A DNA stretch of 64,000 nucleotides, from assembly GCF_014217545.1 (NCBI RefSeq), contig NZ_CP043178.1, positions 558,001 through 622,000 of the forward strand, read 5' to 3'. The stretch is from Pseudarthrobacter sp. NBSH8. Its GTDB lineage: Bacteria > Actinomycetota > Actinomycetes > Actinomycetales > Micrococcaceae. This document shows positions 1-64,000 of the stretch, one piece after another (the first letter of the stretch is position 1; the number at the start of each line of letters is the position of its first letter). The notes beneath the pieces were generated by a model that saw only the letters and a program-made list of their open reading frames with translations, was not told the origin of the DNA and searched no databases. Both the position numbers and the translations under genes were made by a program.

Positions 1-194
1 TATTGGTGCGGGCTGCAGATGGCCACCACATCCACCGAAGGGTCCGCGAGCAGTTCCTCCATGCTGGTGCTGAAGGTTGCTCCCACCCTGTTCGCCACGG
101 ATTCCGCAACTGCAGGATCAACGTCCATGATGTGTCGGACTTCGAGGATGTCCTGCAGCCGGGCGGCTCGCCCAGGACGTTGCCGACGGAACAT
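1..194 (-). pseudogene. Gfo/Idh/MocA-family oxidoreductase, N-terminal fragment
   Basis: Reading the minus strand from about position 194 to the window edge gives a peptide that includes LQDILEVRHIMDVDP, then a helix, then STSMEELLADPSVDVVAICSP. This is the second half of the Rossmann fold of Gfo/Idh/MocA dehydrogenases: the acidic end of beta-2 and the VDVVAICSP strand. The expected start of the family, with the GxGxxG dinucleotide motif about 25-30 residues earlier, is absent. Upstream of about position 160 the reading loses all resemblance and runs into the oppositely oriented ROK fragment. The gene therefore looks 5'-truncated and is probably dead. The C-terminal part lies outside the window, so its substrate cannot be inferred beyond sugar or polyol type. 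Confidence 0.6.
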
Positions 195-920
195 GCCACC
201 GGACGGCCGGTCAAACCGCCCATCATGCCGGGCTGGGACGGGTTCGACGTGGTCCGCTATGTGCAGCGCTCGCTGCCGGTGCCGGTGCTGGTGGACAACG
301 ACGTGAACATTATGGCCCTAGGTGAACGGACCGCCCACTGGCCCGGGGACGTGAACTTCCTCTTCGTCAAGGTCGCCACGGGCATCGGTGCCGGCATTAT
401 CAGCAGCGGCCAGCTCCAGCGCGGCGCCAACGGAACCGCCGGCGATCTGGGCCACGTGCGCGTTTCGCGTGGTGACAACGTGTTGTGCCGGTGCGGCAAT
501 TATGGCTGTCTGGAGGCGCTGGCATCGGGGCCGGCCGTGGCTGCGAACCTTAGCAGTCAGGGTGTGCCGGCGCGCAAAGGCAGCGACGTGCTGCGGCTGG
601 TCGGCGAGGGAAATCCGCAGGCCGTCCAGGCTTTGCGCCAGGCGGGCCGGGACGTGGGCGACGTGCTGGCCACCGTGGTCAACCTGCTCAACCCCTCCGT
701 CATCGTCATAGGCGGGAGCCTTGGCCAGGCAGGAGAGCACCTGATGGCCGGAATCCGGGAAGTGGTCTATCGGCGGTCCTTGCCGCTGGCAACCAGCCAC
801 CTGCGGATCGCCCTGTCCGTGGCCGGGGACCAGGCGGCGATTCTTGGTGCGAGCCAGATGGTCACGCAGTATGTGTTGTCGCCTGCGGCCATGGAGTTAA
901 CGCTCCAAGCGGCCGGCTAA
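186..920 (+). pseudogene. ROK-family (NagC/XylR-like) regulator or sugar kinase, 5'-truncated
   Basis: From about residue TEHATGRPVKPPIMPGW the frame is a clear ROK protein. It shows the VDNDVN segment, the glycine-rich VATGIGAGII loop, the GDLGHVRV motif, a CRCGNYGCLEALASG zinc/ROK signature and a C-terminal NPSVIVIGG strand. A full ROK regulator has about 380-400 residues with an N-terminal winged helix. Only about 240 residues remain here, without the HTH domain or the first half of the kinase-like domain. The open frame continues upstream to position 3, but that part resembles nothing and is antisense to the Gfo/Idh fragment. The two fragments were probably divergent neighbours, regulator and target, joined by a deletion. 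A truncated but expressed protein cannot be excluded. Confidence 0.7.
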
Positions 921-1032
921 CCGCCGTTGGGGCCGGTCGGTGTGAACTTCATCGTATGCCAGGGCGCCATGACGCTGCCTGCAGCTTCCGGCACAACACG
1001 GCGTGGTAGCAATGGAAGTGATGAAATCCTTT

Positions 1033-2857
1033 CTAGGACGGCGCTGATTAATCCGGCACTTTAAGGCGCGCCTCCGGGCGGATTCCCGGGGATGGTTAAG
1101 ACTTGGTGCGTGCAGGGTCGTGATGATGGTCAGCGTCAGCTTTTGGATGTCGGTGCTCTGGCAGGGCATATGCTCCCGGCCGGGTCGGTGTTCAGGTTCC
1201 TCGCCGAGCACCGGCACGAACTGTTCCCCGATGAGGCCTTCGCGGACCTGTTCGTCTCCGGACGCGGCCGCCCCTCGACCCCGGCGGACGTGATCGCTTC
1301 GGTCATGGTCCTGCAGACCCTCCATAATCTCTCCGACCGCGAAACCGCCGAGGCATTGACGTTTGACCTGAGGTGGAAGGCGGCGTGCGGGTTCGGCCTG
1401 GATCAGGGCGCGTTCCATCCGACGGTGTTGACGTATTGGCGTCGGCGCCTGGCGAAAAGTGACCGTCCGCACCGTATTTTCGAGGCCGTCACCCAGGTCA
1501 TCGCCGGCTCGGGTGCGCTCTCCGGGCGCAGGCGCCGGGCCATTGATTCGACAATCCTTGAAGACGCTGTGGCCCGGCAGGACACGGTCACCCAGCTGAT
1601 CGCGCAGATCCGCCGGGTCGGCCGGGAAATCCCCGGCGCGGACCTGGTGGTGACGGGTCTGGCCGGCCATGATTACTCCAAACCGGGAAAACCGGACATC
1701 GCCTGGGATGACAAGGGTGCCCGCGATGATCTCGTGTCGGCGCTGGTCACCGACGCCCTGACCCTGCTGGGCAGTATCGATGCCGAATCCCTGGACGAGG
1801 CGCAGCAGGAAACACTTGCACTCCTGGCCTTGGTCGCAGGGCAGGACGTCGAGCCGGCCGAAGGCTCCGACGGCACGGACGGTCGGTGGAGGATCGCCCG
1901 CAAGGTCGCCCCGGACCGGGTCATCTCCACCGTTGACCCGGACGCCCGGCACGCGCATAAGAGCCGGCAGAAGAAGATCGACGGGTTCAAAAGCCACGTC
2001 GTGATCGAGCCCGAGACCGGCCTGGTCACCGCCGCGGCCCTGACGAAAGCGGCCGGGCCGGAGAACAGCGACGCGGCCCGCGGTGCCGAACTCGTCGCCG
2101 CCGACACGAGCATCGGAACGCAACAGGCCCAGGTGCTGGGCGATTCCGCCTACGGCAGCGGCGAGCTGCTGGCCGCTCTCACGGCCGCCGGGCACACCCC
2201 GGTCATCAAACCGATGCCGCTGGGCCGTGCCGTCCCCGACGGGTTCACTGTCGATGACTTCACCATCGACTATGCCGCGAACACGGTGACCTGCCCGGCG
2301 AAGATCACCCGTGCGATCAGTGCGAAAGGACGGGTAAGTTTTGGTGGAGCCTGCGCATCGTGCCCGCTGATGAGCCGGTGCACGACGGCGAAGAACGGGC
2401 GGAAAATGCAGATCCACCCGCACGACCGGCTCCGCCGAGAACACCGGGCCAAGGCTACTGACCCGGAGTTCCTGGCGGACTACCGGCAACACCGGCCGAT
2501 GGTCGAGCGCTCGATCGCGTGGATGACCCGCGGAGCCAGACGCGTCCCTTACCGCGGGGTCACCAAGAATAATGCTTGGTGGATGACCCGTGCTGCCGGA
2601 ATCAACCTCAAACGACTCCTCAACCTTGGATTGACCGGCCAGAACGGGGCGTGGGCGCTTGGATAAGACCCCGGACCAGGACCGCCACGGAGAGAACGGC
2701 CTGAACAGCCGCCAGAGACCCCGCGGAGTGCCCAAGACTGGCGACGGACCAGGATTTCAGCCCCGCAGCGCCCCAACCGACGTCCGGCTCCGGCACAAAA
2801 AATGGCCCTCCGGAAAACCCGGGCGTCCTAGATCCGCCTAAATCAGCAGGCTCCTAG
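1033..2857 (+). mobile_element. IS1182-family insertion sequence
   Basis: A single transposase gene is enclosed by imperfect inverted repeats. The left end begins CTAGGACGGCGCTGATTAAT at 1033. The reverse complement of the right end, read from 2857, begins CTAGGAGCCTGCTGATTTAG. About 18 of the first 24 positions agree, including a GCTGATT block. CTAG at both extremes is either a 4-bp palindromic target duplication or the outermost part of the repeats. The length of about 1.8 kb fits the IS1182 family. The element lies between the truncated ROK gene and the MFS gene, and its right end is 16 nt from that gene's start codon. Confidence 0.8.
1092..2666 (+). CDS. IS1182-family transposase
   Basis: This 524-residue DDE transposase has an N-terminal DUF772-like domain (about residues 40-115, with GRPSTPADVIASVMVLQ) followed by an RNase H-like DDE catalytic core. 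Candidate catalytic residues are the Asp of AIDSTILED (about 155), the Asp of LGDSAYGSGE (about 350) and the Glu of MVERSIAWMTRG (about 470). A cysteine cluster CASCPLMSRC lies before the last acid, as is common in this family. The gene appears intact, with no frameshift, so the element may still be active. The opposite strand carries a long open frame that looks like a shadow caused by high GC content. Confidence 0.92.
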   Translation: MVKTWCVQGRDDGQRQLLDVGALAGHMLPAGSVFRFLAEHRHELFPDEAFADLFVSGRGRPSTPADVIASVMVLQTLHNLSDRETAEALTFDLRWKAACGFGLDQGAFHPTVLTYWRRRLAKSDRPHRIFEAVTQVIAGSGALSGRRRRAIDSTILEDAVARQDTVTQLIAQIRRVGREIPGADLVVTGLAGHDYSKPGKPDIAWDDKGARDDLVSALVTDALTLLGSIDAESLDEAQQETLALLALVAGQDVEPAEGSDGTDGRWRIARKVAPDRVISTVDPDARHAHKSRQKKIDGFKSHVVIEPETGLVTAAALTKAAGPENSDAARGAELVAADTSIGTQQAQVLGDSAYGSGELLAALTAAGHTPVIKPMPLGRAVPDGFTVDDFTIDYAANTVTCPAKITRAISAKGRVSFGGACASCPLMSRCTTAKNGRKMQIHPHDRLRREHRAKATDPEFLADYRQHRPMVERSIAWMTRGARRVPYRGVTKNNAWWMTRAAGINLKRLLNLGLTGQNGAWALG

Positions 2858-2873
2858 CCACCGCGGAAACCTC

Positions 2874-4070
2874 ATGAGCGGACAATTCCTGGCCAAAGTT
2901 CCCAAGGCCTGGATCCTCCTGGCCTGCATCGGACTTCTGGCGCTGAACCTGCGCGGGCCTTTCGTTGCTGTTGCCCCGGTGGTTGACCTGATGCAGGCCG
3001 ACCTCGGATTTACCCCCGTGATGCTGGGCCTGCTGACCAGCATCCCGGTGCTGTGCTTCGCGCTCGCAGCATCGCTGGCGTCACTGACCACAAGGAAACT
3101 CGGCGCGGAGTTCGCCGTCTCCCTCACCATCCTTGGCGTCCTGGCAGGCGTGATTGTGCGCTCGGCAGGCGGCCCGGGACCGGTGGTGGTGGGCACGGTG
3201 ATGATCGGCCTGGCCATCACGGTGGGCAACATCGCAGTGCCGTTGATTATCCGCCGCGACTTCTCCCCGTTGCGCCAAGGGACCGCCATGGGCGTGTACA
3301 CAGCGGCGTTGAATATCGGCTCATTCCTGACATCGATGGTCACGGCGCCCCTGGCCGAGCTGGCCGGGTGGCGGGTGGCTCTGGCCTCCGTGGGCATCCT
3401 GGCCGTGATTGCCATCGTTTTCTGGACCCTCGCAGTGGGCGCCCGCACCGCGTTTGTGCCCTCCCGCGCCGCAGTGCCCGGCGGCCATGATCACCCTGCC
3501 GTCAAGGGCTCCGGCTGGATTACCGCCGGGCTCACCGCAGGCTTCGCCGGACAGGCTTTTTCCTACTACGCAGTGACGGCGTGGCTGCCGAGCTACCTCA
3601 ACGACGAGCTTGGCATGTCCGCTTCGGAGGCCGGGGCAGGGTCATCGCTGTTCCAGATCTTCGCCATTGTTGGCGGCCTGGGAGTACCGTTCGCAGCCAA
3701 GTATCTCAGTACGACGACGACGGCAGTCACCGTGGGCACACTGTGGACGGCCGTGCCGGCCGGGCTGTTGCTGGCGCCGGAGCTGTGGTGGCTGTGGTCC
3801 ACCTTCGGCGGCATCGCGCAGGGCGGCGGGATCACGCTGATCTTCATCGCCATCATCAAGCTGGCCCGGGACCAGCTGTCCGCGGGCCGGATGTCCGCCA
3901 CGGTCCAGGGGCTCGGTTACTGCTTCGGTGCGGTAGCCCCGCCGCTGGTGGGGTTTGTGCACGACACTTCGGGCTCGTGGACCCCGGCATTGCTGGTGAT
4001 CCTGGGGTCCGTGCTTATTTTCTTCGTCAGCACAACCCTGGCCGTGCGGCTGGTGCCGAAAGGACGCTGA
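2874..4070 (+). CDS. MFS transporter, CynX/NimT-like
   Basis: This 398-residue membrane protein has about 12 hydrophobic segments and the hallmark N-terminus of the cyanate/2-nitroimidazole porter branch of the major facilitator superfamily (LLALNLRGPFVAVAPVVDLM). A central charged loop around residues 190-205 separates the two six-helix halves. The substrate is unknown; CynX relatives export or import small anions and drugs. The start at 2874 is only 16 nt after the right end of the IS element and has a weak ribosome-binding site. The native promoter has therefore probably been displaced, and expression may depend on the element. Length and N-terminus match the family, so the coding part looks intact. 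Confidence 0.82.
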   Translation: MSGQFLAKVPKAWILLACIGLLALNLRGPFVAVAPVVDLMQADLGFTPVMLGLLTSIPVLCFALAASLASLTTRKLGAEFAVSLTILGVLAGVIVRSAGGPGPVVVGTVMIGLAITVGNIAVPLIIRRDFSPLRQGTAMGVYTAALNIGSFLTSMVTAPLAELAGWRVALASVGILAVIAIVFWTLAVGARTAFVPSRAAVPGGHDHPAVKGSGWITAGLTAGFAGQAFSYYAVTAWLPSYLNDELGMSASEAGAGSSLFQIFAIVGGLGVPFAAKYLSTTTTAVTVGTLWTAVPAGLLLAPELWWLWSTFGGIAQGGGITLIFIAIIKLARDQLSAGRMSATVQGLGYCFGAVAPPLVGFVHDTSGSWTPALLVILGSVLIFFVSTTLAVRLVPKGR

Positions 4071-4111
4071 CGCGTCCGCCGTCGTACGTTCCCTCCCCTG
4101 CTGATTTAGCA

Positions 4112-4179
4112 ACGCTCTCTCACTTAACGCAGCTTAACGACCGACGCTCTCTCACTATCTTGAGGATAGTGAGAGAGCG
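4112..4179. repeat. CTCTCTCAC palindromic repeat, copy 1 (three arms)
   Basis: Copy 1 of the dispersed element has one direct arm starting at 4112 (ACGCTCTCTCAC, then TTAACGCAG) and a hairpin at 4145-4179. The hairpin stem is 15 perfect base pairs, CGCTCTCTCACTATC with its reverse complement, around a TTGAG loop. It lies between the convergent ends of the MFS gene (4070) and aceB (4297). Its likely role is a bidirectional transcription terminator. The stem is not followed by a T-run, so termination strength is uncertain. Confidence 0.85.
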
Positions 4180-4296
4180 CCGGCGGGTCACACGGGGTGT
4201 TCCGTCGCCGGGCCGGCGCCCCGGATCTCGGGGATGCCTGTTGCGAAGGGCGTGCCTGCCCGGCAGACGGAAATCTATTCAGTAGCCTGCCGCAGC

Positions 4297-5949
4297 CTAG
4301 GCTGCGGAAAGCTCCTCTTTGGTTGCCTTTTCGCGGGCCTCGGTGAGGTAGCGGGCGTAGGCGGGGAGGGTCAGGAAGGACGGGAAGTCGGGGCTGAGGG
4401 TGACTTCCTCGAAGATGTCGCGGGAGTCTTCGAAGCGGTCGCCGTCGAAGCGTTCCAAGCGTGCGAACTCTTCGTCGAGCAGTTCCTCGATCCACTGGTG
4501 GGTGATGATTTCGCCGCGGTCGGTAATAGCGCTGGCGAACATCCACTGCCAGATCTGGGAGCGGGAGATTTCCGCGGTGGCGGCGTCCTCCATGAGGTTG
4601 TGGATGGCGACGGCGCCGTTCCCGCGGAGCCAGGACTCGATGTAGCGAATGCCTACCTCGATGTTGTTCCGGATGCCCTGCTCGGTGATGGTGCCCTCGG
4701 TGGCGGCCACGTTGATGAGAGCTCGGTCATCGGGGATGACGTCCTCACGGGTGCGGTCCAGCTGGTTGGGACGCTCGCCGAGAGTGGCATCGAAGACTTC
4801 GCGGCAGACCGGAACCAGGTCCGGGTGGGCCACCCAGGAGCCATCGAAGCCATCGCTGGCCTCGCGGGTCTTGTCGGCACGGACTTTCTCGAACGCGTTG
4901 GTGTTGGCGGCCTCGTCCTTGCGGTTGGGGACGGCAGCGGCCATACCGCCGATGGCCATGGCGCCGCGCTTGTGGCAGGCACGGACCAGCTGTTCGGTGT
5001 AGGCACGCATGAACGGCTGCGTCATGGTCACCTGGGCGCGGTCCGGCAGGACGAACCGGGGGCCGCGGGTACGGAAATTCTTGATCAGGGAGAAAATGTA
5101 GTCCCACCGGCCGGCGTTCAGGCCCGACGCGTGATCACGCAGTTCGTAGAGGATCTCCTCCATTTCGAACGCCGCGGTGATGGTCTCGATCAGCACAGTG
5201 GCGCGGATGGTGCCCTGCGGGATGCCCAACAGGTCCTGGGCGAGGATAAAGATGTCATTCCACAGCCGTGCCTCGAGGTGGTTCTCGATCTTGGGCAGGT
5301 AGAAGTACGGGCCCTTGCCCTGGGCCAGGAGGCGGCGGGCGTTGTGGAAGAAGAACAGGCCGAAGTCCACGATGCCGCCGGCCACGGGAGCGCCGTCGAT
5401 GATCATGTGCTTCTCGGGCAGGTGCCAGCCGCGGGGGCGCACCACGATGGTGGGCAGCTCGCCGGCCGGGCGGAGCTTGTATTCCTTGCCCTCAGGACTC
5501 GTGAAGTCGATCCGGCGTTCCAGCGCGTCGGTGAGGTTAAGCTGGCCCTTGATGACGTTCCGCCACGTGGGGGTGGAGGAGTCCTCCATGTCCGCGAGCC
5601 ACACCTTCGCGCCGGAGTTCAGCGCATTGATGGTCATTTTCTTGTCCACCGGACCGGTGATCTCCACCCGGCGGTCCTCCAGGCCAGGGGCCGGGGGAGC
5701 GACGCGCCACGACGGGTCGTTTCGGATGTCCTCGGTTTCGCGGAGGAACCTGGGGTCCTGGCCGGCGGCGATCTCGGCCCGGCGGGTCCGGCGTGCCTGC
5801 AGCAGTTCCTGCCGGCGCTCGGCCGTGGCCCGGTGCAGCTTGGCGACAAACTCCAGTGCATCCGGAGTGAGAACCTCGTCCTGCCGGCAAACAGGCTGCG
5901 CGGTCAAAGTGATCCCGTTGATGGTGAAGCTGTCAGTGAAGCTGTTCAT
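4297..5949 (-). CDS. aceB: Malate synthase A
   Basis: This protein condenses glyoxylate and acetyl-CoA to malate, the second step of the glyoxylate shunt in the cytoplasm. At 550 residues it is the short A isoform rather than the roughly 720-residue G isoform. Recognisable blocks are [46 protein letters not shown] (the family signature) and [13 protein letters not shown]. The start at 5949 follows an AGGAG motif. It lies downstream of aceA on the same strand, separated by 93 nt that contain a long hairpin (5980-6027). The two genes may therefore be partly uncoupled even if read from one promoter. The divergent RamB-like regulator upstream of aceA suggests control by acetate or carbon source. 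Confidence 0.97.
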
Positions 5950-5979
5950 TTCAATCTCCTGGAGCTGTGCCCAAACTGG

Positions 5980-6027
5980 GTAGCACTAAGTGTCGTTGTG
6001 AGCCTCCAAAACGACACTTAGTGCTAC
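5980..6027. repeat. Long inverted repeat between aceA and aceB
   Basis: Two perfect 18-nt arms, GTAGCACTAAGTGTCGTT (5980-5997) and its reverse complement (6010-6027), flank a 12-nt loop. The outer flanks CCCAA and TTGGG extend the symmetry imperfectly. In RNA this would form a very stable stem between the aceA stop and the aceB start. It could attenuate, process or stabilise the aceA-aceB transcript. It differs in sequence from the CTCTCTCAC repeat and appears once in this window. Confidence 0.85.
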
Positions 6028-6042
6028 TTACTTGGGGAAAAT

Positions 6043-7359
6043 TTAGTGGAACTGGCCTTCTTCGGTGGATCCCACCAGTGCCAGGGTTGATGCGTTCGGG
6101 TTGAGCGCAGTTGCGATGTCGTCGAAGTAGCCGGTGCCGACTTCGCGCTGGTGCTTTGTCGCGGTGTAGCCGCGGGACTCGGAGGCGAATTCCTTCTCCT
6201 GCAGCTCGACGTAGGCGCTCATGCCTTCACGGGCGTAACCGTGGGCGAGATCGAACATCGAGTAGTTCAGGGCGTGGAAGCCGGCCAGGGTGATGAACTG
6301 GAACGTGAAGCCCATGGCGCCGAGTTCACGCTGGAACTTGGCGATGGTGGCGTCGTCCAGGTGCTTGCGCCAGTTGAACGACGGCGAGCAGTTGTAGGAG
6401 AGCATCTGGTCCGGGAAGTCAGCCTTGACGGCCTCGGCGAACTTGCGGGCAAGCTCCAGGTCCGGGGTGCCCGTCTCCATCCAGATGAGGTCGGAGTACG
6501 GGGCGTAGGCCTTGGCGCGGGCGATGCAGGGTTCGATGCCGTTGCGGACCTTGTAGAAGCCTTCCGGGGTACGTTCGCCGGTGACGAATTCCTTGTCGCG
6601 GGGATCGACGTCGGAGGTGATCAGGGTGGCTGCCTCGGCGTCGGTGCGGGCGATGACCACCGAAGGGGTGCCTGCGACGTCGGCCGCCAGGCGGGCGGCG
6701 TTCAGGGTGCGGACGTGCTGCTGGGTGGGGATGAGCACCTTGCCGCCGAGGTGGCCGCACTTCTTCTCTGAGGCGAGCTGGTCTTCCCAGTGCACACCCG
6801 ACGCGCCGGCCTGGATCATGGATTTCATGAGCTCGTAGGCGTTCAGCGGGCCGCCGAAGCCGGCCTCGGCGTCGGCAACGATCGGCACCATCCAGTCCTC
6901 AACAGTCTGGATGCCTTCGGAGAATTCAATCTGGTCGGCACGGAGAAGCGCGTTGTTGATGCGGCGCACCACTGTGGGAACCGAGTTGGCCGGGTACAGC
7001 GACTGGTCCGGGTAGGTGTGGCCGGAGTTGTTGGCATCGGCGGCAACCTGCCAGCCGGAGAGATAGATGGCGCGGAGGCCGGCCTTGACCTGCTGCACGG
7101 CCTGGTTGCCGGTCAGGGCGCCCAGTGCGTTGGTGTACCCGCCGGTCTTGTGCTCTTCCGTGAGCTGCTTCCACAGCTTCTCGGAACCGCGGCGGGCCAG
7201 CGTGTGTTCCTCGGAGACACGGCCGCGGAGCTTGACGACATCCGTTGCCTTGTAGTCACGGGTCACACCTTCCCAGCGGGGATTGGCGGCCCACTCGAGC
7301 TCCAGGGCGGCGGCCTGCTCTTCGGGCGTCTGCTGGGTGGGCTCAAATGCTGCAGTCAT
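6043..7359 (-). CDS. aceA: Isocitrate lyase
   Basis: This protein cleaves isocitrate to glyoxylate and succinate, the first committed step of the glyoxylate shunt. The 438-residue length is typical of the bacterial enzyme. The catalytic signature KKCGHLGGK is present (active-site Cys within it). Also present are the substrate and metal-binding blocks [24 protein letters not shown] and the [10 protein letters not shown] segment. The start at 7359 is preceded by an AAGGAGA ribosome-binding site. The gene is divergent from the RamB/ScfR-type regulator at 7513, and the 153-nt region between them presumably holds both promoters. Confidence 0.98.
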
Positions 7360-7512
7360 CGTTGTCTCCTTGATTGAGCTCCGGGTGGTTATCTGCCGGC
7401 CGGAGCTGCTTCGTTGCAGTTCCGGCCGGCTACCCCGGTGCGGTGTTTCTTTCCGTGATTACTACTTTTCAGCACTTCAGAACACTTCTCTAGGGGAAAT
7501 CTATGGAAAGAA

Positions 7513-9027
7513 ATGCACTTCTTCGCGTATGCTCAAGAAATGACGCCTGGAAGCTGGAACCGCGAAGTTGTACTGCCACCGTCGTCCGCCGCCTCCCTGG
7601 AACTGGACGTCATCAGCCTGGGCCGCCGCGTGCGGCATCTGCGCAAGCAGGCCGGGTACACGCTCGATGACCTGGGCGCCGCCGTCGGGACCGCCCCCAG
7701 CCAGTTGAGCCTGATCGAAAACGGCAAACGGGAGCCCAAACTTTCCCTGCTGCAGGCGCTGGCAGCCGCGCTCAACGTGAGTATCGACCAGTTGCTTGGC
7801 GCCGAACCGCCAAGCCGCCGCGCGGCCCTGGAAATTGAGCTGGAACGCTACCAGCGCGGGCCCCTTTATGAGTCCCTTAATCTGCCCAAAATCCGCATCA
7901 GCTCACGGCTCCCAGCCGATGTGCTGGAGGCGCAGGTGGGGCTGCTGCACGAGCTCGAACGCAAGCTTAACGAGCAGGTGGCCACGCCGGAGGAGGCCCG
8001 ACGCGCAAACGGTGAGCTGCGTGCCATGATGCGCGAGCGCGGCAACTACTTTCCGGAGTATGAGGCCGAGGCGCAGAAGGTGCTGGGACTGGTGGGATAC
8101 ACGGCCGGACCGCTGAGCCAGCACGTCATTGCCGACATCGCCGAGAAGCTCGGATTCACCCTCCACCACGTGAGTGACCTGCCGCATTCCACGCGTTCCG
8201 TGACGGATTTGAAGAACCACAGAATCTACCTGACGCAGAGCCAGCGGCAGGATCATGACCCCCGGTCCGTGCTGCTGCAGGCGCTGGGTCACTACGTTTT
8301 GGGGCACGAGACGCCGAAGAACTATGGCGATTTCCTCGCGCAGCGGGTCGCCACCAACTACTTCGCGGCCGCCTTGCTGCTGCCGGAGCAGGCCGCCGTG
8401 GACTACCTGCAGAAAGCCAAGGCTGCCAAGGAAATCGCGGTTGAGGACATCCGTGACGCATTTGCCGTGTCCTACGAGACCGCTGCCCACCGCTTCACCA
8501 ACCTGGCCACGAAGCACCTGGGTATCACCACGCACTTCCAGAAGACCCACCAGAGCGGCATCATCTTCAAGGCCTACGAGAACGACGGAGTGACGTTCCC
8601 GATGGACCATACCGGCGCCATCGAGGGCCAGCCGTCGTGCAAGGCATGGACGTCGCGGGCGGTGTTCGATGTGCCGGACAAGTTCAGCGCCTACAGCCAG
8701 TACACCGACACTCCGTCCGGCACGTACTGGTGCACAGCCCGGACCGAGCGCTCGGTCAACGGCGAGTTCTCGCTGTCGATCGGGGTACCGTACCAGCATG
8801 TGAAGTGGTTCCGCGGCCGGGAAACCACTGCCCGCGAAAAGTCCACCTGCCCGGACCCGAACTGCTGCAAACGTCCACCGGCCGCGCTGGCCTCCGAGTG
8901 GGCGGGCAACGCCTGGCCGTCTGCCCGGGCCCACTCGCACCTGCTGGCCGCGATGCCGCCCGGGGCGTTCCCCGGCGTGGACGAGACCGAGGTCTACAGC
9001 TTTTTGGCGGCGCACTCGGGGAGCTGA
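7513..9027 (+). CDS. XRE-family regulator of RamB/ScfR type
   Basis: The protein has an N-terminal helix-turn-helix of the XRE class (about residues 35-95, LGRRVRHLRKQAGYTLDDLGAAVG followed by PSQLSLIENGKREP). A central IrrE-like metallopeptidase-fold region follows (about 250-330, with LLQALGHYVLGHE), then a C-terminal ScfR/DUF2083-like domain containing CPDPNCCKRPP. This architecture is that of RamB, the regulator of acetate metabolism that controls aceA and aceB in corynebacteria. Its divergent position next to aceA supports the same role. The start is uncertain: ATG 7513 (504 aa) has GGAAAG only 2 nt away, and ATG 7540 (495 aa) has no clear site. I keep the longer form. Confidence 0.85.
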   Translation: MHFFAYAQEMTPGSWNREVVLPPSSAASLELDVISLGRRVRHLRKQAGYTLDDLGAAVGTAPSQLSLIENGKREPKLSLLQALAAALNVSIDQLLGAEPPSRRAALEIELERYQRGPLYESLNLPKIRISSRLPADVLEAQVGLLHELERKLNEQVATPEEARRANGELRAMMRERGNYFPEYEAEAQKVLGLVGYTAGPLSQHVIADIAEKLGFTLHHVSDLPHSTRSVTDLKNHRIYLTQSQRQDHDPRSVLLQALGHYVLGHETPKNYGDFLAQRVATNYFAAALLLPEQAAVDYLQKAKAAKEIAVEDIRDAFAVSYETAAHRFTNLATKHLGITTHFQKTHQSGIIFKAYENDGVTFPMDHTGAIEGQPSCKAWTSRAVFDVPDKFSAYSQYTDTPSGTYWCTARTERSVNGEFSLSIGVPYQHVKWFRGRETTAREKSTCPDPNCCKRPPAALASEWAGNAWPSARAHSHLLAAMPPGAFPGVDETEVYSFLAAHSGS

Positions 9028-9032
9028 CCAGG

Positions 9033-9133
9033 ACGCTCTCTCACCTATTGCGGGTTTTTCAAGGACGCTCTCTCACTGTCCTAAGGAAAGCGAGAGAGCG
9101 TTTGCGTATTTGTTGCAGAAAGTGGGAGAGCGT
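9033..9133. repeat. CTCTCTCAC palindromic repeat, copy 2 (four arms)
   Basis: Two direct arms (9033 and 9064, ACGCTCTCTCAC) are followed by two inverted arms (about 9091, GCGAGAGAGCGT, and 9122, GTGGGAGAGCGT). They form a nested double palindrome of about 101 bp. The inner pair encloses TGTCCTAAGGAAA, and the outer pair encloses the whole unit. It fills the space between the convergent ends of the RamB-like gene (9027) and the TAXI gene (9138). A bidirectional terminator role is likely. Confidence 0.85.
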
Positions 9134-9137
9134 TTCG

Positions 9138-10169
9138 TTACCCGTGGAGTTTCCGATACGCGGCAGCGGCGCCGGGGTGAAGGGGTAAACCGGCGGTGTT
9201 GATCAGGGATTCCGGGCTGAGGAACTGAACGCCCAGGCTGGAGCGCGGGATGAGTTCCTCGGCGTGGACCACCAGCAGTTCGACGGTCCGCTTGACAGTT
9301 TGGTCGTCAAGATCGCTCCGGCACAGCAGCAGGTTCGCGACGCCCACCGTCCACACGGACGGAATCCCCGCGTAGGCGCCCGCCGGGATCAGCACCCGGT
9401 CGTAGAAAACGCCGTATTTGGCCCGCAGCGCCGGCAACAGCGCGGACAGATCAAGGAAACCCAGCCCGACGTCGTCGTTCGCGGCAGCAATGGCCGCGGT
9501 GGGCACTCCTCCTGACCAGAACAACGCGTCCACTGTTCCGTCCCTCAGGGCCGCTAGGCCCCCGTTGAGGCCGAGGCTCAGCATCGTGACGCCGTCGGCG
9601 GTGCCGGCAGTGGTGCTCAGCCCGGCAGCTTCGATCAGCCGCGGAGTGGTCAGCGACGTCCCCGAGCCGGGCTCGCCGACAGCCACGGTCCGGCCGGCAA
9701 GCCCGCCAATGTCCCGGATCCCGCTGTTCCGCCGGATGACGCAGTGGACGTAGTTCTCGTACACCTTTCCCACGGCGGAAAGTCCGACGGCGGGCGTCTC
9801 ACGCACCGCGGTGCGTTGGGCGGCTGAGTCCGCAAGGGCGACGGCGAACGTGGCTTTGCCGGTCAGTAGATGTTCGAGGTTATCCAGGCTGCCACCGGTA
9901 GTCAGCGCCGACGCCTGGCCTGCTACACCGTGACGCTGGAGGGACGCCGCCAACAGCTCGGCGAACTCCAGATAGAAGCCGCCAGGCTCGCCGCCGGCCA
10001 CGGTGACCGTGCCCGGGCGGTCCGTGGGCGTGCACGCACCCAGGGTCGGCAGGAGCAGTCCGGACATCCCGGCGAGCCCGGCCTTGAGGACGGTCCGCCG
10101 CGGGGGAAGTGGCGGAGGCGTGGGCAGGTCCAGCGCTCCGGTCAGGCGCGCTCCGGTCAGGTCAGCCAC
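9138..10169 (-). CDS. TAXI-family solute-binding lipoprotein
   Basis: This is a TAXI-type (TRAP-associated extracytoplasmic immunogenic) substrate-binding protein. A hydrophobic signal, RRTVLKAGLAGMSGLLLPTLGAC, ends in a lipobox cysteine. The mature part begins VTVAGGEPGGFYLEFAELLAASL and contains VAVGEPGSGTSLTTPRLIEAAG, the typical TAXI second-lobe block. A GTG start at 10169 is chosen because it overlaps the kinase stop (GTGGCTGA) and has AGGTGG upstream; a longer frame reaches 10244. No TRAP membrane subunits are present nearby. Its position as third gene of an operon with a response regulator and a kinase suggests that it serves as a periplasmic sensor partner, perhaps for a di- or tricarboxylate (inferred). 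Confidence 0.8.
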   Translation of the reverse strand: MADLTGARLTGALDLPTPPPLPPRRTVLKAGLAGMSGLLLPTLGACTPTDRPGTVTVAGGEPGGFYLEFAELLAASLQRHGVAGQASALTTGGSLDNLEHLLTGKATFAVALADSAAQRTAVRETPAVGLSAVGKVYENYVHCVIRRNSGIRDIGGLAGRTVAVGEPGSGTSLTTPRLIEAAGLSTTAGTADGVTMLSLGLNGGLAALRDGTVDALFWSGGVPTAAIAAANDDVGLGFLDLSALLPALRAKYGVFYDRVLIPAGAYAGIPSVWTVGVANLLLCRSDLDDQTVKRTVELLVVHAEELIPRSSLGVQFLSPESLINTAGLPLHPGAAAAYRKLHG

Positions 10170-11640
10170 GCGGACCCACCTGCTCCGGTCCGGCAAAGGG
10201 TCCCGGCAAACGTCCCGGCAAACGTCCCGGCACGTCCGCTGCACCCGGAAACTCGAGGCGCGCGTTCAGGCCATGTGGCGATGCCTCGGCAAGCACCAGC
10301 CGGCCGCCGTTGGCTGCTGCCAGCTTGTCCACGATGGTCATGCCCAGCCCGGTGCCGCGAGTGGTCCGGTGCACCGGGGACCGCCAGAAGCGGCCCGTGG
10401 CCGCTGTCCGTTCGTCGGCCGAAAGCCCGGGGCCGTCGTCGGACACTTCGATAGCCACCGTGCCTTGGCTGGCGCGGGCAGCGGCCGAGATGTGGCCGCC
10501 GGGAGCGTACTTGATGGCGTTGTTCAGAAGTTCGCCGACCATCTGGGCCAGTTCTGCCGAATTGCAGGCGATGTGCACGGCGGGGGCAGGCGGATCTTCG
10601 AGCAGGATCTGTGCTCCGCTGCGCTGGGCGGCAGGGCCCGCCCGTTCGGTTTCTTCCTGCAGAACCGGATAAGGATCAAGGGGCGCCCGCGCCGCACGTG
10701 ACGTGGTTCCCAGCGGCCCCCGGGCGGAGTCTTCAGAGGCCCTGTGCTCGGCGGCCGCCAGCTTCAGTACCCCGTCCAGGATCTCCTCCACGCGTTCGAG
10801 CTCGGCCAGCACCCCTGCCGCGGCGTCGTGTTCCCGGGCGGTCTTAAGTTCCAGCTGCAGCAGATCGATCCTGAGCCGCAGGGCGCCCACGGGATTGCGC
10901 AGTTCGTGCGACGTGTCAGCTATCAGTTGCCGTTGGGAGTCGAGGCTGTTGCTGACGGTCTGCGCCATGGTGGTGAATGAACGGCTCAGCTCCCGCAGCT
11001 CCGGCGGCCCGTCCTCGGGGAGCCGGCCGGTCCGTCCTGTCGCCTCAAGTTCGGTGACGGCCGCGTTCAGCCGGTTCACAGGGCGCAGCACCCACCGGGT
11101 TACGCCGGCCGCGCCCAGGAGGAGCGCCGCCGCCAGGGCTGCCGCCGCCAATCCCACCACGATCCACCGCCCCCGAAGTTTCTGCCGGGCAGCGTCCAGG
11201 TTGACCTCGAGAACGGCCTCGCCCAGGACCTGGCTGGCGCTGCCAAAGGAACGGGAGATCACCTCGGAGGACGGCCCGAACGGCTGCAGCGGGGCGAGCG
11301 TGGTGTCGTTGAGGTTCAGGTTCGCCCTGGCCACCGAATCCCGGACGTCCGGCCTATCCTCGCTCAGGCCGCCCGCGCGAAGGGTTCCCTGCTGGAGGCG
11401 GATGAGGACTCCCTCCCCGTAAAGTCCGGAATACCGGTCCATCTCCGTCTGTAATTGCCCGGTCTCGCCGGTGGAGGCTGCGTCAAATGCCACTTGCGCC
11501 AGGCGGTTGAGCGACGCGGCACGGTTGATCTGCAGTTCCTGGGTCAGTTCCCGGCTGGCGGAGGACAGGATGGCGTTGGAGGTGATGATGACGATGAGCA
11601 GCGCCATGACGCTGAGGACGCCCAGGACGCGCAGTTTCAC
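10162..11640 (-). CDS. Sensor histidine kinase
   Basis: This 492-residue membrane kinase has an N-terminal transmembrane helix (about 5-25), an extracytoplasmic loop of about 150 residues and a second helix (about 175-200). A HAMP-like linker follows, then HisKA with the phospho-acceptor His in ADTSHELRNPVGAL (about residue 250), then HATPase_c with NNAIKYAPGG, DDGPGL and GTGLGMTIV. It is cotranscribed with the response regulator (4-nt ATGA overlap at 11637-11640) and with the TAXI gene. The C-terminal tail contains a proline/glycine repeat (PGRLPGRLPG) encoded by a 12-bp tandem repeat near 10197-10240. Ligand specificity is not visible. Confidence 0.92.
   Translation of the reverse strand: MKLRVLGVLSVMALLIVIITSNAILSSASRELTQELQINRAASLNRLAQVAFDAASTGETGQLQTEMDRYSGLYGEGVLIRLQQGTLRAGGLSEDRPDVRDSVARANLNLNDTTLAPLQPFGPSSEVISRSFGSASQVLGEAVLEVNLDAARQKLRGRWIVVGLAAAALAAALLLGAAGVTRWVLRPVNRLNAAVTELEATGRTGRLPEDGPPELRELSRSFTTMAQTVSNSLDSQRQLIADTSHELRNPVGALRLRIDLLQLELKTAREHDAAAGVLAELERVEEILDGVLKLAAAEHRASEDSARGPLGTTSRAARAPLDPYPVLQEETERAGPAAQRSGAQILLEDPPAPAVHIACNSAELAQMVGELLNNAIKYAPGGHISAAARASQGTVAIEVSDDGPGLSADERTAATGRFWRSPVHRTTRGTGLGMTIVDKLAAANGGRLVLAEASPHGLNARLEFPGAADVPGRLPGRLPGPFAGPEQVGPRG
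10197..10240. repeat. 12-bp tandem repeat in the kinase C-terminus
   Basis: The unit CCGGCAAACGTC occurs twice in tandem, flanked by degenerate copies (CCGGCAAAGGTC-like and CCGGCACGTC). It encodes the (PGRL) repeat at the end of the histidine kinase. Being a multiple of three, copy-number change would alter length but not frame. Confidence 0.7.
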
Positions 11641-12305
11641 GCTTGGCCCGCCTCGACCCGGTAACCGACGCCGCGGACGTTGATGATGAAGCCCGGTAAC
11701 TGGAGTTTGGCCCGCAGCCCGGTCAGGTGCACGTCAAGGGACCGGGAAGAGGCCACAAACGCGTCGCCCCACAGCGCGTCCAGGATCTGTTCGCGGGTGA
11801 CCACCGAACCTGCATGGCTGGCTAGAAGCGCCAGCAGGTCGAACTCGGTGGCCGTCAACCGGAGGACCTCGGAACGGAGGGCAGCCACGCGCCGCTCGAG
11901 GTCGATCTCAAGTTCACCCATCACCACGCTCTGCTGCCGCAGGGCGCTATTGCGGCCGGCACGCCGGGTGACGGCTTCGATGCGGGCAAGAAGTTCCACG
12001 AGCTTCACCGGCTTGACGAGGTAGTCGTCTGCTCCGGACCGCAGGCCGAGCACCACGCTGCGTTCGTCGTCGCGAGCGGTGAGAATCAGGATCGGCACCG
12101 GCGTGACCTGGCGCAGCTTCCGCAGCACTTCCAAGCCATCCATATCGGGAAGGCCCAGGTCCAGCAGGATCACTTCGAACTTCCGGTGGACCAGCAGGGC
12201 GTCCGCTCCGCGGGCAACGCGGGTGGGGTGGTGCCCCGCCGTCGCAACGGCTGCGGTGAGGGCGGACGCCATGGCGTCGTCGTCCTCGACGATGAGCAAC
12301 TCCAT
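11637..12305 (-). CDS. OmpR-family response regulator
   Basis: This is a two-component DNA-binding regulator. The receiver domain occupies about residues 1-115, starting MELLIVEDDD with the acidic pair; the phosphorylated Asp is in ILLDLGLPDMDG, Thr/Ser is in LTARDD and Lys is in YLVKPVKL. The C-terminal winged helix (about 125-220) ends with the typical RGVGYRVE. The ATG at 12305 is preferred over an upstream start at 12341 because the receiver fold begins there and GGGAACA lies upstream. It overlaps the kinase start by 4 nt, so the pair is translationally coupled. Likely targets are the divergent MHS transporter and its own operon, by position only. Confidence 0.93.
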   Translation of the reverse strand: MELLIVEDDDAMASALTAAVATAGHHPTRVARGADALLVHRKFEVILLDLGLPDMDGLEVLRKLRQVTPVPILILTARDDERSVVLGLRSGADDYLVKPVKLVELLARIEAVTRRAGRNSALRQQSVVMGELEIDLERRVAALRSEVLRLTATEFDLLALLASHAGSVVTREQILDALWGDAFVASSRSLDVHLTGLRAKLQLPGFIINVRGVGYRVEAGQA

Positions 12306-12490
12306 GTGCTGTTCCCTTGTTCGTTGAGCGGGCACCTGCAACCTGCCCGCTTTGGAGGTTACCCCTTCCCCCGCTGAAACCTAAGGAAGTGTTAGGAAAT
12401 GCCCTCCCACGTTGGATGTGCCTTGGCTCACGCATAACTTGGATCAGGTCCTCGGTGTTCAAGGGGGACCGCCAATTTCGAGGAGGAACC

Positions 12491-12562
12491 ATGGGCAACG
12501 AAGCCATGGAAAGCATGAAAGTAAGCCAGAAGGCGCAGAAGCCCAGGAAGGTTCAGCGATGA
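12491..12562 (+). CDS. 23-residue leader peptide ORF, coupled to the MFS gene
   Basis: ATG at 12491 has a near-ideal ribosome-binding site (AGGAGGAACC directly upstream). It opens a 23-codon frame encoding a small, Lys/Arg/Gln-rich peptide beginning MGNEAMESMKV and ending RKVQR. Its TGA overlaps the ATG of the next gene (ATGA at 12559-12562), so translation of the transporter is probably coupled to it. The peptide has no membrane segment. It may be a regulatory leader, or merely a device that opens the transporter start. Conservation cannot be judged from one sequence. Confidence 0.6.
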   Translation: MGNEAMESMKVSQKAQKPRKVQR

Positions 12563-13953
12563 GCACCCAGCAAACCGAAGTCCAAAGCGAGTCAGCCCAG
12601 ACCCGCCGGGCCGTGAGCAACATCCTCAAGGGTTCATCCGGCAACCTCGTGGAGTGGTACGACCTCTACGTCTACACAGTCTTCGCCGCCTATTTCCAGT
12701 CGCACTTCTTTAACTCTACGGACCAGCTCCAGGCTGGCCTCGAGGCGATGGCTGTCTTCTCGACGTCGTTCCTGATGCGACCGGTCGGCGCCTGGTTCTT
12801 CGGCCGCTATGCCGATCGCAAGGGTCGCAAGGCCGCCCTGACGCTCAGCGTGACGATCATGTCCGCCGGTTCCTTCGCCATCGCCATCCTGCCGACCACC
12901 CAGCAGATAGGCGTCTGGGCGCTGATCCTGCTGATCCTTGTGCGGCTGGTCCAGGGGTTCTCCGTGGGCGGCGAATACGGCACCAGCGCCACCTACATGT
13001 CCGAGGCCGCAACGTCGAAGCGGCGCGGCTTCTTCTCCAGCTTCCAGTACGTGACCCTGATCGGCGGCCAGATGATGGCTCTTCTGGTTCTGGTCGTTTT
13101 GCAGAACGTTATGCCAAAAGGCGACCTGACCGAATGGGGCTGGCGCATCCCGTTCGCGATCGGGGGCGTCGCCGCGCTCGTGGTCCTGTGGCTGCGGCGC
13201 TCGATGGAGGAAACCGTGTCCGCCGAGCAGGTCGCGGCCGCCAAGTCGCCCGTCGCGGCTGGCCAAGCCCAGCCGGGCACCATGAAGCTGCTGTTCACCC
13301 AGCACTGGAAGCCGCTGCTGATCTGCATCGGCGTCACCCTCGGCGGCACCGTGGCGTTCTACACGTACACCAACTTCATCCTGAAGTTCATGAACGATAC
13401 CTCCGGCATCGCCAAGACCGACACCTCCGTGATCAACTTCTGGGCGCTGTTCATCTTCATGCTGCTCCAGCCGGTCTACGGGATCATCTCGGACAAGGTG
13501 GGGCGCCGGCCGCTGCTGCTCTGGTTCGGCATTACCGGCGTCCTCTTCACCTGGCCGCTGCTCTCCACCCTGTCCAACACCAAGGACCCGTTCACGGCGT
13601 TCCTGCTCATGATGGGTGGCCTGCTTATTGTTGGCGGCTACACCTCCATCAACGCCCTCGTGAAGGCCGAGCTGTTCCCCGCCTCCATCCGCGCCCTCGG
13701 TGTCGGTTTGGGCTACGCGATCGCCAACTCGCTCTTCGGCGGCACGGTCCCGCTGCTTGGTGCCGCGTTCCAGAAGGCCGGGCGGGTGGATCTGTTCTTC
13801 ACTTATGTCACGGTTGCCATTGCCATCTCGCTGGTGGTCTACATCTTCGCCCTGAAAAACAAGAAGGCCACGCACCTGGACCGCGAACAGGGCGATGCCT
13901 GGGACCGGCCTGCCAAGGACAACGACAAGGACAAAGACTTCCTCAACGTCTAG
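12559..13953 (+). CDS. MHS-family MFS transporter (organic acid:H+ symporter-like)
   Basis: This 464-residue protein has 12 hydrophobic segments and belongs to the metabolite:H+ symporter branch (KgtP, ProP, ShiA relatives). The early motif GNLVEWYDLYVYTVFAAYF and the loop motif FGRYADRKGRKAAL are diagnostic, as is RLVQGFSVGGEYGTSATYM in helix 4-5. The substrate is likely a dicarboxylate, 2-oxoglutarate or a related acid, but the sequence alone cannot separate these from betaine or shikimate. The ATG at 12559 follows AGGAAGG and overlaps the leader ORF stop. The gene is divergent from the response regulator/kinase/TAXI operon, which probably regulates it. The tail is charged (KDNDKDKD). Confidence 0.9.
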   Translation: MSTQQTEVQSESAQTRRAVSNILKGSSGNLVEWYDLYVYTVFAAYFQSHFFNSTDQLQAGLEAMAVFSTSFLMRPVGAWFFGRYADRKGRKAALTLSVTIMSAGSFAIAILPTTQQIGVWALILLILVRLVQGFSVGGEYGTSATYMSEAATSKRRGFFSSFQYVTLIGGQMMALLVLVVLQNVMPKGDLTEWGWRIPFAIGGVAALVVLWLRRSMEETVSAEQVAAAKSPVAAGQAQPGTMKLLFTQHWKPLLICIGVTLGGTVAFYTYTNFILKFMNDTSGIAKTDTSVINFWALFIFMLLQPVYGIISDKVGRRPLLLWFGITGVLFTWPLLSTLSNTKDPFTAFLLMMGGLLIVGGYTSINALVKAELFPASIRALGVGLGYAIANSLFGGTVPLLGAAFQKAGRVDLFFTYVTVAIAISLVVYIFALKNKKATHLDREQGDAWDRPAKDNDKDKDFLNV

Positions 13954-13988
13954 CGTTTAGGTTCCGGGGCAGAGGCTCCGGTGAGCGC

Positions 13989-14016
13989 ACGACGGCGGGT
14001 GGCCGCCCGCCGTCGT
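13989..14016 (+). terminator. GC-rich hairpin after the MHS transporter gene
   Basis: Perfect 11-nt arms, ACGACGGCGGG and CCCGCCGTCGT, flank a 6-nt loop, 35 nt after the stop codon. The hairpin is followed by TCCGTTC rather than a pure T-run. It is a plausible intrinsic-type terminator or 3' stabiliser for an actinobacterial transcript. Confidence 0.6.
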
Positions 14017-14048
14017 CCGTTCACCGCCGTCACCACGTCCGCACCAGG

Positions 14049-14117
14049 ACGCTCTCTCACTTCCTGCAGGTTTTCTCCAAACGCTCTCTCACATTCTTAA
14101 GGAAAGTGAGAGAGCGT
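14049..14117. repeat. CTCTCTCAC palindromic repeat, copy 3 (three arms)
   Basis: One direct arm lies at 14049-14060, followed by a hairpin at 14081-14117. In the hairpin, ACGCTCTCTCACATTC is matched by a nearly complementary arm around a TTAAGG centre. The fourth arm is missing. Unlike the other copies it lies between two genes on the same strand: the MHS transporter and poxB, about 100 nt upstream of the latter. Confidence 0.85.
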
Positions 14118-14218
14118 CCCTGGTTTATCAGGATGCGCGTTCAGGCGGTGGGACTATATTGGCCCTGTCAGCCCATCAACCAGACAGCTCATCAACCTGA
14201 TCGCGGGAGTGTGCACTC

Positions 14219-15967
14219 ATGGCCAAGGAACTCGCCACCCAGCTCATCGAACAGCTCCAGGCTGCGGGGGTGAAGCGGATTTACGGGATTGTGGGCGACA
14301 GCCTCAACCCGATCGTCGATGCGGTCCGACAAACCGGAGGCGCCAAGGAGGGCGGAATCGACTGGATCCACGTCCGGCATGAAGAGGCCGGCGCCTTCGC
14401 CGCCGCAGCGGAAGCCCAGCTGACCGGCAGGCTGGCCGTATGTGCGGGATCCTGCGGCCCGGGCAATCTCCACCTGATCAACGGCCTATACGATGCGAAC
14501 CGCTCGGGGGCGCCCGTGCTGGCCATCGCGTCCCACATCCCCAGCAAGCAGATCGGCAGCAGCTTCTTCCAGGAAACCCACCCGGACCGGCTCTTCAACG
14601 AGTGTTCGGTCTACTCGGAACTGGTCAGCACCGCCGAGCAGGCGCCGCGAGTGATGCACAGCGCCATCCAGCACGCCCTCGGGCTCGGGGGCGTCGCCGT
14701 CGTCACGCTTCCCGGTGACATCGCGGGGCTGCAAGCGACAGCCGAAGCGCCGCTGCCCGCCACGTTCCGGCGCGCCACGCTCAACCCGGATCCGGCCAGC
14801 GTCCGGGAGTTGGCCGAGGCGATCAACGACGCCGGGAAGGTCGCCATTTTCGCGGGCGCCGGCGTGGAGGGCGCCCACGACGAATTGATCTCCCTCGCGG
14901 AACTGATCAACGCCCCGATCGGGCACACACTCCGCGGAAAGGATTTTGTTCAGTACAACAACCCCTACGACATCGGGATGACAGGCCTGCTGGGCTACGG
15001 CGCTGCCGCGGAGGGGATCGAGGACGCTGACCTGCTGATCCTGTTGGGCACCGACTTTCCTTATGACCAGTTCCTGCCGGAAACCCGTACCGCCCAGGTG
15101 GACCGTGCAGCGCACAGGCTGGGACGGCGGACCGACGTCGACGTCGCAGTCCACGGCGACGTGCGGCCCACCCTCGCCGCACTGATGCCGCTGCTGAAGC
15201 CGAAAAAGAGCCGCCGCTTCCTCGACAGGATGCTCAAGAAGCATGACCGGCTGATGAACAAGGCCGTGGGGGCCTACACCCGCAAAGTGGAGAAGAAACA
15301 GCCGATCCACCCGGAGTACGCGGCCTCCCTGCTGGACCAGGTGGCCGCGAAGGATGCCATCTTCACGGCGGACACCGGCATGTGCAACGTCTGGACGGCC
15401 CGGTACATCAACCCCCTCGGCACCCGGCGGCTGATCGGTTCGTATCTGCACGGTTCCATGGCCAATGCCCTGCCCCACGCCATCGGCGCCCAGTTGGCAT
15501 TCCCCCGCCGGCAGGTGGTGTCAGTATCGGGCGACGGCGGCCTGTCGATGCTGCTGGGCGAACTCATCACCGTGGCTGCCCACAAACTGCCGGTCAACGT
15601 TGTGGTCTTCAACAATTCCACCCTCGGCATGGTCAAGCTGGAAATGCTGGTGGACGGGCTTCCCGACTTTGGCGTGGACGTGCCCGACGCCGACTACGCC
15701 GCCGTCGCCAGGGCCCTGGGATTCCACGCCGTGCGGGTTACGGACCCGGCGCGGATCGAGGGGGCTTACCGCGCAGCCTTCGCCCATCCCGGTCCGTCGC
15801 TGGTGGAGCTGATGACGGATCCGCAGGCCCTCTCGATTCCGCCGAAGATCTCCGGATCCCAGGTGCTTGGTTTCGCGACTGCCATGTCCAAGGTGGTGCT
15901 GAACCGCGGTGCCGGTGAGGCGGTCAGTATGGCCCGGAGCAACCTGCGGAACATTCCCCGGCGGTAG
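14219..15967 (+). CDS. poxB: Pyruvate dehydrogenase (quinone) / pyruvate oxidase
   Basis: This ThDP- and FAD-dependent peripheral membrane enzyme oxidises pyruvate to acetate and CO2 with electron transfer to quinone. The 582 residues contain the N-terminal pyrimidine-binding domain with the ThDP-activating Glu in VRHEEAGAFAAAAEAQ (about residue 59). The central FAD/NAD-like domain is FAGAGVEGAHDEL, and the C-terminal ThDP motif runs from SGDGGLSM to FNNSTLG (about 438-470). Acetate made by PoxB would feed the nearby glyoxylate shunt genes. A GGGAG motif precedes the start. The CTCTCTCAC repeat lies in the upstream region. Confidence 0.93.
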   Translation: MAKELATQLIEQLQAAGVKRIYGIVGDSLNPIVDAVRQTGGAKEGGIDWIHVRHEEAGAFAAAAEAQLTGRLAVCAGSCGPGNLHLINGLYDANRSGAPVLAIASHIPSKQIGSSFFQETHPDRLFNECSVYSELVSTAEQAPRVMHSAIQHALGLGGVAVVTLPGDIAGLQATAEAPLPATFRRATLNPDPASVRELAEAINDAGKVAIFAGAGVEGAHDELISLAELINAPIGHTLRGKDFVQYNNPYDIGMTGLLGYGAAAEGIEDADLLILLGTDFPYDQFLPETRTAQVDRAAHRLGRRTDVDVAVHGDVRPTLAALMPLLKPKKSRRFLDRMLKKHDRLMNKAVGAYTRKVEKKQPIHPEYAASLLDQVAAKDAIFTADTGMCNVWTARYINPLGTRRLIGSYLHGSMANALPHAIGAQLAFPRRQVVSVSGDGGLSMLLGELITVAAHKLPVNVVVFNNSTLGMVKLEMLVDGLPDFGVDVPDADYAAVARALGFHAVRVTDPARIEGAYRAAFAHPGPSLVELMTDPQALSIPPKISGSQVLGFATAMSKVVLNRGAGEAVSMARSNLRNIPRR

Positions 15968-15981
15968 GCGCGCCGAGCTGC

Positions 15982-16302
15982 GTTCCTTCCGCTCTGGTCC
16001 TCGGTGAGGCCCTGCTGACCAATGGCGGCGACGGCTCCAACGGAAACATCGTGTCCTCGCCCGGGAGCCTCCTGCGGAAATGCGGACGGAAATCGCGGAT
16101 GCCTTCGACGCTGGAGCATTGGAGCGGGTGCAGATCCAGCTACCGCGCTGGGACCGCTGTCACTCAGATCAACGGAGCTGTCTCCAGCGCTCCGCCGGGG
16201 CCTGAGCGGTCCATTAGCTTCAACCGGCCGTTCCACTACCAGATCGTGCACGTTGAAACGGGCCTGCCGCTCTTCATGGGAACGGTGGCCGACCCGCGGT
16301 AG
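15982..16302 (+). pseudogene. Serpin (serine protease inhibitor), decayed remnant
   Basis: Three separated serpin pieces can be read. First is VPSALVLGEALLTNGGDGSNGNIVSSPGSLL (from 15982), the N-terminal region with the NxxxSPxS box. Then, in a shifted frame, comes ALERVQIQLPRWD (about 16100-16150), the central strand block. Last, in the final frame, comes VTQINGAVSSAPPGPER followed by ISFNRPFHYQIVHVETGLPLFMGTVADPR and a stop at 16302, the classic serpin C-terminal hinge and FxRPF end. A bacterial serpin has about 370-420 residues, whereas this stretch could encode only about 107. Internal deletions and frameshifts have destroyed the gene. The remainder of the 16.0-16.4 kb gap is the repeat that follows. 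Confidence 0.8.
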
Positions 16303-16403
16303 ACGCTCTCTCAGTTAATGCAGGAAAACGCCAAACGCTCTCTCACTTTCCCTAAGAAAGTGAGAGAGCGTTTGGGAAGAACCCGCGTTAAGTGAGAGAG
16401 CGT
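16303..16403. repeat. CTCTCTCAC palindromic repeat, copy 4 (four arms)
   Basis: This is the full bipartite form. Direct arms start at 16303 (ACGCTCTCTCAG, then TTAATGCAG) and 16335. A perfect inner hairpin spans 16335-16371 (ACGCTCTCTCACTTTC with its complement around a CCTAAG centre). The last inverted arm (TTAAGTGAGAGAGCGT) ends at 16403. It lies directly after the serpin remnant and before the convergent pdxK-like gene. Confidence 0.88.
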
Positions 16404-16424
16404 CTGATGGGGCGGGGGAGTGGG

Positions 16425-17279
16425 TTAGCGCGGGCCACCCTGCCAGAGGGCGTCGAACGGGGCGCCTGACGCCACCCGGTTGCGGATTCCGGCCGTGACA
16501 AAGACCTTGGCGGACCGGGCGGCCTCCAGAGGTGTGGCGCCCTTGGCCAGTTCAGCCGTCACAGCCGCGGCCAACGAGCAGCCGGCACCGGACACGGCCA
16601 CCTCGCCCACCTTCGGAGCGCTGAGGACTTCAAGGGTCTCGCCGTCGTAGTAAACGTCGACGGCGTCGGGGCCTGCCAGCCGCACGCCACCCTTGGCGAG
16701 AACCGCTGCACCGCTGAGCTCATGGATGCGGATGGCGGAGGCCTTCAAGGATTCGATGTCGGTGATCGCCAGGCCAGACAGCGATTCGGCTTCGAAGTGG
16801 TTGGGCGTGACGAACGTGGCCAGCGGCAGGATCTGCGCCTTCAGGGCCTGGTCCGTGTCCAGCGCGTGGCCCGGCTCCTGGCCCTTGCAGATCAGCACCG
16901 GATCCAGCACGACGTTCCGGAACCGGCCGGCTTCCAGTGCTGCCGCGACCGTGCTGATGGTGGCCGGGCTGCCCAGCATGCCGATCTTTACGGTGTCCAG
17001 GACAGGCCGGCCCGACGCCGGACCGTAGGCCGCCGTCGTGGCTTCCAATTGGTCCGCAATGACCTGCTGGTCCACCGGCACGAAGCGGTGGTTCCAGTTG
17101 TCGCTCGGATCGAAGGACACGATGCAGGTCAGGTTGGCGATGCCAAATACGCCCAGTTCCTGGAACGTTTTCAGATCGGCCTGGGCCCCGGCGCCACCCG
17201 TTGCTTCGGACCCCGCGATTGTCAGGACGACTGCGGGAGCGGACACGGGGGACTGGACGGCAGCTGAAGCAAAAGTCAT
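16425..17279 (-). CDS. pdxK: Pyridoxal/hydroxymethylpyrimidine kinase (PdxK/ThiD-like)
   Basis: This ribokinase-fold kinase phosphorylates pyridoxal or pyridoxine, or hydroxymethylpyrimidine. The 284 residues begin with a VVLTIAGSEATGGAGAQADLKTF block, contain VTPNHFEAESL, and end with the anion hole AVSGAGCSLAAAVTAELAKG, in which Cys follows GxG. That Cys and the SEATGGAG start favour the PdxK branch over typical ThiD (GSDxSGGAG). This is a family-level inference. It is the last gene of a three-gene operon; its ATG overlaps the preceding stop (17276-17279). Confidence 0.85.
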   Translation of the reverse strand: MTFASAAVQSPVSAPAVVLTIAGSEATGGAGAQADLKTFQELGVFGIANLTCIVSFDPSDNWNHRFVPVDQQVIADQLEATTAAYGPASGRPVLDTVKIGMLGSPATISTVAAALEAGRFRNVVLDPVLICKGQEPGHALDTDQALKAQILPLATFVTPNHFEAESLSGLAITDIESLKASAIRIHELSGAAVLAKGGVRLAGPDAVDVYYDGETLEVLSAPKVGEVAVSGAGCSLAAAVTAELAKGATPLEAARSAKVFVTAGIRNRVASGAPFDALWQGGPR

Positions 17280-17686
17280 GGCACTATCCTGCCATCCGGC
17301 GTCGGGCCAACATTCTCGGTGAGTTCACTATCGTCCTGTGTGTCCACGAGGCCCACAACAGCCAGCCTTCCGACTGCGGCGCAGAATCCGGTCCACAAAA
17401 CGAGTCCCCACATGCTGTGCCAGTGGTTTCCCGTAAGGAAAAGGAGGGTGAGAAAGCCCGTGACCAGTCCCACCCCGCCGGTGGCCACAATATGAAGCCA
17501 CTGGTCTCGGACGGGCCGCATCAGCATTCCGGTCGCCAGGGCAAGGGGCATACCAAGAAGCAGAGCGGCCGGGACACCGAAAACGTAGCCTGTCGCGCCG
17601 TGCGGAACGCCGAACAGCAGCACGGTGATGCCGGCGCCCAGCAGGAACGCCCCGGGGCCGAACGTCACCCGGTGCGGCCTGTTCAC
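17276..17686 (-). CDS. Small membrane protein of unknown function
   Basis: This 136-residue protein has about four hydrophobic helices (GAFLLGAGITVLLFGV; VFGVPAALLLGMPLALATGML; IVATGGVGLVTGFLTLLFL; MWGLVLWTGFCAAVGRLAVVGLV) and a short polar C-terminus. I recognise no family. It is translationally coupled on both sides: its ATG overlaps the epimerase stop by 4 nt, and its stop overlaps the pdxK-like start by 4 nt. It is therefore a genuine gene of this operon. Confidence 0.75.
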   Translation of the reverse strand: MNRPHRVTFGPGAFLLGAGITVLLFGVPHGATGYVFGVPAALLLGMPLALATGMLMRPVRDQWLHIVATGGVGLVTGFLTLLFLTGNHWHSMWGLVLWTGFCAAVGRLAVVGLVDTQDDSELTENVGPTPDGRIVP

Positions 17687-18600
17687 GCCGTCCCTTTGGC
17701 GATAGTGAGCAGCGCGCGGCCCAGCTCAGGCTCCCGGAAGATGTACCCCGCGTCAAGCAGCTTCTGCGGCTGCACCCACCGGCTTTTCAACACGAGCTCA
17801 GTCTCGGTGCGGATCAGCACGGCCCCCAGCCGCAGCAGCCACGACGGCGTGGGGATACCCAGCCTGGCGCCGTAGGCCCGGCGGACCAGCCGCATCAGCT
17901 CGCGGTTATCCACCACATCCGGGGAAGCCACGTTCACCGGGCCCGAAATGTCCGTTCGCGCGTGGAGGAAGCGGACGGTGCGGTAGAGGTCCTCGACGTG
18001 GATCCAGCTGAACTTCTGGCTGCCGGCGCCCATGTGACCGCCCAGGCCAAGCCGGGCCAAGGCCGCGAAAGGCCGCAGGGTGCCGCCGCCCGGGCCCAGC
18101 ACGATGGCGATCCGCAGCGCAATTTTTCGCGTCCCGGGCGCGGTGGCGGAGTCCAAGGCGGCTTCCCACGCCCGGGCCACGACCACCGAAAAGCCTGTCC
18201 CGGGTTCGCCGTCAGACTCTGTCTGCGGCCGGTCATCCGCGTGCCGGTAGATGGTGCCGGTGCTGGCGTTGAGCCAGGCCGACGGCGGCGCCTTGCAGAC
18301 TGCGAGTGCGCGGCCGAGTGCCGTGGTGGTGGAGACGCGGGAATCGAGGATGGCCGCCTTGTTCCTGGCGCCATAGCGGCAGTTGACCGACCGTCCGGCA
18401 AGGTTCACCAGCAGGTCGGCGCCGTCCAGCACCCGGGTGATGGCGCCGTCGTCGTTCCAGTTGGCCGCTTCGGCCGTACCCGCGGTGGCCCGGCGGCCGA
18501 TGGTGCGCACCGTCCAGCCGTCCTTTTCGAAGCGGTGCCGAAGATAGGTGCCGATGAAGCCCGAGGCTCCGGCGAGCACCACGGTGTTTGTCCTGTTCAT
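17683..18600 (-). CDS. TIGR01777-family NAD-dependent epimerase-like protein
   Basis: This extended short-chain dehydrogenase of 305 residues belongs to the YfcH/TIGR01777 family. It has an N-terminal dinucleotide-binding motif (VVLAGASGFIGTYLRHRF), the NLAGRSVNCRYG signature typical of this family, a W/S-T-G-TIYRH active-site area, and the C-terminal DUF1731-like segment (VLKSRWVQPQKLLDAGYIFREP). The biological substrate of the family is unknown. It is the first gene of the operon with the membrane protein and the pdxK-like kinase, 32 nt downstream of the TetR gene on the same strand, so all four may be cotranscribed. Confidence 0.9.
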   Translation of the reverse strand: MNRTNTVVLAGASGFIGTYLRHRFEKDGWTVRTIGRRATAGTAEAANWNDDGAITRVLDGADLLVNLAGRSVNCRYGARNKAAILDSRVSTTTALGRALAVCKAPPSAWLNASTGTIYRHADDRPQTESDGEPGTGFSVVVARAWEAALDSATAPGTRKIALRIAIVLGPGGGTLRPFAALARLGLGGHMGAGSQKFSWIHVEDLYRTVRFLHARTDISGPVNVASPDVVDNRELMRLVRRAYGARLGIPTPSWLLRLGAVLIRTETELVLKSRWVQPQKLLDAGYIFREPELGRALLTIAKGTA

Positions 18601-18632
18601 TTCTTCCCCCAGCTTTGTGTTCGGTGGCGTGT

Positions 18633-19289
18633 TCAGTCGCGGATACTGCGGCTCAGGTTGAGGACATCGTCCAGCACCTTGTTAACGCCGGGAATCCTTG
18701 CCAGCGAAAGTCCCCGGGCGATCAACGGGACTACGCCGTCCACCAGCTTCCGGGTCCGGCGCTGGTCTTCGGAGGTGTCGTACACCCAGAACAGGGCGAT
18801 CCCCATGTAGCCGAGCCAGAGCAGCTCGGGCAGGTCGGCGCGGAGCTTTTTTGGAGCGGCCGGGCTGGCGCCTTCCACCGCTGCCCGGAAGATGCCGAGC
18901 GATGCCTCGCGGGCCGCCGTCGACTCGCCCGCGAAAGGGTTGACGGGCGACGTCGGCCGGATGGCAGTGGCCACGAAGTCGGCGCCGAAGCGGTGGTACG
19001 GGGCCATGACATCCAGGCCGGCGTGCAGTGTGGCCTTCAGCCGGCTGCCCAGGTCCTTGAGGCCCTCGAGTGCCTCGTCAGCCTTGGCTGCATGCTCTGC
19101 CTGGACCTGGACGTACAGCTCCTGCACCAGCTCATCCTTGGAGACGAAATAGTAGTAGGCGTTGCCCACGGAGACCCCAGCCTCGGCCGCGATGGCCCGC
19201 ATGGTGGTCTTCCCGAACCCTATATCGCGGAACATACGCAGCGCGACGTCCGCTACGAGTTGCCTGGTCTGCTCGCTCTTGGCGGTCAC
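18633..19289 (-). CDS. TetR-family transcriptional regulator
   Basis: This 218-residue regulator has an N-terminal helix-turn-helix (MRAIAAEAGVSVGNAYYYFVSKDELVQELY, about residues 25-60) and a variable ligand domain. The GTG at 19289 is chosen as start because GAGGAGAAACC precedes it; an in-frame ATG at 19385 would place the first 32 codons across the operator. Two copies of TGAACRTGTTCA lie just upstream, so autoregulation is likely. The next gene downstream, the TIGR01777 epimerase, is probably in the same transcription unit and may be its main target. Confidence 0.9.
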   Translation of the reverse strand: MTAKSEQTRQLVADVALRMFRDIGFGKTTMRAIAAEAGVSVGNAYYYFVSKDELVQELYVQVQAEHAAKADEALEGLKDLGSRLKATLHAGLDVMAPYHRFGADFVATAIRPTSPVNPFAGESTAAREASLGIFRAAVEGASPAAPKKLRADLPELLWLGYMGIALFWVYDTSEDQRRTRKLVDGVVPLIARGLSLARIPGVNKVLDDVLNLSRSIRD

Positions 19290-19300
19290 GGTTTCTCCTC

Positions 19301-19348
19301 TTTTGAACATGTTCAAAACTGAGTATGCCATGGAACTGAACGTGTTCA
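19301..19348. promoter_or_regulatory. Paired TetR operator palindromes
   Basis: TTTTGAACATGTTCAAAA (19301-19318) is a perfect palindrome. A second site, TGAACGTGTTCA (19337-19348), differs at one core position. Their centres are 33 bp apart, about three helical turns, so two dimers would bind the same DNA face. The first site ends 12 nt before the TetR GTG start. Confidence 0.75.
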
Positions 19349-19432
19349 AAACGTGGCTGCACGCGCCGGTGGGAGAGCTGCGCACGTTCAGTGGGAGAAT
19401 GGCGTGACAGTGCTAATACAGCCGGCGTCCGA

Positions 19433-19448
19433 CGCAAATTTCTTTGCG
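19433..19448 (+). promoter_or_regulatory. Small hairpin in the yhhQ leader
   Basis: CGCAAA and TTTGCG arms enclose a TTTC tetraloop, 41 nt upstream of the likely yhhQ start. It could be part of an RNA leader. I could not fit it to the preQ1-I or preQ1-II consensus by eye, so no riboswitch is claimed. Confidence 0.35.
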
Positions 19449-19489
19449 GAACGGTACGCCGAGCGAACCACTACGAATGGAATCTCCCC

Positions 19490-20221
19490 ATGTTTTCCCC
19501 CTCAGGCCCTGACGCCCGGCCCATCGCCGGCTCCGCCCGGACGGCACCGAAATTTGCATCGACCGGCTCGCCGTACTTCGGCATCATGCTGGCTTTCATG
19601 GCCGTGGTGCTGATCCTGTCGAACATCGGGGCGTCCAAAGGCGTCGCGATCGGCCCGATTATCACCGACGGCGGCTTCTTCCTGTTCCCGCTCGCCTACA
19701 TCCTGGGCGACGTCATCAGCGAGGTCTACGGCTTCAAGGTGGCGCGCAAAGCCATTTTTACCACCTTCGCCCTCTCCGTCTTCGCCTCTGTTTGTTACTG
19801 GGTGATCATCGCCCTGCCCGGCTTTGATGACGACTTCGGCACATCCAAGCAGGCAGCCCTGGAAGGTGCCCTGGGCCCAGTCCCGCAGATTGTGCTCGCC
19901 TCGCTGCTGGCATTCCTGGCCGGCCAGACCATCAACTCATGGATCCTGGTGAAGATGAAGGCCCGCTCCGGGGAGAAATCCCTCTGGGCGCGGCTGATGG
20001 GCTCCACCGGCGCAGGTGAATTCGTGGACACCCTGATTTTCTGCAGCATCGCCGCCTCCGTCATCGGCATCACCGACTTCGGTACGTTCATGAACTACGT
20101 GGTGGTGGGCTTTGTCTACAAGACCCTCGTTGAGTTCCTGTTCGTCCCGGTGACGTCACTGGTGATCGGGTGGATCAAAAAGCGCGAACCGAGCTACGGC
20201 GCGGGGTCAGCCCCCGCCTAG
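19490..20221 (+). CDS. yhhQ: Queuosine precursor transporter (YhhQ family)
   Basis: This integral membrane protein takes up queuosine precursors (queuine, preQ1 or preQ0 depending on the organism). The roughly 243 residues contain about six helices and the family blocks ILSNIGASKGVAIGP, FPLAYILGDVISEVYGFKVARK (the hallmark) and STGAGEFVDTLIFCSIA. The start at ATG 19490 is chosen because the family begins shortly before the first helix; a longer frame reaches 19391 but would add unrelated sequence. The tgt gene lies about 0.8 kb downstream on the opposite strand, so the window holds both halves of a queuosine-salvage route. Its stop is only 2 nt from the convergent hydrolase stop. Confidence 0.88.
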   Translation: MFSPSGPDARPIAGSARTAPKFASTGSPYFGIMLAFMAVVLILSNIGASKGVAIGPIITDGGFFLFPLAYILGDVISEVYGFKVARKAIFTTFALSVFASVCYWVIIALPGFDDDFGTSKQAALEGALGPVPQIVLASLLAFLAGQTINSWILVKMKARSGEKSLWARLMGSTGAGEFVDTLIFCSIAASVIGITDFGTFMNYVVVGFVYKTLVEFLFVPVTSLVIGWIKKREPSYGAGSAPA

Positions 20222-20223
20222 CC

Positions 20224-20973
20224 TCAGCCCTTGAGCGTCCTGTCAAGGAGGGCGCGGAGCTCGGCGTAGTGGCGCTCCGTGGCCTCCGGATGGAACATCG
20301 ATGTGTCCGCCATCGAATAGCCGTGCGGCGCCCCGGCATAGATCTCGTTGGAAGCCTCGAGCCCGGCATCGTCGAGTGCCGCACCCAGGCGCGCAACGGA
20401 GCCGGGATCCATGCTCTTGTCGTGGTCGGCGTGGCCGAAGACGAAGCGCGCCCTGGCCTTGTCGAGTCCATGGTGCGGGCTGTCCGGGGCGTCGCTCGCA
20501 AGCCCGCCGCCGTGGAAGCCGCCACAGGCTGTCACCGCTTCGGGGTGGGCGATGGCCGTGCGGACTGCCAGGCGGGCGCCCATGCAGTACCCGAACGTGC
20601 CGATTGGACCCGGGGCGACGCCGTCGAGCGTTCCCAGCGCTTCCACCCACGCATCAATGTCCGGCAGGGCTTTGTCCGTGGTGAGGCGTCCGACGCGCGG
20701 GAACGCGGCCTTGCCGGCAACCGCCCGGCCCTCCAGCGTGGTCATGTCCATTGCGGGGGCGAGTTCCGCGGCCGAGCCTTCGCGGTAGAAGGCGTTCGGG
20801 GCGAGGACCACGTAGCCCCAGTCGGCGATGCGCTGCGCCATCTCCTCGATGCGCGGGCGCAGGCCGAACGCGTCCATGTAGAGGATGACGCCCGGGAAGG
20901 GACCTTCGCCGGAAGAGGGGCGTGCCATGATGGCCTCGGCTGTGCCTTCTGCGGCAGGGATTTCGATGAGCAT
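20224..20973 (-). CDS. Dienelactone hydrolase family protein
   Basis: This alpha/beta hydrolase of 249 residues has the DLH nucleophile motif GYCMGARLA (Cys instead of Ser). The acid is in FGHADHDKSMDP and the catalytic His in YAGAPHGYSM, giving the Cys-Asp-His triad of the family. No signal peptide is visible. The substrate is unknown; many family members act on lactones or esters rather than on dienelactone itself. It is read convergently with yhhQ, with a 2-nt gap, and follows tgt on the same strand with 83 nt between. Confidence 0.9.
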   Translation of the reverse strand: MLIEIPAAEGTAEAIMARPSSGEGPFPGVILYMDAFGLRPRIEEMAQRIADWGYVVLAPNAFYREGSAAELAPAMDMTTLEGRAVAGKAAFPRVGRLTTDKALPDIDAWVEALGTLDGVAPGPIGTFGYCMGARLAVRTAIAHPEAVTACGGFHGGGLASDAPDSPHHGLDKARARFVFGHADHDKSMDPGSVARLGAALDDAGLEASNEIYAGAPHGYSMADTSMFHPEATERHYAELRALLDRTLKG

Positions 20974-21056
20974 TTGGTCAGGATATCGGAGGACGACGGC
21001 GGGACGCCGCCCCGTTGCGTCGCGCCCCGCAGGCGGCCAGCGAGCCGGGCCAGCGC

Positions 21057-22436
<1,380 letters not shown>

Positions 22437-23162
22437 TCAGTGGGCCGCTTCCGATGTGGGGTAGTTCTCAGCCCGCCAGCTTTCCCAGAGCAAATGGATG
22501 GACTCCAGTTTGTGGGCACCAAGATCAAACGTTGAGGCGATCACCATGGCGCCGCCTTGGGGCCTTACCCCTTCAATGACGGGCTGGTCCGCCACGATCA
22601 GCAGGCCGTCCCCGTGCTCCGCGTAGCTGTGGACGGTGAGTCCCACCTGGTGGTTGCTGCGGAACCAGACCTTCCCGGTGATCTCCTCGCCGGTGGCCAG
22701 CGTCAGCCCGTACGGCTCACCCGGCGCAGGCACGTCCGACAATCCGAGCTTTTCGATTTCGGAATCGGAGGTGCCGGGAAATTCGAAGAACAACGTGTGC
22801 CGCTTGCCGTGCGGGTGGTGTTCCAGCGCGAAGCGGAGTTGCTGGAGGAACGTCAGCCAGCCCTGGGTGATGTCCTCATCCCAGGCCGCCCATTCCGAGT
22901 TGTGGTCCAGGGCTGCACGCGTGACACTGACCAGAGTCCCGGCGGACACCGGTTTGAGGTCGAAGACATCGCCGCCGTTGGTGGTCAGGCTGGTGTGGTC
23001 CGGGGCTTCAACGACGTTGCTGCTGAAGTAGATCCCGTCAATCTCATCCGCCAGTTCATCGGCCTCCCAGCCGTGCCACTGGGCCACTTTGGCCGGTTCA
23101 CGCAGCATGGTCCAGACTTGCGGCGCGTCAGCATTTATCACCACGCTCAGATTGTTCGTCAT
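22437..23162 (-). CDS. SRPBCC/AHSA1-like ligand-binding protein
   Basis: This 241-residue protein begins with an SRPBCC-type edge strand (LSVVINADAPQVWTMLREPAKVAQWHGWEAD). A long middle helix, WDEDITQGWLTFLQQLRFALEHH, matches the C-terminal helix of AHSA1-type domains. A second, less recognisable domain follows (about residues 130-240), so the protein is about 80-100 residues longer than a single-domain member. A hydrophobic ligand-binding or chaperone-adaptor role is typical of the fold. No specific function can be given. It lies 33 nt upstream of tgt on the same strand. Confidence 0.7.
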   Translation of the reverse strand: MTNNLSVVINADAPQVWTMLREPAKVAQWHGWEADELADEIDGIYFSSNVVEAPDHTSLTTNGGDVFDLKPVSAGTLVSVTRAALDHNSEWAAWDEDITQGWLTFLQQLRFALEHHPHGKRHTLFFEFPGTSDSEIEKLGLSDVPAPGEPYGLTLATGEEITGKVWFRSNHQVGLTVHSYAEHGDGLLIVADQPVIEGVRPQGGAMVIASTFDLGAHKLESIHLLWESWRAENYPTSEAAH

Positions 23163-23223
23163 AGCCCGAATCTACAACGCCGGCGCGGCCCCGGGTAGAG
23201 GTAATTCCTCCACCCGGACAATC

Positions 23224-24261
23224 TCACGCCCGGACGGCCTCGAGTTCGTTGTTGATCCGGCGCTGGAGTTCGCCCACACCGATCGTTTCAGACCCGCCGT
23301 GGGCCCGCAGGAACAGCAGGGATTCGAGGCGCAGCAGCCGCCACTCCCGCTCGGCCTCATGGTTGGAGTTGTCGATCGAGCGGAAGATCTCTTTGTCGTA
23401 CAGGTTGGGTTCGTTCAGCGAACGCTGGCGCACCTTGGCGTTCATCCGGGCCTTGAACGGGTCCGTTTCCTGGTTTTCCGGCAAACGCAGCAGCTTTTCA
23501 TAGACTTCGGCGCGCTCCTCCTGACGGTCCTGGCGGCAGATGAAGCTGGACAACGCCAGCGATGCCTCCACGGACGCCCACCGGCCCGGGTTGCCGTCGA
23601 ACGGCAGGACGTTGAGCAGGTCCGCCACCGTGAGCGCCCCGTCCGGATCCTTCAGCGTAATGAACAGTTCGTGGGCAAGATCGCTGAGGTCCTTGAGGCA
23701 GCTGCCGGATTTGAAGTTGATGCCCTTGGCCAGCTTGTCCGCCAGCAGCAGCACACCAACGGCGTCCGGGTGGGCTTCCGCGGCAGCCTCCACCACCGCT
23801 TCGGGAGTGCCCTGCGGCGCCGGAATCCGCGCGAGTTCTTCCGCGGAGGGCCCGCTCGCCGCGGGCGGGATGGCTGGCAGGGGAGGTACGACGACGGCGG
23901 GAGCCGCCGGGGCTTCCTCCCCTTCGCCGGTGTGCTGGGGCTGTTCGGCAGGGGGTTGAGCCGCGACCGGAAGCTGCGTGACGGCGTCGGGCGTGGCGTC
24001 CTGAAGGGTGGCGTCCTGAACCGTGATGACCAGGACTGTTGGGTCCAGGATCTTGACGGTGGAGCCGGCGGCGATGCGGAGGGTGCCGCCGCCCGTGAGG
24101 TTCGCCAGGACCACCGCAGGGGTCCCGAAATCATCCTGTTCAAACTCCACATGCTGAATTTCGGCGGTGCGTTCACCGTCAGGGAGAAGGAGCTGATCGC
24201 CGGTGGTCAGAGATCCAGCCTGCTGTTCGCTGTAGTGCCGGGCGGCTGGGTTTTCGGTCAT
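23224..24261 (-). CDS. Conserved hypothetical protein, two-part
   Basis: This 345-residue protein falls in three parts. Residues 1-90 are a beta-rich region (LTTGDQLLLPDGERTAEIQHVEF and GGGTLRIAAGSTVKILDP). Residues 95-150 are a low-complexity Pro/Ala linker. The helical C-terminal domain (about 155-345) contains LADKLAKGINFKSGSC, LLNVLPFDGNPGRWASVEASLALSSFICR and a tetratricopeptide-like feel. It resembles a family I recall as DUF6707 in Arthrobacter relatives, but I am not sure of the number. There is no signal peptide or membrane segment. The upstream gap to the NUDIX gene is 86 nt. Confidence 0.65.
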   Translation of the reverse strand: MTENPAARHYSEQQAGSLTTGDQLLLPDGERTAEIQHVEFEQDDFGTPAVVLANLTGGGTLRIAAGSTVKILDPTVLVITVQDATLQDATPDAVTQLPVAAQPPAEQPQHTGEGEEAPAAPAVVVPPLPAIPPAASGPSAEELARIPAPQGTPEAVVEAAAEAHPDAVGVLLLADKLAKGINFKSGSCLKDLSDLAHELFITLKDPDGALTVADLLNVLPFDGNPGRWASVEASLALSSFICRQDRQEERAEVYEKLLRLPENQETDPFKARMNAKVRQRSLNEPNLYDKEIFRSIDNSNHEAEREWRLLRLESLLFLRAHGGSETIGVGELQRRINNELEAVRA

Positions 24262-24347
24262 GGGAGTCCTTAAGTTCTCTTGCGGTCCGCCCTACAGTCT
24301 ACAAAGCGGGGCGCCGGAAGTCGGGGACGCCGGGGATCCCGCGGGCG

Positions 24348-24887
24348 TCAGTGACCCACTCCGGCAAAGGCCAGCGCCTGGCGGACCAAGGCGCCGCGGC
24401 CGCCGCTGAATTCGAGCTGGACGTCGGCGCTGAGCACTTCCGCCGGAGTCATCCACGTCAGTTCCAGGGCATCCTGGCGGGGCTCGCATTCGCCCGTCAC
24501 GGGAATGACGTACGCCAGGGACACCGCGTGCTGGCGTTCGTCAGTGAAACCCGTCTGGGACGGGGCAGGGAAGTATTCGGCCACCGTGAAGGGGACCGGG
24601 CTGATGGGGAGCTGCGGAAAGGCGAGCGGCCCCAGGTCCTTTTCCATATGGCGCAGGAGTGCGGCGCGGATGGTCTCGCGGTAGATCACGCGCCCCGATA
24701 CCAGCGACCGGATCATGTTCCCGTCCTCATCGGCCTGGAGCAGCGTGCCGACCTCGTTCACAAAACCCAGCGGATCCAGCCTGACCGGCACGGCCTCCAC
24801 ATAGATCATGGGGAGCCTCCCCCGGGCCTCAAAAAGGTCTTCTTCGGAGAGCCAGCCGGGATTGGGGTCAGGAGTGCGAACGTTCAT
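24348..24887 (-). CDS. NUDIX-fold protein (DUF4916-like)
   Basis: This 179-residue protein starts NPGWLSEEDLFEARGRLPMIYVEAVPVRLD and later has the NUDIX-like segment SLVSGRVIYRETIRAALLRHMEKDLGP. That segment replaces the canonical GX5EX7REUXEEXGU box by a degenerate form: the glycine, the first Glu/Arg pair and a helix are there, but the EEXG core is not. C-terminal LELTWMTPAEVL matches the usual NUDIX end. It fits the actinobacterial DUF4916 branch. With the altered box, pyrophosphohydrolase activity is doubtful. Confidence 0.72.
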   Translation of the reverse strand: MNVRTPDPNPGWLSEEDLFEARGRLPMIYVEAVPVRLDPLGFVNEVGTLLQADEDGNMIRSLVSGRVIYRETIRAALLRHMEKDLGPLAFPQLPISPVPFTVAEYFPAPSQTGFTDERQHAVSLAYVIPVTGECEPRQDALELTWMTPAEVLSADVQLEFSGGRGALVRQALAFAGVGH

Positions 24888-24985
24888 GGTTAAGTTCTAC
24901 CTCATCGGACGGCCGGGACCGCTGAGGGGTGAGCTCTCAGCGTAAAGCGTTGTGCTAAGCGCCGGAATATCAGCCCTCAGCAGGA

Positions 24986-25735
24986 TCACTGCGAGGAGAG
25001 GCGCTGAGAGATCCAGAGGGTGGGCGGGACATGCGGGGCGCGTGTGGTTGCGGCGGTGCCGTATGCGTCGGGGTTGGCCAAGTGCAGGGTCCGGCCGAAG
25101 GCTTCCTCGGTTTCGCTGACATCCAGCCCGGCGGCGGCGAGCCGGTCCCGCAAGGCGCCCAGATCGCCGTCGTACTCAAATCCCAGGCCGGACCGCGGCG
25201 CACCGGACGCAGGGCGCACCATCAGCACCCCGCCGTTCTTGGCGGTAAAGTCTGCGGTTTCGTCGGCGTCCGGGACGGGGCGGAACCTGGCACCGATGTC
25301 CTGCAGCGTCACCGCGGCCGCGCCGGGATCCGCCGTAAACCAGACCCCGACGACGGTCAGCGCCCGATCAGCGTCAGCCGAGTTTGGCTCCCGCGCGCCT
25401 TTGTCCGCAAGGAAGCTGAAGCCGTCCCGGCCGGTGATGCGGCAGGACTCGCCGTGATCAGCGGCGATGAGCTCGGCGACCGTATTTCCGGATTCCTCCG
25501 CGGCCAGGGCGGTGCGCCGGGCGAATTCGGCCAGATCGCCCACCTCGACGCCGAGGGCCGTGGTGCCGTCATCCGTAGCACCGGCGTCGGTCAGATGCAG
25601 GGCCAGCCGACCGGAACCGGCGTCGAACTCCCGCCACGGGCCGTGATCAACGGTTTTGGCCAGGCCCAGGGCCCTGAGGAGTTGCTCCCAACTGTCCGGC
25701 CGGGAGGTGAAATGGACGGGTCGGACACGCAGCAT
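24986..25735 (-). CDS. VOC-superfamily (glyoxalase/bleomycin-resistance-like) protein
   Basis: This 249-residue protein contains two beta-alpha-beta-beta-beta modules. The first is VHFTSRPDSWEQLLRALGL with WREFDAGSGRLALHLTD. The second begins LTVVGVWFTADPGAAAVTLQDIGARF, with GGVLMVRPASG and LGFEYDGDLGALRDRLAAAGLDV. Both match vicinal-oxygen-chelate domains, which often bind metals or small ligands. The start at 25735 has GAGGAGGAACC upstream; a longer open frame to 26032 has no such signal and runs antisense to the YdeI gene. The substrate is unknown. It is divergent from the YdeI-like gene with 78 nt between. Confidence 0.8.
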   Translation of the reverse strand: MLRVRPVHFTSRPDSWEQLLRALGLAKTVDHGPWREFDAGSGRLALHLTDAGATDDGTTALGVEVGDLAEFARRTALAAEESGNTVAELIAADHGESCRITGRDGFSFLADKGAREPNSADADRALTVVGVWFTADPGAAAVTLQDIGARFRPVPDADETADFTAKNGGVLMVRPASGAPRSGLGFEYDGDLGALRDRLAAAGLDVSETEEAFGRTLHLANPDAYGTAATTRAPHVPPTLWISQRLSSQ

Positions 25736-25813
25736 TGGGTTCCTCCTCGAAACAGGGACAGGTCGGCTACGGCCATCATGCCACTTCCTGCGGAAGGCAG
25801 GCAGAATAGGGCC

Positions 25814-26416
25814 ATGGCCGTTGAACTCGAGGAACTGCTGGTAGCGGACGCGGCGGCGTGGCGGCTGTGGCTGGAAGCCAACCACAACGACAGCCCTGGC
25901 GTATGGCTGGTGCTTCACAAGAAGGGCGGCAACACCACCGAGCTGGACTACGAAGCAGCGCTGCAGGAGGCGCTGTGCTTTGGCTGGATCGACGGTCAAG
26001 GCAAACGGCGCGACGATGACAGTTCCTTCCAACGGATGACCCGCCGCGGCCCGAAGAGCGTCTGGTCGGCGCGGAATGTGGACCGCATCGGGAAGCTCCA
26101 GGCTGCCGGCCGGATGACGGCAGCGGGCCGCGCGGCCGTCGACGCCGCTAAGGCGGACGGGCGCTGGGAGGCAGCCTATGTGGGCCAGGCGACGGCGGAA
26201 GTCCCGCCGGACCTGGCCGCCGCGATCGCCGCCGTCCCCGCGGCCCAGGCCATGTTCGACGTCCTCACCTCCGTGAACCGGTATGCCCTGATTTACCGGA
26301 CGAATTCCGTGAAGCAGGCCTCCACGCGGGAACGGAAAATTGCCGGCTTTGTGGAGATGCTGGCCCGGGGTGAGGCGCCGTACCCGCAGAAGAAAAAGCC
26401 CGCCGCGGGTCAGTAG
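25814..26416 (+). CDS. YdeI/OmpD-associated family protein
   Basis: This 200-residue protein has the family blocks WRLWLEANHNDSPGVWLVLHKKGG, EALCFGWIDGQGKRRDDDSSFQRMTRRGPKSVWSARN and a C-terminal SVNRYALIYRTNSVKQASTRERKIAGFVEMLARGE. These are characteristic of the Bacillus YdeI/bacteriocin-protection-like family. The biochemical function is not established. The ATG at 25814 is where the family similarity begins, and the larger frame upstream is antisense to the VOC gene. It is convergent with fbpC (31 nt gap). Confidence 0.85.
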   Translation: MAVELEELLVADAAAWRLWLEANHNDSPGVWLVLHKKGGNTTELDYEAALQEALCFGWIDGQGKRRDDDSSFQRMTRRGPKSVWSARNVDRIGKLQAAGRMTAAGRAAVDAAKADGRWEAAYVGQATAEVPPDLAAAIAAVPAAQAMFDVLTSVNRYALIYRTNSVKQASTRERKIAGFVEMLARGEAPYPQKKKPAAGQ

Positions 26417-26447
26417 AGCCCGATTCCGCCAGGCTCAATCACCGGGC

Positions 26448-27608
26448 TTAGTCGTCGTCCAGGGGGAAGGCGACGGCTTCGCCCACCACCCGCAGGCAGA
26501 GTTCCATACCGGGCCGGGCGATGGAGGCGTTCCAGTGCCGGATGGTGATGACTTCGCCGCCGCCGGGGTAGCGGTGGTCGGTGCGGCCGGCCAGTTCCGG
26601 CGGCACAGAGAGTTTGAGGCGCACGGTGGTTTCCGGGCCGAAGTAGTCGGTGTCCACCACCACGCCGCGGATGGGGCCATCCTCAGCAATGCGGATCTGC
26701 TCCGGACGCAGCATCAGCTGCACCCGGCCCTGGGCGGGCGGGCGGCGCACGGGAATTCCGCCCAGTGAGCACGTGGCCAGCGAGCCTTCCATCCAGGCGT
26801 CCAGGATGACGGCGTCGCCCAGGAACTCTGCGGTGGCGCGGTCTGCGGGGCGGGTATAGACCACAAACGGGTTGCCGATCTGGGCCAGCTTGCCGCCGCG
26901 CATCACCGCCACCTGGTCCGCGAAGGACAGGGCCTCGGACTGGTCGTGCGTGACCAGGATGGTTGTCACGCCGGCTTTGTTGAGAACCTTGGCCACGGCC
27001 CGCCGGGTGGCCACGCGCAGGCCGGCATCGAGGGCTGAAAAAGGCTCGTCGAGCAGCATCAGTTCGGGTTCGCGGGCCAGCGCACGGGCCAGGGCCACCC
27101 GCTGCTGTTGCCCGCCGGACAGCTGGTGTGGCCTCCGCTTGGCCATGGAGGCGTCCAGCGAGACCATGTCCAACAGCTCGCTGATCCGGCCTTCCGCAGC
27201 ACGGCGGCCACCCGCCAGCTTGGCGGTGTCCAGGCCGAACGCGATGTTCTGGCCCACCGTCAGGTGCGGGAAGAGCGCCCCGTCCTGGGCCACGTACCCC
27301 ACCTGGCGCTTGTGCGCAGGCAACCATACGCCGTCGCCCGCCACCTTGGTGCCGTTGAGCGAGATGCTGCCGGTGGCGGGGTGTTCAAAGCCGGCGATCA
27401 GCCGCAGCAGAGTGGTCTTGCCCGAGCCGGATGGCCCCACGATGGCGGTGGTGCCACCCTTGGCCACGGACAGGTTGACGCCCTTGAGGACGGCCTGGGA
27501 GGCAAAGTTCTTGGTGACGTCGGCGATCTGCAGGTGGCTGTTGGTGGAGGGTGCCACAGACGGCGCGATCCGCGGTCCCGGAAGCCTGGAGGGGGATTGT
27601 TCGGTCAC
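26448..27608 (-). CDS. fbpC: Ferric-iron ABC transporter ATP-binding protein
   Basis: This ATPase energises the FbpABC ferric importer. It has Walker A GPSGSGKTTLLRLIAGF, the Q-loop in VGYVAQDGALFPHLTV, the ABC signature QLSGGQQQRVALARALA, Walker B ELMLLDEPFSALD and the switch His in LVTHDQSEALS. A C-terminal TOBE-like regulatory domain (about 290-386, VQLMLRPEQIRIAEDGPIRG) completes the 386 residues. The GTG start at 27608 overlaps the permease stop (GTGA), so the two are coupled. A much longer frame extending to 29024 is a shadow across the permease gene. Confidence 0.92.
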   Translation of the reverse strand: MTEQSPSRLPGPRIAPSVAPSTNSHLQIADVTKNFASQAVLKGVNLSVAKGGTTAIVGPSGSGKTTLLRLIAGFEHPATGSISLNGTKVAGDGVWLPAHKRQVGYVAQDGALFPHLTVGQNIAFGLDTAKLAGGRRAAEGRISELLDMVSLDASMAKRRPHQLSGGQQQRVALARALAREPELMLLDEPFSALDAGLRVATRRAVAKVLNKAGVTTILVTHDQSEALSFADQVAVMRGGKLAQIGNPFVVYTRPADRATAEFLGDAVILDAWMEGSLATCSLGGIPVRRPPAQGRVQLMLRPEQIRIAEDGPIRGVVVDTDYFGPETTVRLKLSVPPELAGRTDHRYPGGGEVITIRHWNASIARPGMELCLRVVGEAVAFPLDDD

Positions 27609-29197
27609 TGTCCGGCTACTTTCTTGGACTGCTGGAAGAGAAGATAGGTCATTGGCGCCGAGAGCAGGATCATCAGGAGGGCGTACGGGGCGGCGCCCGC
27701 GTAGTCGATTTCGCTGCTCTTGCTCCAGAACTCGGTGGCGAGCGTCCGGGTCCCGTTCGGGGAGAGCAGGAGTGTGGCGGTCAGCTCGTTGGCGATGGCC
27801 AGGAACACCAGGGCAGCGCCGCCCGCGGCCGCCGGCGCGGTCAGCCGCAGCGTGACCCGGATGAAAGCCAGCAGCGGCGGTTTGCCCAGGGCTTGGGCGG
27901 CTTCGTCGAGTTCCTTGGGGGCCTGGGACAGGCCGGCGCGGAGATTGACCAGCGCCCGGGGCAGGAACAGCAGGACGTACGCGGCCACCAGCACTCCGGC
28001 CGTCTGGTAGACGCCGGGGACCAGCCGGATACTGACGGTAACGAACGCGAGGCCCACCACAATCCCGGGCAGGGAACTGGTGACGTAGTTTGAGAGCTCC
28101 AACGACTTGCTGAACCAGCTGGGGTGCCGGACCGCAAGGAAGGCCATGGGGAACGCGACGACGGTGGTTACCACCGCGCCGGCCAGGCCGTAGCCGAGTG
28201 TGGTCAGGAGGGCCGGAGCGAACTCGTCGGCAGCCCAGACCGCGGAACCGCCCGCGGTGATCCAGCGCAGGACAAAAAACACCGGCAGCCCGAAGGCCAG
28301 TCCCGTCAAAGCAAGCAGGGACAGCTGCGCCGGAACCTGGTAGGCGTGCAGCGGCAGGCGCAGGGCCCTGGCCTGGGCGCCGGATCCTACACGGGCATAG
28401 CGGGCCGTGCCCCGGCCGCGGACCTCCACCACCAGCAGGATCAGGCAGAAAAACACCAGGACGCTGGCGAGCATATTGCCGGCGGTCCCGTTGAACGTGG
28501 ACTGGTACTGGACCATGATCGCGGTGGTGAACGTGTCGAAACGGATCATCGCGAACGCACCGTATTCGGCGAGCAGGTGAAGGCCCACCAGCAGGGCGCC
28601 GCCGGTCATGGCGATGCGGAGTTGCGGCAGGACCACCCGGAAAAAGACCCGCCAGTTGCCGAGCCCCAGCGCGGCGGCGGACTGTTCGATGGCCGGGTCC
28701 AGCCGGCCGAGTGTTGCGGCCGCCGGGATGTACACCAGCGGGAAATAGGAGAGCGTGGCGATCAGGACACCGGAGCCCAGTCCGGCCAGGGACGGGATCG
28801 CCGATACCCAGGCGTAGCTGTTTACAAACGCCGGGATGGCGAGCGGTGCTGCCAGCAGCACCGCCCAGATTTTGTGGCCGCGGAGTTTGGTCCGCTCCAC
28901 CAGCCAGGCACCGCCAACGCCGAGGACGATGCTGAGCGGAATGGTGATCACCATTAGCAGGACCGTGTTGAGCAGGAGCTCGCCCACTTTCGGCCGGAAG
29001 ATCAGTTCGACGGCGGTGTCCCACCCGGTTGCCGCCGTCATGTACACGACGTACCCCAGCGGTACCAGGGAAAACAGGGCGATCAGCACTGCCAGGATGG
29101 ACACCGCGGAAACGCCGAGAGGCGGGCGGGGGCTAGTGCCCCGGCCCGCCGTCGTCGTGCTTCCCGCTGAGGGGGGAGCCGATAGATCAGTGGTCAC
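27605..29197 (-). CDS. fbpB: Ferric-iron ABC transporter permease
   Basis: This single 530-residue permease carries two fused BPD-type transmembrane domains (about 12 helices in total), as in FbpB/SfuB. Each half has an EAA-like loop: EQSAAALGLGNWRVFFRVVLPQLR in the first, LDEAAQALGKPPLLAFIRVTLRLTAPA in the second. It moves Fe3+ delivered by the periplasmic binding protein across the membrane. It is in an operon with fbpA (5-nt gap) and fbpC (overlap). An IdeR-type box in front of fbpA predicts repression by iron for all three. Confidence 0.92.
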   Translation of the reverse strand: MTTDLSAPPSAGSTTTAGRGTSPRPPLGVSAVSILAVLIALFSLVPLGYVVYMTAATGWDTAVELIFRPKVGELLLNTVLLMVITIPLSIVLGVGGAWLVERTKLRGHKIWAVLLAAPLAIPAFVNSYAWVSAIPSLAGLGSGVLIATLSYFPLVYIPAAATLGRLDPAIEQSAAALGLGNWRVFFRVVLPQLRIAMTGGALLVGLHLLAEYGAFAMIRFDTFTTAIMVQYQSTFNGTAGNMLASVLVFFCLILLVVEVRGRGTARYARVGSGAQARALRLPLHAYQVPAQLSLLALTGLAFGLPVFFVLRWITAGGSAVWAADEFAPALLTTLGYGLAGAVVTTVVAFPMAFLAVRHPSWFSKSLELSNYVTSSLPGIVVGLAFVTVSIRLVPGVYQTAGVLVAAYVLLFLPRALVNLRAGLSQAPKELDEAAQALGKPPLLAFIRVTLRLTAPAAAGGAALVFLAIANELTATLLLSPNGTRTLATEFWSKSSEIDYAGAAPYALLMILLSAPMTYLLFQQSKKVAGQ

Positions 29198-29202
29198 TGA
29201 AA

Positions 29203-30258
29203 TTACAGGAGTCCTGCCTTGGTCATCAGCTCGGTGACCTTCGTGGAGTTCAGCTTGGCCGGGTCCACGGTGGGCGCCTGGAGTTCCTTGACCGGAACCA
29301 GCTTGTCGTTGGCGGGTACCTCGGAAGCGATGGCGTACTCGAACGAGGTGCCGTTCTTGAGGACCTCCTGGCCCTTCTTGCCGGTGATGAACTTCAGGAA
29401 GGCCTGGGCAGCCGCGGCGTTCTTGGATGACGTCAGCACGCCGCCGCCGGAGACGGACACAAACGCGCCCGGATCCTGGTTCTTGAAGTAGTACGGGGTG
29501 ACGTTCTTGGAGTTCTCGCCGGTCTTGGCCTGGTCGCCGTAGTAGTAGTAGTGGTAGATCAACGCGGCGTCTACTTCACCGGCGTTGACTGCCTTCATGG
29601 CTGCACTGTTGCCCTTGTAGGCTGTGAAGTTCTCCTTCATGCCCTTGAGCCATTCCTCGGTAGCTGCCTCGCCCTTGAGTTCCATCAGCGCAGCCACGAT
29701 CGCCTGGAAGTCGGCGCCGGACGGTGAAGCGGCCCACTTGCCTTTCCACTCCGGGTTGGCCAGGTCCAGCATGGACTTGGGCAGGTCGCCTTCGCTGAGC
29801 TTGGTTTTGTCGTACACCAGGACGGTGGAGCGGGCGGCGATGCCCGTCCACTTGTTGGTGCTGGGGCGGAACTCGGCCGGAACCTGGTCCACGGTGGCCT
29901 TGTCGACGTCAGCAAAGAGGCCGGCGTTTTCAACCTGCGCCATGGCGGGGGAGTTTTCGGTGAGGAAGATGTCAGCCGGGGACGCGGCGCCTTCCTGGAC
30001 GATCTGGTTGGAGAGCTCAGTGTCCGAGCCCTGGCGCATGGTCACCTTGACGCCGGTCTCCGCGGTGAAGGCGTCGATCCATTCCTTGGTCAGGCTCTCG
30101 TGCTGCGCGTTGTAGACCGTGATTTCGCCGGCGGCTTTGCCGTCTGCGGCGGAGGAGCCGGTTGCTGCCGGTGTGGTGCTGCCACCACAGGCGGTCAGTC
30201 CGAGTGCTGCGGTGGCGGCAAGTGCGATGCCGGCCAGGGCGCTGTTGCGGATCTTCAT
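29203..30258 (-). CDS. fbpA: Ferric-iron-binding lipoprotein
   Basis: This extracytoplasmic iron-binding protein has 351 residues. The N-terminus KIRNSALAGIALAATAALGLTAC is a lipoprotein signal ending in a lipobox cysteine. The mature part opens GEITVYNAQHESLTKEWIDAF, as in FbpA/SfuA/IdiA proteins. The tyrosine-rich segment IYHYYYYGDQ around residue 230 supplies the usual pair of Fe3+-ligating tyrosines. It is the first gene of fbpABC. The upstream 170 nt contain an IdeR/DtxR-type box. Confidence 0.93.
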   Translation of the reverse strand: MKIRNSALAGIALAATAALGLTACGGSTTPAATGSSAADGKAAGEITVYNAQHESLTKEWIDAFTAETGVKVTMRQGSDTELSNQIVQEGAASPADIFLTENSPAMAQVENAGLFADVDKATVDQVPAEFRPSTNKWTGIAARSTVLVYDKTKLSEGDLPKSMLDLANPEWKGKWAASPSGADFQAIVAALMELKGEAATEEWLKGMKENFTAYKGNSAAMKAVNAGEVDAALIYHYYYYGDQAKTGENSKNVTPYYFKNQDPGAFVSVSGGGVLTSSKNAAAAQAFLKFITGKKGQEVLKNGTSFEYAIASEVPANDKLVPVKELQAPTVDPAKLNSTKVTELMTKAGLL

Positions 30259-30338
30259 TGGGGCTACTTTCTGGGGAAAAGTGTGCGGACCGACGGTCTT
30301 GGCGAGCCTGTAGTTAGGGTTGGCTCACTCGAGAAACT

Positions 30339-30357
30339 GTAGGTTAGCCAAACCTAA
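30339..30357. promoter_or_regulatory. IdeR/DtxR-type iron box upstream of fbpA
   Basis: GTAGGTTAGCCAAACCTAA matches the actinobacterial iron-regulator consensus TTAGGTTAGGCTAACCTAA at most positions, and both TTAGG-like ends face inward. A second, weaker half-site-like stretch (TTAGGGTTGGCTCAC) lies at 30314-30328. This predicts Fe2+-dependent repression of fbpABC. Confidence 0.8.
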
Positions 30358-30429
30358 GACACCAAGCGGCACGGGCCTTAAGTGATAAGGATCACACGCA
30401 TTACGCAACTGTTGCGTGCCCTAATTGGT

Positions 30430-31617
30430 TCACGTTTTCTGCTGAATGGCCGCGGCGGCTTCCAGTACCATCCAGGCCTGCAGCTGGGTGGAAAGTTCGA
30501 CGGCGGCACCTGGCGGGTAGGTGGTGTCCGCCGGGTTTGCCGCGTGGACGGAAAACACATACCTGCCGTTGCCGGCTGTTGCTGCTCCGGCTTCGGCTGG
30601 CCGGCGGCCCGCCCAGAAGGCCTCGGCGGTAGCAGTCACCAGCTCCCTGGCCGTGTTCCGCGCGGACGCCGGAAGCCGGGCGTCGACGGCGGCGAGTGCC
30701 AGATACCGGCAGAGAATCCCGGTGAAGAGTCCGCCGTCGCCGGTTCCGTCGCAGCGGAGGATACGGGGGGAACTGCCCGGCGCTGTGGTGTGCACCGTCA
30801 GGTGCTGGGCTACGCCGTCAATGACCGCCGAGGTCCGGGCGAGGTTGGCATCGCCGCCCAGCTCCAGCAGGGCTCCCAGTACGGGGCCTTGGTTGTAGGT
30901 GTAGATGGTGTTCTCCACCGTCACTTCACCGGCCGGGCTCAGCCGCGCCCCGTCGATATAGAGGCACCGGGCCTCGTCGAACAGCACGCCATTGAGCCAG
31001 TCCACAAGCCGCTGCGCCTTGGCTTGCTGGCCTGTCCGGGCGTAGTAGAGCGCCACGGGGGCGGTGGCCGGCGTGTTCTTGAAGTCGCGCTTTTTGCTCC
31101 AGAAGGTCCCGCCGCCCAGGTCATCGGTGGAGGCGGAATCGAACTGCAGGGTGAGGGTCTCCTGGATTCCGGCGTTACGACGGCGTCCAGGTTTGCGCGT
31201 CTCCTCGGCCAGGGTTTGCAGGCGGTGCGTCGCCAGCGCCAACCAGGCCATGTCGTCGTAGTAGCTGTTGACGAAGGTGAAGGCGTTGCGCAGCCGGATG
31301 CCCGTGACCAGCCTGGACGCGAGCCTGCCGGCGCTGGCGCGGCGCGGGCCGTTGAACCTTGCTGCGGGAGTGGCTCCGTTGCCCAGTTCGCGGCGCCCGG
31401 CGTCCACCAGGCAGTCCATGTAGTGGGCCTGCCACCAGTAGTGCCATGGGTGGAGGGGATTCTTCAGGTGTTTTGACGGCCACTGCACGGCGGCGAGGTG
31501 GGTTCCCGGCATGAACAGCAGCCGGCGGCCGAAGAGGGCGGTGACGGAGCGCGCTGCCACGTTGGCGCGCTCCGGCCAGTCGGCGGGCTGCCAGTCGGCG
31601 GGTTCGGCATCCGTCAT
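30430..31617 (-). CDS. Glycoside hydrolase family 76 protein
   Basis: This (alpha/alpha)6-barrel protein of the endo-alpha-1,6-mannanase family has 395 residues. The paired catalytic aspartates are in NSYYDDMAWLALA (about residues 120-124), the family hallmark. Other blocks are HPWHYWWQAHYMDCLVDAG, GGGTFWSKKRDFKNTPATAPVALYYARTG and TIYTYNQGPVLGALLELGG. No signal peptide is visible, so it may act inside the cell or on intracellular mannan or glycoconjugates. This is common among actinobacterial GH76 members. It is divergent from the SDR/acyl-CoA dehydrogenase pair. Confidence 0.9.
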   Translation of the reverse strand: MTDAEPADWQPADWPERANVAARSVTALFGRRLLFMPGTHLAAVQWPSKHLKNPLHPWHYWWQAHYMDCLVDAGRRELGNGATPAARFNGPRRASAGRLASRLVTGIRLRNAFTFVNSYYDDMAWLALATHRLQTLAEETRKPGRRRNAGIQETLTLQFDSASTDDLGGGTFWSKKRDFKNTPATAPVALYYARTGQQAKAQRLVDWLNGVLFDEARCLYIDGARLSPAGEVTVENTIYTYNQGPVLGALLELGGDANLARTSAVIDGVAQHLTVHTTAPGSSPRILRCDGTGDGGLFTGILCRYLALAAVDARLPASARNTARELVTATAEAFWAGRRPAEAGAATAGNGRYVFSVHAANPADTTYPPGAAVELSTQLQAWMVLEAAAAIQQKT

Positions 31618-31719
31618 CCGTTTAGCCTAGCGGGTGCGGCCCGCCCGAATTTCAGTTAAGATTCACTAACTATTGTTTCGCGCCGGTCACCGATGTCGGA
31701 GCCGCATCAAGGAGGATGT

Positions 31720-32544
31720 ATGGACGTCTTGGGTACTGTCGCGCTGATTACGGGTGGGGCCTCCGGGCTGGGGGCTGCCACGGCGAAGCGCCTGTTCGAC
31801 GCCGGCGCCTCGGTGGTGCTGATCGACCTGCCCTCCTCCGCCGGTGCGGCCTACGCCGCCGAGCTCAACGCGGCAGCGCTGAACGCGGTCGGCAACGGCT
31901 CCGCCGGCGGCTCAGGGGCACGGGCCGCCTTTGTCCCCGCAGACGTCACCAACGAAGCTGAGGTGCAGGCCGCCGTGGACACCGCCGTGGCACTCGGGCC
32001 TCTCCGCATGGTTGTGAACTGCGCCGGCGTCGCCACGCCGGGCAAGGTCCTGGGCCGGGACGGCGTCCTCCCGCTGGACACATTCAACCGCGTCATCCAG
32101 GTTAACCTCATCGGGACTTTCAACGTGCTGCGTCTGGCGGCCGCGGCCATGGTTTCAACGGAACCCGTGAACACTGCGCTGGGCGGCCCTGAGCGCGGCG
32201 TCATCATCAACACCGCCTCCGTGGCTGCCTTCGACGGACAGATCGGCCAGCCGGCCTACGCCGCCTCCAAGGGTGCCGTCGCCGCCATGACTCTGCCGCT
32301 GGCCCGGGAACTGGCCCGATCGCTGGTGCGCGTGGTGACCATCGCGCCGGGCATTTTCGAAACACCCATGATGGCATCGCTGTCTGACGAAGCCCAGGCT
32401 TCCCTGGGCCGGCAGGTCCCGCACCCGTCCCGTCTGGGCAAGCCCGCGGAATACGCCAGCTTGGTGGCCCACATTGTGGATAATGCGATGATCAACGGCG
32501 AGACCATCCGGCTCGACGGTGCCATCCGGATGGGACCGAAATGA
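31720..32544 (+). CDS. Short-chain dehydrogenase, 3-hydroxyacyl-CoA dehydrogenase (type II)-like
   Basis: This 274-residue classical SDR starts right at the TGxxxGxG motif ([22 protein letters not shown]). Other hallmarks are NCAGVA (NNAG equivalent) and the active-site S-x12-Y-x3-K ([23 protein letters not shown]). The similarity is to HSD10/3-hydroxyacyl-CoA dehydrogenase type II enzymes that oxidise short branched 3-hydroxyacyl-CoAs. The ATG at 31720 follows AGGAGG. Its stop overlaps the next gene's ATG (32541-32544), so it is coupled to an acyl-CoA dehydrogenase. This supports a role in acyl-CoA degradation. Confidence 0.9.
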
Positions 32545-33851
32545 GCCGGCCCCGCACCACCGAACCGCCGACCCCCGGGCCGGCCATTTCGAAACCCGCC
32601 GCTTCGGAACCGGCTACTTCGGAACCGGCTACTTCGGAACCGGCGATCGACGACCTGCCCACCGCCGATTTTTTCGCTTACGAGTCCTTCCTCAGCGCCA
32701 AGGAGCGGGCCAAGCTGGCCGAGCTGCGCGAGTTCCTGGCCACGGAGATCGCCCCGCACGCGTCGGACTGGTGGAACAAGGCGGAGTTCCCGGCGCACAT
32801 CCTGCCCAAGCTCGCCGCGCTGGAGCTGAGCACGCCGGCGCAGCGCGGCTACAGCAACCTCTTCGCAGGACTGGTCATCGCCGAGATGACGCGCGTCGAT
32901 ACGTCGATCGCCACCTTTTTCCTGGTCCACCACGATCTGTTTGTGGAGTCGCTGTACGGTTTTGGTTCGGCCGGCCAGAAGGCGAGGCTGCTTGCGGACG
33001 CTTCAAGCCTGCGCATCACCGGCGCGTTCGCGCTGACCGAGCCCGGCCATGGTTCCGATGTGGCCGGCGGCATGGAAACCCGTGCCCGGCGCATTTCCAG
33101 CGCAACGGGAGAGCCCGACGGCGACGGCGACTCGTGGGTGCTCAACGGCGCCAAGCGCTGGATCGGGAACGGGACGTTCTGCGACTTCATGCTGGTGTGG
33201 GCCAGAGACGAGGCTGTGGCCGCCAACGGGCAGGGTGCCGTCCGCGGGTTCATCGTGGATGCCTCCTTGCCGGGTGTGAGCCGGAGCCGGATCGAGAACA
33301 AGATTGCGCTCCGCACCGTGCAGAACGCGGACATTGTGTTTGAGGATGTCCACGTCGCCGAGTCCGACCGGTTCGCCGGCATCAGCAGTTTCGAAGACAC
33401 CAACCAGCTCCTGCGTGGCTCGCGGATCATGGTGGCGTGGCAGGCCGTGGGGCAGCAGCTGGCTGCGTTCGACGTCGCCCGGCAGTACGCCGTCGAACGC
33501 CACCAGTTCGGCCGGCCGCTGGCGAAATTCCAGCTCATCCAGCAGCAGCTGGTGACCATGCTGGGCAACGCGGTGGCGAGCATGGCCATGATGGCGCGTG
33601 TAGCCCAATTGCAGGACGACGGCGCGGCGGACATGCCGCAGGTGGCCCTCGCCAAGGCGTACACCAGCGCCCGGATGCGCGAGACCGTGGCGCTGGGCCG
33701 GTCCATCCTCGGCGGCAACGGAATCGTGACCGACTACCGGATGGCCAAAATCTTCGCCGACGCCGAGGCTATCTACACCTACGAGGGCTCGTTTGAAATC
33801 AACACGCTCATTGTGGGCCGGGCGGTCACCGGCGTCTCAGCGATCGTCTGA
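32541..33851 (+). CDS. Acyl-CoA dehydrogenase (glutaryl-CoA dehydrogenase-like)
   Basis: This FAD-dependent dehydrogenase has 436 residues. The FAD/substrate loop is [19 protein letters not shown]. The middle beta-domain block is [26 protein letters not shown]-terminal [19 protein letters not shown] and a catalytic-base region [23 protein letters not shown] resemble glutaryl-CoA dehydrogenase, where the Glu of YEG is the base. The first 35 residues are a Ser/Glu/Pro/Ala-Thr repeat (SEPAT units) encoded by a 15-bp tandem repeat, and precede the real fold. It is coupled to the upstream SDR. The precise substrate (glutaryl or branched short-chain CoA) is not decided by sequence. Confidence 0.9.
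32602..32644. repeat. 15-bp tandem repeat in the acyl-CoA dehydrogenase 5' end
   Basis: The unit CTTCGGAACCGGCTA occurs at 32602, 32617 and, slightly shortened, 32632, with a more degenerate copy before. It encodes SEPAT repeats in the unstructured N-terminus. Being 15 bp, copy-number change keeps the frame. Confidence 0.75.
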
Positions 33852-33927
33852 CCGGGCGGCACCGGCGCAAATGAGCAGCTGATCCCTTCAAAACTTGGAT
33901 CTGAGCGGATTGGCTGCCAGTTCGCGC

Positions 33928-34770
33928 TCAATCAGCGAGGAGAGGCTGCTTTTCGCCGGCTTCGATCTTCGCGTCCAGGCTGTTGCCTTTCACGGGCATG
34001 GGGCAGGTGCCGTATGGGGTGAAGGCGCTGGGGTAGTTGATGGCGCGGTTGAAGTCCAGGACCACAGTGGCGTTCCCTGACGCATCAACCCGGGGTCTGG
34101 GGGTTGAGACTTTGCGCCACTCATCCGTTGATTCGCCGTTGGTGTCGTCGTGGAACGTGATGGTCAGCGCCCCCAGTTTTTCCTCCTCGGCGTGCAGCCG
34201 GTACTCGTGGTCAATGCCCGGCAGCCGGAAAACCACCTCGCCCGCCGAATAATGCACGCCTTCCACCAGGGGATTGGCGGTTCCGATCGGGATCGCCACC
34301 GGCTCGGGATACGCCTCGTAGGCTGCCTCGATCACCATGTCCGGGTTGTAGCCGAAGGTGGGAACGCCGTCGAACTCCGTCAGCACCGGCGACCCGGAAT
34401 CGTGGGTCCGGATGGCGTACCGGTCCGCGCGCATGGCGAGTTCCACCACTACCTGCTGCCCGTCCGCACCGCCGAACTGCACCCACATCAGGGATTCCTC
34501 GTTGGTGAGGGAGGCCGTAATGGTCCCGTCCACGGGCTCGCCGGTTTCCGCCAGCGTCAGACCGTCGTGCGCCGCAGCGGTGAGCGTCGCCGTCGTGCCG
34601 TCCGTTGACCAGAAGCCGGGGGAAAGGTCGACGGCGGCGGGCCGGGATTCCAGCCACTGGAAGGAGGTGAGGGTCAGCCAGCCGTGGCGGGTGGCGAGGG
34701 CTTTGTTCCGGTTGGTGCGGAAACGCTGCCAGCGTTCCAGCTGCGCGGCGGCGTTGGCGGTGGTATTCAT
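33928..34770 (-). CDS. DUF1684-family protein
   Basis: This 280-residue protein has the family start WQRFRTNRNKALATRHGWLTLTSFQWLE, FGYNPDMVIEAAYEAYP and the well-conserved C-terminal block VLDFNRAINYPSAFTPYGTCPMPVKGNSLDAKIEAGEK. The family has no established biochemical role. The ATG at 34770 follows GGAGGA; a longer frame running to 35628 is a shadow over the neighbouring gene. It is divergent from the F420-reductase-like gene (144 nt between). Confidence 0.88.
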   Translation of the reverse strand: MNTTANAAAQLERWQRFRTNRNKALATRHGWLTLTSFQWLESRPAAVDLSPGFWSTDGTTATLTAAAHDGLTLAETGEPVDGTITASLTNEESLMWVQFGGADGQQVVVELAMRADRYAIRTHDSGSPVLTEFDGVPTFGYNPDMVIEAAYEAYPEPVAIPIGTANPLVEGVHYSAGEVVFRLPGIDHEYRLHAEEEKLGALTITFHDDTNGESTDEWRKVSTPRPRVDASGNATVVLDFNRAINYPSAFTPYGTCPMPVKGNSLDAKIEAGEKQPLLAD

Positions 34771-34914
34771 GATTCCTCCAAAAGGCGTCTGCATACGGTT
34801 CATTCCACCACGGCCGCGCTGCTGCCGGGGCTCTTGTTCTGCCGCTGGCGGAGAGTAGCGTCGAAGGCGGCGGAGTATCGTTCCAGAACTCCCACGGCTG
34901 AACTTGGAGGAACC

Positions 34915-35595
34915 ATGAAAATCGCGGTCCTGGGTACGGGTTTTGCAGGCCGGACCCTGGCGGGCGCGCTGTCCGCACTGGGACACGACGTGGTGGTGGG
35001 AACCCGCGACCCGGGCAAGACTCTTGCCCGCAGCGCGCCGGACGCCATGGGCACGCCACCCTTCAGCGAGTGGCACGTAGCCAACCAGCACATAGCACTG
35101 GAAACGTTCGCGGAGGCAGCAGCCGGGGCGGAACTGATACTCAATGCAACGAACGGCGCGGGTGCGCTCAGCGCCCTCGGTGCGGCGGGCTCGGCCAACC
35201 TTTCGGGGAAAGTAGTGGTGGACGTTTCCAACCCGCTCGACTTCTCCCAGGGCATGCCGCCGGTCCTGAACCCGGTCAACACGGACAGTAACGCCGAACG
35301 GATCCAGCACGCGTTCCCGGAGGCGCGGGTGGTCAAAACCCTCAACACCATGAACGCGGGGCTGATGGTTGATCCCGGACGGCTGGGCGGAGGGGACCAC
35401 TCGGTGTTTGTCTCCGGCGACGACGCGAGCGCCAAGAGCACCGTGACGGCCCTTCTCCGGGAGCTGGGCCACCGCGATATTATTGACCTCGGAGACATCG
35501 CCACCGCCCGGGGAGCGGAGATGATGCTCCCGGTGTGGCTGCGCCTGTGGTCGGCGTTTGGTACTGCGGATTTCAATTTCAAGATCGTCCGCTGA
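34915..35595 (+). CDS. NADPH-dependent F420 reductase-like oxidoreductase
   Basis: This 226-residue Rossmann protein starts KIAVLGTGFAGRTLAGALSALGHDVVVGTRDPGK, with GTGxxG and an Arg next to the beta-2 end that suits NADP(H). The blocks VVVDVSNPLDFSQG and RVVKTLNTMNAGLM place it in the NADP-oxidoreductase, coenzyme F420-dependent family (NpdG-like). The C-terminus is reductase-like and short. Whether it truly uses F420 is not visible. The start has GGAGGAACC in front. Confidence 0.82.
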   Translation: MKIAVLGTGFAGRTLAGALSALGHDVVVGTRDPGKTLARSAPDAMGTPPFSEWHVANQHIALETFAEAAAGAELILNATNGAGALSALGAAGSANLSGKVVVDVSNPLDFSQGMPPVLNPVNTDSNAERIQHAFPEARVVKTLNTMNAGLMVDPGRLGGGDHSVFVSGDDASAKSTVTALLRELGHRDIIDLGDIATARGAEMMLPVWLRLWSAFGTADFNFKIVR

Positions 35596-35747
35596 CGTCC
35601 GGCGCGGCAGTGGCGGGGACCAGCGCAATATCTGAGACGGATTCCGCCTTCGCCATCCCGTGCGGGTAGCATCGATAGCTAGTAACGTGGCTCACAGTAT
35701 CCAGCGCAGTGTACTAGCCAAGTCCGAACCCTCGAAAGACAGTTTCC

Positions 35748-38570
35748 ATGGCTAACACTGCAATGAATTCCGCAACCGACCTCGCCTCTGAACTGAGGGC
35801 CGATGTCCGGCGCGTCTCCACCCTGCTGGGCGAATCCCTGGTCCGCCAGCACGGGCCCGAACTCCTGGATCTGGTGGAGCAGGTGCGCCTCCTCACCAAG
35901 GAGTCCAAGGAAGCCGCCCGTGGCGGAGCCGATGCTACCGGCCCCTGGAGCGCGCACGACGTCGTCGAGCAGGTCCGCGAACTGCTCGGCTCCCTGCCGA
36001 TCGAGCAAGCCACTGACCTGGTGCGTGCGTTCGCGTTCTACTTCCACCTTGCCAACGCGGCCGAGCAGGTCCACCGGGTCCGCGGCCTGCGGACGCGGCA
36101 GGAGAAGGACGGGTGGCTGGCCAAGGCCGTCACCGAAATCGCCGCGAAGGCCGGGCCCGAAGTACTGCAGGAAGTGGTCAACGGGCTGGACGTCCGCCCC
36201 ATCTTCACCGCCCACCCCACCGAGGCTTCGCGACGTTCCGTGCTGGACAAGATCCGCAGGCTCTCCGACGTCCTGGCCGAGCCCACGAAGGAAGGCACCA
36301 CCGCGCGCCGCCGGCAGGACCGCCAGCTTTCGGAAGTCATCGACCAGATGTGGCAGACCGACGAACTGCGCCAGGTCCGCCCCACCCCGGTGGATGAGGC
36401 CCGCAACGCGATCTACTACCTCGGCGGCATCCTGACCGACGCCATGCCCGAGATGCTCTCGGACTTCTCGGAACTGCTCGGTGAGCACGGCGTCAGCCTT
36501 TCGTCCCAGGACGCACCCATCCGGTTTGGGTCCTGGATCGGCGGCGACAGGGACGGCAACCCCAACGTCACGGCGGCGGTCACCAGGGAAATCCTGCAGA
36601 TCCAGAACCAGCACGCCGTCCGCATCAGCATCGCGATGATGGACGAGCTGATCTCCATCCTGTCCAACTCCACCGCTTTGTCCGGCGCGGACCAGTCGCT
36701 GCTGGACTCCATCGATGCGGACCTGAAGAAGCTGCCGGGCCTGGACCGGCGCGTCCTGGAGCTCAACGCCCAGGAGCCCTACCGCCTCAAACTCACGTGC
36801 ATCAAGGCCAAGCTCATCAATACGGGCAAACGGGTTGCCGCGGACTCCACCCACGAGCACGGCCGTGACTACCGCTCCACCGAGGAACTCCTCGACGACC
36901 TCGAACTGCTGGAGCTGTCCCTCCGCAACCACTCGGCGTCGCTCGTCGCCGATGGCGCGCTGGCCCGGGTCCGCCGCGCCGTCGCCTCCTTCGGCCTGCA
37001 CCTGGCCACCCTGGACATCCGCGAGCACGCCGACCACCACCATGACGCCGTTGGCCAGCTGATGGACCGGCTGGGCGGCCCCGGCATCCGCTATGCGGAA
37101 CTGAGCCGCGTTGAACGCTTTGAGGTTCTCGGTTCGGAGCTGGCGTCACGCCGGCCGTTGTCCGGCCACCCGATTAAGCTCGACGGCGTCGCTGACGGCA
37201 CGTACGACGTCTTCCGCGAGGTCCGCCGCGCCCTGCGCACATATGGCCCGGACGTCATCGAGACCTACATTATTTCCATGACCCGCGGCGCGGACGACGT
37301 CCTGGCCGCGGCTGTCCTGGCCCGCGAGGCAGGCCTGATCAACCTGTTCGGCGAATCTCCTTACGCCAAGATCGGGTTCGCGCCCCTGCTGGAGACCGTG
37401 GAGGAACTGCGAGCCTCGGCGGAGATCGTGGACCAGCTGCTGTCCGTTCCGTCCTACCGAGACCTGGTCCGGCTGCGCGGCGACGTCCAGGAAATCATGC
37501 TGGGTTACTCGGATTCCAACAAGGAATCCGGCGTGATGACCAGCCAGTGGGAGATCCACAAGACCCAGCGGAACCTGCGCGACGTGGCGGCCAAGCATGG
37601 CGTCCGTGTCCGGTTGTTCCACGGTCGCGGCGGGTCCGTGGGCCGCGGCGGCGGACCCACCTATGACGCCATCATGGCCCAGCCCAACGGCGTGCTCGAG
37701 GGCGAGATCAAGTTCACCGAACAGGGCGAGGTCATCTCGGACAAGTACTCGCTGCCGGAGCTGGCCCGGGAAAACCTGGAGCTGTCCCTCGCGGCGGTAC
37801 TCCAGGGCTCGGCCCTGCACCGGGACCCGCGCACGTCGGACGACCAGCGCGAACGGTACGGGCACGTTATGGAGATCATCTCCGACGGCGCCTTCGACCG
37901 GTACCGGAAGCTGATTGACCATCCGGACCTGCCCGCGTACTTCCTGGCCTCCACTCCGGTGGAGCAGCTCGGCTCGCTGAATATCGGCTCCCGTCCGTCC
38001 AAACGCCCGGATTCCGGGGCAGGGCTCGGCGGCCTGCGCGCCATTCCGTGGGTGTTCGGCTGGACGCAGTCCCGGCAGATCGTGCCGGGCTGGTTCGGTG
38101 TTGGCTCGGGACTGAAGGCTGCCCGCGAGGCCGGAAACTCCGCCCAGCTGGTGGAGATGATGCAAAACTGGCACTTCTTCCGGTCCGTTGTCTCTAACGT
38201 TGAGATGACGCTGGCCAAAACGGACCTGGACATCGCCGGGTACTACGTGGCCACCCTGGTTCCCAAGGAATTGCACCACATTTTCGCGGCCATCCGTGAA
38301 GAGTTCGAACTCACGGTCACCGAGATCCAGAACCTGACCGGTGAGAATGTGCTCCTGGACGCGCAGCCGACGCTCAAGCGTTCGCTTGAGATCCGGGACC
38401 AGTACCTGGATCCCATCAGCTACCTGCAGGTGGAACTGCTCCGCCGTGTGCGGGCTGCCCAGGGCGGCGAAGGCGAGAGCATCAGCGGTGCCGAGATCGA
38501 CGAACGTCTCCAGCGGGCCATGCTGATCACCGTTAACGGGGTAGCGGCCGGCCTGCGCAACACGGGCTAA
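35748..38570 (+). CDS. ppc: Phosphoenolpyruvate carboxylase
   Basis: This anaplerotic enzyme converts PEP and bicarbonate to oxaloacetate. The 940 residues match the bacterial family. Catalytic His is in [13 protein letters not shown]. The metal/bicarbonate region is [17 protein letters not shown], the C-terminal active-site segment is [19 protein letters not shown], and the glycine-rich loop is [18 protein letters not shown]. The C-terminus ends in the conserved NTG. It begins after GAAAGA and has a 152-nt upstream region. It ends at copy 5 of the CTCTCTCAC repeat, convergent with the FecE-like gene. Confidence 0.98.
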
Positions 38571-38576
38571 CCCCGG

Positions 38577-38677
38577 ACGCTCTCTCACTTAATGCGGCTT
38601 TCCCCCCGACGCTCTCTCACTTTCTTAGGGAAAGTGCGAGAGCGTTGGCGGTTTTCTTACGTTAAGTGAGAGAGCGT
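38577..38677. repeat. CTCTCTCAC palindromic repeat, copy 5 (four arms)
   Basis: Direct arms at 38577 (ACGCTCTCTCAC, then TTAATGCGG) and 38609 are followed by inverted arms ending at about 38645 (GTGCGAGAGCGT, one mismatch) and 38677 (TTAAGTGAGAGAGCGT). It starts 6 nt after the ppc stop and ends 19 nt before the convergent FecE stop. Confidence 0.87.
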
Positions 38678-38696
38678 TTGCGTGAACCAAACTCGC

Positions 38697-39440
38697 TCAC
38701 TGGCCGCCGTAGTGCACCGCCACGGTCCGTCGGGTGTTGGGGCCATCGGCGTACGGCATGGTGCTGACGCCCACGCCGTACAGGGCCGTGAGTTCTTTCC
38801 CGCTCAGCAGCTCCAGGGCATCGCCGGTCCGGGATCCGCTGGGAGTGAGCAGGACGGCCCGGTCCGCGAGGTACAGGGCGTGGTCCGGGTGGTGCGTGCT
38901 GAGGAGCACGGCCATGCCGTCGGTCATCAGTTCGCGCAGGAGCCGCAGGACGCGGACCTGGTTCTTCAGGTCCAGGCCCGTGGCGGGCTCGTCCAGCACC
39001 AGGACGGGGCAGTCGGCCGCGATGGCACGGGCAATCAGGACCAACTGCTGCTCGCCGCCGCTGAGTGTGGGGAAGAACCTGCTGCGGAGGCCGGCGATGC
39101 CCACCCTGTCCATGGCCTCCAGGGAAGCAGCCCGGTCTGCCGCGCCGGGCGAACGGAAGAGTCCGATCTGCCGGGCGCGTCCCATGAGCACCATGTCCAG
39201 GGCCCGGTAGGCAAAGGTACCGCCGTGGGCTTGCGGGACATAGCCCGCCCTGGCCGCGCGCAGGACACTGCCCTCTACGGGGTTCAGCAGCCCGGCAGCG
39301 CAGCGCACCAGCGTGGTTTTGCCGCTGCCGTTCGGTCCCAGGACGGCGGTGGCGGTTCCCGGCAGGACCTGGAAGCTGACATCCCGGAAGACCCAGTCCG
39401 TCCGGCCGTATCCGAAGCCCACGCCGTTGAGCTCAAGCAC
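38697..39440 (-). CDS. ABC transporter ATP-binding protein, FecE-like
   Basis: This 247-residue ATPase has Walker A GPNGSGKTTLVRCAAGL, the Q-loop AGYVPQAHGG, the signature TLSGGEQQLVLIARA, Walker B PVLVLDEPATGLD and the switch His in LLSTHHPDHALYL. It pairs with the FecCD-type permease and belongs to the siderophore/cobalamin/metal-chelate class of importers. The GTG at 39440 overlaps the permease stop (GTGCTTGA), the same coupling style seen elsewhere in this window; an upstream start at 39479 is possible. Whether the cargo is iron, nickel or another chelate cannot be told. Confidence 0.88.
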   Translation of the reverse strand: MLELNGVGFGYGRTDWVFRDVSFQVLPGTATAVLGPNGSGKTTLVRCAAGLLNPVEGSVLRAARAGYVPQAHGGTFAYRALDMVLMGRARQIGLFRSPGAADRAASLEAMDRVGIAGLRSRFFPTLSGGEQQLVLIARAIAADCPVLVLDEPATGLDLKNQVRVLRLLRELMTDGMAVLLSTHHPDHALYLADRAVLLTPSGSRTGDALELLSGKELTALYGVGVSTMPYADGPNTRRTVAVHYGGQ

Positions 39441-40572
39441 TTTCCCAGATCCTGTCCCGGTTCCGGCGCAGCAGGACAAAAAACACGGGCGCGCCGATCA
39501 GCGCCGTCAGCACACCGAGCGGGATCTCGCCCGCAGTGGCGGTGCGTGCCACGGTGTCCACGAGCATGATGTACGCGCCGCCCAGGAGGAAGGACACCGG
39601 CAGCAGGACCCGATGGTCCGGGCCCACCCACATCCTGGCCAGATGCGGGACCACCAGGCCCACCCAGCTGACTGCGCCGCTGACGGCCACCGCCCCAGCC
39701 ACGATCAGTGCCACCGAAACCAGTACCACCCAGCGCAGCGGCCGGGGCCGGATCCCCAGCGCGGTGGCATCATCGTCGCCCAGCGAGAGCACGTTGATGC
39801 GCCACCGCAGGGCCAGGAGCACCAGCGCGCCCCCGACGACGGGAATGAGCGCCACCGCCACCTTGCTGAACGTGGCCGTGGCGACGCTCCCCAGGAGCCA
39901 GAACACAATGGCCGGCAGGGTGGTGTTGGGATCCGCGATGTAGGTGACCAGGGCTACCAACGCGGAGAAGAACGATCCCGTGACCACGCCGCCGAGCACA
40001 ATCATGAGCAGGGGAGTCCCGCCGCGCCCCGACGTGATGAGGAACAGCATGGCCAGCGCGATCAGTCCGAATGCGAAGGAACTGGTGATCAGCGCGAACG
40101 TCCCCAGCCCGAGAAGTATCGCCAGTGCGCCGCCGAAGGATGCGCCCGCGGACACCCCGATGATGTCCGGGCTGACCAGCGGATTGTGGAAGATGGCCTG
40201 CAGCGCGGCGCCGCCGATCGCCAGGCCGCCGCCCACCAGCAGCGCCAGCAGCACGCGGGGGAGCCTGACAAGGAGCACCACATTCTGCTCCGTGGCGGTG
40301 GCCTCGGAGGGGATCGGGACGGCCTGCCCCACTAGGATCTGCACCGCGTGCCAGAGCGGAACGTTGTAGCGGCCCACAGCCAGGGCCACCAAAGTGACGG
40401 CAACCAGGAAGATGGTGCTGATGGCGATGGGCTTCAGGGCCGATGGGACTGGCCGCCCGTCACCCGCCGTGTCCGGCTTCGCGCCACGGTCCCGGGCCAC
40501 GCCACCTGCCCGCTCACCGGGCTGCCCGTCGCCGTCGAGTTCAAGCCGTTCGTCGCTGGCGTCATGCAGCAT
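39433..40572 (-). CDS. ABC transporter permease, FecCD family
   Basis: This 379-residue permease has about 10 helices and the FecCD/BtuC hallmarks RLPRVLLALLVGGGLAIGGAALQAIFHNPLVSPDIIGVSAGASFGGALAI and a C-terminal GLVVPHLARMWVGPDHRVLLPVSFLLGG (given here in two visible blocks). The start at ATG 40572 overlaps the binding-protein stop by 11 nt. A charged N-terminal stretch of about 45 residues precedes the first helix, somewhat longer than usual. It forms the translocation pore, presumably as a homodimer because only one permease gene is present. Confidence 0.9.
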   Translation of the reverse strand: MLHDASDERLELDGDGQPGERAGGVARDRGAKPDTAGDGRPVPSALKPIAISTIFLVAVTLVALAVGRYNVPLWHAVQILVGQAVPIPSEATATEQNVVLLVRLPRVLLALLVGGGLAIGGAALQAIFHNPLVSPDIIGVSAGASFGGALAILLGLGTFALITSSFAFGLIALAMLFLITSGRGGTPLLMIVLGGVVTGSFFSALVALVTYIADPNTTLPAIVFWLLGSVATATFSKVAVALIPVVGGALVLLALRWRINVLSLGDDDATALGIRPRPLRWVVLVSVALIVAGAVAVSGAVSWVGLVVPHLARMWVGPDHRVLLPVSFLLGGAYIMLVDTVARTATAGEIPLGVLTALIGAPVFFVLLRRNRDRIWESA

Positions 40573-41716
40573 TGAACTGCCGGTAGTGGTCGGAGTCGGC
40601 GTTGGCCGCGGTCCACAGGACCTTGTCCAGCTCCGCGGCCGTGGGCTTGTGGTTGTATAGGAAATCGAAGTACTCAGTGACCTTGTTCCGGAGGACGGAG
40701 CGCTGCTGGGGGAAGGCAATGTCGCTGAGCCAGTGCCACATCAGAGGCGATTCCTGCCCGGGGGGATCCCACCGGTACCCACCCAGCGGCACCTTGTACA
40801 CTCGCCGGTTCTTGACCGCGGACACGGTCTGCCAGACGGGGTCAGAGTAGAGATCCCGGGGCATGGCGGCGTCAAAATTCCCCAGCAGGATGATCTCCGG
40901 ATCCCACCGCAGGACCTGCTCCACGTCCAGGCCAACCATGCCTGAGCCCTGCAGCGGGTCGTCTCCGGTGGCGGGATTTGTGCCGCCCACCAGCTTGATG
41001 TAGAAATCGTTGTAGCTGTTGGCCGCGGCCACCTTCAGGCCGCCGGTGAACCGGTTGAAGTACAGGATGCTGGGCCGCGTGGAGTTCCGGCCAGCCGCCA
41101 GCTTCTTGATGGCGGCAAGTTCCAGGTCGCTGCGGCTCTTGATATCCACGGCGCGTTCGGGCTTCCCCAACATCGTGGCGAACATGGCTACCCACGCATC
41201 CACGTCCTCCTGTTTGCCGGTGTTGGTCAGCCCGATGACGTTCAGGCCCGCTTTTTCCAGCGGTTCGATCAGCTGCGCGTCGGACCACTGGATCACCACG
41301 TCCGGGTCCAGGGCGCGCACGCTCTCCACATTGGCCGTGAAGTCCTGGGTGGCGATCTCGTGCGGCAACTCCAGTGCCTTGGGAAAGATGGTGCCCATGA
41401 TGCCGTCGCGCATCGCCACCCAGGAGGCGTTGTGCATGGCGGCGAGGTGGTCGGCCGTGCGGTCCACCGCCACGAGCAGCGATGCAGCCGGCATGGGTAT
41501 GGTCACAACCCGGGTCACCGGCCGGGTAAACGTGAGGGTTTTGCCGCGCTGGTCGGTGATGCTGATCGCGCCACTGCCGCTGTTGCCACCGTTCGTTGCA
41601 GGGCCCGACGACGGCGGGGAACCAGGGGTGCTGGCGCATCCGGCCAGGAGGGCTGCAGAGCTTCCCGCCACGAGAAGTTGAAGGGCGGTGCGGCGGTTCA
41701 GATCAGTGGTTGCCAT
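40562..41716 (-). CDS. ABC transporter substrate-binding lipoprotein, FecB/COG0614-like
   Basis: This 384-residue metal-chelate-binding protein has an N-terminus with a Tat-like twin Arg (NRRTALQLLVAGSSAALLAGC) ending in a lipobox cysteine. After a Ser/Gly linker the fold starts ISITDQRGKTLTFTRPVTRVVTIPMPAASLL. Later blocks are LDPDVVIQWSDAQ and KVPLGGYRWDPPGQESPLMWHWLSDIAFP. It starts the three-gene importer operon and is divergent from the DUF6390-like gene. There is no IdeR-type box in its upstream region. That absence, and the neighbouring hydrogenase operon, make nickel or another hydrogenase-related metal chelate a possible cargo (inference). Confidence 0.85.
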   Translation of the reverse strand: MATTDLNRRTALQLLVAGSSAALLAGCASTPGSPPSSGPATNGGNSGSGAISITDQRGKTLTFTRPVTRVVTIPMPAASLLVAVDRTADHLAAMHNASWVAMRDGIMGTIFPKALELPHEIATQDFTANVESVRALDPDVVIQWSDAQLIEPLEKAGLNVIGLTNTGKQEDVDAWVAMFATMLGKPERAVDIKSRSDLELAAIKKLAAGRNSTRPSILYFNRFTGGLKVAAANSYNDFYIKLVGGTNPATGDDPLQGSGMVGLDVEQVLRWDPEIILLGNFDAAMPRDLYSDPVWQTVSAVKNRRVYKVPLGGYRWDPPGQESPLMWHWLSDIAFPQQRSVLRNKVTEYFDFLYNHKPTAAELDKVLWTAANADSDHYRQFNAA

Positions 41717-41866
41717 GTGTGTGACCCCTGTGCTTCGGTCTTCACAGCATCCGCTCGCGTGCCGAGGCTGTCAACGATTTTATGGTGCCCCGGCGGCTAA
41801 CGCGCCCTTGTCCGGGACCGGCTGCGGTGCTACGTTCGAAAGACCCTCGGAGAAGGTGGCCACGCG

Positions 41867-42640
41867 ATGGTTATCGATGGTGCCCAGATGTTTGTGCGGT
41901 ATGCCTACCCGCCCAATTCCCGTGGCAGCTGCGGGCCTCCGGACAGCGATGCCCTGCTCCACTACGGCCAGTCCGGAGTCACCGACCCGGGCCTGCGGGA
42001 ACTCGCGAAGGGCTTTGCCGGTGCCTTTCCATACCTGGAACTGATTGCCGGGGCCCATGGTATCCACGATCCGCTCGACGCCCGCGTGGTGGAAGCGTAC
42101 TGGGTGGGAAACAGCCTCCTGGATACCGTGGGCATCAGCACCATGGGCAACTCGATGGAAGACCGGTTCCGGGCACGAACCGGCCGCCAGTTCCCGCACC
42201 TCGTGGAAGGCGTCCTGGCCGGCGGCGTCCCGCACCACAGCTTCCACGTCTTCGAGATCTACCCCTGGCTGGGTCTGCTGCGCGATGACCGCCGGTATGC
42301 CACTGCGCTGATCGTCCTTGACCGCTGTCGGATCCGGTGGGGCGAGGTGCTGGCCATCACGGGCGACGAAGCCGTGGTGAAGTCGCGTCCCCTGACGTGG
42401 GACGGCACATCCCTGGCTGTCGGCGAACCCGTGGTGGAGACCGCCAGGTATGCCGTGAACGGAACCGGCTTTATTGCCGGGCTCGCGGCGGGCGATGTGG
42501 TCTCGCTCCATTGGGACTGGGTCTGTGACCGGCTGACGCCGCACCAGCTGCAGCAACTGAAGCTCTTCACCGGCAGGCACCTCAAGATCGCCAACAGCGG
42601 CGTGGAGCATCGCGGCGCAGCCATCGCCCTCGAACGCTAA
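41867..42640 (+). CDS. DUF6390-like conserved protein of hydrogenase loci
   Basis: This 257-residue soluble protein starts IDGAQMFVRYAYPPNSRGSCGPPDSDALL and has LELIAGAHGIHDPLDARVVEAYWVGNSLLD and a C-terminal DWVCDRLTPHQLQQLKLFTGRHLKIAN. I recall this family (DUF6390) from actinobacterial [NiFe]-hydrogenase regions; the identification is from memory. The sequence holds several conserved-looking His and Cys residues but no known cofactor motif. It is convergent with the end of the hydrogenase operon (74 nt) and divergent from the FecBCD-like importer, so it links the two physically. A maturation or hydrogenase-associated role is inferred. Confidence 0.75.
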   Translation: MVIDGAQMFVRYAYPPNSRGSCGPPDSDALLHYGQSGVTDPGLRELAKGFAGAFPYLELIAGAHGIHDPLDARVVEAYWVGNSLLDTVGISTMGNSMEDRFRARTGRQFPHLVEGVLAGGVPHHSFHVFEIYPWLGLLRDDRRYATALIVLDRCRIRWGEVLAITGDEAVVKSRPLTWDGTSLAVGEPVVETARYAVNGTGFIAGLAAGDVVSLHWDWVCDRLTPHQLQQLKLFTGRHLKIANSGVEHRGAAIALER

Positions 42641-42714
42641 AGACTCAAAGGATAAAGAGTGGAACGCTAAGCCCTCAAGCACTGCGACCTCGACCAACAG
42701 CCTTGGTACCCGGC

Positions 42715-43083
42715 CTAGGGCGCCTGCGGTGCCGCGGTGTCAGGGTCCTCCGGAGGTTCGACGCCGGTCGAATCGCGGGGTGAGGATTCGCCGGTGGGAC
42801 GCTCCACAGGGCCCGCGTCCGTGCCGGTATCTTCTCGGCCAGCCTCTTTGCCTTCCTCCTTGATCACGTCTTCACCACGCCTCGTGGTGCTCTCGCCCAC
42901 CCCTTCCGGCGCCATGGCCGCGTCCTCGGGGGTCTCATCAGAACCCGGCTGGGCGGGCTCCTTCAAGGGCGGCTCGCTGCCCCAGGCCCGCGCTGTTCCG
43001 GGCGAGGTCCCTTGCTCCTCGCCAGTTCCTTCGGAGCCGCGTGGTTCGGAGTCACGTGGTTCGGACGGATTCATCGGTGTCAT
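42715..43083 (-). CDS. Acidic, intrinsically disordered protein at the end of the hydrogenase operon
   Basis: This 122-residue protein is composed almost entirely of Glu, Asp, Pro, Ser, Thr and Gly (for example SEPRDSEPRGSEGTGEEQG), with one short charged helix-like stretch (GEDVIKEEGKEAGRED). It has no hydrophobic core and no recognised family. It is supported as a real gene by a good ribosome-binding site (AAGGAGAA, 4 nt before ATG 43083). It overlaps the hypC 3' end by 32 nt, which suggests coupling to the operon. The function is unknown; the overlap could also be fortuitous. Confidence 0.6.
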   Translation of the reverse strand: MTPMNPSEPRDSEPRGSEGTGEEQGTSPGTARAWGSEPPLKEPAQPGSDETPEDAAMAPEGVGESTTRRGEDVIKEEGKEAGREDTGTDAGPVERPTGESSPRDSTGVEPPEDPDTAAPQAP

Positions 43084-43375
43084 GGTGTTCTCCTTCTTGC
43101 TGGTTATCAGTCGGAGGCGGCATGTTGTCGTCGCCGGGTAGCCGTGGCCGGCCCATCAGTTCCAGGCCGCTCATCGCCTGTTCGGCGCCCGCAGGATCCA
43201 CCCGCTCAAGCGCGAAGCCCATGTGGATCAGGACCCAGCTGCCCGGGGGCAGCGGGCCGTCGTCCAGGAGCCCGATGTTGATTTTGCGCTGCACCCCGGC
43301 CACGTCCACCAGGGCGAGCTGGTTGCCGTAGCCCTCGATCGGGCCGATGACCTGGCCGGGGATTCCGAGGCACAT
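43052..43375 (-). CDS. hypC: Hydrogenase maturation chaperone HypC
   Basis: This small chaperone of the [NiFe]-hydrogenase large subunit works with HypD to carry the Fe(CN)2CO unit. The essential N-terminal MCLGIPGQVIGPI motif (Cys2 exposed after Met removal) is present. It is followed by the OB-fold-like AGVQRKINIGLLDDGPLPPGSWVLIHMGFALERVD. At 107 residues it is longer than typical HypC (75-95); the extra C-terminus is polar (MPPPTDNQQEGEHHD) and overlaps the next gene. Its usual partner hypD is not in the window. Confidence 0.93.
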   Translation of the reverse strand: MCLGIPGQVIGPIEGYGNQLALVDVAGVQRKINIGLLDDGPLPPGSWVLIHMGFALERVDPAGAEQAMSGLELMGRPRLPGDDNMPPPTDNQQEGEHHDTDESVRTT

Positions 43376-43387
43376 GGTTGGTCCGCC

Positions 43388-43879
43388 TTAGGTCTGCTTG
43401 GAGGTGTACTGGCTCAGGAGATCGACGACGGCGGCCATCGCCGCCGGGATGGCGGCGGACACGGGCGGTGTCAGCCCGATGCCGTCGGTGACGTCGGCCG
43501 GAACGCAGCCCACCACATAGGTCACGGGGGCCTCGCCGCCCAGCGACCGGAGCTTGCCCAGGACGGCGGCAGGGTCCATGCCGTGCGGGTCCAAGGTGGC
43601 GCCGGCGTCGAGATCCTCGCTGCGGATCCGGAGTACGCGGAGGCTGCCGGGGGCTTCGTTGTGTTCCGTCCCGCGCTCCGGCGGCACGGCATCCACAAGC
43701 ACCAGCACGTCCACTCCGGCCAGGAGATCATAGGCCAGGTGCATGCCGCGGATACCGTAGTCAGCCACGTCGACGCCGGGCGGCAGGTCCCCCTCCGAGG
43801 CCAGCCGGCGGGCGACTTCCGGGCCGAAGCCGTCGTCCCGCAGGAACATGTTGCCCACGCCTGCCACCAGCACAGTCAT
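43388..43879 (-). CDS. Hydrogenase maturation endopeptidase
   Basis: This HyaD/HycI-type protease removes the C-terminal tail of the large subunit after nickel insertion. The 163 residues begin VLVAGVGNMFLRDDGFGPEVARRL, where the acidic residue of DDGFG is the family nickel ligand. The second acidic site is in DVADYGIRGMHLAYDLLAGVDVLVLVDAV. A late His/Asp region (LDPHGMDPAAVLGKL) and TYVVGCVPADV complete the fold. The likely substrate is HhyL in the same operon, which retains a 22-residue tail after its DPCxxCxxH motif. Confidence 0.9.
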   Translation of the reverse strand: MTVLVAGVGNMFLRDDGFGPEVARRLASEGDLPPGVDVADYGIRGMHLAYDLLAGVDVLVLVDAVPPERGTEHNEAPGSLRVLRIRSEDLDAGATLDPHGMDPAAVLGKLRSLGGEAPVTYVVGCVPADVTDGIGLTPPVSAAIPAAMAAVVDLLSQYTSKQT

Positions 43880-43886
43880 GCCGGGA

Positions 43887-44006
43887 TCACATCCGCCGAG
43901 CCTTCAGGTAGCGCTGGACGTCGGGGACCGACCGGATCCCCACGTAGACGGCGCCGAGTGCCAACGCCGCCAGAAACGCCACGGTGGCCATTCCTATGAT
44001 TCTCAT
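43887..44006 (-). CDS. 39-residue single-helix membrane peptide (DUF6893-like)
   Basis: A 39-codon ORF encodes one transmembrane helix (IIGMATVAFLAALALGAVYVG) followed by a basic, Arg/Lys-rich cytoplasmic end (SVPDVQRYLKARRM). The ATG at 44006 overlaps the upstream stop by 4 nt (ATGA), and the protease gene starts 7 nt after its stop, so it is embedded in the operon. It fits the small-protein family I recall as DUF6893, found in actinobacterial hydrogenase clusters. It could anchor or stabilise the hydrogenase at the membrane (inference). Confidence 0.72.
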   Translation of the reverse strand: MRIIGMATVAFLAALALGAVYVGIRSVPDVQRYLKARRM

Positions 44007-45445
44007 GGCGGGTTTTCCTTTCCATCCTGCCCCAGGGGCTCGAGCTCTTCCGGTGAGTAGTAGAAGGAGCGGCCGTAGCCCTCGTGGAGGTCTGCGGCGG
44101 GGTCCTGGTCGAGGACCAGGCCCACGTGGGTGCTGCCGTCAACATCGAAATGGACGTTGGTGACGCGGCCCGTTTGCCCGGCGAAGAACAGGTCCTGGGC
44201 GTCGGCCCGCCTGCTCGGATTCACCCGGACCCGGCTGCCCCGGGCCACGGGAACCCCGTTAATCAGGACGGCATCCAGATGCGGCTGGACCAGGGCTTCG
44301 GCTTCGGGCGTCCACCACTCGGCTTCCTCGCCGCTGCGTCCGGTTGAGGGTTCCGGGCTGTCCAGGGCGACGTCCAAGGCAGCACCGCCCAGGGCGTGCG
44401 GATTGCGCAGGATGCCGTGCAGCTGCTGCAGGTCCGCCGGGGACATGGCCTCGCACCGGTCGATGATGGCCGCCGCCCGCGGATCCGTAGCCCGGGCTTC
44501 GGCCTTCTCCTCCTCGGTGAGGGTCAGTACGCGAAGGGTGAGGATCTCGTCGATTTCTGTGGAGTCGTACAGCGCCACCGAGCTTTCCGGCGCAACGGCG
44601 GGGTGGTCGTAGAGGATGATCGGGGATGCCAGCAGCACGTCACGCTGCCCTTCCGGACCGGCCAGGACGGGCCAGCACCGGTGCTGCCGGCAGGTGGCCG
44701 CAGCGGCCTGGGCGTTCGGTGGCGGCTCAAGCAGGGAGACAAAATCGCCGTCCTGGAGGCTCAGGAGCAGGTGCGTACCAATGAAGGATTCCGCGATGGC
44801 ATCCTGTCGTGTCCAGGCATCCGTCCAGCCTTCCGCCCCACCTGACGCAGGGGCCGCCGCAGTCTTCGCGGCCCTGTTCGCAACGCCGGCGCGCAGCCTG
44901 ACCAGTGGCCCGCCGGCGGGCGAAGCTGCCAGCCTCACCTCGCCCTGCAGCGCACGACGACGGCGGACCAGCCGCCCAGCCAGCCGCCCCGAAGCGTCAC
45001 GGAGTTCCTCGGTGTCCTCCCCGCCGGGAACCTCCACGGGCAGGACCGTTTCCCGCCCTCCGAGCCCGGCGACGGCGAACGGTCCCAGCGTGACTTCCCG
45101 CTCCACTGCCTCGTCCCAACTCAGCCACCGGGCGGCGCCGACAGTGAGCTCATCCACCGACGTGTACCCGCCGTCGTCGTCCGTTTTCTCTGCGGTCCGG
45201 CTCTGGAGCTGCAGGAAGCGCACATGGATTTCGATGGCGGCCTGAGGGCCGGGGGTGAGCAGGCAGTCCGCGAACATGTCCGGCTCTTCGCCGGTCCCGG
45301 CTGCGGCGGCGCCCGGCGGGCCGAGGATGCCGAACTGCCACCGGGCCTGGTTCTTCTGCGACGACGCGCGGTATGGGTAGAGCAGGTAGCCCTCGTAGAG
45401 GACGGCATCTGCTACGGCGCGGGCCAGGCTCAGGGTCATGTTCAT
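44003..45445 (-). CDS. Conserved protein of group 1h hydrogenase clusters (480 aa)
   Basis: This 480-residue soluble protein of unknown biochemical role has an N-terminal half starting LARAVADAVLYEGYLLYPYRASSQKNQARWQFGILGPP. The middle part contains SFIGTHLLLSLQDGDFVSLLEPP and LASPIILYDHPAVAPESSVALYDSTEIDEILTLRVLTLT. A C-terminal SH3/KOW-like region (INGVPVARGSRVRVNP to GRVTNVHFDVDGSTHVGLVLDQDP) follows. The start at 45445 follows AGGAGAGG; longer upstream reading lacks a signal. It overlaps its neighbours by 4 nt on both sides. Its strict coupling suggests a dedicated hydrogenase-assembly or electron-transfer accessory. Confidence 0.7.
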   Translation of the reverse strand: MNMTLSLARAVADAVLYEGYLLYPYRASSQKNQARWQFGILGPPGAAAAGTGEEPDMFADCLLTPGPQAAIEIHVRFLQLQSRTAEKTDDDGGYTSVDELTVGAARWLSWDEAVEREVTLGPFAVAGLGGRETVLPVEVPGGEDTEELRDASGRLAGRLVRRRRALQGEVRLAASPAGGPLVRLRAGVANRAAKTAAAPASGGAEGWTDAWTRQDAIAESFIGTHLLLSLQDGDFVSLLEPPPNAQAAAATCRQHRCWPVLAGPEGQRDVLLASPIILYDHPAVAPESSVALYDSTEIDEILTLRVLTLTEEEKAEARATDPRAAAIIDRCEAMSPADLQQLHGILRNPHALGGAALDVALDSPEPSTGRSGEEAEWWTPEAEALVQPHLDAVLINGVPVARGSRVRVNPSRRADAQDLFFAGQTGRVTNVHFDVDGSTHVGLVLDQDPAADLHEGYGRSFYYSPEELEPLGQDGKENPP

Positions 45446-46140
45446 AGCAGTGCCTCTCCTGACAGTGCTGCCGGGGAAGCTGCTGCTGGGGATGCCGCTG
45501 CTGGGGACAATACTGCGGCGTCCGCCAGCAGACTCTCCAGGGTGGCGTCCCACGAGGTCAGGCCGCGGGCGGCCTTGTAATGCGACAGCGCGGAGAGTAC
45601 CTCCCGGTCCAGGCGGAGCCAGCCGGTGTTGGGGAAGTACTGGTCCATCAGCCGGCGCCAGGCGTCCACGGGAAGGCGGTAGGAGGCTTCGAGGTCCCAG
45701 GGCACCTGCTCCACGCCGAAGCCGGCCTCGCCCCGGGTAAAGACCGTGCCGGAGAACAGCAGTTCCAGTGGGACGATTCCGTCCCGCAGGGAGTGCAGGT
45801 ACTTGGCCGCGGACACGTCGAAGTCAAAGGTGCAGGGCAGAGGCAGCCGGACCTCGGTTTCCCCGGTGAAACCCTGGACCATGGTGCTGCACTGCAGCCA
45901 GAGGAAGGACTTCAGCGTGGTGGGCCACCGGCTGCGCTCGCCGAACAGGTCCAGCAGGCCGGCTTCTTCCCCAGGGGTGTAGCCGCGGCGCTGGGGCAGG
46001 ATCCGGACCTGGCTGCGCAGGGCGATGGCGTGTACCGCGGCGCCGGTGGATTCGGTCACCCGCAGCGTCGCCGTGAGCTGGGGTGCCGCCGCGTAGGGTT
46101 CCGGCTGGATGTCCAGTACCTCGAATGCCAGGGCAATCAC
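45442..46140 (-). CDS. DUF6084-like hydrogenase-locus protein
   Basis: This 232-residue protein is of a family I recall as DUF6084 from actinobacterial hydrogenase loci. Visible blocks are ALAFEVLDIQPEPYAAAPQLTATLRV, CTFDFDVSAAKYLHSLRDGIVPLELLFSGTVF and WRRLMDQYFPNTGWLRLDREVLSALSHYKAARGLTSWDATLESLL. The fold looks beta-rich with a helical end. The GTG at 46140 overlaps the upstream stop (GTGA), which selects it over a longer reading to 46263. The C-terminus carries a short SPAAA repeat. The function is unknown. Confidence 0.72.
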   Translation of the reverse strand: MIALAFEVLDIQPEPYAAAPQLTATLRVTESTGAAVHAIALRSQVRILPQRRGYTPGEEAGLLDLFGERSRWPTTLKSFLWLQCSTMVQGFTGETEVRLPLPCTFDFDVSAAKYLHSLRDGIVPLELLFSGTVFTRGEAGFGVEQVPWDLEASYRLPVDAWRRLMDQYFPNTGWLRLDREVLSALSHYKAARGLTSWDATLESLLADAAVLSPAAASPAAASPAALSGEALL

Positions 46141-46808
46141 GGGGGGCCTCCGGAGGCTGATTCCCGGGTGGCTTCGTGGACCGGCCTGCTCCGGCTGCTG
46201 ACTTTTTCGAAGAAAGCGGTGAGCTGGTCGCGTGCCTCCTGGCCGCCGTCGAACCCCCGCCATAGCCGCCGCAGGTGGCCCACCAGTTCATAGCAGGAGT
46301 CCACGGGCACCAGGTGGCAATCGGCCTGGGGACGGTCCACGCCGGGGCCCCGGATCAGGAGGGCTTCGGTGTCGGGGGCGGCTATGGACAAGGCGGGATT
46401 CCGCGCCATTACGGCATCCCAGGCGTCCAGGGGCAGTTCGGATTCGGTGGCGCCGGCAGGGCCCGGATAGAACGCCACCGTTCGCTCCATCCTGGAACTG
46501 CGGAAGAAGAATGCCAGTCCCACGGGGATCTCCAGCTCGTCCCACTGGCCGGGGCCAAGCTCAAAATCGGGGAAGGACAGGTACCGGTCCGGCACCGACC
46601 GGTACCTGAGATGGGCGCTGCTGTCTGTGAAGAGCAGGTAGCACGGCCGGCACGTGCACATCATGGCGTGGCTGTCCAGGTCAACCACGTGCTGGTGTTC
46701 GGCCGCGATGGGCTCCCCGCACATTTCACAGCGCTCGCCGGCGGGCGCTGCCGGCGGCGCGGCAGCAATCCGCCGCAGCAGCGCAATGGGCAGGCCGGGC
46801 GCCTCCAC
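46137..46808 (-). CDS. DUF5947-like, Cys-rich hydrogenase-locus protein
   Basis: This 223-residue protein has a likely metal site near the N-terminus: CEMCGEPIAAEHQHVVDLDSHAMMCTCRPCYLLF, with CxxC, three His and CxCxxC. The rest is QWDELEIPVGLAFFFRSSRMERTVAFYPGPAGATES and a C-terminal DCHLVPVDSCYELVGHLRRLWRGFDGG. It matches the family I recall as DUF5947. The chosen GTG at 46808 follows the NifU-like stop by one base; a TTG at 46832 is possible. A role in metal handling or subunit assembly is inferred from the cysteines and the location. Confidence 0.75.
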   Translation of the reverse strand: MEAPGLPIALLRRIAAAPPAAPAGERCEMCGEPIAAEHQHVVDLDSHAMMCTCRPCYLLFTDSSAHLRYRSVPDRYLSFPDFELGPGQWDELEIPVGLAFFFRSSRMERTVAFYPGPAGATESELPLDAWDAVMARNPALSIAAPDTEALLIRGPGVDRPQADCHLVPVDSCYELVGHLRRLWRGFDGGQEARDQLTAFFEKVSSRSRPVHEATRESASGGPP

Positions 46809-46809
46809 G

Positions 46810-47787
46810 TCAGCCGCCCTTCCCCGCGGCAACGGGCACGGCCACGGACATCACGCCGCTGCGCACAAGCAGCGGGAGCGGGTCCAGGTGCAGGCTGCGG
46901 TCCTCAAGGCAGGAGCCGGCCTGGCGGACATCGAAGTGGGAACGGCACGTGGGGCAGCGGAGCAGGCCGCCGCCGGCGGGGGCGGCCAGGGCGCGCTGCA
47001 AGGCGGCGCCCGCCATGGACCCGTCGCAGCGCGGGCAGTGGTCCCGGTAGGCGTAGACGTCCTGCCCGGTGCGGCAGGCCAGGAGCGAATAGCCGCCCAC
47101 CTGAAACCCGGCCACGTCGCCGGGTTCCAGGTCTGCGACGCCAGGGACGGGCTCCCAGGACCCGTCCGGCTGGTCCTGCCAGCCTGCGCCCGCGCCGGGT
47201 TCCGTGTGGTTCATCCGGACAAGCAGGGAGTCCAGGGGGATGAAGGCGGGGGTGGCGGCGTGTTTTTCCGCCTCCACCACTTCGATGGCCGTGACCTCCG
47301 GGGCTGCCGTTTCAATCGCCTCTTCGACGGCGAATTTCAAGGTAACGGACGAGGACGGGCAGCCCTGGCAGGTGCCGAGCAGCTGCAACCGCACGACGCC
47401 CTCCGGGCTAATGTTCAGCAGTTCCACATCCCCGCCATGGGAGCCAAGGTAGGGCCGGACGCTGTCCAAGGCGCCGGCCACCCTCGTCTCCATCGATTCG
47501 GGATGCAGGCCGTGGATGATCAGCAGGCCGGACACCAACTCGTCGGAGGCGAGCGCTGCCAGCGTCCCGTCGTCGAGCTTTCCCTGCTCATCGAGGATTT
47601 CCAGCATTCGTTCCAGCCCTGAACCGTACATGTCGGTGACCTGGCGGACCAGGTCCTCGGCACGGCCGCGGGCCACCGCCCCGCCGGCACCGAGGGCGTC
47701 GAGGAGCGTACCTATGCGTTCTCCGGGCCGCAGTTCGCTGGTCTGCAGCTGCAGCTGCAGCTGCAGCTGCGGGTCCGCGCCGGGCAT
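46810..47787 (-). CDS. NifU-like / Rieske-like hybrid protein of the hydrogenase cluster
   Basis: This 325-residue two-domain protein has a NifU C-terminal-type domain at about residues 105-165 (LDSVRPYLGSHGGDVELLNI, then GTCQGCPSSS with Cys140 and Cys143). A Rieske-fold-like domain follows at about 225-310. In the second domain the expected CxH and CxxH motifs are replaced by Cys251-Pro-Arg-Cys254 and Cys278-Pro-Thr-Cys281-Arg-Ser-His284. Both histidine ligands are thus lost, and four cysteines could bind a rubredoxin-like iron or zinc. The N-terminus has a Leu-Gln repeat. The protein could insert or relay Fe-S clusters or electrons for HhySL; in this class the electron route to the quinone pool is otherwise unexplained by the operon. 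Confidence 0.82.
   Translation of the reverse strand: MPGADPQLQLQLQLQTSELRPGERIGTLLDALGAGGAVARGRAEDLVRQVTDMYGSGLERMLEILDEQGKLDDGTLAALASDELVSGLLIIHGLHPESMETRVAGALDSVRPYLGSHGGDVELLNISPEGVVRLQLLGTCQGCPSSSVTLKFAVEEAIETAAPEVTAIEVVEAEKHAATPAFIPLDSLLVRMNHTEPGAGAGWQDQPDGSWEPVPGVADLEPGDVAGFQVGGYSLLACRTGQDVYAYRDHCPRCDGSMAGAALQRALAAPAGGGLLRCPTCRSHFDVRQAGSCLEDRSLHLDPLPLLVRSGVMSVAVPVAAGKGG
47743..47770. repeat. CTGCAG hexanucleotide tandem repeat
   Basis: Four and two-thirds perfect CTGCAG units encode the Leu-Gln repeat at residues 8-15 of the NifU/Rieske-like protein. The unit is a palindrome and a multiple of three, so slippage changes only the number of LQ pairs. Confidence 0.9.
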
Positions 47788-47793
47788 GGCAGG

Positions 47794-49596
47794 TTACTCG
47801 CCCGTCAGGGTCTGGGTGGGCGAGTGCAGCATTTCCAGGGTCTGGCCGTTGCCCAGGTACATGTGGACACCGCACGGCAGGCACGGATCGAAGCTGCGGA
47901 CGGTCCGCATGATGTCGATCCCCTTGAAATGCTCGCGGTCGTTCTCCTCGAAGATCGGCTGGCCCTGCACCGCATCCTCATAGGGGCCGGGGGTCCCCGA
48001 GGAGTCTGTGGGGCTGGCGTTCCAGGGAGTGGGCGGATACGGGTGGTAGTTGGCGATCTTGCCGTCCCGGATCACCATGTGGTGTGACAGGACGCCGCGG
48101 ACCGCTTCCGTGAAGCCGCAGCTGATCGCCTCATCCGGAACCGTGAAGGACTCCCACGTCTTGGTCCGGCCGGCCCGGATTTCCTCCAGCGCCTTCTCGG
48201 CGAAGTGCAGCGCCGCTGCGGCCGCGTAGGCCTGGAAGTAGGTGCGGGCGCGGTTGCGTTCCAGGGTGTTGCTCCACTGCGGGATGTTCCATTCAAAGGA
48301 AACGGGACCCTTCAACGCGGTCTTGGGGAGGTTGATCTGCACACTCCTGCCGGTCGCCTTGAGGTAGCCGATGTCCACCAGTCCGGCCAGTGCCGTGGCC
48401 CAAAGCCGCGCCAGCGGGCCGCCACCGGTGTCCAGAGCCAGGTTGTCCTGGCCGTCGAACCAGCGCGGGGACATGACCCAGCTGTACTTCTCCTTCAGGT
48501 CCCTCTTCTGCGGCCGGGGATTGGTGTGCTGGTTCCAGGGATGGCGGCGGTCCACCGGGTTGCCCAGCGGATCGCGGGTCACGAACATCTCCTGGTCTTC
48601 CCAGTCCTCGTAGTAGGAGGAGCCCAGCATGATCCGGATGCCAAGGTTGATCCGGACCAGGTCGGTGGTGACAAGTTTGCCGTCCACCACCACGCCCGGG
48701 GTGACGAACATCTTCTGGCCCCATTCGGTCATGTCCTTGTACTCGAAGTTGCAGTAGTCCGGATCCTGGAGGGAGCCCCAGCAGCCCAGCAGCGTCCGCC
48801 GCAGGCCCACCTGCTCGTAGCCGGGGAGGGCCTCGTAAAAGAAATCGAAAAGGTCGTCATGCATCGGCACGACCTTTTTCATGAATTCCACGTACCGCAT
48901 GAGCCGGGTGATGTAGTCGGTCATGAGCTGGATGGTGGCCACGGTCCCCACCCCGCCGGGGTAGAGCGTGGACGGGTGGACGTGGCGGCCTTCCATCAGG
49001 CAGAACATCTCGCGGGTGGACCGGCTGACCTGCAGCGCCTCGCGGTAGAACTCGCCGGTGAACGGATTCAGCGAGCGCATGATGTCCGCGATGGTCCGGT
49101 AGCCGTGGTCGCCCTCGTGTGGAGCGCGGGTATTTTCTGCCTTGGCCAGGACCCCGGGGTTGGTCTCGGAGACCATCTTTTCGCAGTAGTCCACGCCCAC
49201 CAGGTTTTCCTGGAAGATGTTGTGGTCGAACATGTACTCGGCGGCCTCGCCCAGGTTGACGATCCACTCACCGAGGTTCGGCGGCTTGACGCCGTAGGCC
49301 ATGTTCTGCGCGTAGCAGGAACAGGTGGCGTGGTTGTCGCCGCAGATCCCGCAGATGCGGCTGGTGATGAAGTGGGCGTCCCGCGGGTCCTTGCCCTTCA
49401 TAAAGATGGAGTAGCCGCGGAAGATTGAGGACGTGCTCTTGCACTCCACCACCTGGTTGTTCGCGAAATCGATCTTGGTGTAGATGCCCAGGCTGCCCAC
49501 AATTCTGGTGATGGGATCCCAGGCCATCTCCACCAGGTTGCTGTTGTCCGTTCCGCTCCCGGACGGCATAGGAATCGTTGAGGTCATGTTCTTCAC
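47794..49596 (-). CDS. hhyL: [NiFe] hydrogenase large subunit, group 1h
   Basis: This catalytic subunit of a high-affinity, oxygen-tolerant uptake hydrogenase oxidises atmospheric or low-level H2. The 600 residues contain both nickel motifs: Cys82 and Cys85 in SRICGICGDNHATCS, and Cys572 and Cys575 in SFDPCLPCGVHMYLG. About 22 residues follow His578, the tail that the operon's endopeptidase should remove. The overall sequence (WDPITRIVGSLGIYTKID and SSYYEDWEDQEMFVTRDPLGN) matches the actinobacterial 1h class. The opposite strand has a 407-codon shadow frame that I disregard. It is directly downstream of the small subunit gene (19 nt). Confidence 0.96.
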   Translation of the reverse strand: MKNMTSTIPMPSGSGTDNSNLVEMAWDPITRIVGSLGIYTKIDFANNQVVECKSTSSIFRGYSIFMKGKDPRDAHFITSRICGICGDNHATCSCYAQNMAYGVKPPNLGEWIVNLGEAAEYMFDHNIFQENLVGVDYCEKMVSETNPGVLAKAENTRAPHEGDHGYRTIADIMRSLNPFTGEFYREALQVSRSTREMFCLMEGRHVHPSTLYPGGVGTVATIQLMTDYITRLMRYVEFMKKVVPMHDDLFDFFYEALPGYEQVGLRRTLLGCWGSLQDPDYCNFEYKDMTEWGQKMFVTPGVVVDGKLVTTDLVRINLGIRIMLGSSYYEDWEDQEMFVTRDPLGNPVDRRHPWNQHTNPRPQKRDLKEKYSWVMSPRWFDGQDNLALDTGGGPLARLWATALAGLVDIGYLKATGRSVQINLPKTALKGPVSFEWNIPQWSNTLERNRARTYFQAYAAAAALHFAEKALEEIRAGRTKTWESFTVPDEAISCGFTEAVRGVLSHHMVIRDGKIANYHPYPPTPWNASPTDSSGTPGPYEDAVQGQPIFEENDREHFKGIDIMRTVRSFDPCLPCGVHMYLGNGQTLEMLHSPTQTLTGE

Positions 49597-49615
49597 CTGT
49601 CTGGAAATGGGGGAC

Positions 49616-50674
49616 TTACCAGGTGCGCTTTGCGCCGGTCAGCAGTTCGGTGCCGGGACGGCGCCACTTGGGCTCCTGGTTCAGCGTGTGGGTAGTTATG
49701 CCTCGCAGCGCCCTGATGGCCGCGCCGTATGGGCGGATGGTGTTCGTTGAGAGCTTGCCGCCGGGTGGCTCGTCCATAAACGGCATGAACTTGTCCGGGA
49801 AGCCCGGCATGGTGCAGCCGATGCAGATGCCGCCAACGTTGGGGCAGCCGCCGATCCCGTTCATCCAGCCGCGTTTGGGCACGTTGCACTTGACCACCGG
49901 ACCCCAGCAGCCAAGCTTGACGATGCACTTGGGGGAGCCGTACTCGGTGGCGAAATCGCCCTGCTCGTAGTAGCCCGCCCGGTCACAGCCCTCGTGCACT
50001 GTCTTGCCGAACAGCCACGTGGGCCGCAGCGCATCATCCAGCGGGATCATCGGAGCCTGGCCGGTGGCCTGGTACAGCAGGTAGGTCATGGTTTCGGAGA
50101 GGTTGTCCGGCTGGATGGGGCACCCGGGCACGCAGACGATCGGGATGCCAGCCTTGGACTTCCAGCCATAACCAAGGTAGTCCGGGACACCCATGGCTCC
50201 GGTGGGGTTTCCCGCCATCGCATGGATGCCGCCGTACGTGGCACACGTGCCGGCGGCGATGATGGCCGTGGCTTTGGGCGCCAGCCGGTCCAGCCATTCG
50301 CTGGTGGTTATGGGCTGACCAGTGGCCAGATCGTTGCCGAAACCGCACCAGTAGCCCCCTTCGTCGTGCAGTTTTTCGTTCGGGATGGACCCTTCGACCA
50401 CCAGCACGAACGGCTCCAGCTCACCCCGGTCGGCTTTGCGGAACCACTCCAGGAAATCGTCGGCGCCCTCCTGCGGGCCGCACTCGAAATCGATCAGGGG
50501 CCAATGCATGGCAATGCGGGGCAGGCCGGGCAGTGCACCGAGCGCGATCTCCTCCACGCTGGGCTGCGTGGCCGCTGTCAGGGCGACGGAATCGCCGTCG
50601 CAGCTCAGCCCTGCATTGATCCAGAGCACGTGAATCAGGGTTTCTTCGGCCCTGAGGGAAGTTTCGGTAGGCAT
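49616..50674 (-). CDS. hhyS: [NiFe] hydrogenase small subunit, group 1h
   Basis: This Fe-S cluster subunit carries electrons away from the active site. The 352 residues have no Tat signal peptide, unlike classical membrane-bound hydrogenases, so it stays cytoplasmic. The proximal-cluster motif is SCDGDSV: Cys25 is followed at +3 by Asp28 instead of Cys. This agrees with the 3Cys-1Asp proximal [4Fe-4S] cluster described for the actinobacterial-type hydrogenase of Ralstonia eutropha. Cys134 and Cys165 would be the other ligands. The distal set is around HEGC (217-220), Cys240 and Cys246, and the medial set includes Cys267, Cys274 and Cys277. Confidence 0.96.
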   Translation of the reverse strand: MPTETSLRAEETLIHVLWINAGLSCDGDSVALTAATQPSVEEIALGALPGLPRIAMHWPLIDFECGPQEGADDFLEWFRKADRGELEPFVLVVEGSIPNEKLHDEGGYWCGFGNDLATGQPITTSEWLDRLAPKATAIIAAGTCATYGGIHAMAGNPTGAMGVPDYLGYGWKSKAGIPIVCVPGCPIQPDNLSETMTYLLYQATGQAPMIPLDDALRPTWLFGKTVHEGCDRAGYYEQGDFATEYGSPKCIVKLGCWGPVVKCNVPKRGWMNGIGGCPNVGGICIGCTMPGFPDKFMPFMDEPPGGKLSTNTIRPYGAAIRALRGITTHTLNQEPKWRRPGTELLTGAKRTW

Positions 50675-50705
50675 CGTTGCGTCTTTCCGCGGCCCGTAAG
50701 GGGGC

Positions 50706-51638
50706 TCAGTGTGCGTCTGTCAGGGACTCTTCCAGAGGCCCTGCCAAAGACCCAGCGCGGGTCTCTGTCCGGGAGGGGTGGCCGTCCAGCCAGTCATACC
50801 AGGCGGTAACGCCGTCGCCGGTAGTGGCCGAGAGGACCAGGAATTGTGCGTGCGCGTTCAGGCGACGGATGCGGCGAACGCATTCGTCGACGTCGAACTC
50901 GACGTAGGGGAGGAGGTCCGACTTGTTGATGATCACCAAGTCAGCGGCCATGAACATATGCGGGTACTTCTGCGGTTTGTCATCACCTTCCGTCACTGAG
51001 ACGACTACTACTTTCGCTGCTTCGCCCAGATCAAACAGCGCGGGGCAGACGAGGTTTCCCACGTTCTCGATGAACACGGTTGAACCCATGGCGGGATCGA
51101 GCGCGTCGAGTCCGCGGCGGAGCATATCGGCATCCAGGTGGCAGCCGGCTCCTGTATTGATCTGCACCACGGGCCGGCCGGCTTTGCGGATGCGCTCGGC
51201 GTCGAGGGAGGTTTCCTGGTCCCCTTCAATGACGCCGGCCTGCAGCCGGTCGCCCAGCTCCGTGAGCGTGCGCACCAGGAGCGTGGTCTTGCCGGAGCCC
51301 GGGGAGCTCATCATGTTCAGCGCCCTGACCTTCCGCCCGGCGAGCCAGCCGCGGTTCCGTTCCGCGAGGAGGTCGTTCTTGGCCAGCAGGTTCTGTTCCA
51401 GCGGGATGAGTTCCGGGGTATTGGCTTGGGTGTGGCTGTGACCGTCGGCGTGGGGGTGCGCGTGGTCGTGGGGGTGGCTGTGGGTGTGCCCGTCATGCGT
51501 GTGCGAATGCCCAGGTTCGTGGGAATGCTCATGTGCCTGGGGCCCCGGCACTTCCTGCCCCGGCACGTCCAGGCCCGGCACTTCCAGGGAGTACACCCGG
51601 GGGGCAGCTTCATCGCCGCAGCCGCACGTCGCGCACAT
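50706..51638 (-). CDS. hypB: Hydrogenase nickel-incorporation GTPase HypB
   Basis: This GTPase stores and delivers Ni to the large subunit together with HypA. The 310 residues begin MCATCGCGD, the high-affinity CxxCGC nickel site. A His-rich nickel store follows at about residues 35-70 (HEHSHEPGHSHTHDGHTHSH is its beginning). The G domain has P-loop SSPGSGKTTLLVRTL, then EGDQETS, FIENVGNLVCPALFDLGE and NKSDLLPYVEFD. The ATG at 51638 is used because the nickel site begins there; a longer frame to 51710 overlaps hypA. It is 4 nt downstream of hypA. Confidence 0.96.
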   Translation of the reverse strand: MCATCGCGDEAAPRVYSLEVPGLDVPGQEVPGPQAHEHSHEPGHSHTHDGHTHSHPHDHAHPHADGHSHTQANTPELIPLEQNLLAKNDLLAERNRGWLAGRKVRALNMMSSPGSGKTTLLVRTLTELGDRLQAGVIEGDQETSLDAERIRKAGRPVVQINTGAGCHLDADMLRRGLDALDPAMGSTVFIENVGNLVCPALFDLGEAAKVVVVSVTEGDDKPQKYPHMFMAADLVIINKSDLLPYVEFDVDECVRRIRRLNAHAQFLVLSATTGDGVTAWYDWLDGHPSRTETRAGSLAGPLEESLTDAH

Positions 51639-51642
51639 TTCG

Positions 51643-51972
51643 CTACGCCACCTCCACCGAAACGAGGTTGAGTTCCCGCCCGCTGACCACTGCGACGTCG
51701 GCGCTGCCACAGGGACACAAAAGGAACATGTCCGTCATCGCGAAGTCCGTTCCGCACTCGCGGCAATGCCCACGGGCCTGCGGCTCATCGATCAGCAGCC
51801 GCGCCCCTGCCAGGGTGGTACCCGCTGAAGCCACATCAAAACAAAAACGGAGGGCGTCCGGAAGCACACCCGATAACGGTCCGATCCGAAGGTTGACACC
51901 CATGACTGCCCGGCCGGCGGTCTTGTCCAAAACCGCGTCAATCAGGCTCTGTGCGATCGAGAGTTCGTGCAT
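51643..51972 (-). CDS. hypA: Hydrogenase nickel chaperone HypA
   Basis: This nickel metallochaperone partners HypB. The 109 residues begin MHELSIAQSLIDAVL, in which His2 and Glu3 bind nickel. It has a zinc ribbon with CRECG and, further on, CPCGS, so the second zinc pair is C-x-C rather than the more common C-x-x-C; this deserves a check. The ATG at 51972 is fixed by the invariant MHE start. It is the first gene of the hydrogenase operon and is divergent from the NiCoT permease, with 139 nt between. Confidence 0.94.
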   Translation of the reverse strand: MHELSIAQSLIDAVLDKTAGRAVMGVNLRIGPLSGVLPDALRFCFDVASAGTTLAGARLLIDEPQARGHCRECGTDFAMTDMFLLCPCGSADVAVVSGRELNLVSVEVA

Positions 51973-52111
51973 GGGTACTGCCCCCTCTCTGCCAAGATAG
52001 GCTGGTCCAGGCCATAAATCAACCTCCAAATTTGACAGCTGCGCATTCGTCGACTAGGGGCGTATAGTCATCCCAGTATTCTGCAGTTACGCGGAAGCCG
52101 GAGGCTCGGCA

Positions 52112-53323
52112 ATGCAGCAACCGGAAGCGGGAGGCAACACGCCGCCGCCGCCCACGACCGTACGGTCCGGGTATGCACTGACCGGCCGGGAACGGGCATC
52201 GATCGGTGGAATGGCGGCCGTTGTGTTGCTCCTGCATGCTGTGGGTTGGGGCGTGCTGCTGGCCGTTGTGGCGGCAGAAAACCTTCCGGCGGGCTCCGCC
52301 GGCGTTTTCGGCGTTGGCCTCGGCGTTGCCGCCTACACGCTGGGGCTGCGCCACGCATTCGACGCGGACCACATCGCCGCCATCGACAACACCACACGGA
52401 AACTCTCAGGCGGCGGCCACCCTGTTAAGGGCCACCCAGGCGACAGGCAGTCGGGCAACGGGGAGGCCCGCAACGGGCAAGGCCGCCCCGGTCACAGGCC
52501 CGTGACTGTGGGCTTCTGGTTCTCCCTGGGCCACTCGAGCGTCGTTTTTGGCCTGTGCGCTTTGCTGGCGGCCGGAATCCGTAGCCTGACGGACCAGGGC
52601 GGGGTGGTTACGGGCGAAACCGAGGCGGGCCTGCAGATCTTCGGGACCGCAGTCTCGGGCGTGTTTTTATACCTCATCGGCGTCCTGAACCTGGCGATCC
52701 TCCTGGAGGTGCTCCGGTCTGCGCGACGGCTGCGGTCCAGCCGGGACAGCGGCGCCGGACTGGAAGACCAGCCTGCCCCCGGTGGCCTCATGACGCGGCT
52801 CTTCGGCCGGTTGACCGGACTGATCACCAAGCCCCGGCAGATGTATGGTGTGGGACTGTTGTTCGGTTTGGGTTTTGATACCGCGACGGAGGTGAGCCTG
52901 CTGATCCTCGCGGCCGGGGCCGCCGCCTCGGCGTTGCCGTGGTACGCGATCCTCACGCTGCCGGTCCTCTTCGCGGCGGGCATGAGCCTGCTGGACTCGC
53001 TGGACGGCTGCCTCATGACTTTCGCATACCGCTGGGCGCTTTCCCGGCCGGTCCGCAGGATCTACTACAACGTGGTGGTGACCGGGCTGTCCGTGGCCGT
53101 TGCGCTGGGCGTCGGCTCCGTGCAGCTGATTTCCCTCCTGGTGTACAGCGCCGGGATCCGGTCCGGGCCGCTGGCTGTGATCGGCGGACTCGACCTGGCC
53201 GCCGTCGGCTACACAACCGTGGCGCTCTTCGTATTCACTTGGCTCCTTGCCTTGGGCGTGTGGCGCTTCGGGCATATCGAGGAACGCTGGTCAGTGCCCG
53301 TCCCCGAGAGCGGCCCCGAGTAG
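52112..53323 (+). CDS. NiCoT-family nickel/cobalt permease (HoxN/NixA-like)
   Basis: This secondary nickel (or cobalt) importer has eight predicted helices and 403 residues. The family signature in helix 2 is RHAFDADHIAAIDNTTRK (the HxxxxDH metal-binding motif). The others are FWFSLGHSSVVF and GLLFGLGFDTATEVSLL, all three matching HoxN/NixA/NhlF. A charged loop of about 35 residues after helix 2 is rich in Gly, Arg and His. Divergent placement next to hypA makes nickel supply to the hydrogenase the natural role. Discrimination between Ni and Co cannot be read from sequence. Confidence 0.93.
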   Translation: MQQPEAGGNTPPPPTTVRSGYALTGRERASIGGMAAVVLLLHAVGWGVLLAVVAAENLPAGSAGVFGVGLGVAAYTLGLRHAFDADHIAAIDNTTRKLSGGGHPVKGHPGDRQSGNGEARNGQGRPGHRPVTVGFWFSLGHSSVVFGLCALLAAGIRSLTDQGGVVTGETEAGLQIFGTAVSGVFLYLIGVLNLAILLEVLRSARRLRSSRDSGAGLEDQPAPGGLMTRLFGRLTGLITKPRQMYGVGLLFGLGFDTATEVSLLILAAGAAASALPWYAILTLPVLFAAGMSLLDSLDGCLMTFAYRWALSRPVRRIYYNVVVTGLSVAVALGVGSVQLISLLVYSAGIRSGPLAVIGGLDLAAVGYTTVALFVFTWLLALGVWRFGHIEERWSVPVPESGPE

Positions 53324-53404
53324 CAGCACCGGCTGCAGGACCAGTCAGGGCAGCGGACGGCGGGTCTAGCCAGGCCAGCGGGCGGCCGGGATAGGGTTGA
53401 CGGC

Positions 53405-53710
53405 ATGCCTTCGTTCCAGACGCGCCTGAAAATCACCGGACTGAAACCTGGCAACCCGCCGGAAGCCGTGATGGCCGCCGCTGTTGAGGCATTGGAGACC
53501 CGCCACCATGTGGAATCCAACCAGATCGAACTAGCCGCCGGCGTTCCGCAGCTGAACCTGCGCTTCCTCGTGGAGGCGACCGAATACAGCGGTGAGAACC
53601 AGCAGGCGTGCGAATCGGCAGCGATGATGCGAGACGCCGTCGAACGCGTTGCGCTCACCGGCTCACTGACGGTGCTCCGCCGCAACCGCGGCCGCTGGGC
53701 GCCTGTTTAG
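53405..53710 (+). CDS. Small conserved hypothetical protein
   Basis: This 101-residue soluble protein starts PSFQTRLKITGLKPGNPPEAVMAAAVEALETRHHVE, with strand IELAAGVPQLNLRFLVEATEYSGENQQA and a helical end. The alternation suggests a small alpha/beta fold. I do not recognise the family. The frame has actinobacterial codon bias and starts with an ATG shortly after the NiCoT gene (81 nt). It is convergent with the DedA gene (39 nt). Confidence 0.6.
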   Translation: MPSFQTRLKITGLKPGNPPEAVMAAAVEALETRHHVESNQIELAAGVPQLNLRFLVEATEYSGENQQACESAAMMRDAVERVALTGSLTVLRRNRGRWAPV

Positions 53711-53749
53711 CTCACTCATGCGAACTCGGTCGAGCTTACGCGCCCGAGC

Positions 53750-54367
53750 TCACGAGCCGGGACCCGGCTCGTCCACGGGTGAGCGGGTGCCGCGCCGGCG
53801 GGTCACGATGATGCCGACGACGACGCCGAACACCAGGCCCAGCACCACACCGATCAGCGAACTCGCCCAGAACGGCAGCTTGGTGGCCGATCCCGTGAAG
53901 TAGCCAAGGCCCACCAGCCAGCTGGCCCAGAGGACCGCGCCGAGGCCGGCGCACAGGCTGAAGCCCCGGGCGGAAACATCTGCGATGCCCGAAGCGGCCG
54001 ACGTCGCCAGCCGCCCGCCGGGGATGAAGCGGGCGCCGATGATGGTCCCGTAGGTGGAGGAGCGGCCGGCCTTGGCGATGGCCTTATGGATGCCGGTATG
54101 GACTTTGTGGCCCCACCGCCAGCGGTCCAGGACATGGCTGAGCCGGCGTTTGAAGAGCTGGAACACCACCATGTCCCCAATCCAGGACGCCACCGCGCAC
54201 AGTGCCCCCACCAGGAAGACGTTGGCCCGGCCGTCGGCCGAGAGGGCCCCGCCGGTGATCACCAACATTTCTGACGGGATGGGCGGGAAGATGGCATCGC
54301 CGAGGACCATGGGGATGATCCAGAAGTAGATCGCCGCCCCCCAGCTGTCGGCGTCGCCAAAGTCCAT
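53750..54367 (-). CDS. DedA/VTT-family membrane protein
   Basis: This 205-residue integral membrane protein of the DedA (VTT/SNARE-associated) family is linked to lipid scrambling or envelope homeostasis. The first re-entrant region has DAIFPPIPSEMLVITGGAL, where PPIPSE is the conserved acidic motif. The second has STYGTIIGARFIPGGRLATSAASGI (FIPGGR corresponds to the usual FxPGxR). The cytoplasmic C-terminus is basic. The ATG at 54367 is preferred; a GTG at 54385 would add six residues, and no clear ribosome-binding site decides between them. Confidence 0.88.
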   Translation of the reverse strand: MDFGDADSWGAAIYFWIIPMVLGDAIFPPIPSEMLVITGGALSADGRANVFLVGALCAVASWIGDMVVFQLFKRRLSHVLDRWRWGHKVHTGIHKAIAKAGRSSTYGTIIGARFIPGGRLATSAASGIADVSARGFSLCAGLGAVLWASWLVGLGYFTGSATKLPFWASSLIGVVLGLVFGVVVGIIVTRRRGTRSPVDEPGPGS

Positions 54368-54450
54368 GGCCACAAAGTACCGCACTTTTGCGCGGCAGCA
54401 CGGCCTGAGCTGGACGGCGGCACGGACTTCACCTCATTGGGTTCAGCGAG

Positions 54451-54480
54451 CGTCCCAGTACCACGCGTCCCAGTACCACG
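54451..54480. repeat. 15-bp perfect tandem repeat (two units)
   Basis: CGTCCCAGTACCACG occurs twice in tandem, followed by a degenerate run (CGCTCCGGTACCCGGAGCC and further). It lies between the DedA start and the end of the next minus-strand gene. No function is apparent. Confidence 0.75.
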
Positions 54481-54514
54481 CGCTCCGGTACCCGGAGCCT
54501 CTGTACCCGGCGCC

Positions 54515-55192
54515 TCAGTAGCCAGCGCCGATGTTCCGGCGGCGTGGCCGTGGGACTCCTCCGCGAACTTCCCTGGGAACGTGGCTGAGGTGCCGTCCAG
54601 CGAGGAAATACCAGTACGGCCAGGCGACCCACGCGGCGGCGCCCACGGCGATTCCCGCCCCGCCGATGCCCCAGCGGATCCAGGCCGGCGCCGGTTCCAA
54701 AGCCGTCAGCGCAGCCAAGGGCAGCCCCACCACCAAGGCGCCGCCGATGAACTCTCCCAGCCTCGCGAGATCCCGGGGATAGCCGCCCGACTTGAGCAGC
54801 GCCCGGTGGGCCAGCAGGAACCAGCCGGCCTGGACCACCATTGCCCCCACCGAGATGCCGGTGGAAACATTGAAATCGAGCTTCTTCGCGACGAGGAGGA
54901 ACGAGCTTGCCGATCCTGCGGCGCTGGCCGCGATCACCAGCCATTTGGCTGCCTCGGAGCCGGGTGTACGGCGCAGGCGGCAGTGGACCTGGACGATCAC
55001 CGGGATGATCGTCAGCTGGAAGACGCCGCCGGTGGCATCGTTGATGGTGCCGAAGATGTAGGGGCCGTTCCTTGGCACTTCGATGGCGAACATGGCGCCC
55101 AGTGTTGCCACGCCCACTACGCCTAGGCCCGCGGAGGCGTAGGCGAACTTGGCCGCCGTTCGGTCGCCCGGGATTTCGATGAGGGTATCCAT
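54515..55192 (-). CDS. Membrane protein of unknown function
   Basis: This 225-residue protein has about six hydrophobic segments. They include ASAGLGVVGVATLGAMFAIEV, GVFQLTIIPVIVQVHC, AAKWLVIAASAAGSASSFLLVA, GISVGAMVVQAGWFLLAHRALL, GEFIGGALVVGLPLAALTAL and WGIGGAGIAVGAAAWVAWPYWYFLAG. The C-terminal end is short and Arg-rich. I recognise no family. The start at 55192 follows GAGGAAG. Its upstream flank has a 17-bp tandem duplication (55201-55234). Confidence 0.65.
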   Translation of the reverse strand: MDTLIEIPGDRTAAKFAYASAGLGVVGVATLGAMFAIEVPRNGPYIFGTINDATGGVFQLTIIPVIVQVHCRLRRTPGSEAAKWLVIAASAAGSASSFLLVAKKLDFNVSTGISVGAMVVQAGWFLLAHRALLKSGGYPRDLARLGEFIGGALVVGLPLAALTALEPAPAWIRWGIGGAGIAVGAAAWVAWPYWYFLAGRHLSHVPREVRGGVPRPRRRNIGAGY

Positions 55193-55200
55193 GATGCTTC

Positions 55201-55234
55201 CTCGCTCAGTGTGGATTCTCGCTCAGTGTGGATT
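55201..55234. repeat. 17-bp tandem duplication upstream of the membrane protein gene
   Basis: CTCGCTCAGTGTGGATT is present twice without a gap, starting 9 nt before the start codon at 55192. It could duplicate a regulatory site. The rest of the region to 55410 has no credible gene. Confidence 0.8.
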
Positions 55235-55410
55235 CTGGCTCGCGCTGTTCCCGGCTGGCCACCGTCACGGTATTGCTGCCGCGGCGCAACCGCCAGGCCC
55301 CCAGCAGGCTTAATTCCCAATCCAGGGCGCGAGCCACAGTCATGCCTATCCCCTTCAAGCGACCGGAAAACACGCGATACCCCAGATATCTATCGTGGCA
55401 CTGGGGCGCA

Positions 55411-55638
55411 TCATGTCAAGGCAGTTAGTAACAGGGGTTTTGCAGGTTTATATACCGGCAATAAGTCCACATACTGGTCAATCAGTATGGCTTTCAGCAC
55501 GTCGAGCCAACGCTGAACAGCCACGATGATTTCATCTGCATCGCTGGCGGTCTCCACAATTTCTTGCTCCTGGCCCGGATGACTGGAGATGAGCGTGCCA
55601 GTACGCGGTGATTCTGGGCAGGCTCCGCCCGCGCGCGG
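55411..55638 (-). other. Possible protein-coding remnant
   Basis: On the minus strand an uninterrupted 76-codon frame without a good start reads naturally as protein in its second half: EIVETASDADEIIVAVQRWLDVLKAIL, then DQYVDLLPVYKPAKPLLL. It is amphipathic and has a believable helix, but I recognise no family. It may be the C-terminus of a decayed gene. It overlaps an AT-richer stretch (55430-55500) that contains the inverted repeat CATACTG/CAGTATG. Low confidence. Confidence 0.25.
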
Positions 55639-55706
55639 TTAACACCTTCGCCCGGGCTAGTTTTCCTGGGACCCGTTGAAGGGTCCGGCCGCAAGGACCG
55701 CAGCTA

Positions 55707-56134
55707 CCTGCTGCAGCGCGGCGACACACGGCGCTGCGCCGGTTCTACCGGATCATCATGGTGGATACCGGAAATAATATGCGGTCCTCGAACTGGGAAG
55801 CGCCGGTGGCGGCCGCGGACGAGCTGGTCATCGTTTCCACCGTGCGGGAAGGCACGGTGGCCAGCGCCGTCTGGCTGGTGGACGGGTTGCGTGAACGCGG
55901 CTACGAGGACAAGGTCCGCAACGCGTGACCCTGCTTGCCGCGCCGTCCCTGAAGACCGATCTGCAGCTTCATGACCGGACCCGGAACCACTTCGAGACCC
56001 TGACGCGGGAAGTCCTCGATGTTCCCTACGACAAGTCCCTCGTCTCCGGCGGCCCGCTCAACTACCAGGCGCTGCTGGCAACGACTCGCGAGGCTATGCT
56101 GCGGGCATCTGCTGCGGTGAAGCGGGGCCTTTGA
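55707..56134 (+). pseudogene. MinD/ParA-like ATPase, 3' remnant with frameshift
   Basis: The first frame reads LRRFYRIIMVDTGNNMRSSNWEAPVAAADELVIVSTVREGT, then WLVDGLRERGYEDKVRNA and a stop at 55926. The second frame, entered by one-base slippage at about 55925, continues VTLLAAPSLKTDLQLHDRTRNHFETLTREVLDVPYDKSLVSGGPLNYQALL to 56134. Together they form the C-terminal half of a MinD/ParA-type ATPase (Walker B-like IIMVDTGNN and ELVIVSTVRE). Insertion of one G would restore a single frame. The N-terminal part with the P-loop is missing, so this is a remnant. The downstream macrodomain gene begins 31 nt later. Confidence 0.7.
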
Positions 56135-56164
56135 GCCGCACCTCGTAAGTGGGAAACTGGCGGC

Positions 56165-56698
56165 ATGCGGATCACCATCCTCAAAGGCGATATCACCACC
56201 CGCACCGTTGACGCGATTGTGAACGCGGCGAACTCCTCGCTCCTGGGCGGCGGCGGTGTGGACGGGGCCATCCACAGCGCTGCCGGGCCGGAACTGCTGG
56301 CCGCCTGCCGCGAACTCCGCGAAACGGTCCTGCCGCACGGGCTGGCGCCGGGAGCCGCCGTCGCCACTCCCGGATTCCGGCTCCCGGCGCGCTGGGTCAT
56401 CCATACCGTGGGTCCAAACCGGCACGCCGGGCAGACCAACCCGGCACTCCTGGTGTCCTGCTTCAGCGAAAGCCTGCGGCTGGCGGACTCGCTGGGCGCG
56501 GCTTGCATCGCACTCCCGGCGGTGGGCGGGGGAGTCTACGGCTGGCACGGGCGCCAGGTGGCGGAGGCAGCGCACGACGCCGTCACGGGGTTTGGTGCCT
56601 CCCATCCGGCCAGCGCGCTCGAGTTGGTGGAGTTTGTCCTGTTCGGCCCCGAGATGGAGCAGGACTTCAGGACCGTGTTTGATCAGCGCGGTGCATGA
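56165..56698 (+). CDS. Macrodomain protein (O-acetyl-ADP-ribose deacetylase-like)
   Basis: This 177-residue MacroD-type protein hydrolyses O-acetyl-ADP-ribose or ADP-ribosyl-Glu/Asp esters. It has the initial ITILKGDITTRTVDAIVNAANSSLLGGGGVDGAIHSAAG, where GGGGVDGAIH is the substrate loop, VIHTVGPN, and the second loop LPAVGGGVYGWHGRQVAEAA. The length matches single-domain bacterial members. It overlaps the convergent RluA gene by 16 nt at its 3' end. No NAD-related partner is adjacent. Confidence 0.93.
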   Translation: MRITILKGDITTRTVDAIVNAANSSLLGGGGVDGAIHSAAGPELLAACRELRETVLPHGLAPGAAVATPGFRLPARWVIHTVGPNRHAGQTNPALLVSCFSESLRLADSLGAACIALPAVGGGVYGWHGRQVAEAAHDAVTGFGASHPASALELVEFVLFGPEMEQDFRTVFDQRGA

Positions 56699-57696
56699 GC
56701 AGCCTCGCTGAGGTGGAGTCGGCTGCGGTACTCCACGGGCTTTTTGCTGATGGGGTCCACAAAGCGGATGCCGCGGGCCAGGAGCTGCAGCGGTTTGGAG
56801 TAGTCGTCCGGAGCCTTGTCCAGGAGGTCCGGGTAAAACGCGTCGTTCACGATGCCCAGTCCCAACGAGGCCATGTGCACCCTCAGTTGGTGCGTCTTTC
56901 CGGAGTGCGGCTCCAGCCGGTACCGCGCCAGGCGCGGCGTGCTAACCGCGTCCACGTTGATGCCAGGGGCTCGGGCACCAGCGTCGCCGGTGCCGGCGGC
57001 ACCCTCGGAAGCACCGCCGTCGAACGTTTCCAGCCGTTCGATCCGGGTCTCCGCGTTCGGCTCGCCCTCAATGACTTCGGCCAGCAGGTAGCTGCGGGAT
57101 TTGGTCATCCGGTTCCGGACTACCACGGGGAATTCGACGGCGGGGTGGCCTGCGGTGGGCTCCGCGGCGGACACGCACTCGTATTCCTTCTGCACCTGCC
57201 GCTTCTCGAAGAGCACCTGGTAATTTCCGCGGGTTTCCGGGTTGGTGGACAGCAGCAGCACGCCGGAGGTCATCCTGTCCAGGCGGTGCATGGGGATCAG
57301 GTCCGGCAGGTTGAGCTGGTTCCGGAGCCGGACCAGGGCCGATTCCTGGATGTAAGTGCCGCCCGGGGTGGTGGGCAGGAAATGCGGTTTGTCCACCACG
57401 AGGAGGTGGTCATCCTGGTGCAGGATGCTGATGTCCACCGGGATGCGGGTCTCCGGCGGCAGTGAGCGGTAGTACCAGATGAAGGTGTGGTCCTCGAGCC
57501 GGGTGGCCCGGTCCAGGGCGACGCCGCCCTCGCCCACGATCTCGCCGGCGTCGAACCTGTCCTCGATGCCCTGCGGATCGATGTGGCCCCAGCGGTGCAT
57601 CATGTAGTCCATCGCGGTTGTCCACGGCCCCTCGTCCGGGAGGCGCAGGCGGGTGGCGTTCACGCCGTCACGCACGGGGAGGGGGGATTGCATCAC
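56683..57696 (-). CDS. RluA-family pseudouridine synthase
   Basis: This RNA pseudouridine synthase has 337 residues. The catalytic motif HRLDRMTSGVLLLS holds the nucleophilic Asp (about residue 140). Other hallmarks are ILHQDDHLLVVDKPHFLPTTPGG and the C-terminal LEPHSGKTHQLRVHMASLGLGIVND. There is no S4 domain at the N-terminus; instead about 85 residues of a distinct region precede the catalytic core. The substrate (rRNA or tRNA) is not determined. A linker of about 35 Gly/Ala residues (ETFDGGASEGAAGTGD) lies inside the catalytic domain. It is convergent with the macrodomain gene, overlapping by 16 nt. Confidence 0.92.
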   Translation of the reverse strand: MMQSPLPVRDGVNATRLRLPDEGPWTTAMDYMMHRWGHIDPQGIEDRFDAGEIVGEGGVALDRATRLEDHTFIWYYRSLPPETRIPVDISILHQDDHLLVVDKPHFLPTTPGGTYIQESALVRLRNQLNLPDLIPMHRLDRMTSGVLLLSTNPETRGNYQVLFEKRQVQKEYECVSAAEPTAGHPAVEFPVVVRNRMTKSRSYLLAEVIEGEPNAETRIERLETFDGGASEGAAGTGDAGARAPGINVDAVSTPRLARYRLEPHSGKTHQLRVHMASLGLGIVNDAFYPDLLDKAPDDYSKPLQLLARGIRFVDPISKKPVEYRSRLHLSEAAHAPR

Positions 57697-57889
57697 CGGT
57701 CCATTCTACTTTGCCGGCTGGCGGCTCCGCCTGGGCCTGAGTGTATTGGCGTCGCCCGCACCGCGTTCTCGACTCGCAAGACAATATTCGACTCGCAATA
57801 TACCTGACGCGGTGGAAATTTCGCCTGCGCCAGGTATTTTGCGCGTCGAGGGCGAATCAGCGCCTCGGGAATCCACTGGAAGGGTGGCC

Positions 57890-58465
57890 TCAGGCAGCCC
57901 AGCCGCGGGCGACGGCGTCGAGGGCTGCGCCGTACACTGCGGCCCAGTCCGCGTCCGGCGGCCCTACCTGTGCCAGTTCCAGGCTCACCAGGCCGTGGAC
58001 CTGGCCCCAGATTGCGACGGCGACCATTTCCGCGGGTGCCTGCACAACGGTGCCCGTGGACTGGGCGGAAGCCACCGTCTCAATCAGGGGCACCATGGCA
58101 TCGGCCGCAACGTCCGGGCTGGGCTGGCAATCGACGTAGGCGGCCAGCGCGCCGCCGAACATCAGCCGGTAAAGCGCCTGATGTTCCAGCGCCCAGGCGC
58201 GGTAGGCCACGCCGAGTTCCCGAAGGCCGCCCGGGGCCGCGGCCATCTGTGAGTCTCGGAATGACCGGAACCCGTCGTCCACGACGGCGGTCAGGAGCTG
58301 GGATTTTCCGCCGAACAGTGAGTAGACGGCCGTGGTGGACGTTCGGGCAGCCACTGCCACGTCCCGCAGGTTCACGCGCGCCGGACCGTCGCGGTCCACC
58401 AGGTCAGCCGTGACAGTCAGCAGGTCCTGCCTGAGGGAATCGTTATGCACTATGGGTCTTGCCAT
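57890..58465 (-). CDS. TetR-family transcriptional regulator (WHG-domain type)
   Basis: This 191-residue regulator has an N-terminal HTH: LLTVTADLVDRDGPARVNLRDVAVAARTSTTAVYSLFGGKSQLL. The C-terminal region, with GVAYRAWALEHQALYRLMFGG and IWGQVHGLVSLELAQVG, has the WHG-type ligand domain of one TetR branch. The start at 58465 (ARPIVHN) or 58474 is just downstream of a 36-bp palindrome shared with the divergent DUF4188 gene. It therefore almost surely controls both. The ligand is unknown. Confidence 0.9.
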   Translation of the reverse strand: MARPIVHNDSLRQDLLTVTADLVDRDGPARVNLRDVAVAARTSTTAVYSLFGGKSQLLTAVVDDGFRSFRDSQMAAAPGGLRELGVAYRAWALEHQALYRLMFGGALAAYVDCQPSPDVAADAMVPLIETVASAQSTGTVVQAPAEMVAVAIWGQVHGLVSLELAQVGPPDADWAAVYGAALDAVARGWAA

Positions 58466-58475
58466 GGAGCCCATT

Positions 58476-58511
58476 GTTTCATAACGTTGTTTCGTAACAA
58501 CGTTATGAAAC
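58476..58511. promoter_or_regulatory. 36-bp palindromic operator between TetR and DUF4188
   Basis: Two perfect 16-nt arms, GTTTCATAACGTTGTT (58476-58491) and its reverse complement (58496-58511), enclose TCGT. Each arm also contains the short palindrome AACGTT. The site occupies most of the 66-nt divergent region, so binding of the TetR protein would block both promoters. Confidence 0.88.
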
Positions 58512-58531
58512 TGATAATCTGAGGAGGTCCC

Positions 58532-59035
58532 ATGGCACAGAAGGTATTTCCAGGCCGGTACACAGCTGACCCGAGCGGCGAATCGGTGACGGTTTTCCTG
58601 ATTGGCATGCGGGCGAACCGGTGGTGGAAGTTCGGGACCGTCGGCAGGGTGGCGGCCGCCATGCCGCGGATGCTCCAGCACCTGGCCGCCGATCCCGCGG
58701 CAGGAATGCTCGGATATGAGCAGTGGTTCGGGCGCACCACTGTGCTGCTCAGCTACTGGGAGAGCCCCGAGCACCTACGGAAGTTCGCCGCGGACCGGGA
58801 GTCCCCGCACCTGGAACCGTGGCGCCGATTCATGAAGGAACTCTCCGGAAGTGGAGACGTCGGCGTCTGGCATGAGACGTACCAGGTGCCTGCTGCCGGG
58901 ATTGAGGTTGTCTACAACGGGATGCCGGTGTTTGGGCTGGCCACGGCGACGGCGCATGTCCCGGTCGGGGCCGGGACCAATACTGCCAGGCAGCGGATGG
59001 GCCGTAAGGCCGGGAGGGGCGATGGCGCCGCCTGA
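58532..59035 (+). CDS. DUF4188-family (dimeric alpha-beta-barrel) protein
   Basis: This 167-residue protein has the family blocks VFLIGMRANRWWKFGTVGRVAAAMPRML and GMLGYEQWFGRTTVLLSYWESPEHLRKFAADRESPHLEPWRRF. A terminal WHETYQVPAAGIEVVYNGMPVFGLA follows. The fold is probably a ferredoxin-like dimeric barrel related to monooxygenase/aldoxime-dehydratase-like proteins. The biochemical function of this family is not settled. GAGGAGG precedes the ATG. It is controlled with the TetR gene through the shared palindrome. Confidence 0.85.
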   Translation: MAQKVFPGRYTADPSGESVTVFLIGMRANRWWKFGTVGRVAAAMPRMLQHLAADPAAGMLGYEQWFGRTTVLLSYWESPEHLRKFAADRESPHLEPWRRFMKELSGSGDVGVWHETYQVPAAGIEVVYNGMPVFGLATATAHVPVGAGTNTARQRMGRKAGRGDGAA

Positions 59036-59053
59036 TCCGAAAGCCCCCGCGCG

Positions 59054-60592
59054 TCAGGCGATAGCCATGGCCGGCGCGTTCTTCAGGGTCCGGCGGAGCT
59101 GCGGGGCGGCGTCGAGCCTGTCCTGGGCTGAGCGCAAGGCCAGGACTGCGGTCTCCAGCTGGTCCGGCGGCAGGGTGAAGGGCACCCGGAGGTAGCGTTC
59201 GAAGGCTCCGCCGATGCCGAACCTCGGACCTGCAGCCAGCCGGATGCCGAAATCCGGAGCGATGATCGTCAGCGCAGTGCTTACCGGTGCGGGCAGCCTG
59301 CACCAGACGGACAGGCCGCCGGAAGGGTGTCCCGTTTCCCATTCCGGGAGGTGTCCGGCAAGGAGCTCCAGAAGTGCGGTGCGGTTGTTCCGAAGGTCGC
59401 TGAGGCGTGCGGGAAGTGGCTCGTCGAGGGCGCGGACCAGGTGGCCCGCCGCCAGCTGTTCCATCAGCGGTCCGCCCAGGTCCAGGGATGTCCGTGCCGC
59501 GGCAAACCGCTGGATCATGGCTTCGGAGGCGCGGATCCAGCCCGTCCGAAGGCCGGCCCAGTGGGACTTGCTGAGCGATCCGATGGTGACCACAGCGGGA
59601 CTGAAAGCTGCTACGGGACTGGTTTCGGCGCCGTCGAGGTTCAGCTCGCGGAGGGTCTCATCCACCACCAGGACCGTCCCGGTCGCCACGGCCGCCCGGA
59701 CCAGCTGGCGGCGCTGGACATCGGGCATTAGCTGGCCCGTGGGGTTGTGGAAGTCCGGCACCACGTAAGCCATCCTTGGGCGCTGCTGTGTCATGGCGGC
59801 CTGCAGTGCGTGCACGTCCCAGGCCATGTGGGGCGGAGCGCCGTCGGCTTTGTTCGTGTTGGCGTCGCGGGCTGTGGTGAATGCCACCGGAATGGGCCGG
59901 CAGCCGGCCGCGCGGATGGCATCGAGGGCGTTCGGGTAGCTGGGGTGTTCCACCAGAACCCTGTCCTGCCGTCCAGCCACGGCACGGATGATGATGTTCA
60001 GGGCGTGCTGGGCGCCCGAGGTGACCAGGATCTGTTCTGCAGTGGTCGGTACACCTGCCGCCGTGTAACGTGCCGCCACCGCCTCGCGCAGGGGGAGCAG
60101 GCCCATGGCGTCGTAGCCGAAGCCCGGCAGGAGCGCAGGAAGTTCGGTGAGGGCGGCCGCGAACGCGCGATGGACCACCTCGCCGCTGGCCGGCAGCGAT
60201 GCGTAGGCGAGGTCGATCAGCCCCTCCGGTGCCGCGAGACCGGGAGATGTTGTTCCGGGCGTCTGCCCCGCGGTTGTAAGGCCAGGATCCATGAACACAG
60301 TGGTACCCGGCGGCGTCAGACGCGGAATCCGGGTCCGGCCCCTGCTGCCTTGCCCGCTGCTGAGGAAACCCTGCCCGCGAAGGTGCCCGTAGGCAGCCGT
60401 CACGGTGGTGCGGCTTACGCCCAGCGCCTCAGCAAGTGCCCGCTCGCTGGGTAGTGCCGTGTCCAGGGCCACCCGGCCGTCCAGGACCAGGAGGCGGACG
60501 ACGTCGGCCAGCTCGCGGTAGGCGGGTGCGACGCCGAGGTTCCACTCGCCCAGTAGGCGGGCCAGGGCGGACGGGGCCAGTGAAGGGGACAT
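59054..60592 (-). CDS. MocR-type regulator (GntR HTH fused to aminotransferase), YczR-like
   Basis: This 512-residue fusion has an N-terminal GntR winged helix (about 20-90, PSERALAEALGVSRTTVTAAYGHLRGQGFL) and a fold-type I aminotransferase domain. The PLP-binding lysine is in TIGSLSKSHWAGLRTGWI (about residue 340). MocR proteins act as PLP-responsive regulators. A YczE membrane protein is divergent from it, which defines the YczR subgroup. The space between carries CCAG/CTGG palindromes that are plausible binding sites. It is convergent with the DUF4188 gene. Confidence 0.92.
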   Translation of the reverse strand: MSPSLAPSALARLLGEWNLGVAPAYRELADVVRLLVLDGRVALDTALPSERALAEALGVSRTTVTAAYGHLRGQGFLSSGQGSRGRTRIPRLTPPGTTVFMDPGLTTAGQTPGTTSPGLAAPEGLIDLAYASLPASGEVVHRAFAAALTELPALLPGFGYDAMGLLPLREAVAARYTAAGVPTTAEQILVTSGAQHALNIIIRAVAGRQDRVLVEHPSYPNALDAIRAAGCRPIPVAFTTARDANTNKADGAPPHMAWDVHALQAAMTQQRPRMAYVVPDFHNPTGQLMPDVQRRQLVRAAVATGTVLVVDETLRELNLDGAETSPVAAFSPAVVTIGSLSKSHWAGLRTGWIRASEAMIQRFAAARTSLDLGGPLMEQLAAGHLVRALDEPLPARLSDLRNNRTALLELLAGHLPEWETGHPSGGLSVWCRLPAPVSTALTIIAPDFGIRLAAGPRFGIGGAFERYLRVPFTLPPDQLETAVLALRSAQDRLDAAPQLRRTLKNAPAMAIA

Positions 60593-60604
60593 GAGGCCAG
60601 TCTC

Positions 60605-60642
60605 CCAGACTGGCTATGTAATTCAATGCCAGTTATCTGGCA
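60605..60642. promoter_or_regulatory. Likely YczR binding sites between yczR and yczE
   Basis: CCAG-A-CTGG (60605-60613) and TGCCAG-TTAT-CTGGCA (60627-60642) are two palindromes sharing the CTGG/CCAG half-site. They lie in the 61-nt divergent region. MocR-type regulators usually bind repeated half-sites like these, so both starts could be controlled from here. Confidence 0.6.
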
Positions 60643-60653
60643 GGGTTGTTGTT

Positions 60654-61304
60654 ATGTTGACCCGCAGACTCCTCCAGCTCTTTATCGGCCTCGCCATGTA
60701 TGGCATCTCCCTGGCCATGTTCATCCGTGCCGGACTTGGACTGGATCCGTGGGATGTGTTCCATCAGGGGGTGGCCGGCAGGACCGGGCTGAGTATCGGC
60801 GTGGTGGTCATCATTGTGAGTTTCCTGGTGCTGCTGCTCTGGATCCCGCTCCGGCAGTGGCCCGGGTTCGGCACCCTTTGCAACGCCGTGCTGGTGGGCG
60901 TTTTCGCAGACATCGGGCTGGCCTTGATCCCGGCGTTCTCGCATCTGGGCGGCCAGATCGGCATGCTGGCCGGCGCAGTGCTGCTGAACGGCATCGCGTC
61001 CGCATGCTACATCGGCGCGCGGTTCGGTCCGGGCGCAAGGGATGGCCTGATGACCGGGCTGGCGCGGCGCACCGGCTGGTCCGTGCGGGTCTCGCGCACG
61101 CTGATCGAAGTTGTCGTGTTGGGAGTGGGCTGGCTGCTGGGCGGTTCCGTGGGCGTGGGCACGGTGGTTTACGCCCTCGCCATCGGGCCGCTGGTGCAGC
61201 TGCTGCTCCCGCGGTTCATGGTGCCCGCAGTGCTCCCGCCGGACACTGCTGGCCTGGACGCTGCCGAGCCGGTCGCCGTCGAACCCGGGGCCAGGACTTT
61301 CTAG
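60654..61304 (+). CDS. yczE: YczE-family membrane protein
   Basis: This 216-residue membrane protein has five or six helices. It opens LLQLFIGLAMYGISLAMFIRAGLGLDPWDVFHQGVA, with GLDPWDVFHQG the family hallmark. Later blocks are NAVLVGVFADIGLALIP, ACYIGARFGPGARDGLMTGLARRTGWSVRVSR and GVGTVVYALAIGPLVQLLLP. The family is tied to MocR-type YczR regulators and is thought to transport or sense a small molecule; the substrate is unknown. The ATG at 60654 is used because the first helix starts at once; a longer frame from 60591 would read through the operator. Confidence 0.88.
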   Translation: MLTRRLLQLFIGLAMYGISLAMFIRAGLGLDPWDVFHQGVAGRTGLSIGVVVIIVSFLVLLLWIPLRQWPGFGTLCNAVLVGVFADIGLALIPAFSHLGGQIGMLAGAVLLNGIASACYIGARFGPGARDGLMTGLARRTGWSVRVSRTLIEVVVLGVGWLLGGSVGVGTVVYALAIGPLVQLLLPRFMVPAVLPPDTAGLDAAEPVAVEPGARTF

Positions 61305-61310
61305 GAACCC

Positions 61311-62156
61311 CTAGGGCAGGACCGGCTGGCACGCCGGGCAGAAGTAGATGTCCCGTCCTTCTTCGCCGTTGGGTTTGCCCAGCACGCGGCGGCGGATGGG
61401 GGTCCGGCACTTCATGCACGGCTGGTGTTCCCGCCCGTAAACCCAGTAGCCCGGACGGCCCGCCATCCGCCCGACGGGCATGCCGCGCGGATTAAGGATG
61501 GTCACCCGGCGTCCCGGGCCCAGGTTGGCTTCGAGCAGCTTCTTGGCATCCGTCATCAGGGTCCTGAGATCGGGGACAGCGGAGACCGGAGTCGCCGGGT
61601 GCGCACCGGACAAAAAGCAGGCTTCGCAGCGGTAGATGTTGCCGATTCCCGCCAGGTTGCGCTGGTCCAGCAGGGCGACGCCGACGGGTACGTCGGGTGC
61701 CGCGCGGATCCGCCGCTCTGCTTCAGCCGGGTCCCAGTCCGGACCCAACAGGTCCGGCCCCAGGTGACCCACGATGGTGTCCTCGTCCGCGGTGCGGACC
61801 ACTTCCACGATGCCCAGGGAAAATCCGACGGCGTCAGCAGCTGCCGTGCGCAGGACGCACCGGGCGGTGAATCCCGGCTTCCGCCAGCGTCCGCCGGGCG
61901 GATAGACCTGCCAGGTGCCTTCCATTTTCAGGTGCGAGTGGATAGTGAGTTTCCGTTCCTCCCGTCCGTGCCCGTCCGGTCCCACCACGCGCATCAGGAG
62001 GTGCTTGCCCCGCGGGACCACCTCTTCCACCGTCCAGCCCACCAGGTTCAGCGTGGCGAACCTCGGCACGCGGAAGTCTGATGCCGTGAGCGTCTGCCCC
62101 GCCAGGGCCTTGTGCAGTTCGGCGGCGGCCCGCCAGACGGAGTCGCCCTCAGGCAC
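61311..62156 (-). CDS. Fpg/Nei-family DNA glycosylase (Nei2-like)
   Basis: This base-excision-repair glycosylase/AP lyase has 281 residues. It begins MPEGDSVWRAA (Pro2 and Glu3 are the catalytic pair after Met removal). The H2TH region is around LDQRNLAGIGNIYRCEACFLSGAHP. The C-terminal zinc finger is CMKCRTPIRRRVLGKP to FCPACQ (two CxxC). The PEGDSV form suggests the Nei (oxidised pyrimidine) rather than MutM (8-oxoguanine) branch. Its start overlaps the lhr stop by 8 nt, a common actinobacterial arrangement that couples it to the helicase. Confidence 0.92.
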   Translation of the reverse strand: MPEGDSVWRAAAELHKALAGQTLTASDFRVPRFATLNLVGWTVEEVVPRGKHLLMRVVGPDGHGREERKLTIHSHLKMEGTWQVYPPGGRWRKPGFTARCVLRTAAADAVGFSLGIVEVVRTADEDTIVGHLGPDLLGPDWDPAEAERRIRAAPDVPVGVALLDQRNLAGIGNIYRCEACFLSGAHPATPVSAVPDLRTLMTDAKKLLEANLGPGRRVTILNPRGMPVGRMAGRPGYWVYGREHQPCMKCRTPIRRRVLGKPNGEEGRDIYFCPACQPVLP

Positions 62157-64000
62157 GGATCCTCAGACCTTTGGGTGTGGAGTAGGCCCCGGCGGCGGCG
62201 AGCGCGGCCGCCACGGGGGTGTCCAGGATGCCGTGGCCGTTGACTTTTTCCATGATCAACTTGTCCACCGCGCCCCGGGTGACCACACCCACCAGGGCCG
62301 CCCCGGCGGCGGACAGCACGGCCGCGTCCTCGCTGAAGGCCAGCAGGGTCTTGCCGCCGCGTTCCACGTAGAGGACCAGGGCGCCGTCCACCATGACCAC
62401 CAGCGCCCCTGCTTTCCGCCCTGGCCGGTGCCCGGTTCCGGCCTCCACGTTGAGTGCCGGCCACGGCAGCGCCGCGCCATAGGGGTTGGCGGGATCCGTG
62501 GCTGCAAGGGCCAGCGCCATTGGTTCGGGCTTGGCCAGCTGGGTGTCCTCGGAATAGGAGCGCAGCCGGTCCACGGTTGCGGGGACGGCGAACTGCGCGG
62601 CCCCAAGATGCTCGATGAAGTACCCGCGGCGGCAGCGTCCAGCCTCTTCCAGCCGAGCCAGGACCTTGTACATCAGGCCGAACCCGCCGAGGATCTGCTC
62701 CGCCATGACCGATCCCCGGGTCACCACGCCATACCGGTCCAACAACAGTTCAGCCGTGGCACGGGCGTGCATGGTGGCGTCGAGTTCGGGCGAGGGCAGG
62801 GCAGACCAACGCCCCGCAGCCAGCGGGGGTGTGGCCACTATGCCCGACAACGAGCCATACCGTCCGCCGCCCACTGCGGGGGAACCCAGCTCAGAGGAGC
62901 CCGTTCCGGGCGATCCCAGGAGGCCTGTGCCGTGCGAGCGGCCGAGCCTGCTCAGCCTGGGGGCACGGGCGCGGGGCGAGCGGGCCACTTGGCGGTGCGC
63001 CGTGTGGCCTCCCGCGATGAGGGCGCGGACCGGGGCGAACGTGTCGCCGGTGATGCGGCCCGCCCAGGCCAGATCCCAGAGCGCGGACATCACTTCCTGG
63101 TCGCTGAGCACCGAGTCCATGCCACCGGCCACGTCCTTCAGCTGGCGGAAGAAATAGCCGCCGCCGTTGTTCCTCAGATGGTCAAGCAGGCGCTGCTGCG
63201 CGTCCCCGGGGTCGTATTCAACGGCGGGATTCAGCGTCAGCTCGGCGGAATCGGCCAAGTGCAGGCTGACCCAGCCGTCGTTTCCAGGCAGTGCTCCCGC
63301 GCCGGACCAGAGGAGCTCACCGGCGGCCATGAGCTCGTCGAGCATGGCGGGCTGGTAGTTGGAAACCCGGCTGGCCAGGACCAGCGGTTCCCATGCGGAA
63401 GCAGGCACCGGCACGCCGGAAAGCTGGTCAATCGCGGTGACAATTCCGTCCAGCCCCCGCAGGGATGGCTGCCCGCGACCCACGCCGGGAGTGCGGACGT
63501 GCTGCCAGGCCGGCAGGAAACGCCCGTAAGCGGCAGCGTCCACGGGTTCCACCTCGGCGCGCAGGGCTGCGAGCGAACGACGCCGGAGCTTGCGGAGAAC
63601 TTCGGCGTCGCACCATTCGCTGGTGGCGGGAGCAGGTAGATGCGTCTGCGGGGATTCTGTCGGGAGCGGCTGGGCTGTTTGGACATCCTCAACCGGTGTT
63701 TCGTCCGATCGCCCATAGCTGGCCGCCTGTTCCGGCGGGGCGGCGTGCGGCCGGAACTCGCCTTCCACCACCCGGCCATCCGCGGCGAGCCGTTTCAGTG
63801 CAGTACCGACCACGGCGACGCCAAGCCCCAGCCGGGCCGCGGCTTCCGCCGACGTGAAGGGTCCGTGCGTGCGGGCGTACCGGGAGACAAGGTCGCCCAA
63901 AGGGTCTGCCACAGGTTCGATGAAGGCCAGGGGAACGCCCATGGGCAGCGGAACACCGATGGCATCACGGAGCCGGGCAGCATCCTCGCCGGCGGCGAAG
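62149..64000 (-). CDS. lhr: Lhr-family ATP-dependent helicase, C-terminal part (truncated by window edge)
   Basis: Only the last roughly 617 codons are present, with no helicase motifs. The frame continues beyond 64000: FAAGEDAARLRDAIGVPLPMGVPLAFIEPVADPLGDLVSRYARTHGPFT reads through the ATG at 63942. The visible part corresponds to the winged helix and the long Lhr-C module of actinobacterial Lhr (usually about 1,500-1,650 residues): LGVAVVGTALKRLAADGRVVEG, LWSGAGALPGNDGWVSLHLADS, MSALWDLAWAGRITGDTFAPVRAL and LLDRYGVVTRGSVMAEQILGGFGLMYKVLARLEEAG. It probably acts in DNA repair together with the coupled Nei2-like glycosylase. Confidence 0.88.
   Translation of the reverse strand, partial: FAAGEDAARLRDAIGVPLPMGVPLAFIEPVADPLGDLVSRYARTHGPFTSAEAAARLGLGVAVVGTALKRLAADGRVVEGEFRPHAAPPEQAASYGRSDETPVEDVQTAQPLPTESPQTHLPAPATSEWCDAEVLRKLRRRSLAALRAEVEPVDAAAYGRFLPAWQHVRTPGVGRGQPSLRGLDGIVTAIDQLSGVPVPASAWEPLVLASRVSNYQPAMLDELMAAGELLWSGAGALPGNDGWVSLHLADSAELTLNPAVEYDPGDAQQRLLDHLRNNGGGYFFRQLKDVAGGMDSVLSDQEVMSALWDLAWAGRITGDTFAPVRALIAGGHTAHRQVARSPRARAPRLSRLGRSHGTGLLGSPGTGSSELGSPAVGGGRYGSLSGIVATPPLAAGRWSALPSPELDATMHARATAELLLDRYGVVTRGSVMAEQILGGFGLMYKVLARLEEAGRCRRGYFIEHLGAAQFAVPATVDRLRSYSEDTQLAKPEPMALALAATDPANPYGAALPWPALNVEAGTGHRPGRKAGALVVMVDGALVLYVERGGKTLLAFSEDAAVLSAAGAALVGVVTRGAVDKLIMEKVNGHGILDTPVAAALAAAGAYSTPKGLRIRA

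Follow-up and report, generated by a model that had tools for sequence, protein, structure and literature searches.

Arrays of short polar arms after Arthrobacter genes: a possible, apparently undescribed means of ending or insulating transcription

The genome of Pseudarthrobacter sp. NBSH8 carries 24 clusters of a repeat in which 12-bp polar arms alternate with 20-bp spacers at a strict 32-bp period, arranged either as two opposed half-arrays (++|--) or as a single one. Arthrobacter genomes have dozens of such arrays, placed directly behind genes and built with the regularity of the DNA helix, as a protein-binding site might be; they may represent a hitherto undescribed means by which transcription is ended or insulated. 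The reading that we favour, tentatively, is that of genus-wide host elements at gene 3' ends which stop or insulate transcription and are read by a putative polar DNA-binding factor, with an RNA hairpin contributing. The copy number, geometry, position and orthologous conservation of the arrays are observed, as are their arm differences between groups of genomes at shared sites, gap phasing, inner-arm covariation and sense bias; this protein, its occupancy of the arms and the stopping of polymerase are inferred.

The family was noticed through five copies in the window, that is, the whole stretch of 64,000 nucleotides analysed here (Table 1). A search for the arm (at most 2 mismatches) returned 18 arms in the window, all of them inside these copies; shuffled windows held 5.95 arms on average and 11 at most, none of 100 shuffles reaching 18. 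The five copies claimed by the first-pass annotation are therefore real, as are the sets of arms that it assigned to them (two direct and two inverted arms in copies 2, 4 and 5, three arms in copies 1 and 3). Its coordinates also proved right, apart from those of copy 1, whose third arm runs one base further, to 4180. All five copies are intergenic according to our own gene-calling script, the output of which is uncurated; four separate convergent genes, as had been proposed, and copy 3 stands between two genes on the + strand. The annotated serpin remnant at copy 4 was supported by a PLFMGTVADPR-stop preceding the copy; in the genomes G020 and G059 the serpin-like gene is intact and has PLFMGTVADPRS at its end; the 98-aa frame before copy 4 had no match in Pfam. 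The layout of inner arms and centre given for copy 5 is common to the other four copies.

Table 1. Array copies in the window and two features of copy 5
Feature	Position	Strand	Description
Copy 1	4112..4180	.	++|-, gap 13; MFS transporter gene (+, ends 4070) / malate synthase gene (-, 4297-5949)
Copy 2	9033..9133	.	++|--, gap 13; HTH/M78 regulator gene (+, ends 9027) / NMT1-like gene (-, from 9138)
Copy 3	14049..14117	.	++|-, gap 13; sugar/MFS transporter gene (+, ends 13953) / TPP-enzyme (pyruvate oxidase-like) gene (+, from 14219)
Copy 4	16303..16403	.	++|--, gap 13; decayed serpin-like gene end (+) / phosphomethylpyrimidine kinase gene (-, 16425-17279)
Copy 5	38577..38677	.	++|--, gap 13; PEP carboxylase gene (+, 35763-38570) / ABC transporter ATPase gene (-, 38697-39440)
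Copy 5, inner arms and 13-bp centre	38609..38645	.	centre TTTCTTAGGGAAA; predicted hairpin, one arm mismatch
Copy 5, left-half 20-bp spacer	38589..38608	+	contains TTAATGCGG; W tract (TTT) near spacer positions 11-13

The arm has the outline ACGC-NNNN-TCAC, with ACGCTCTCTCAC as consensus, and the 32-bp period holds in arrays of up to 9 arms in six genomes, relatives having longer tandem arrays than the window. Every unit has two AT tracts, TTAA at unit positions 13-16 and a W tract at 23-26, which are separated by roughly a turn of the helix. That outer and inner arms have fixed but different continuations was upheld on 103 distinct gap-13 elements, with TTNNTGC after the outer arms and TTTC..GAAA between the inner ones. 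The opposed half is absent within 70 bp from 8 of the 24 NBSH8 clusters and from 28 of the 56 clusters of the relative G058. Family matches per genus genome vary from 0 to 189. The window has no Rfam match above gathering score, and no title or abstract found in the open-access literature on Arthrobacter/Micrococcaceae palindromic repeats and terminators, or by the arm strings, describes the arrays. An excerpted RepRanger table lists Arthrobacter livingstonensis with figures of 5,512 and 705 and does not name the family (PMC12306157).

The distribution of the arrays relative to genes was analysed in six genomes. Among 141 elements, 61 lie between convergent, 65 between tandem and 7 between divergent genes (8 unassigned), as against 27, 119 and 96, respectively, for intergenic regions that have no element, measure 50 bp or more and belong to the same stretches of sequence; the depletion between divergent genes is significant (Fisher, P = 2e-14). 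The regions of G020, G059 and G160 come mostly from forward-strand listings. A second group of genomes (G035, G003, G026, G009 and others, put together here for their arm type and not as a tested clade) gave 15 convergent, 8 tandem and 1 divergent among 24 elements. These loci alone (L301-L330) supersede a set of mixed arm type, in which 19 of 33 elements lay between convergent, 13 between tandem and 1 between divergent genes, and one-way arrays were sense in 2 cases and antisense in 4. For 20/24 NBSH8 and 36/56 G058 elements, a gene facing the element has its stop codon no more than 40 bp away. The genome-wide count and mapping to gene ends that the first-pass annotation had proposed gave 24 clusters and enrichment at 3' ends, instead of the few copies without such enrichment that would have spoken against it. 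One-way arrays between tandem genes point mostly in the sense direction (20 vs 7, P = 0.019), an orientation with transcription that is also a feature of the asymmetric stoperator sites, but in the second group the two directions are even (2 vs 2). The 7 antisense arrays among 27 and the 7 of 141 elements between divergent genes count against the reading that we favour.

The gap between facing half-arrays is quantised, at about 3, 13, 23-24 and 35 bp, with a period of 10.5 bp. Since 78 contig loci of genus genomes were picked by the exact gap-13 pattern, the frequency of this gap is inflated wherever they enter, and it is excluded from the Rayleigh tests. Counted by orthologous group (n = 21), the other gaps cluster at 2-4, 23-24 and 34-37 bp (R = 0.71, P = 2e-5), and they still do so when the 34-37 class is left out (n = 17; R = 0.70, P = 2e-4). 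A period scan of the by-group set peaks at 10.5, a height reached by 1 of 10 000 random sets. The by-group test is the one to trust because the pooled test counts some loci twice; the gap lists were typed by hand from locus tables, and one group may contribute more than one gap value. Such a quantised distance points to a protein on double-stranded DNA.

Evidence for an RNA hairpin comes from the inner arms. Facing inner arms share 50 of 109 deviations (46%; shuffled mean 0.03, largest 0.13), outer arms 4/74 and direct neighbours 18/97 and 8/78. The corresponding counts in the second group are 10/16, 0/13, 4/10 and 2/19 (arms with more than 3 mismatches, or more than 4 in the second group, are omitted). 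The inner arms, and these only, thus covary as the two sides of a hairpin kept by compensatory changes would. This covariation could stem from quasi-palindrome correction during replication, a mutational mechanism that gives covariation, instead of selection. At tandem sites the T tract is found on the sense strand in 20 groups vs 6 (2 neutral; P = 0.009), and the sense strand folds more stably in 20 groups vs 8 (P = 0.036), a bias that convergent groups do not have (10 vs 14). The bias is weaker for the hairpin core alone (19 vs 8 groups, P = 0.052; Wilcoxon, 0.22). The G.U/A.C count is 56 vs 33 (P = 0.019, loci counted regardless of orthology). T tracts of gap-13 elements tend to occupy one strand only, and one direction is therefore favoured. 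Of the domesticated bidirectional terminator suggested by the first-pass annotation, the terminator-like part fits where the arrays lie, the covariation in the inner hairpin and the preference for the sense strand. The tendency of T tracts to lie on one strand only speaks against the bidirectional part. Intrinsic (Rho-independent) terminators likewise combine a gene-end hairpin with a sense-strand T tract near the stem. In the arrays, however, several GC-rich bases usually separate the arm stem from the T tract, the arm sequence is shared, outer arms lie outside the hairpin and some copies have no hairpin. Of the five copies, a generic terminator scan marked only copy 4 (- strand); with 13 and 3 sites in all, it gave no more than shuffled sequence did (12.2 and 2.3).

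Positions are largely conserved between NBSH8 and G058, 22 of the 24 NBSH8 sites being occupied at the same end of the orthologous gene; yet only 26 of the 56 G058 elements have an NBSH8 counterpart (30/56 have none among the loci compared), and the site of copy 3, upstream of poxB, is filled in 7 of 30 genomes. The comparison of orthologous sites that had been suggested as a search for empty sites, made here between species, showed both shared sites and sites filled in some species only. Downstream of ppc, as judged by eye, an array is present in 17 of 30 genomes; in 9 its place is taken by another hairpin, the arm of which is related, and 4 have neither. These 30-genome comparisons cover the best 30 loci each from searches that matched 48 and 61 of 61 genomes. 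In other genus genomes such sites hold arrays of identical geometry built from a different arm, ACGCCCCATCAC. The orthologous site of copy 2, for example, has arrays in G058 and G020 and other arms at four further loci (L305-L307 and L311). A trial of the second arm left 8 of 16 genomes with neither pattern, so that some members of the genus may lack the family. As many as 9 of the 24 NBSH8 elements have other-arm counterparts among only 24 second-group elements sampled, which supports a trans-acting reader.

We propose that a putative host protein would sit on one arm after another along the same face of the helix, 32 bp being about three helical turns. Arms mostly point along the reading direction of the upstream gene, so that the bound protein would meet RNA polymerase leaving that gene. 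Between convergent genes the two half-arrays are opposed and in register, and where they abut, the innermost arms would fold as a hairpin in the transcript, making the closed element part protein site and part RNA hairpin. A more specific version, possible but in our eyes doubtful, is a cellular stoperator system in which a sequence-specific protein encoded by the host binds the polar 32-bp arrays in helical register and is the general transcription stop at dozens of gene ends, its recognition sequence having changed across the genus (ACGCTCTCTCAC, ACGCTCCCTCAC, ACGCCCCATCAC, ACGCCCGCTCAC) and the sites having changed along in place. Bacterial gene ends are commonly ascribed to hairpins or Rho; if this version is true, chromosomal arrays of polar protein sites would be a third arrangement, to which eukaryotic rDNA terminator arrays and phage stoperators are closer parallels, and the natural series of arms at shared sites would document how the specificity of a binding protein has shifted genome-wide. 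The stoperators of L5-type mycobacteriophages, as presented in an excerpt of their description, are 13-bp asymmetric sites, many per genome, in short intergenic spaces and oriented with transcription, at which a phage-encoded repressor, once bound, stops elongation (PMC9283540). The arrays resemble them as short, numerous, asymmetric intergenic sites oriented with transcription; they differ in being chromosomal, at gene 3' ends and with a putative binder, and that excerpt does not mention 32-bp arrays or hairpins.

Protein binding need not mean termination. Enterobacterial BIMEs are mosaics of direct and inverted units at 3' ends for which protein binding has been proposed, and the arrays are a similar mosaic, although with an arm sequence and a 32-bp period unlike the enterobacterial units. 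An architectural element of this kind, whose arrays would bind gyrase or a nucleoid protein because positive supercoils accumulate at gene ends, and would take no direct part in termination, seems unlikely to us. It would account for a location that, like that of REPs and BIMEs, is extragenic, enriched at 3' ends and rarely between divergent genes, and the spaced AT tracts and 10.5-bp phasing fit wrapped DNA. A raw excess on the origin side (87 of 112 elements in four genomes) also favours it, but in all four this excess loses its significance once sites are thinned to a single one per 50 kb, and strand polarity and sense-strand T tracts are not predicted. In the consulted portion of their description, REPs are palindromes of 20-40 bp, one end of which bears the tetranucleotide GTAG or CGTC (PMC3733652). 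Like the REP/RAYT and CGTC-tagged repeats described there, the arrays are palindromic units scattered outside genes, for the most part where the neighbouring genes are unidirectional or convergent; they differ by the lack of a constant tag, the missing RAYT in NBSH8, the 32-bp direct periodicity, the helical gap classes and the different arms that shared sites have in different genomes. GTAG is absent from the consensus unit (arm plus 20 nt), and GACG (CGTC on the other strand) arises only where spacer base 20 is G, in 0.50 of units. As for the REP-like protein-binding element of the first-pass annotation, 3'-end bias and helical phasing speak in its favour, but tag and transposase are missing.

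At the other extreme, the arms may be conserved for RNA reasons only, as hairpins that terminate weakly or protect mRNA ends. Inner-arm covariation, sense-strand folding, T-tract bias and the other hairpin at the same spot downstream of ppc agree with this, but the quantised gaps and strict period do not, outer arms do not covary and arrays exist without an opposed half. We consider this account rather unlikely; with the gaps quantised and one-way arrays present, it cannot be the full explanation. Loading of Rho is improbable, even if the composition of the arm, read directly from its sense RNA (ACGCUCUCUCAC, ACGCCCCAUCAC), is C-/U-rich and G-poor, and arrays in sense orientation would often supply such RNA just past the stop codon: spacers contain G, antisense arrays exist, and Rho is not known to require a fixed 32-nt spacing, ACGC/TCAC flanks or helical phasing. 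Least probable is a MITE or other transposable element, immobile or slow, as which the first-pass annotation had also considered the repeat. Dispersal, palindromic structure, the sparsely filled poxB site, the G058 elements without counterpart and the uneven match numbers between genomes are what it would predict; the conserved gene-end positions, sites shared across arm types, a variable number of arms and the lack of an exact match in a viral collection oppose it, as does the absence of a Y1 transposase from NBSH8. The REP-associated tyrosine transposase that the first-pass annotation had suggested looking for did not turn up, the Y1/RAYT family (PF01797) being found in 1 of 61 genus genomes (G032) and absent from NBSH8, which rules out a RAYT/REPtron.

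A phage or plasmid origin was likewise rejected, a viral collection giving no exact match to the paired arm. A blastn search of copy 5 with its flanks against plasmids returned 11 records, several through the coding end of ppc. The best (H1, Arthrobacter StoSoilB13) matches query positions 3-121, which take in the end of ppc and the left half-array of copy 5, and a Pseudarthrobacter plasmid has a 28-bp match. At NBSH8 2969484-2970693 an endonuclease-like gene, which we take to be DUF559-like, lies between the + and - halves of an array. The idea of a cassette was dropped; flanking genes link the locus to relatives (L199 in G020, L159 and L170 in G058, and L320), and it therefore looks inherited. 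A DnaA-box-like CCTGTGGATAACTT beside the array is common to this locus and L230.

The five copies reported in the window by the first-pass annotation lie where it placed them, their number is above chance, and a search of the whole NBSH8 genome showed that they belong to a family. In this 4.06-Mb genome, 43 arm pairs at 32-bp spacing were detected versus 0 with the reversed pattern (≤3 mismatches), and 89 single arms versus 5 (≤1 mismatch); the arms group into 24 clusters. The repeat unit consists of a 12-bp arm and a 20-bp spacer, and each half-array contains 1 to 9 arms. Opposed neighbours (≤120 bp apart) are ordered + then - without exception in six genomes; among loci fetched from the wider contig collection, a - half followed by a + half is additionally present in 2 of 87 elements.

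Positions in the window of the array copies and of two neighbouring features
Feature	Position	Remarks
Copy 1	4112..4180	++|-
Long near-perfect palindrome, GTAGCACTAAGTGTCG...CGACACTTAGTGCTAC	5970-6037	between malate synthase gene and next - strand gene
Copy 2	9033..9133	++|--
Copy 3	14049..14117	++|-
Decayed serpin-like gene	15968-16302	
Copy 4	16303..16403	++|--
Copy 5	38577..38677	++|--

The 141 elements of the six genomes occupy 61 convergent, 65 tandem and 7 divergent sites (8 unassigned), compared with 27, 119 and 96, respectively, for element-free intergenic regions of ≥50 bp in the same stretches. One-way arrays at tandem sites were sense in 20 cases and antisense in 7. In a second group of genomes, which has a different arm type, the 24 elements were 15 convergent, 8 tandem and 1 divergent, with 2 sense and 2 antisense one-way arrays. 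The stop codon facing the element is ≤40 bp away for 20/24 NBSH8 elements and 36/56 elements of G058, another genome of the genus. According to script gene calls, some genes seemingly enter the element and end within it, for example at a spacer TAA (L159, L161, L165, L172 and L174); gene-into-element overlaps were 1 and 16 bases. Clusters of NBSH8, G058 and two further genomes of the genus (G020 and G059) are mostly on the chromosome half nearer the origin (87 of 112, raw), an excess which loses significance once sites are thinned.

Of the 60 genus genomes besides NBSH8, 42 contain the paired arm (≤2 mismatches); 38 genomes of the order that belong to other families gave no match. A relaxed pattern matched 28/245 genomes of the family, from 3/32 genera, one of which was represented by just one match, and a broader arm pattern with 1 mismatch matched 24/245 genomes from 2 genera; among named records, the exact ++- core (78 loci) was found in Arthrobacter, Pseudarthrobacter, one Paenarthrobacter and one Micrococcaceae MAG. 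When 16 of the 18 genus genomes negative for the paired arm were searched for the ACGCCCCATCAC arm at 32-bp spacing, 8 contained it (66, 39, 25 and 21 matches in four genomes, 1 to 3 in the four others) and 8 had neither arm pattern. Arm specificity is not strict, because some genomes (G001 and G136) contain mixed arm types.

Counterparts at the same end of the orthologous gene were identified for 22 of the 24 NBSH8 elements in G058, 14 in G020 (27 elements sampled), 7 in G059 (17 sampled) and 9 in the second group (24 sampled, with a different arm). Gain or loss of elements occurs too, since only 26/56 G058 elements are matched in NBSH8. At the copy 2 site, array position, 32-bp period and a TTTC..GAAA-type 13-bp centre are retained across genomes, and the ACGCTCTCTCAC arm becomes ACGCCCCATCAC, ACGCGCCATCAC or ACGCCCGCTCAC. 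Sites 3' of ppc, the gene left of copy 5, were sorted by eye in the best 30 matching genomes: arrays, of several arm types, are present in 17, a related-arm hairpin of CTATCACTTATGGTCC type in 9, and neither in 4. CTATCACTTATGGTCC defines a second dispersed palindrome family, with its inverted partner ~33 bp away (start to start); matches (≤2 mismatches) number 24 each in G006 and G029, 3 in NBSH8 and 0 in both G058 and G020. Upstream of poxB, the pyruvate oxidase-like gene after copy 3, an array occurs in 7 of the best 30 matching genomes. Because positions are common while the arm differs between genome groups, these comparisons point to a factor that reads the arm in trans; homologous gene conversion would probably require longer stretches than dispersed 12-bp arms.

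The 32-bp period is close to three helical turns, and AT-rich positions within the unit are spaced by about one. Gaps between opposed halves are mainly 2–4, 13, 23–24 and 34–37 bp. Counted by orthologous group, the non-13 gaps of ≤40 bp [2 (4), 3 (3), 4 (3), 7, 23 (2), 24 (3), 28, 34, 35 (2) and 37] are phased at 10.5 bp (Rayleigh R = 0.71, P = 2e-5); in a scan of periods 8–14, equal phasing was reached by 1 of 10 000 random sets. A gap of 35 may represent 3 + 32 with one decayed arm, and phasing persists without this class. Second-group gaps, from partly shared loci, were 3 (2), 12, 13 (6), 23 (2), 24 (2), 29 and 70. Steps of a helical turn are unexpected of a hairpin loop, and the phasing therefore counts for a role at the DNA level.

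The RNA evidence differs in direction, and we think that both are correct. Deviations from the consensus are common to the two innermost arms in 50/109 cases (e.g. TCGC..GCGA, ATGC..GCAT, ACCC..GGGT), versus 4/74 for outer pairs and 18/97 and 8/78 for direct neighbours. With one element per orthologous group, inner-arm sharing is 0.52 versus 0.02 to 0.25 in other pairings (shuffled control, 0.03), and the second group gave 10/16 for inner arms, 0/13 for outer arms and 4/10 and 2/19 for direct neighbours. Part of this covariation may be mutational in origin. Spacer positions 18–20 are likewise matched between left and right halves, and the spacer A/T run (positions 11–14) is anti-matched: where both halves have a clear tract (41 elements), 32 elements have T in one half and A in the other (by group, 19 versus 6, with 2 ties). 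Few A-type tracts lie outside the inner units of gap-13 elements (80 T/9 A, versus 84 T/63 A within those units). At tandem sites the T tract lies on the sense strand in 20 versus 6 groups, and the more stable fold in 20 versus 8; convergent sites show no strand bias. With the hairpin core alone, the sense bias is weaker (19 versus 8, Wilcoxon 0.22). Stem G.U versus A.C mismatches also favour the sense strand at tandem sites (56 versus 33, in counts that ignore orthology). By eye, three second-group loci 3' of poxB (L257, L261 and L266) have a canonical-looking terminator hairpin at the inner-arm positions, with outer arms of the CGCCATCAG/CGCCCCATCAC type on either side at 32-bp spacing.

Since half-arrays keep helical register, the putative reader would be located on DNA. 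The location at 3' ends, the preference for the sense orientation and the alternative hairpins at equivalent sites suggest that it would stop or insulate transcription, a reading that does not account for the antisense arrays and the 7 divergent sites. The nearest worked-out system is the phage stoperators, described in PMC9283540 as asymmetric intergenic sites that stop elongation in one orientation only; the likeness is one of mechanism, not of membership. As for the REP-like element also proposed initially, the location bias does resemble that of REPs as presented in PMC3733652, whereas the REP tag is missing from the arrays and the REP transposase from the NBSH8 genome.

The serpin remnant noticed beside copy 4 is supported by intact serpin-like copies at the same place in G020 (L212) and G059 (L224); the corresponding position in G058 (L242) is occupied by a gene of about the same length. 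In NBSH8 the remnant retains the 3' end plus the adjoining array. An exact 15-mer of the long palindrome, TAGCACTAAGTGTCG, occurs twice, on both strands, in 1 of 330 fetched loci (L103). A DnaA-box-like CCTGTGGATAACTT follows shortly after the array in L036, L159, L199 and L230; in the first three of these loci an endonuclease-like gene comes next, sited between the + and - half-arrays.
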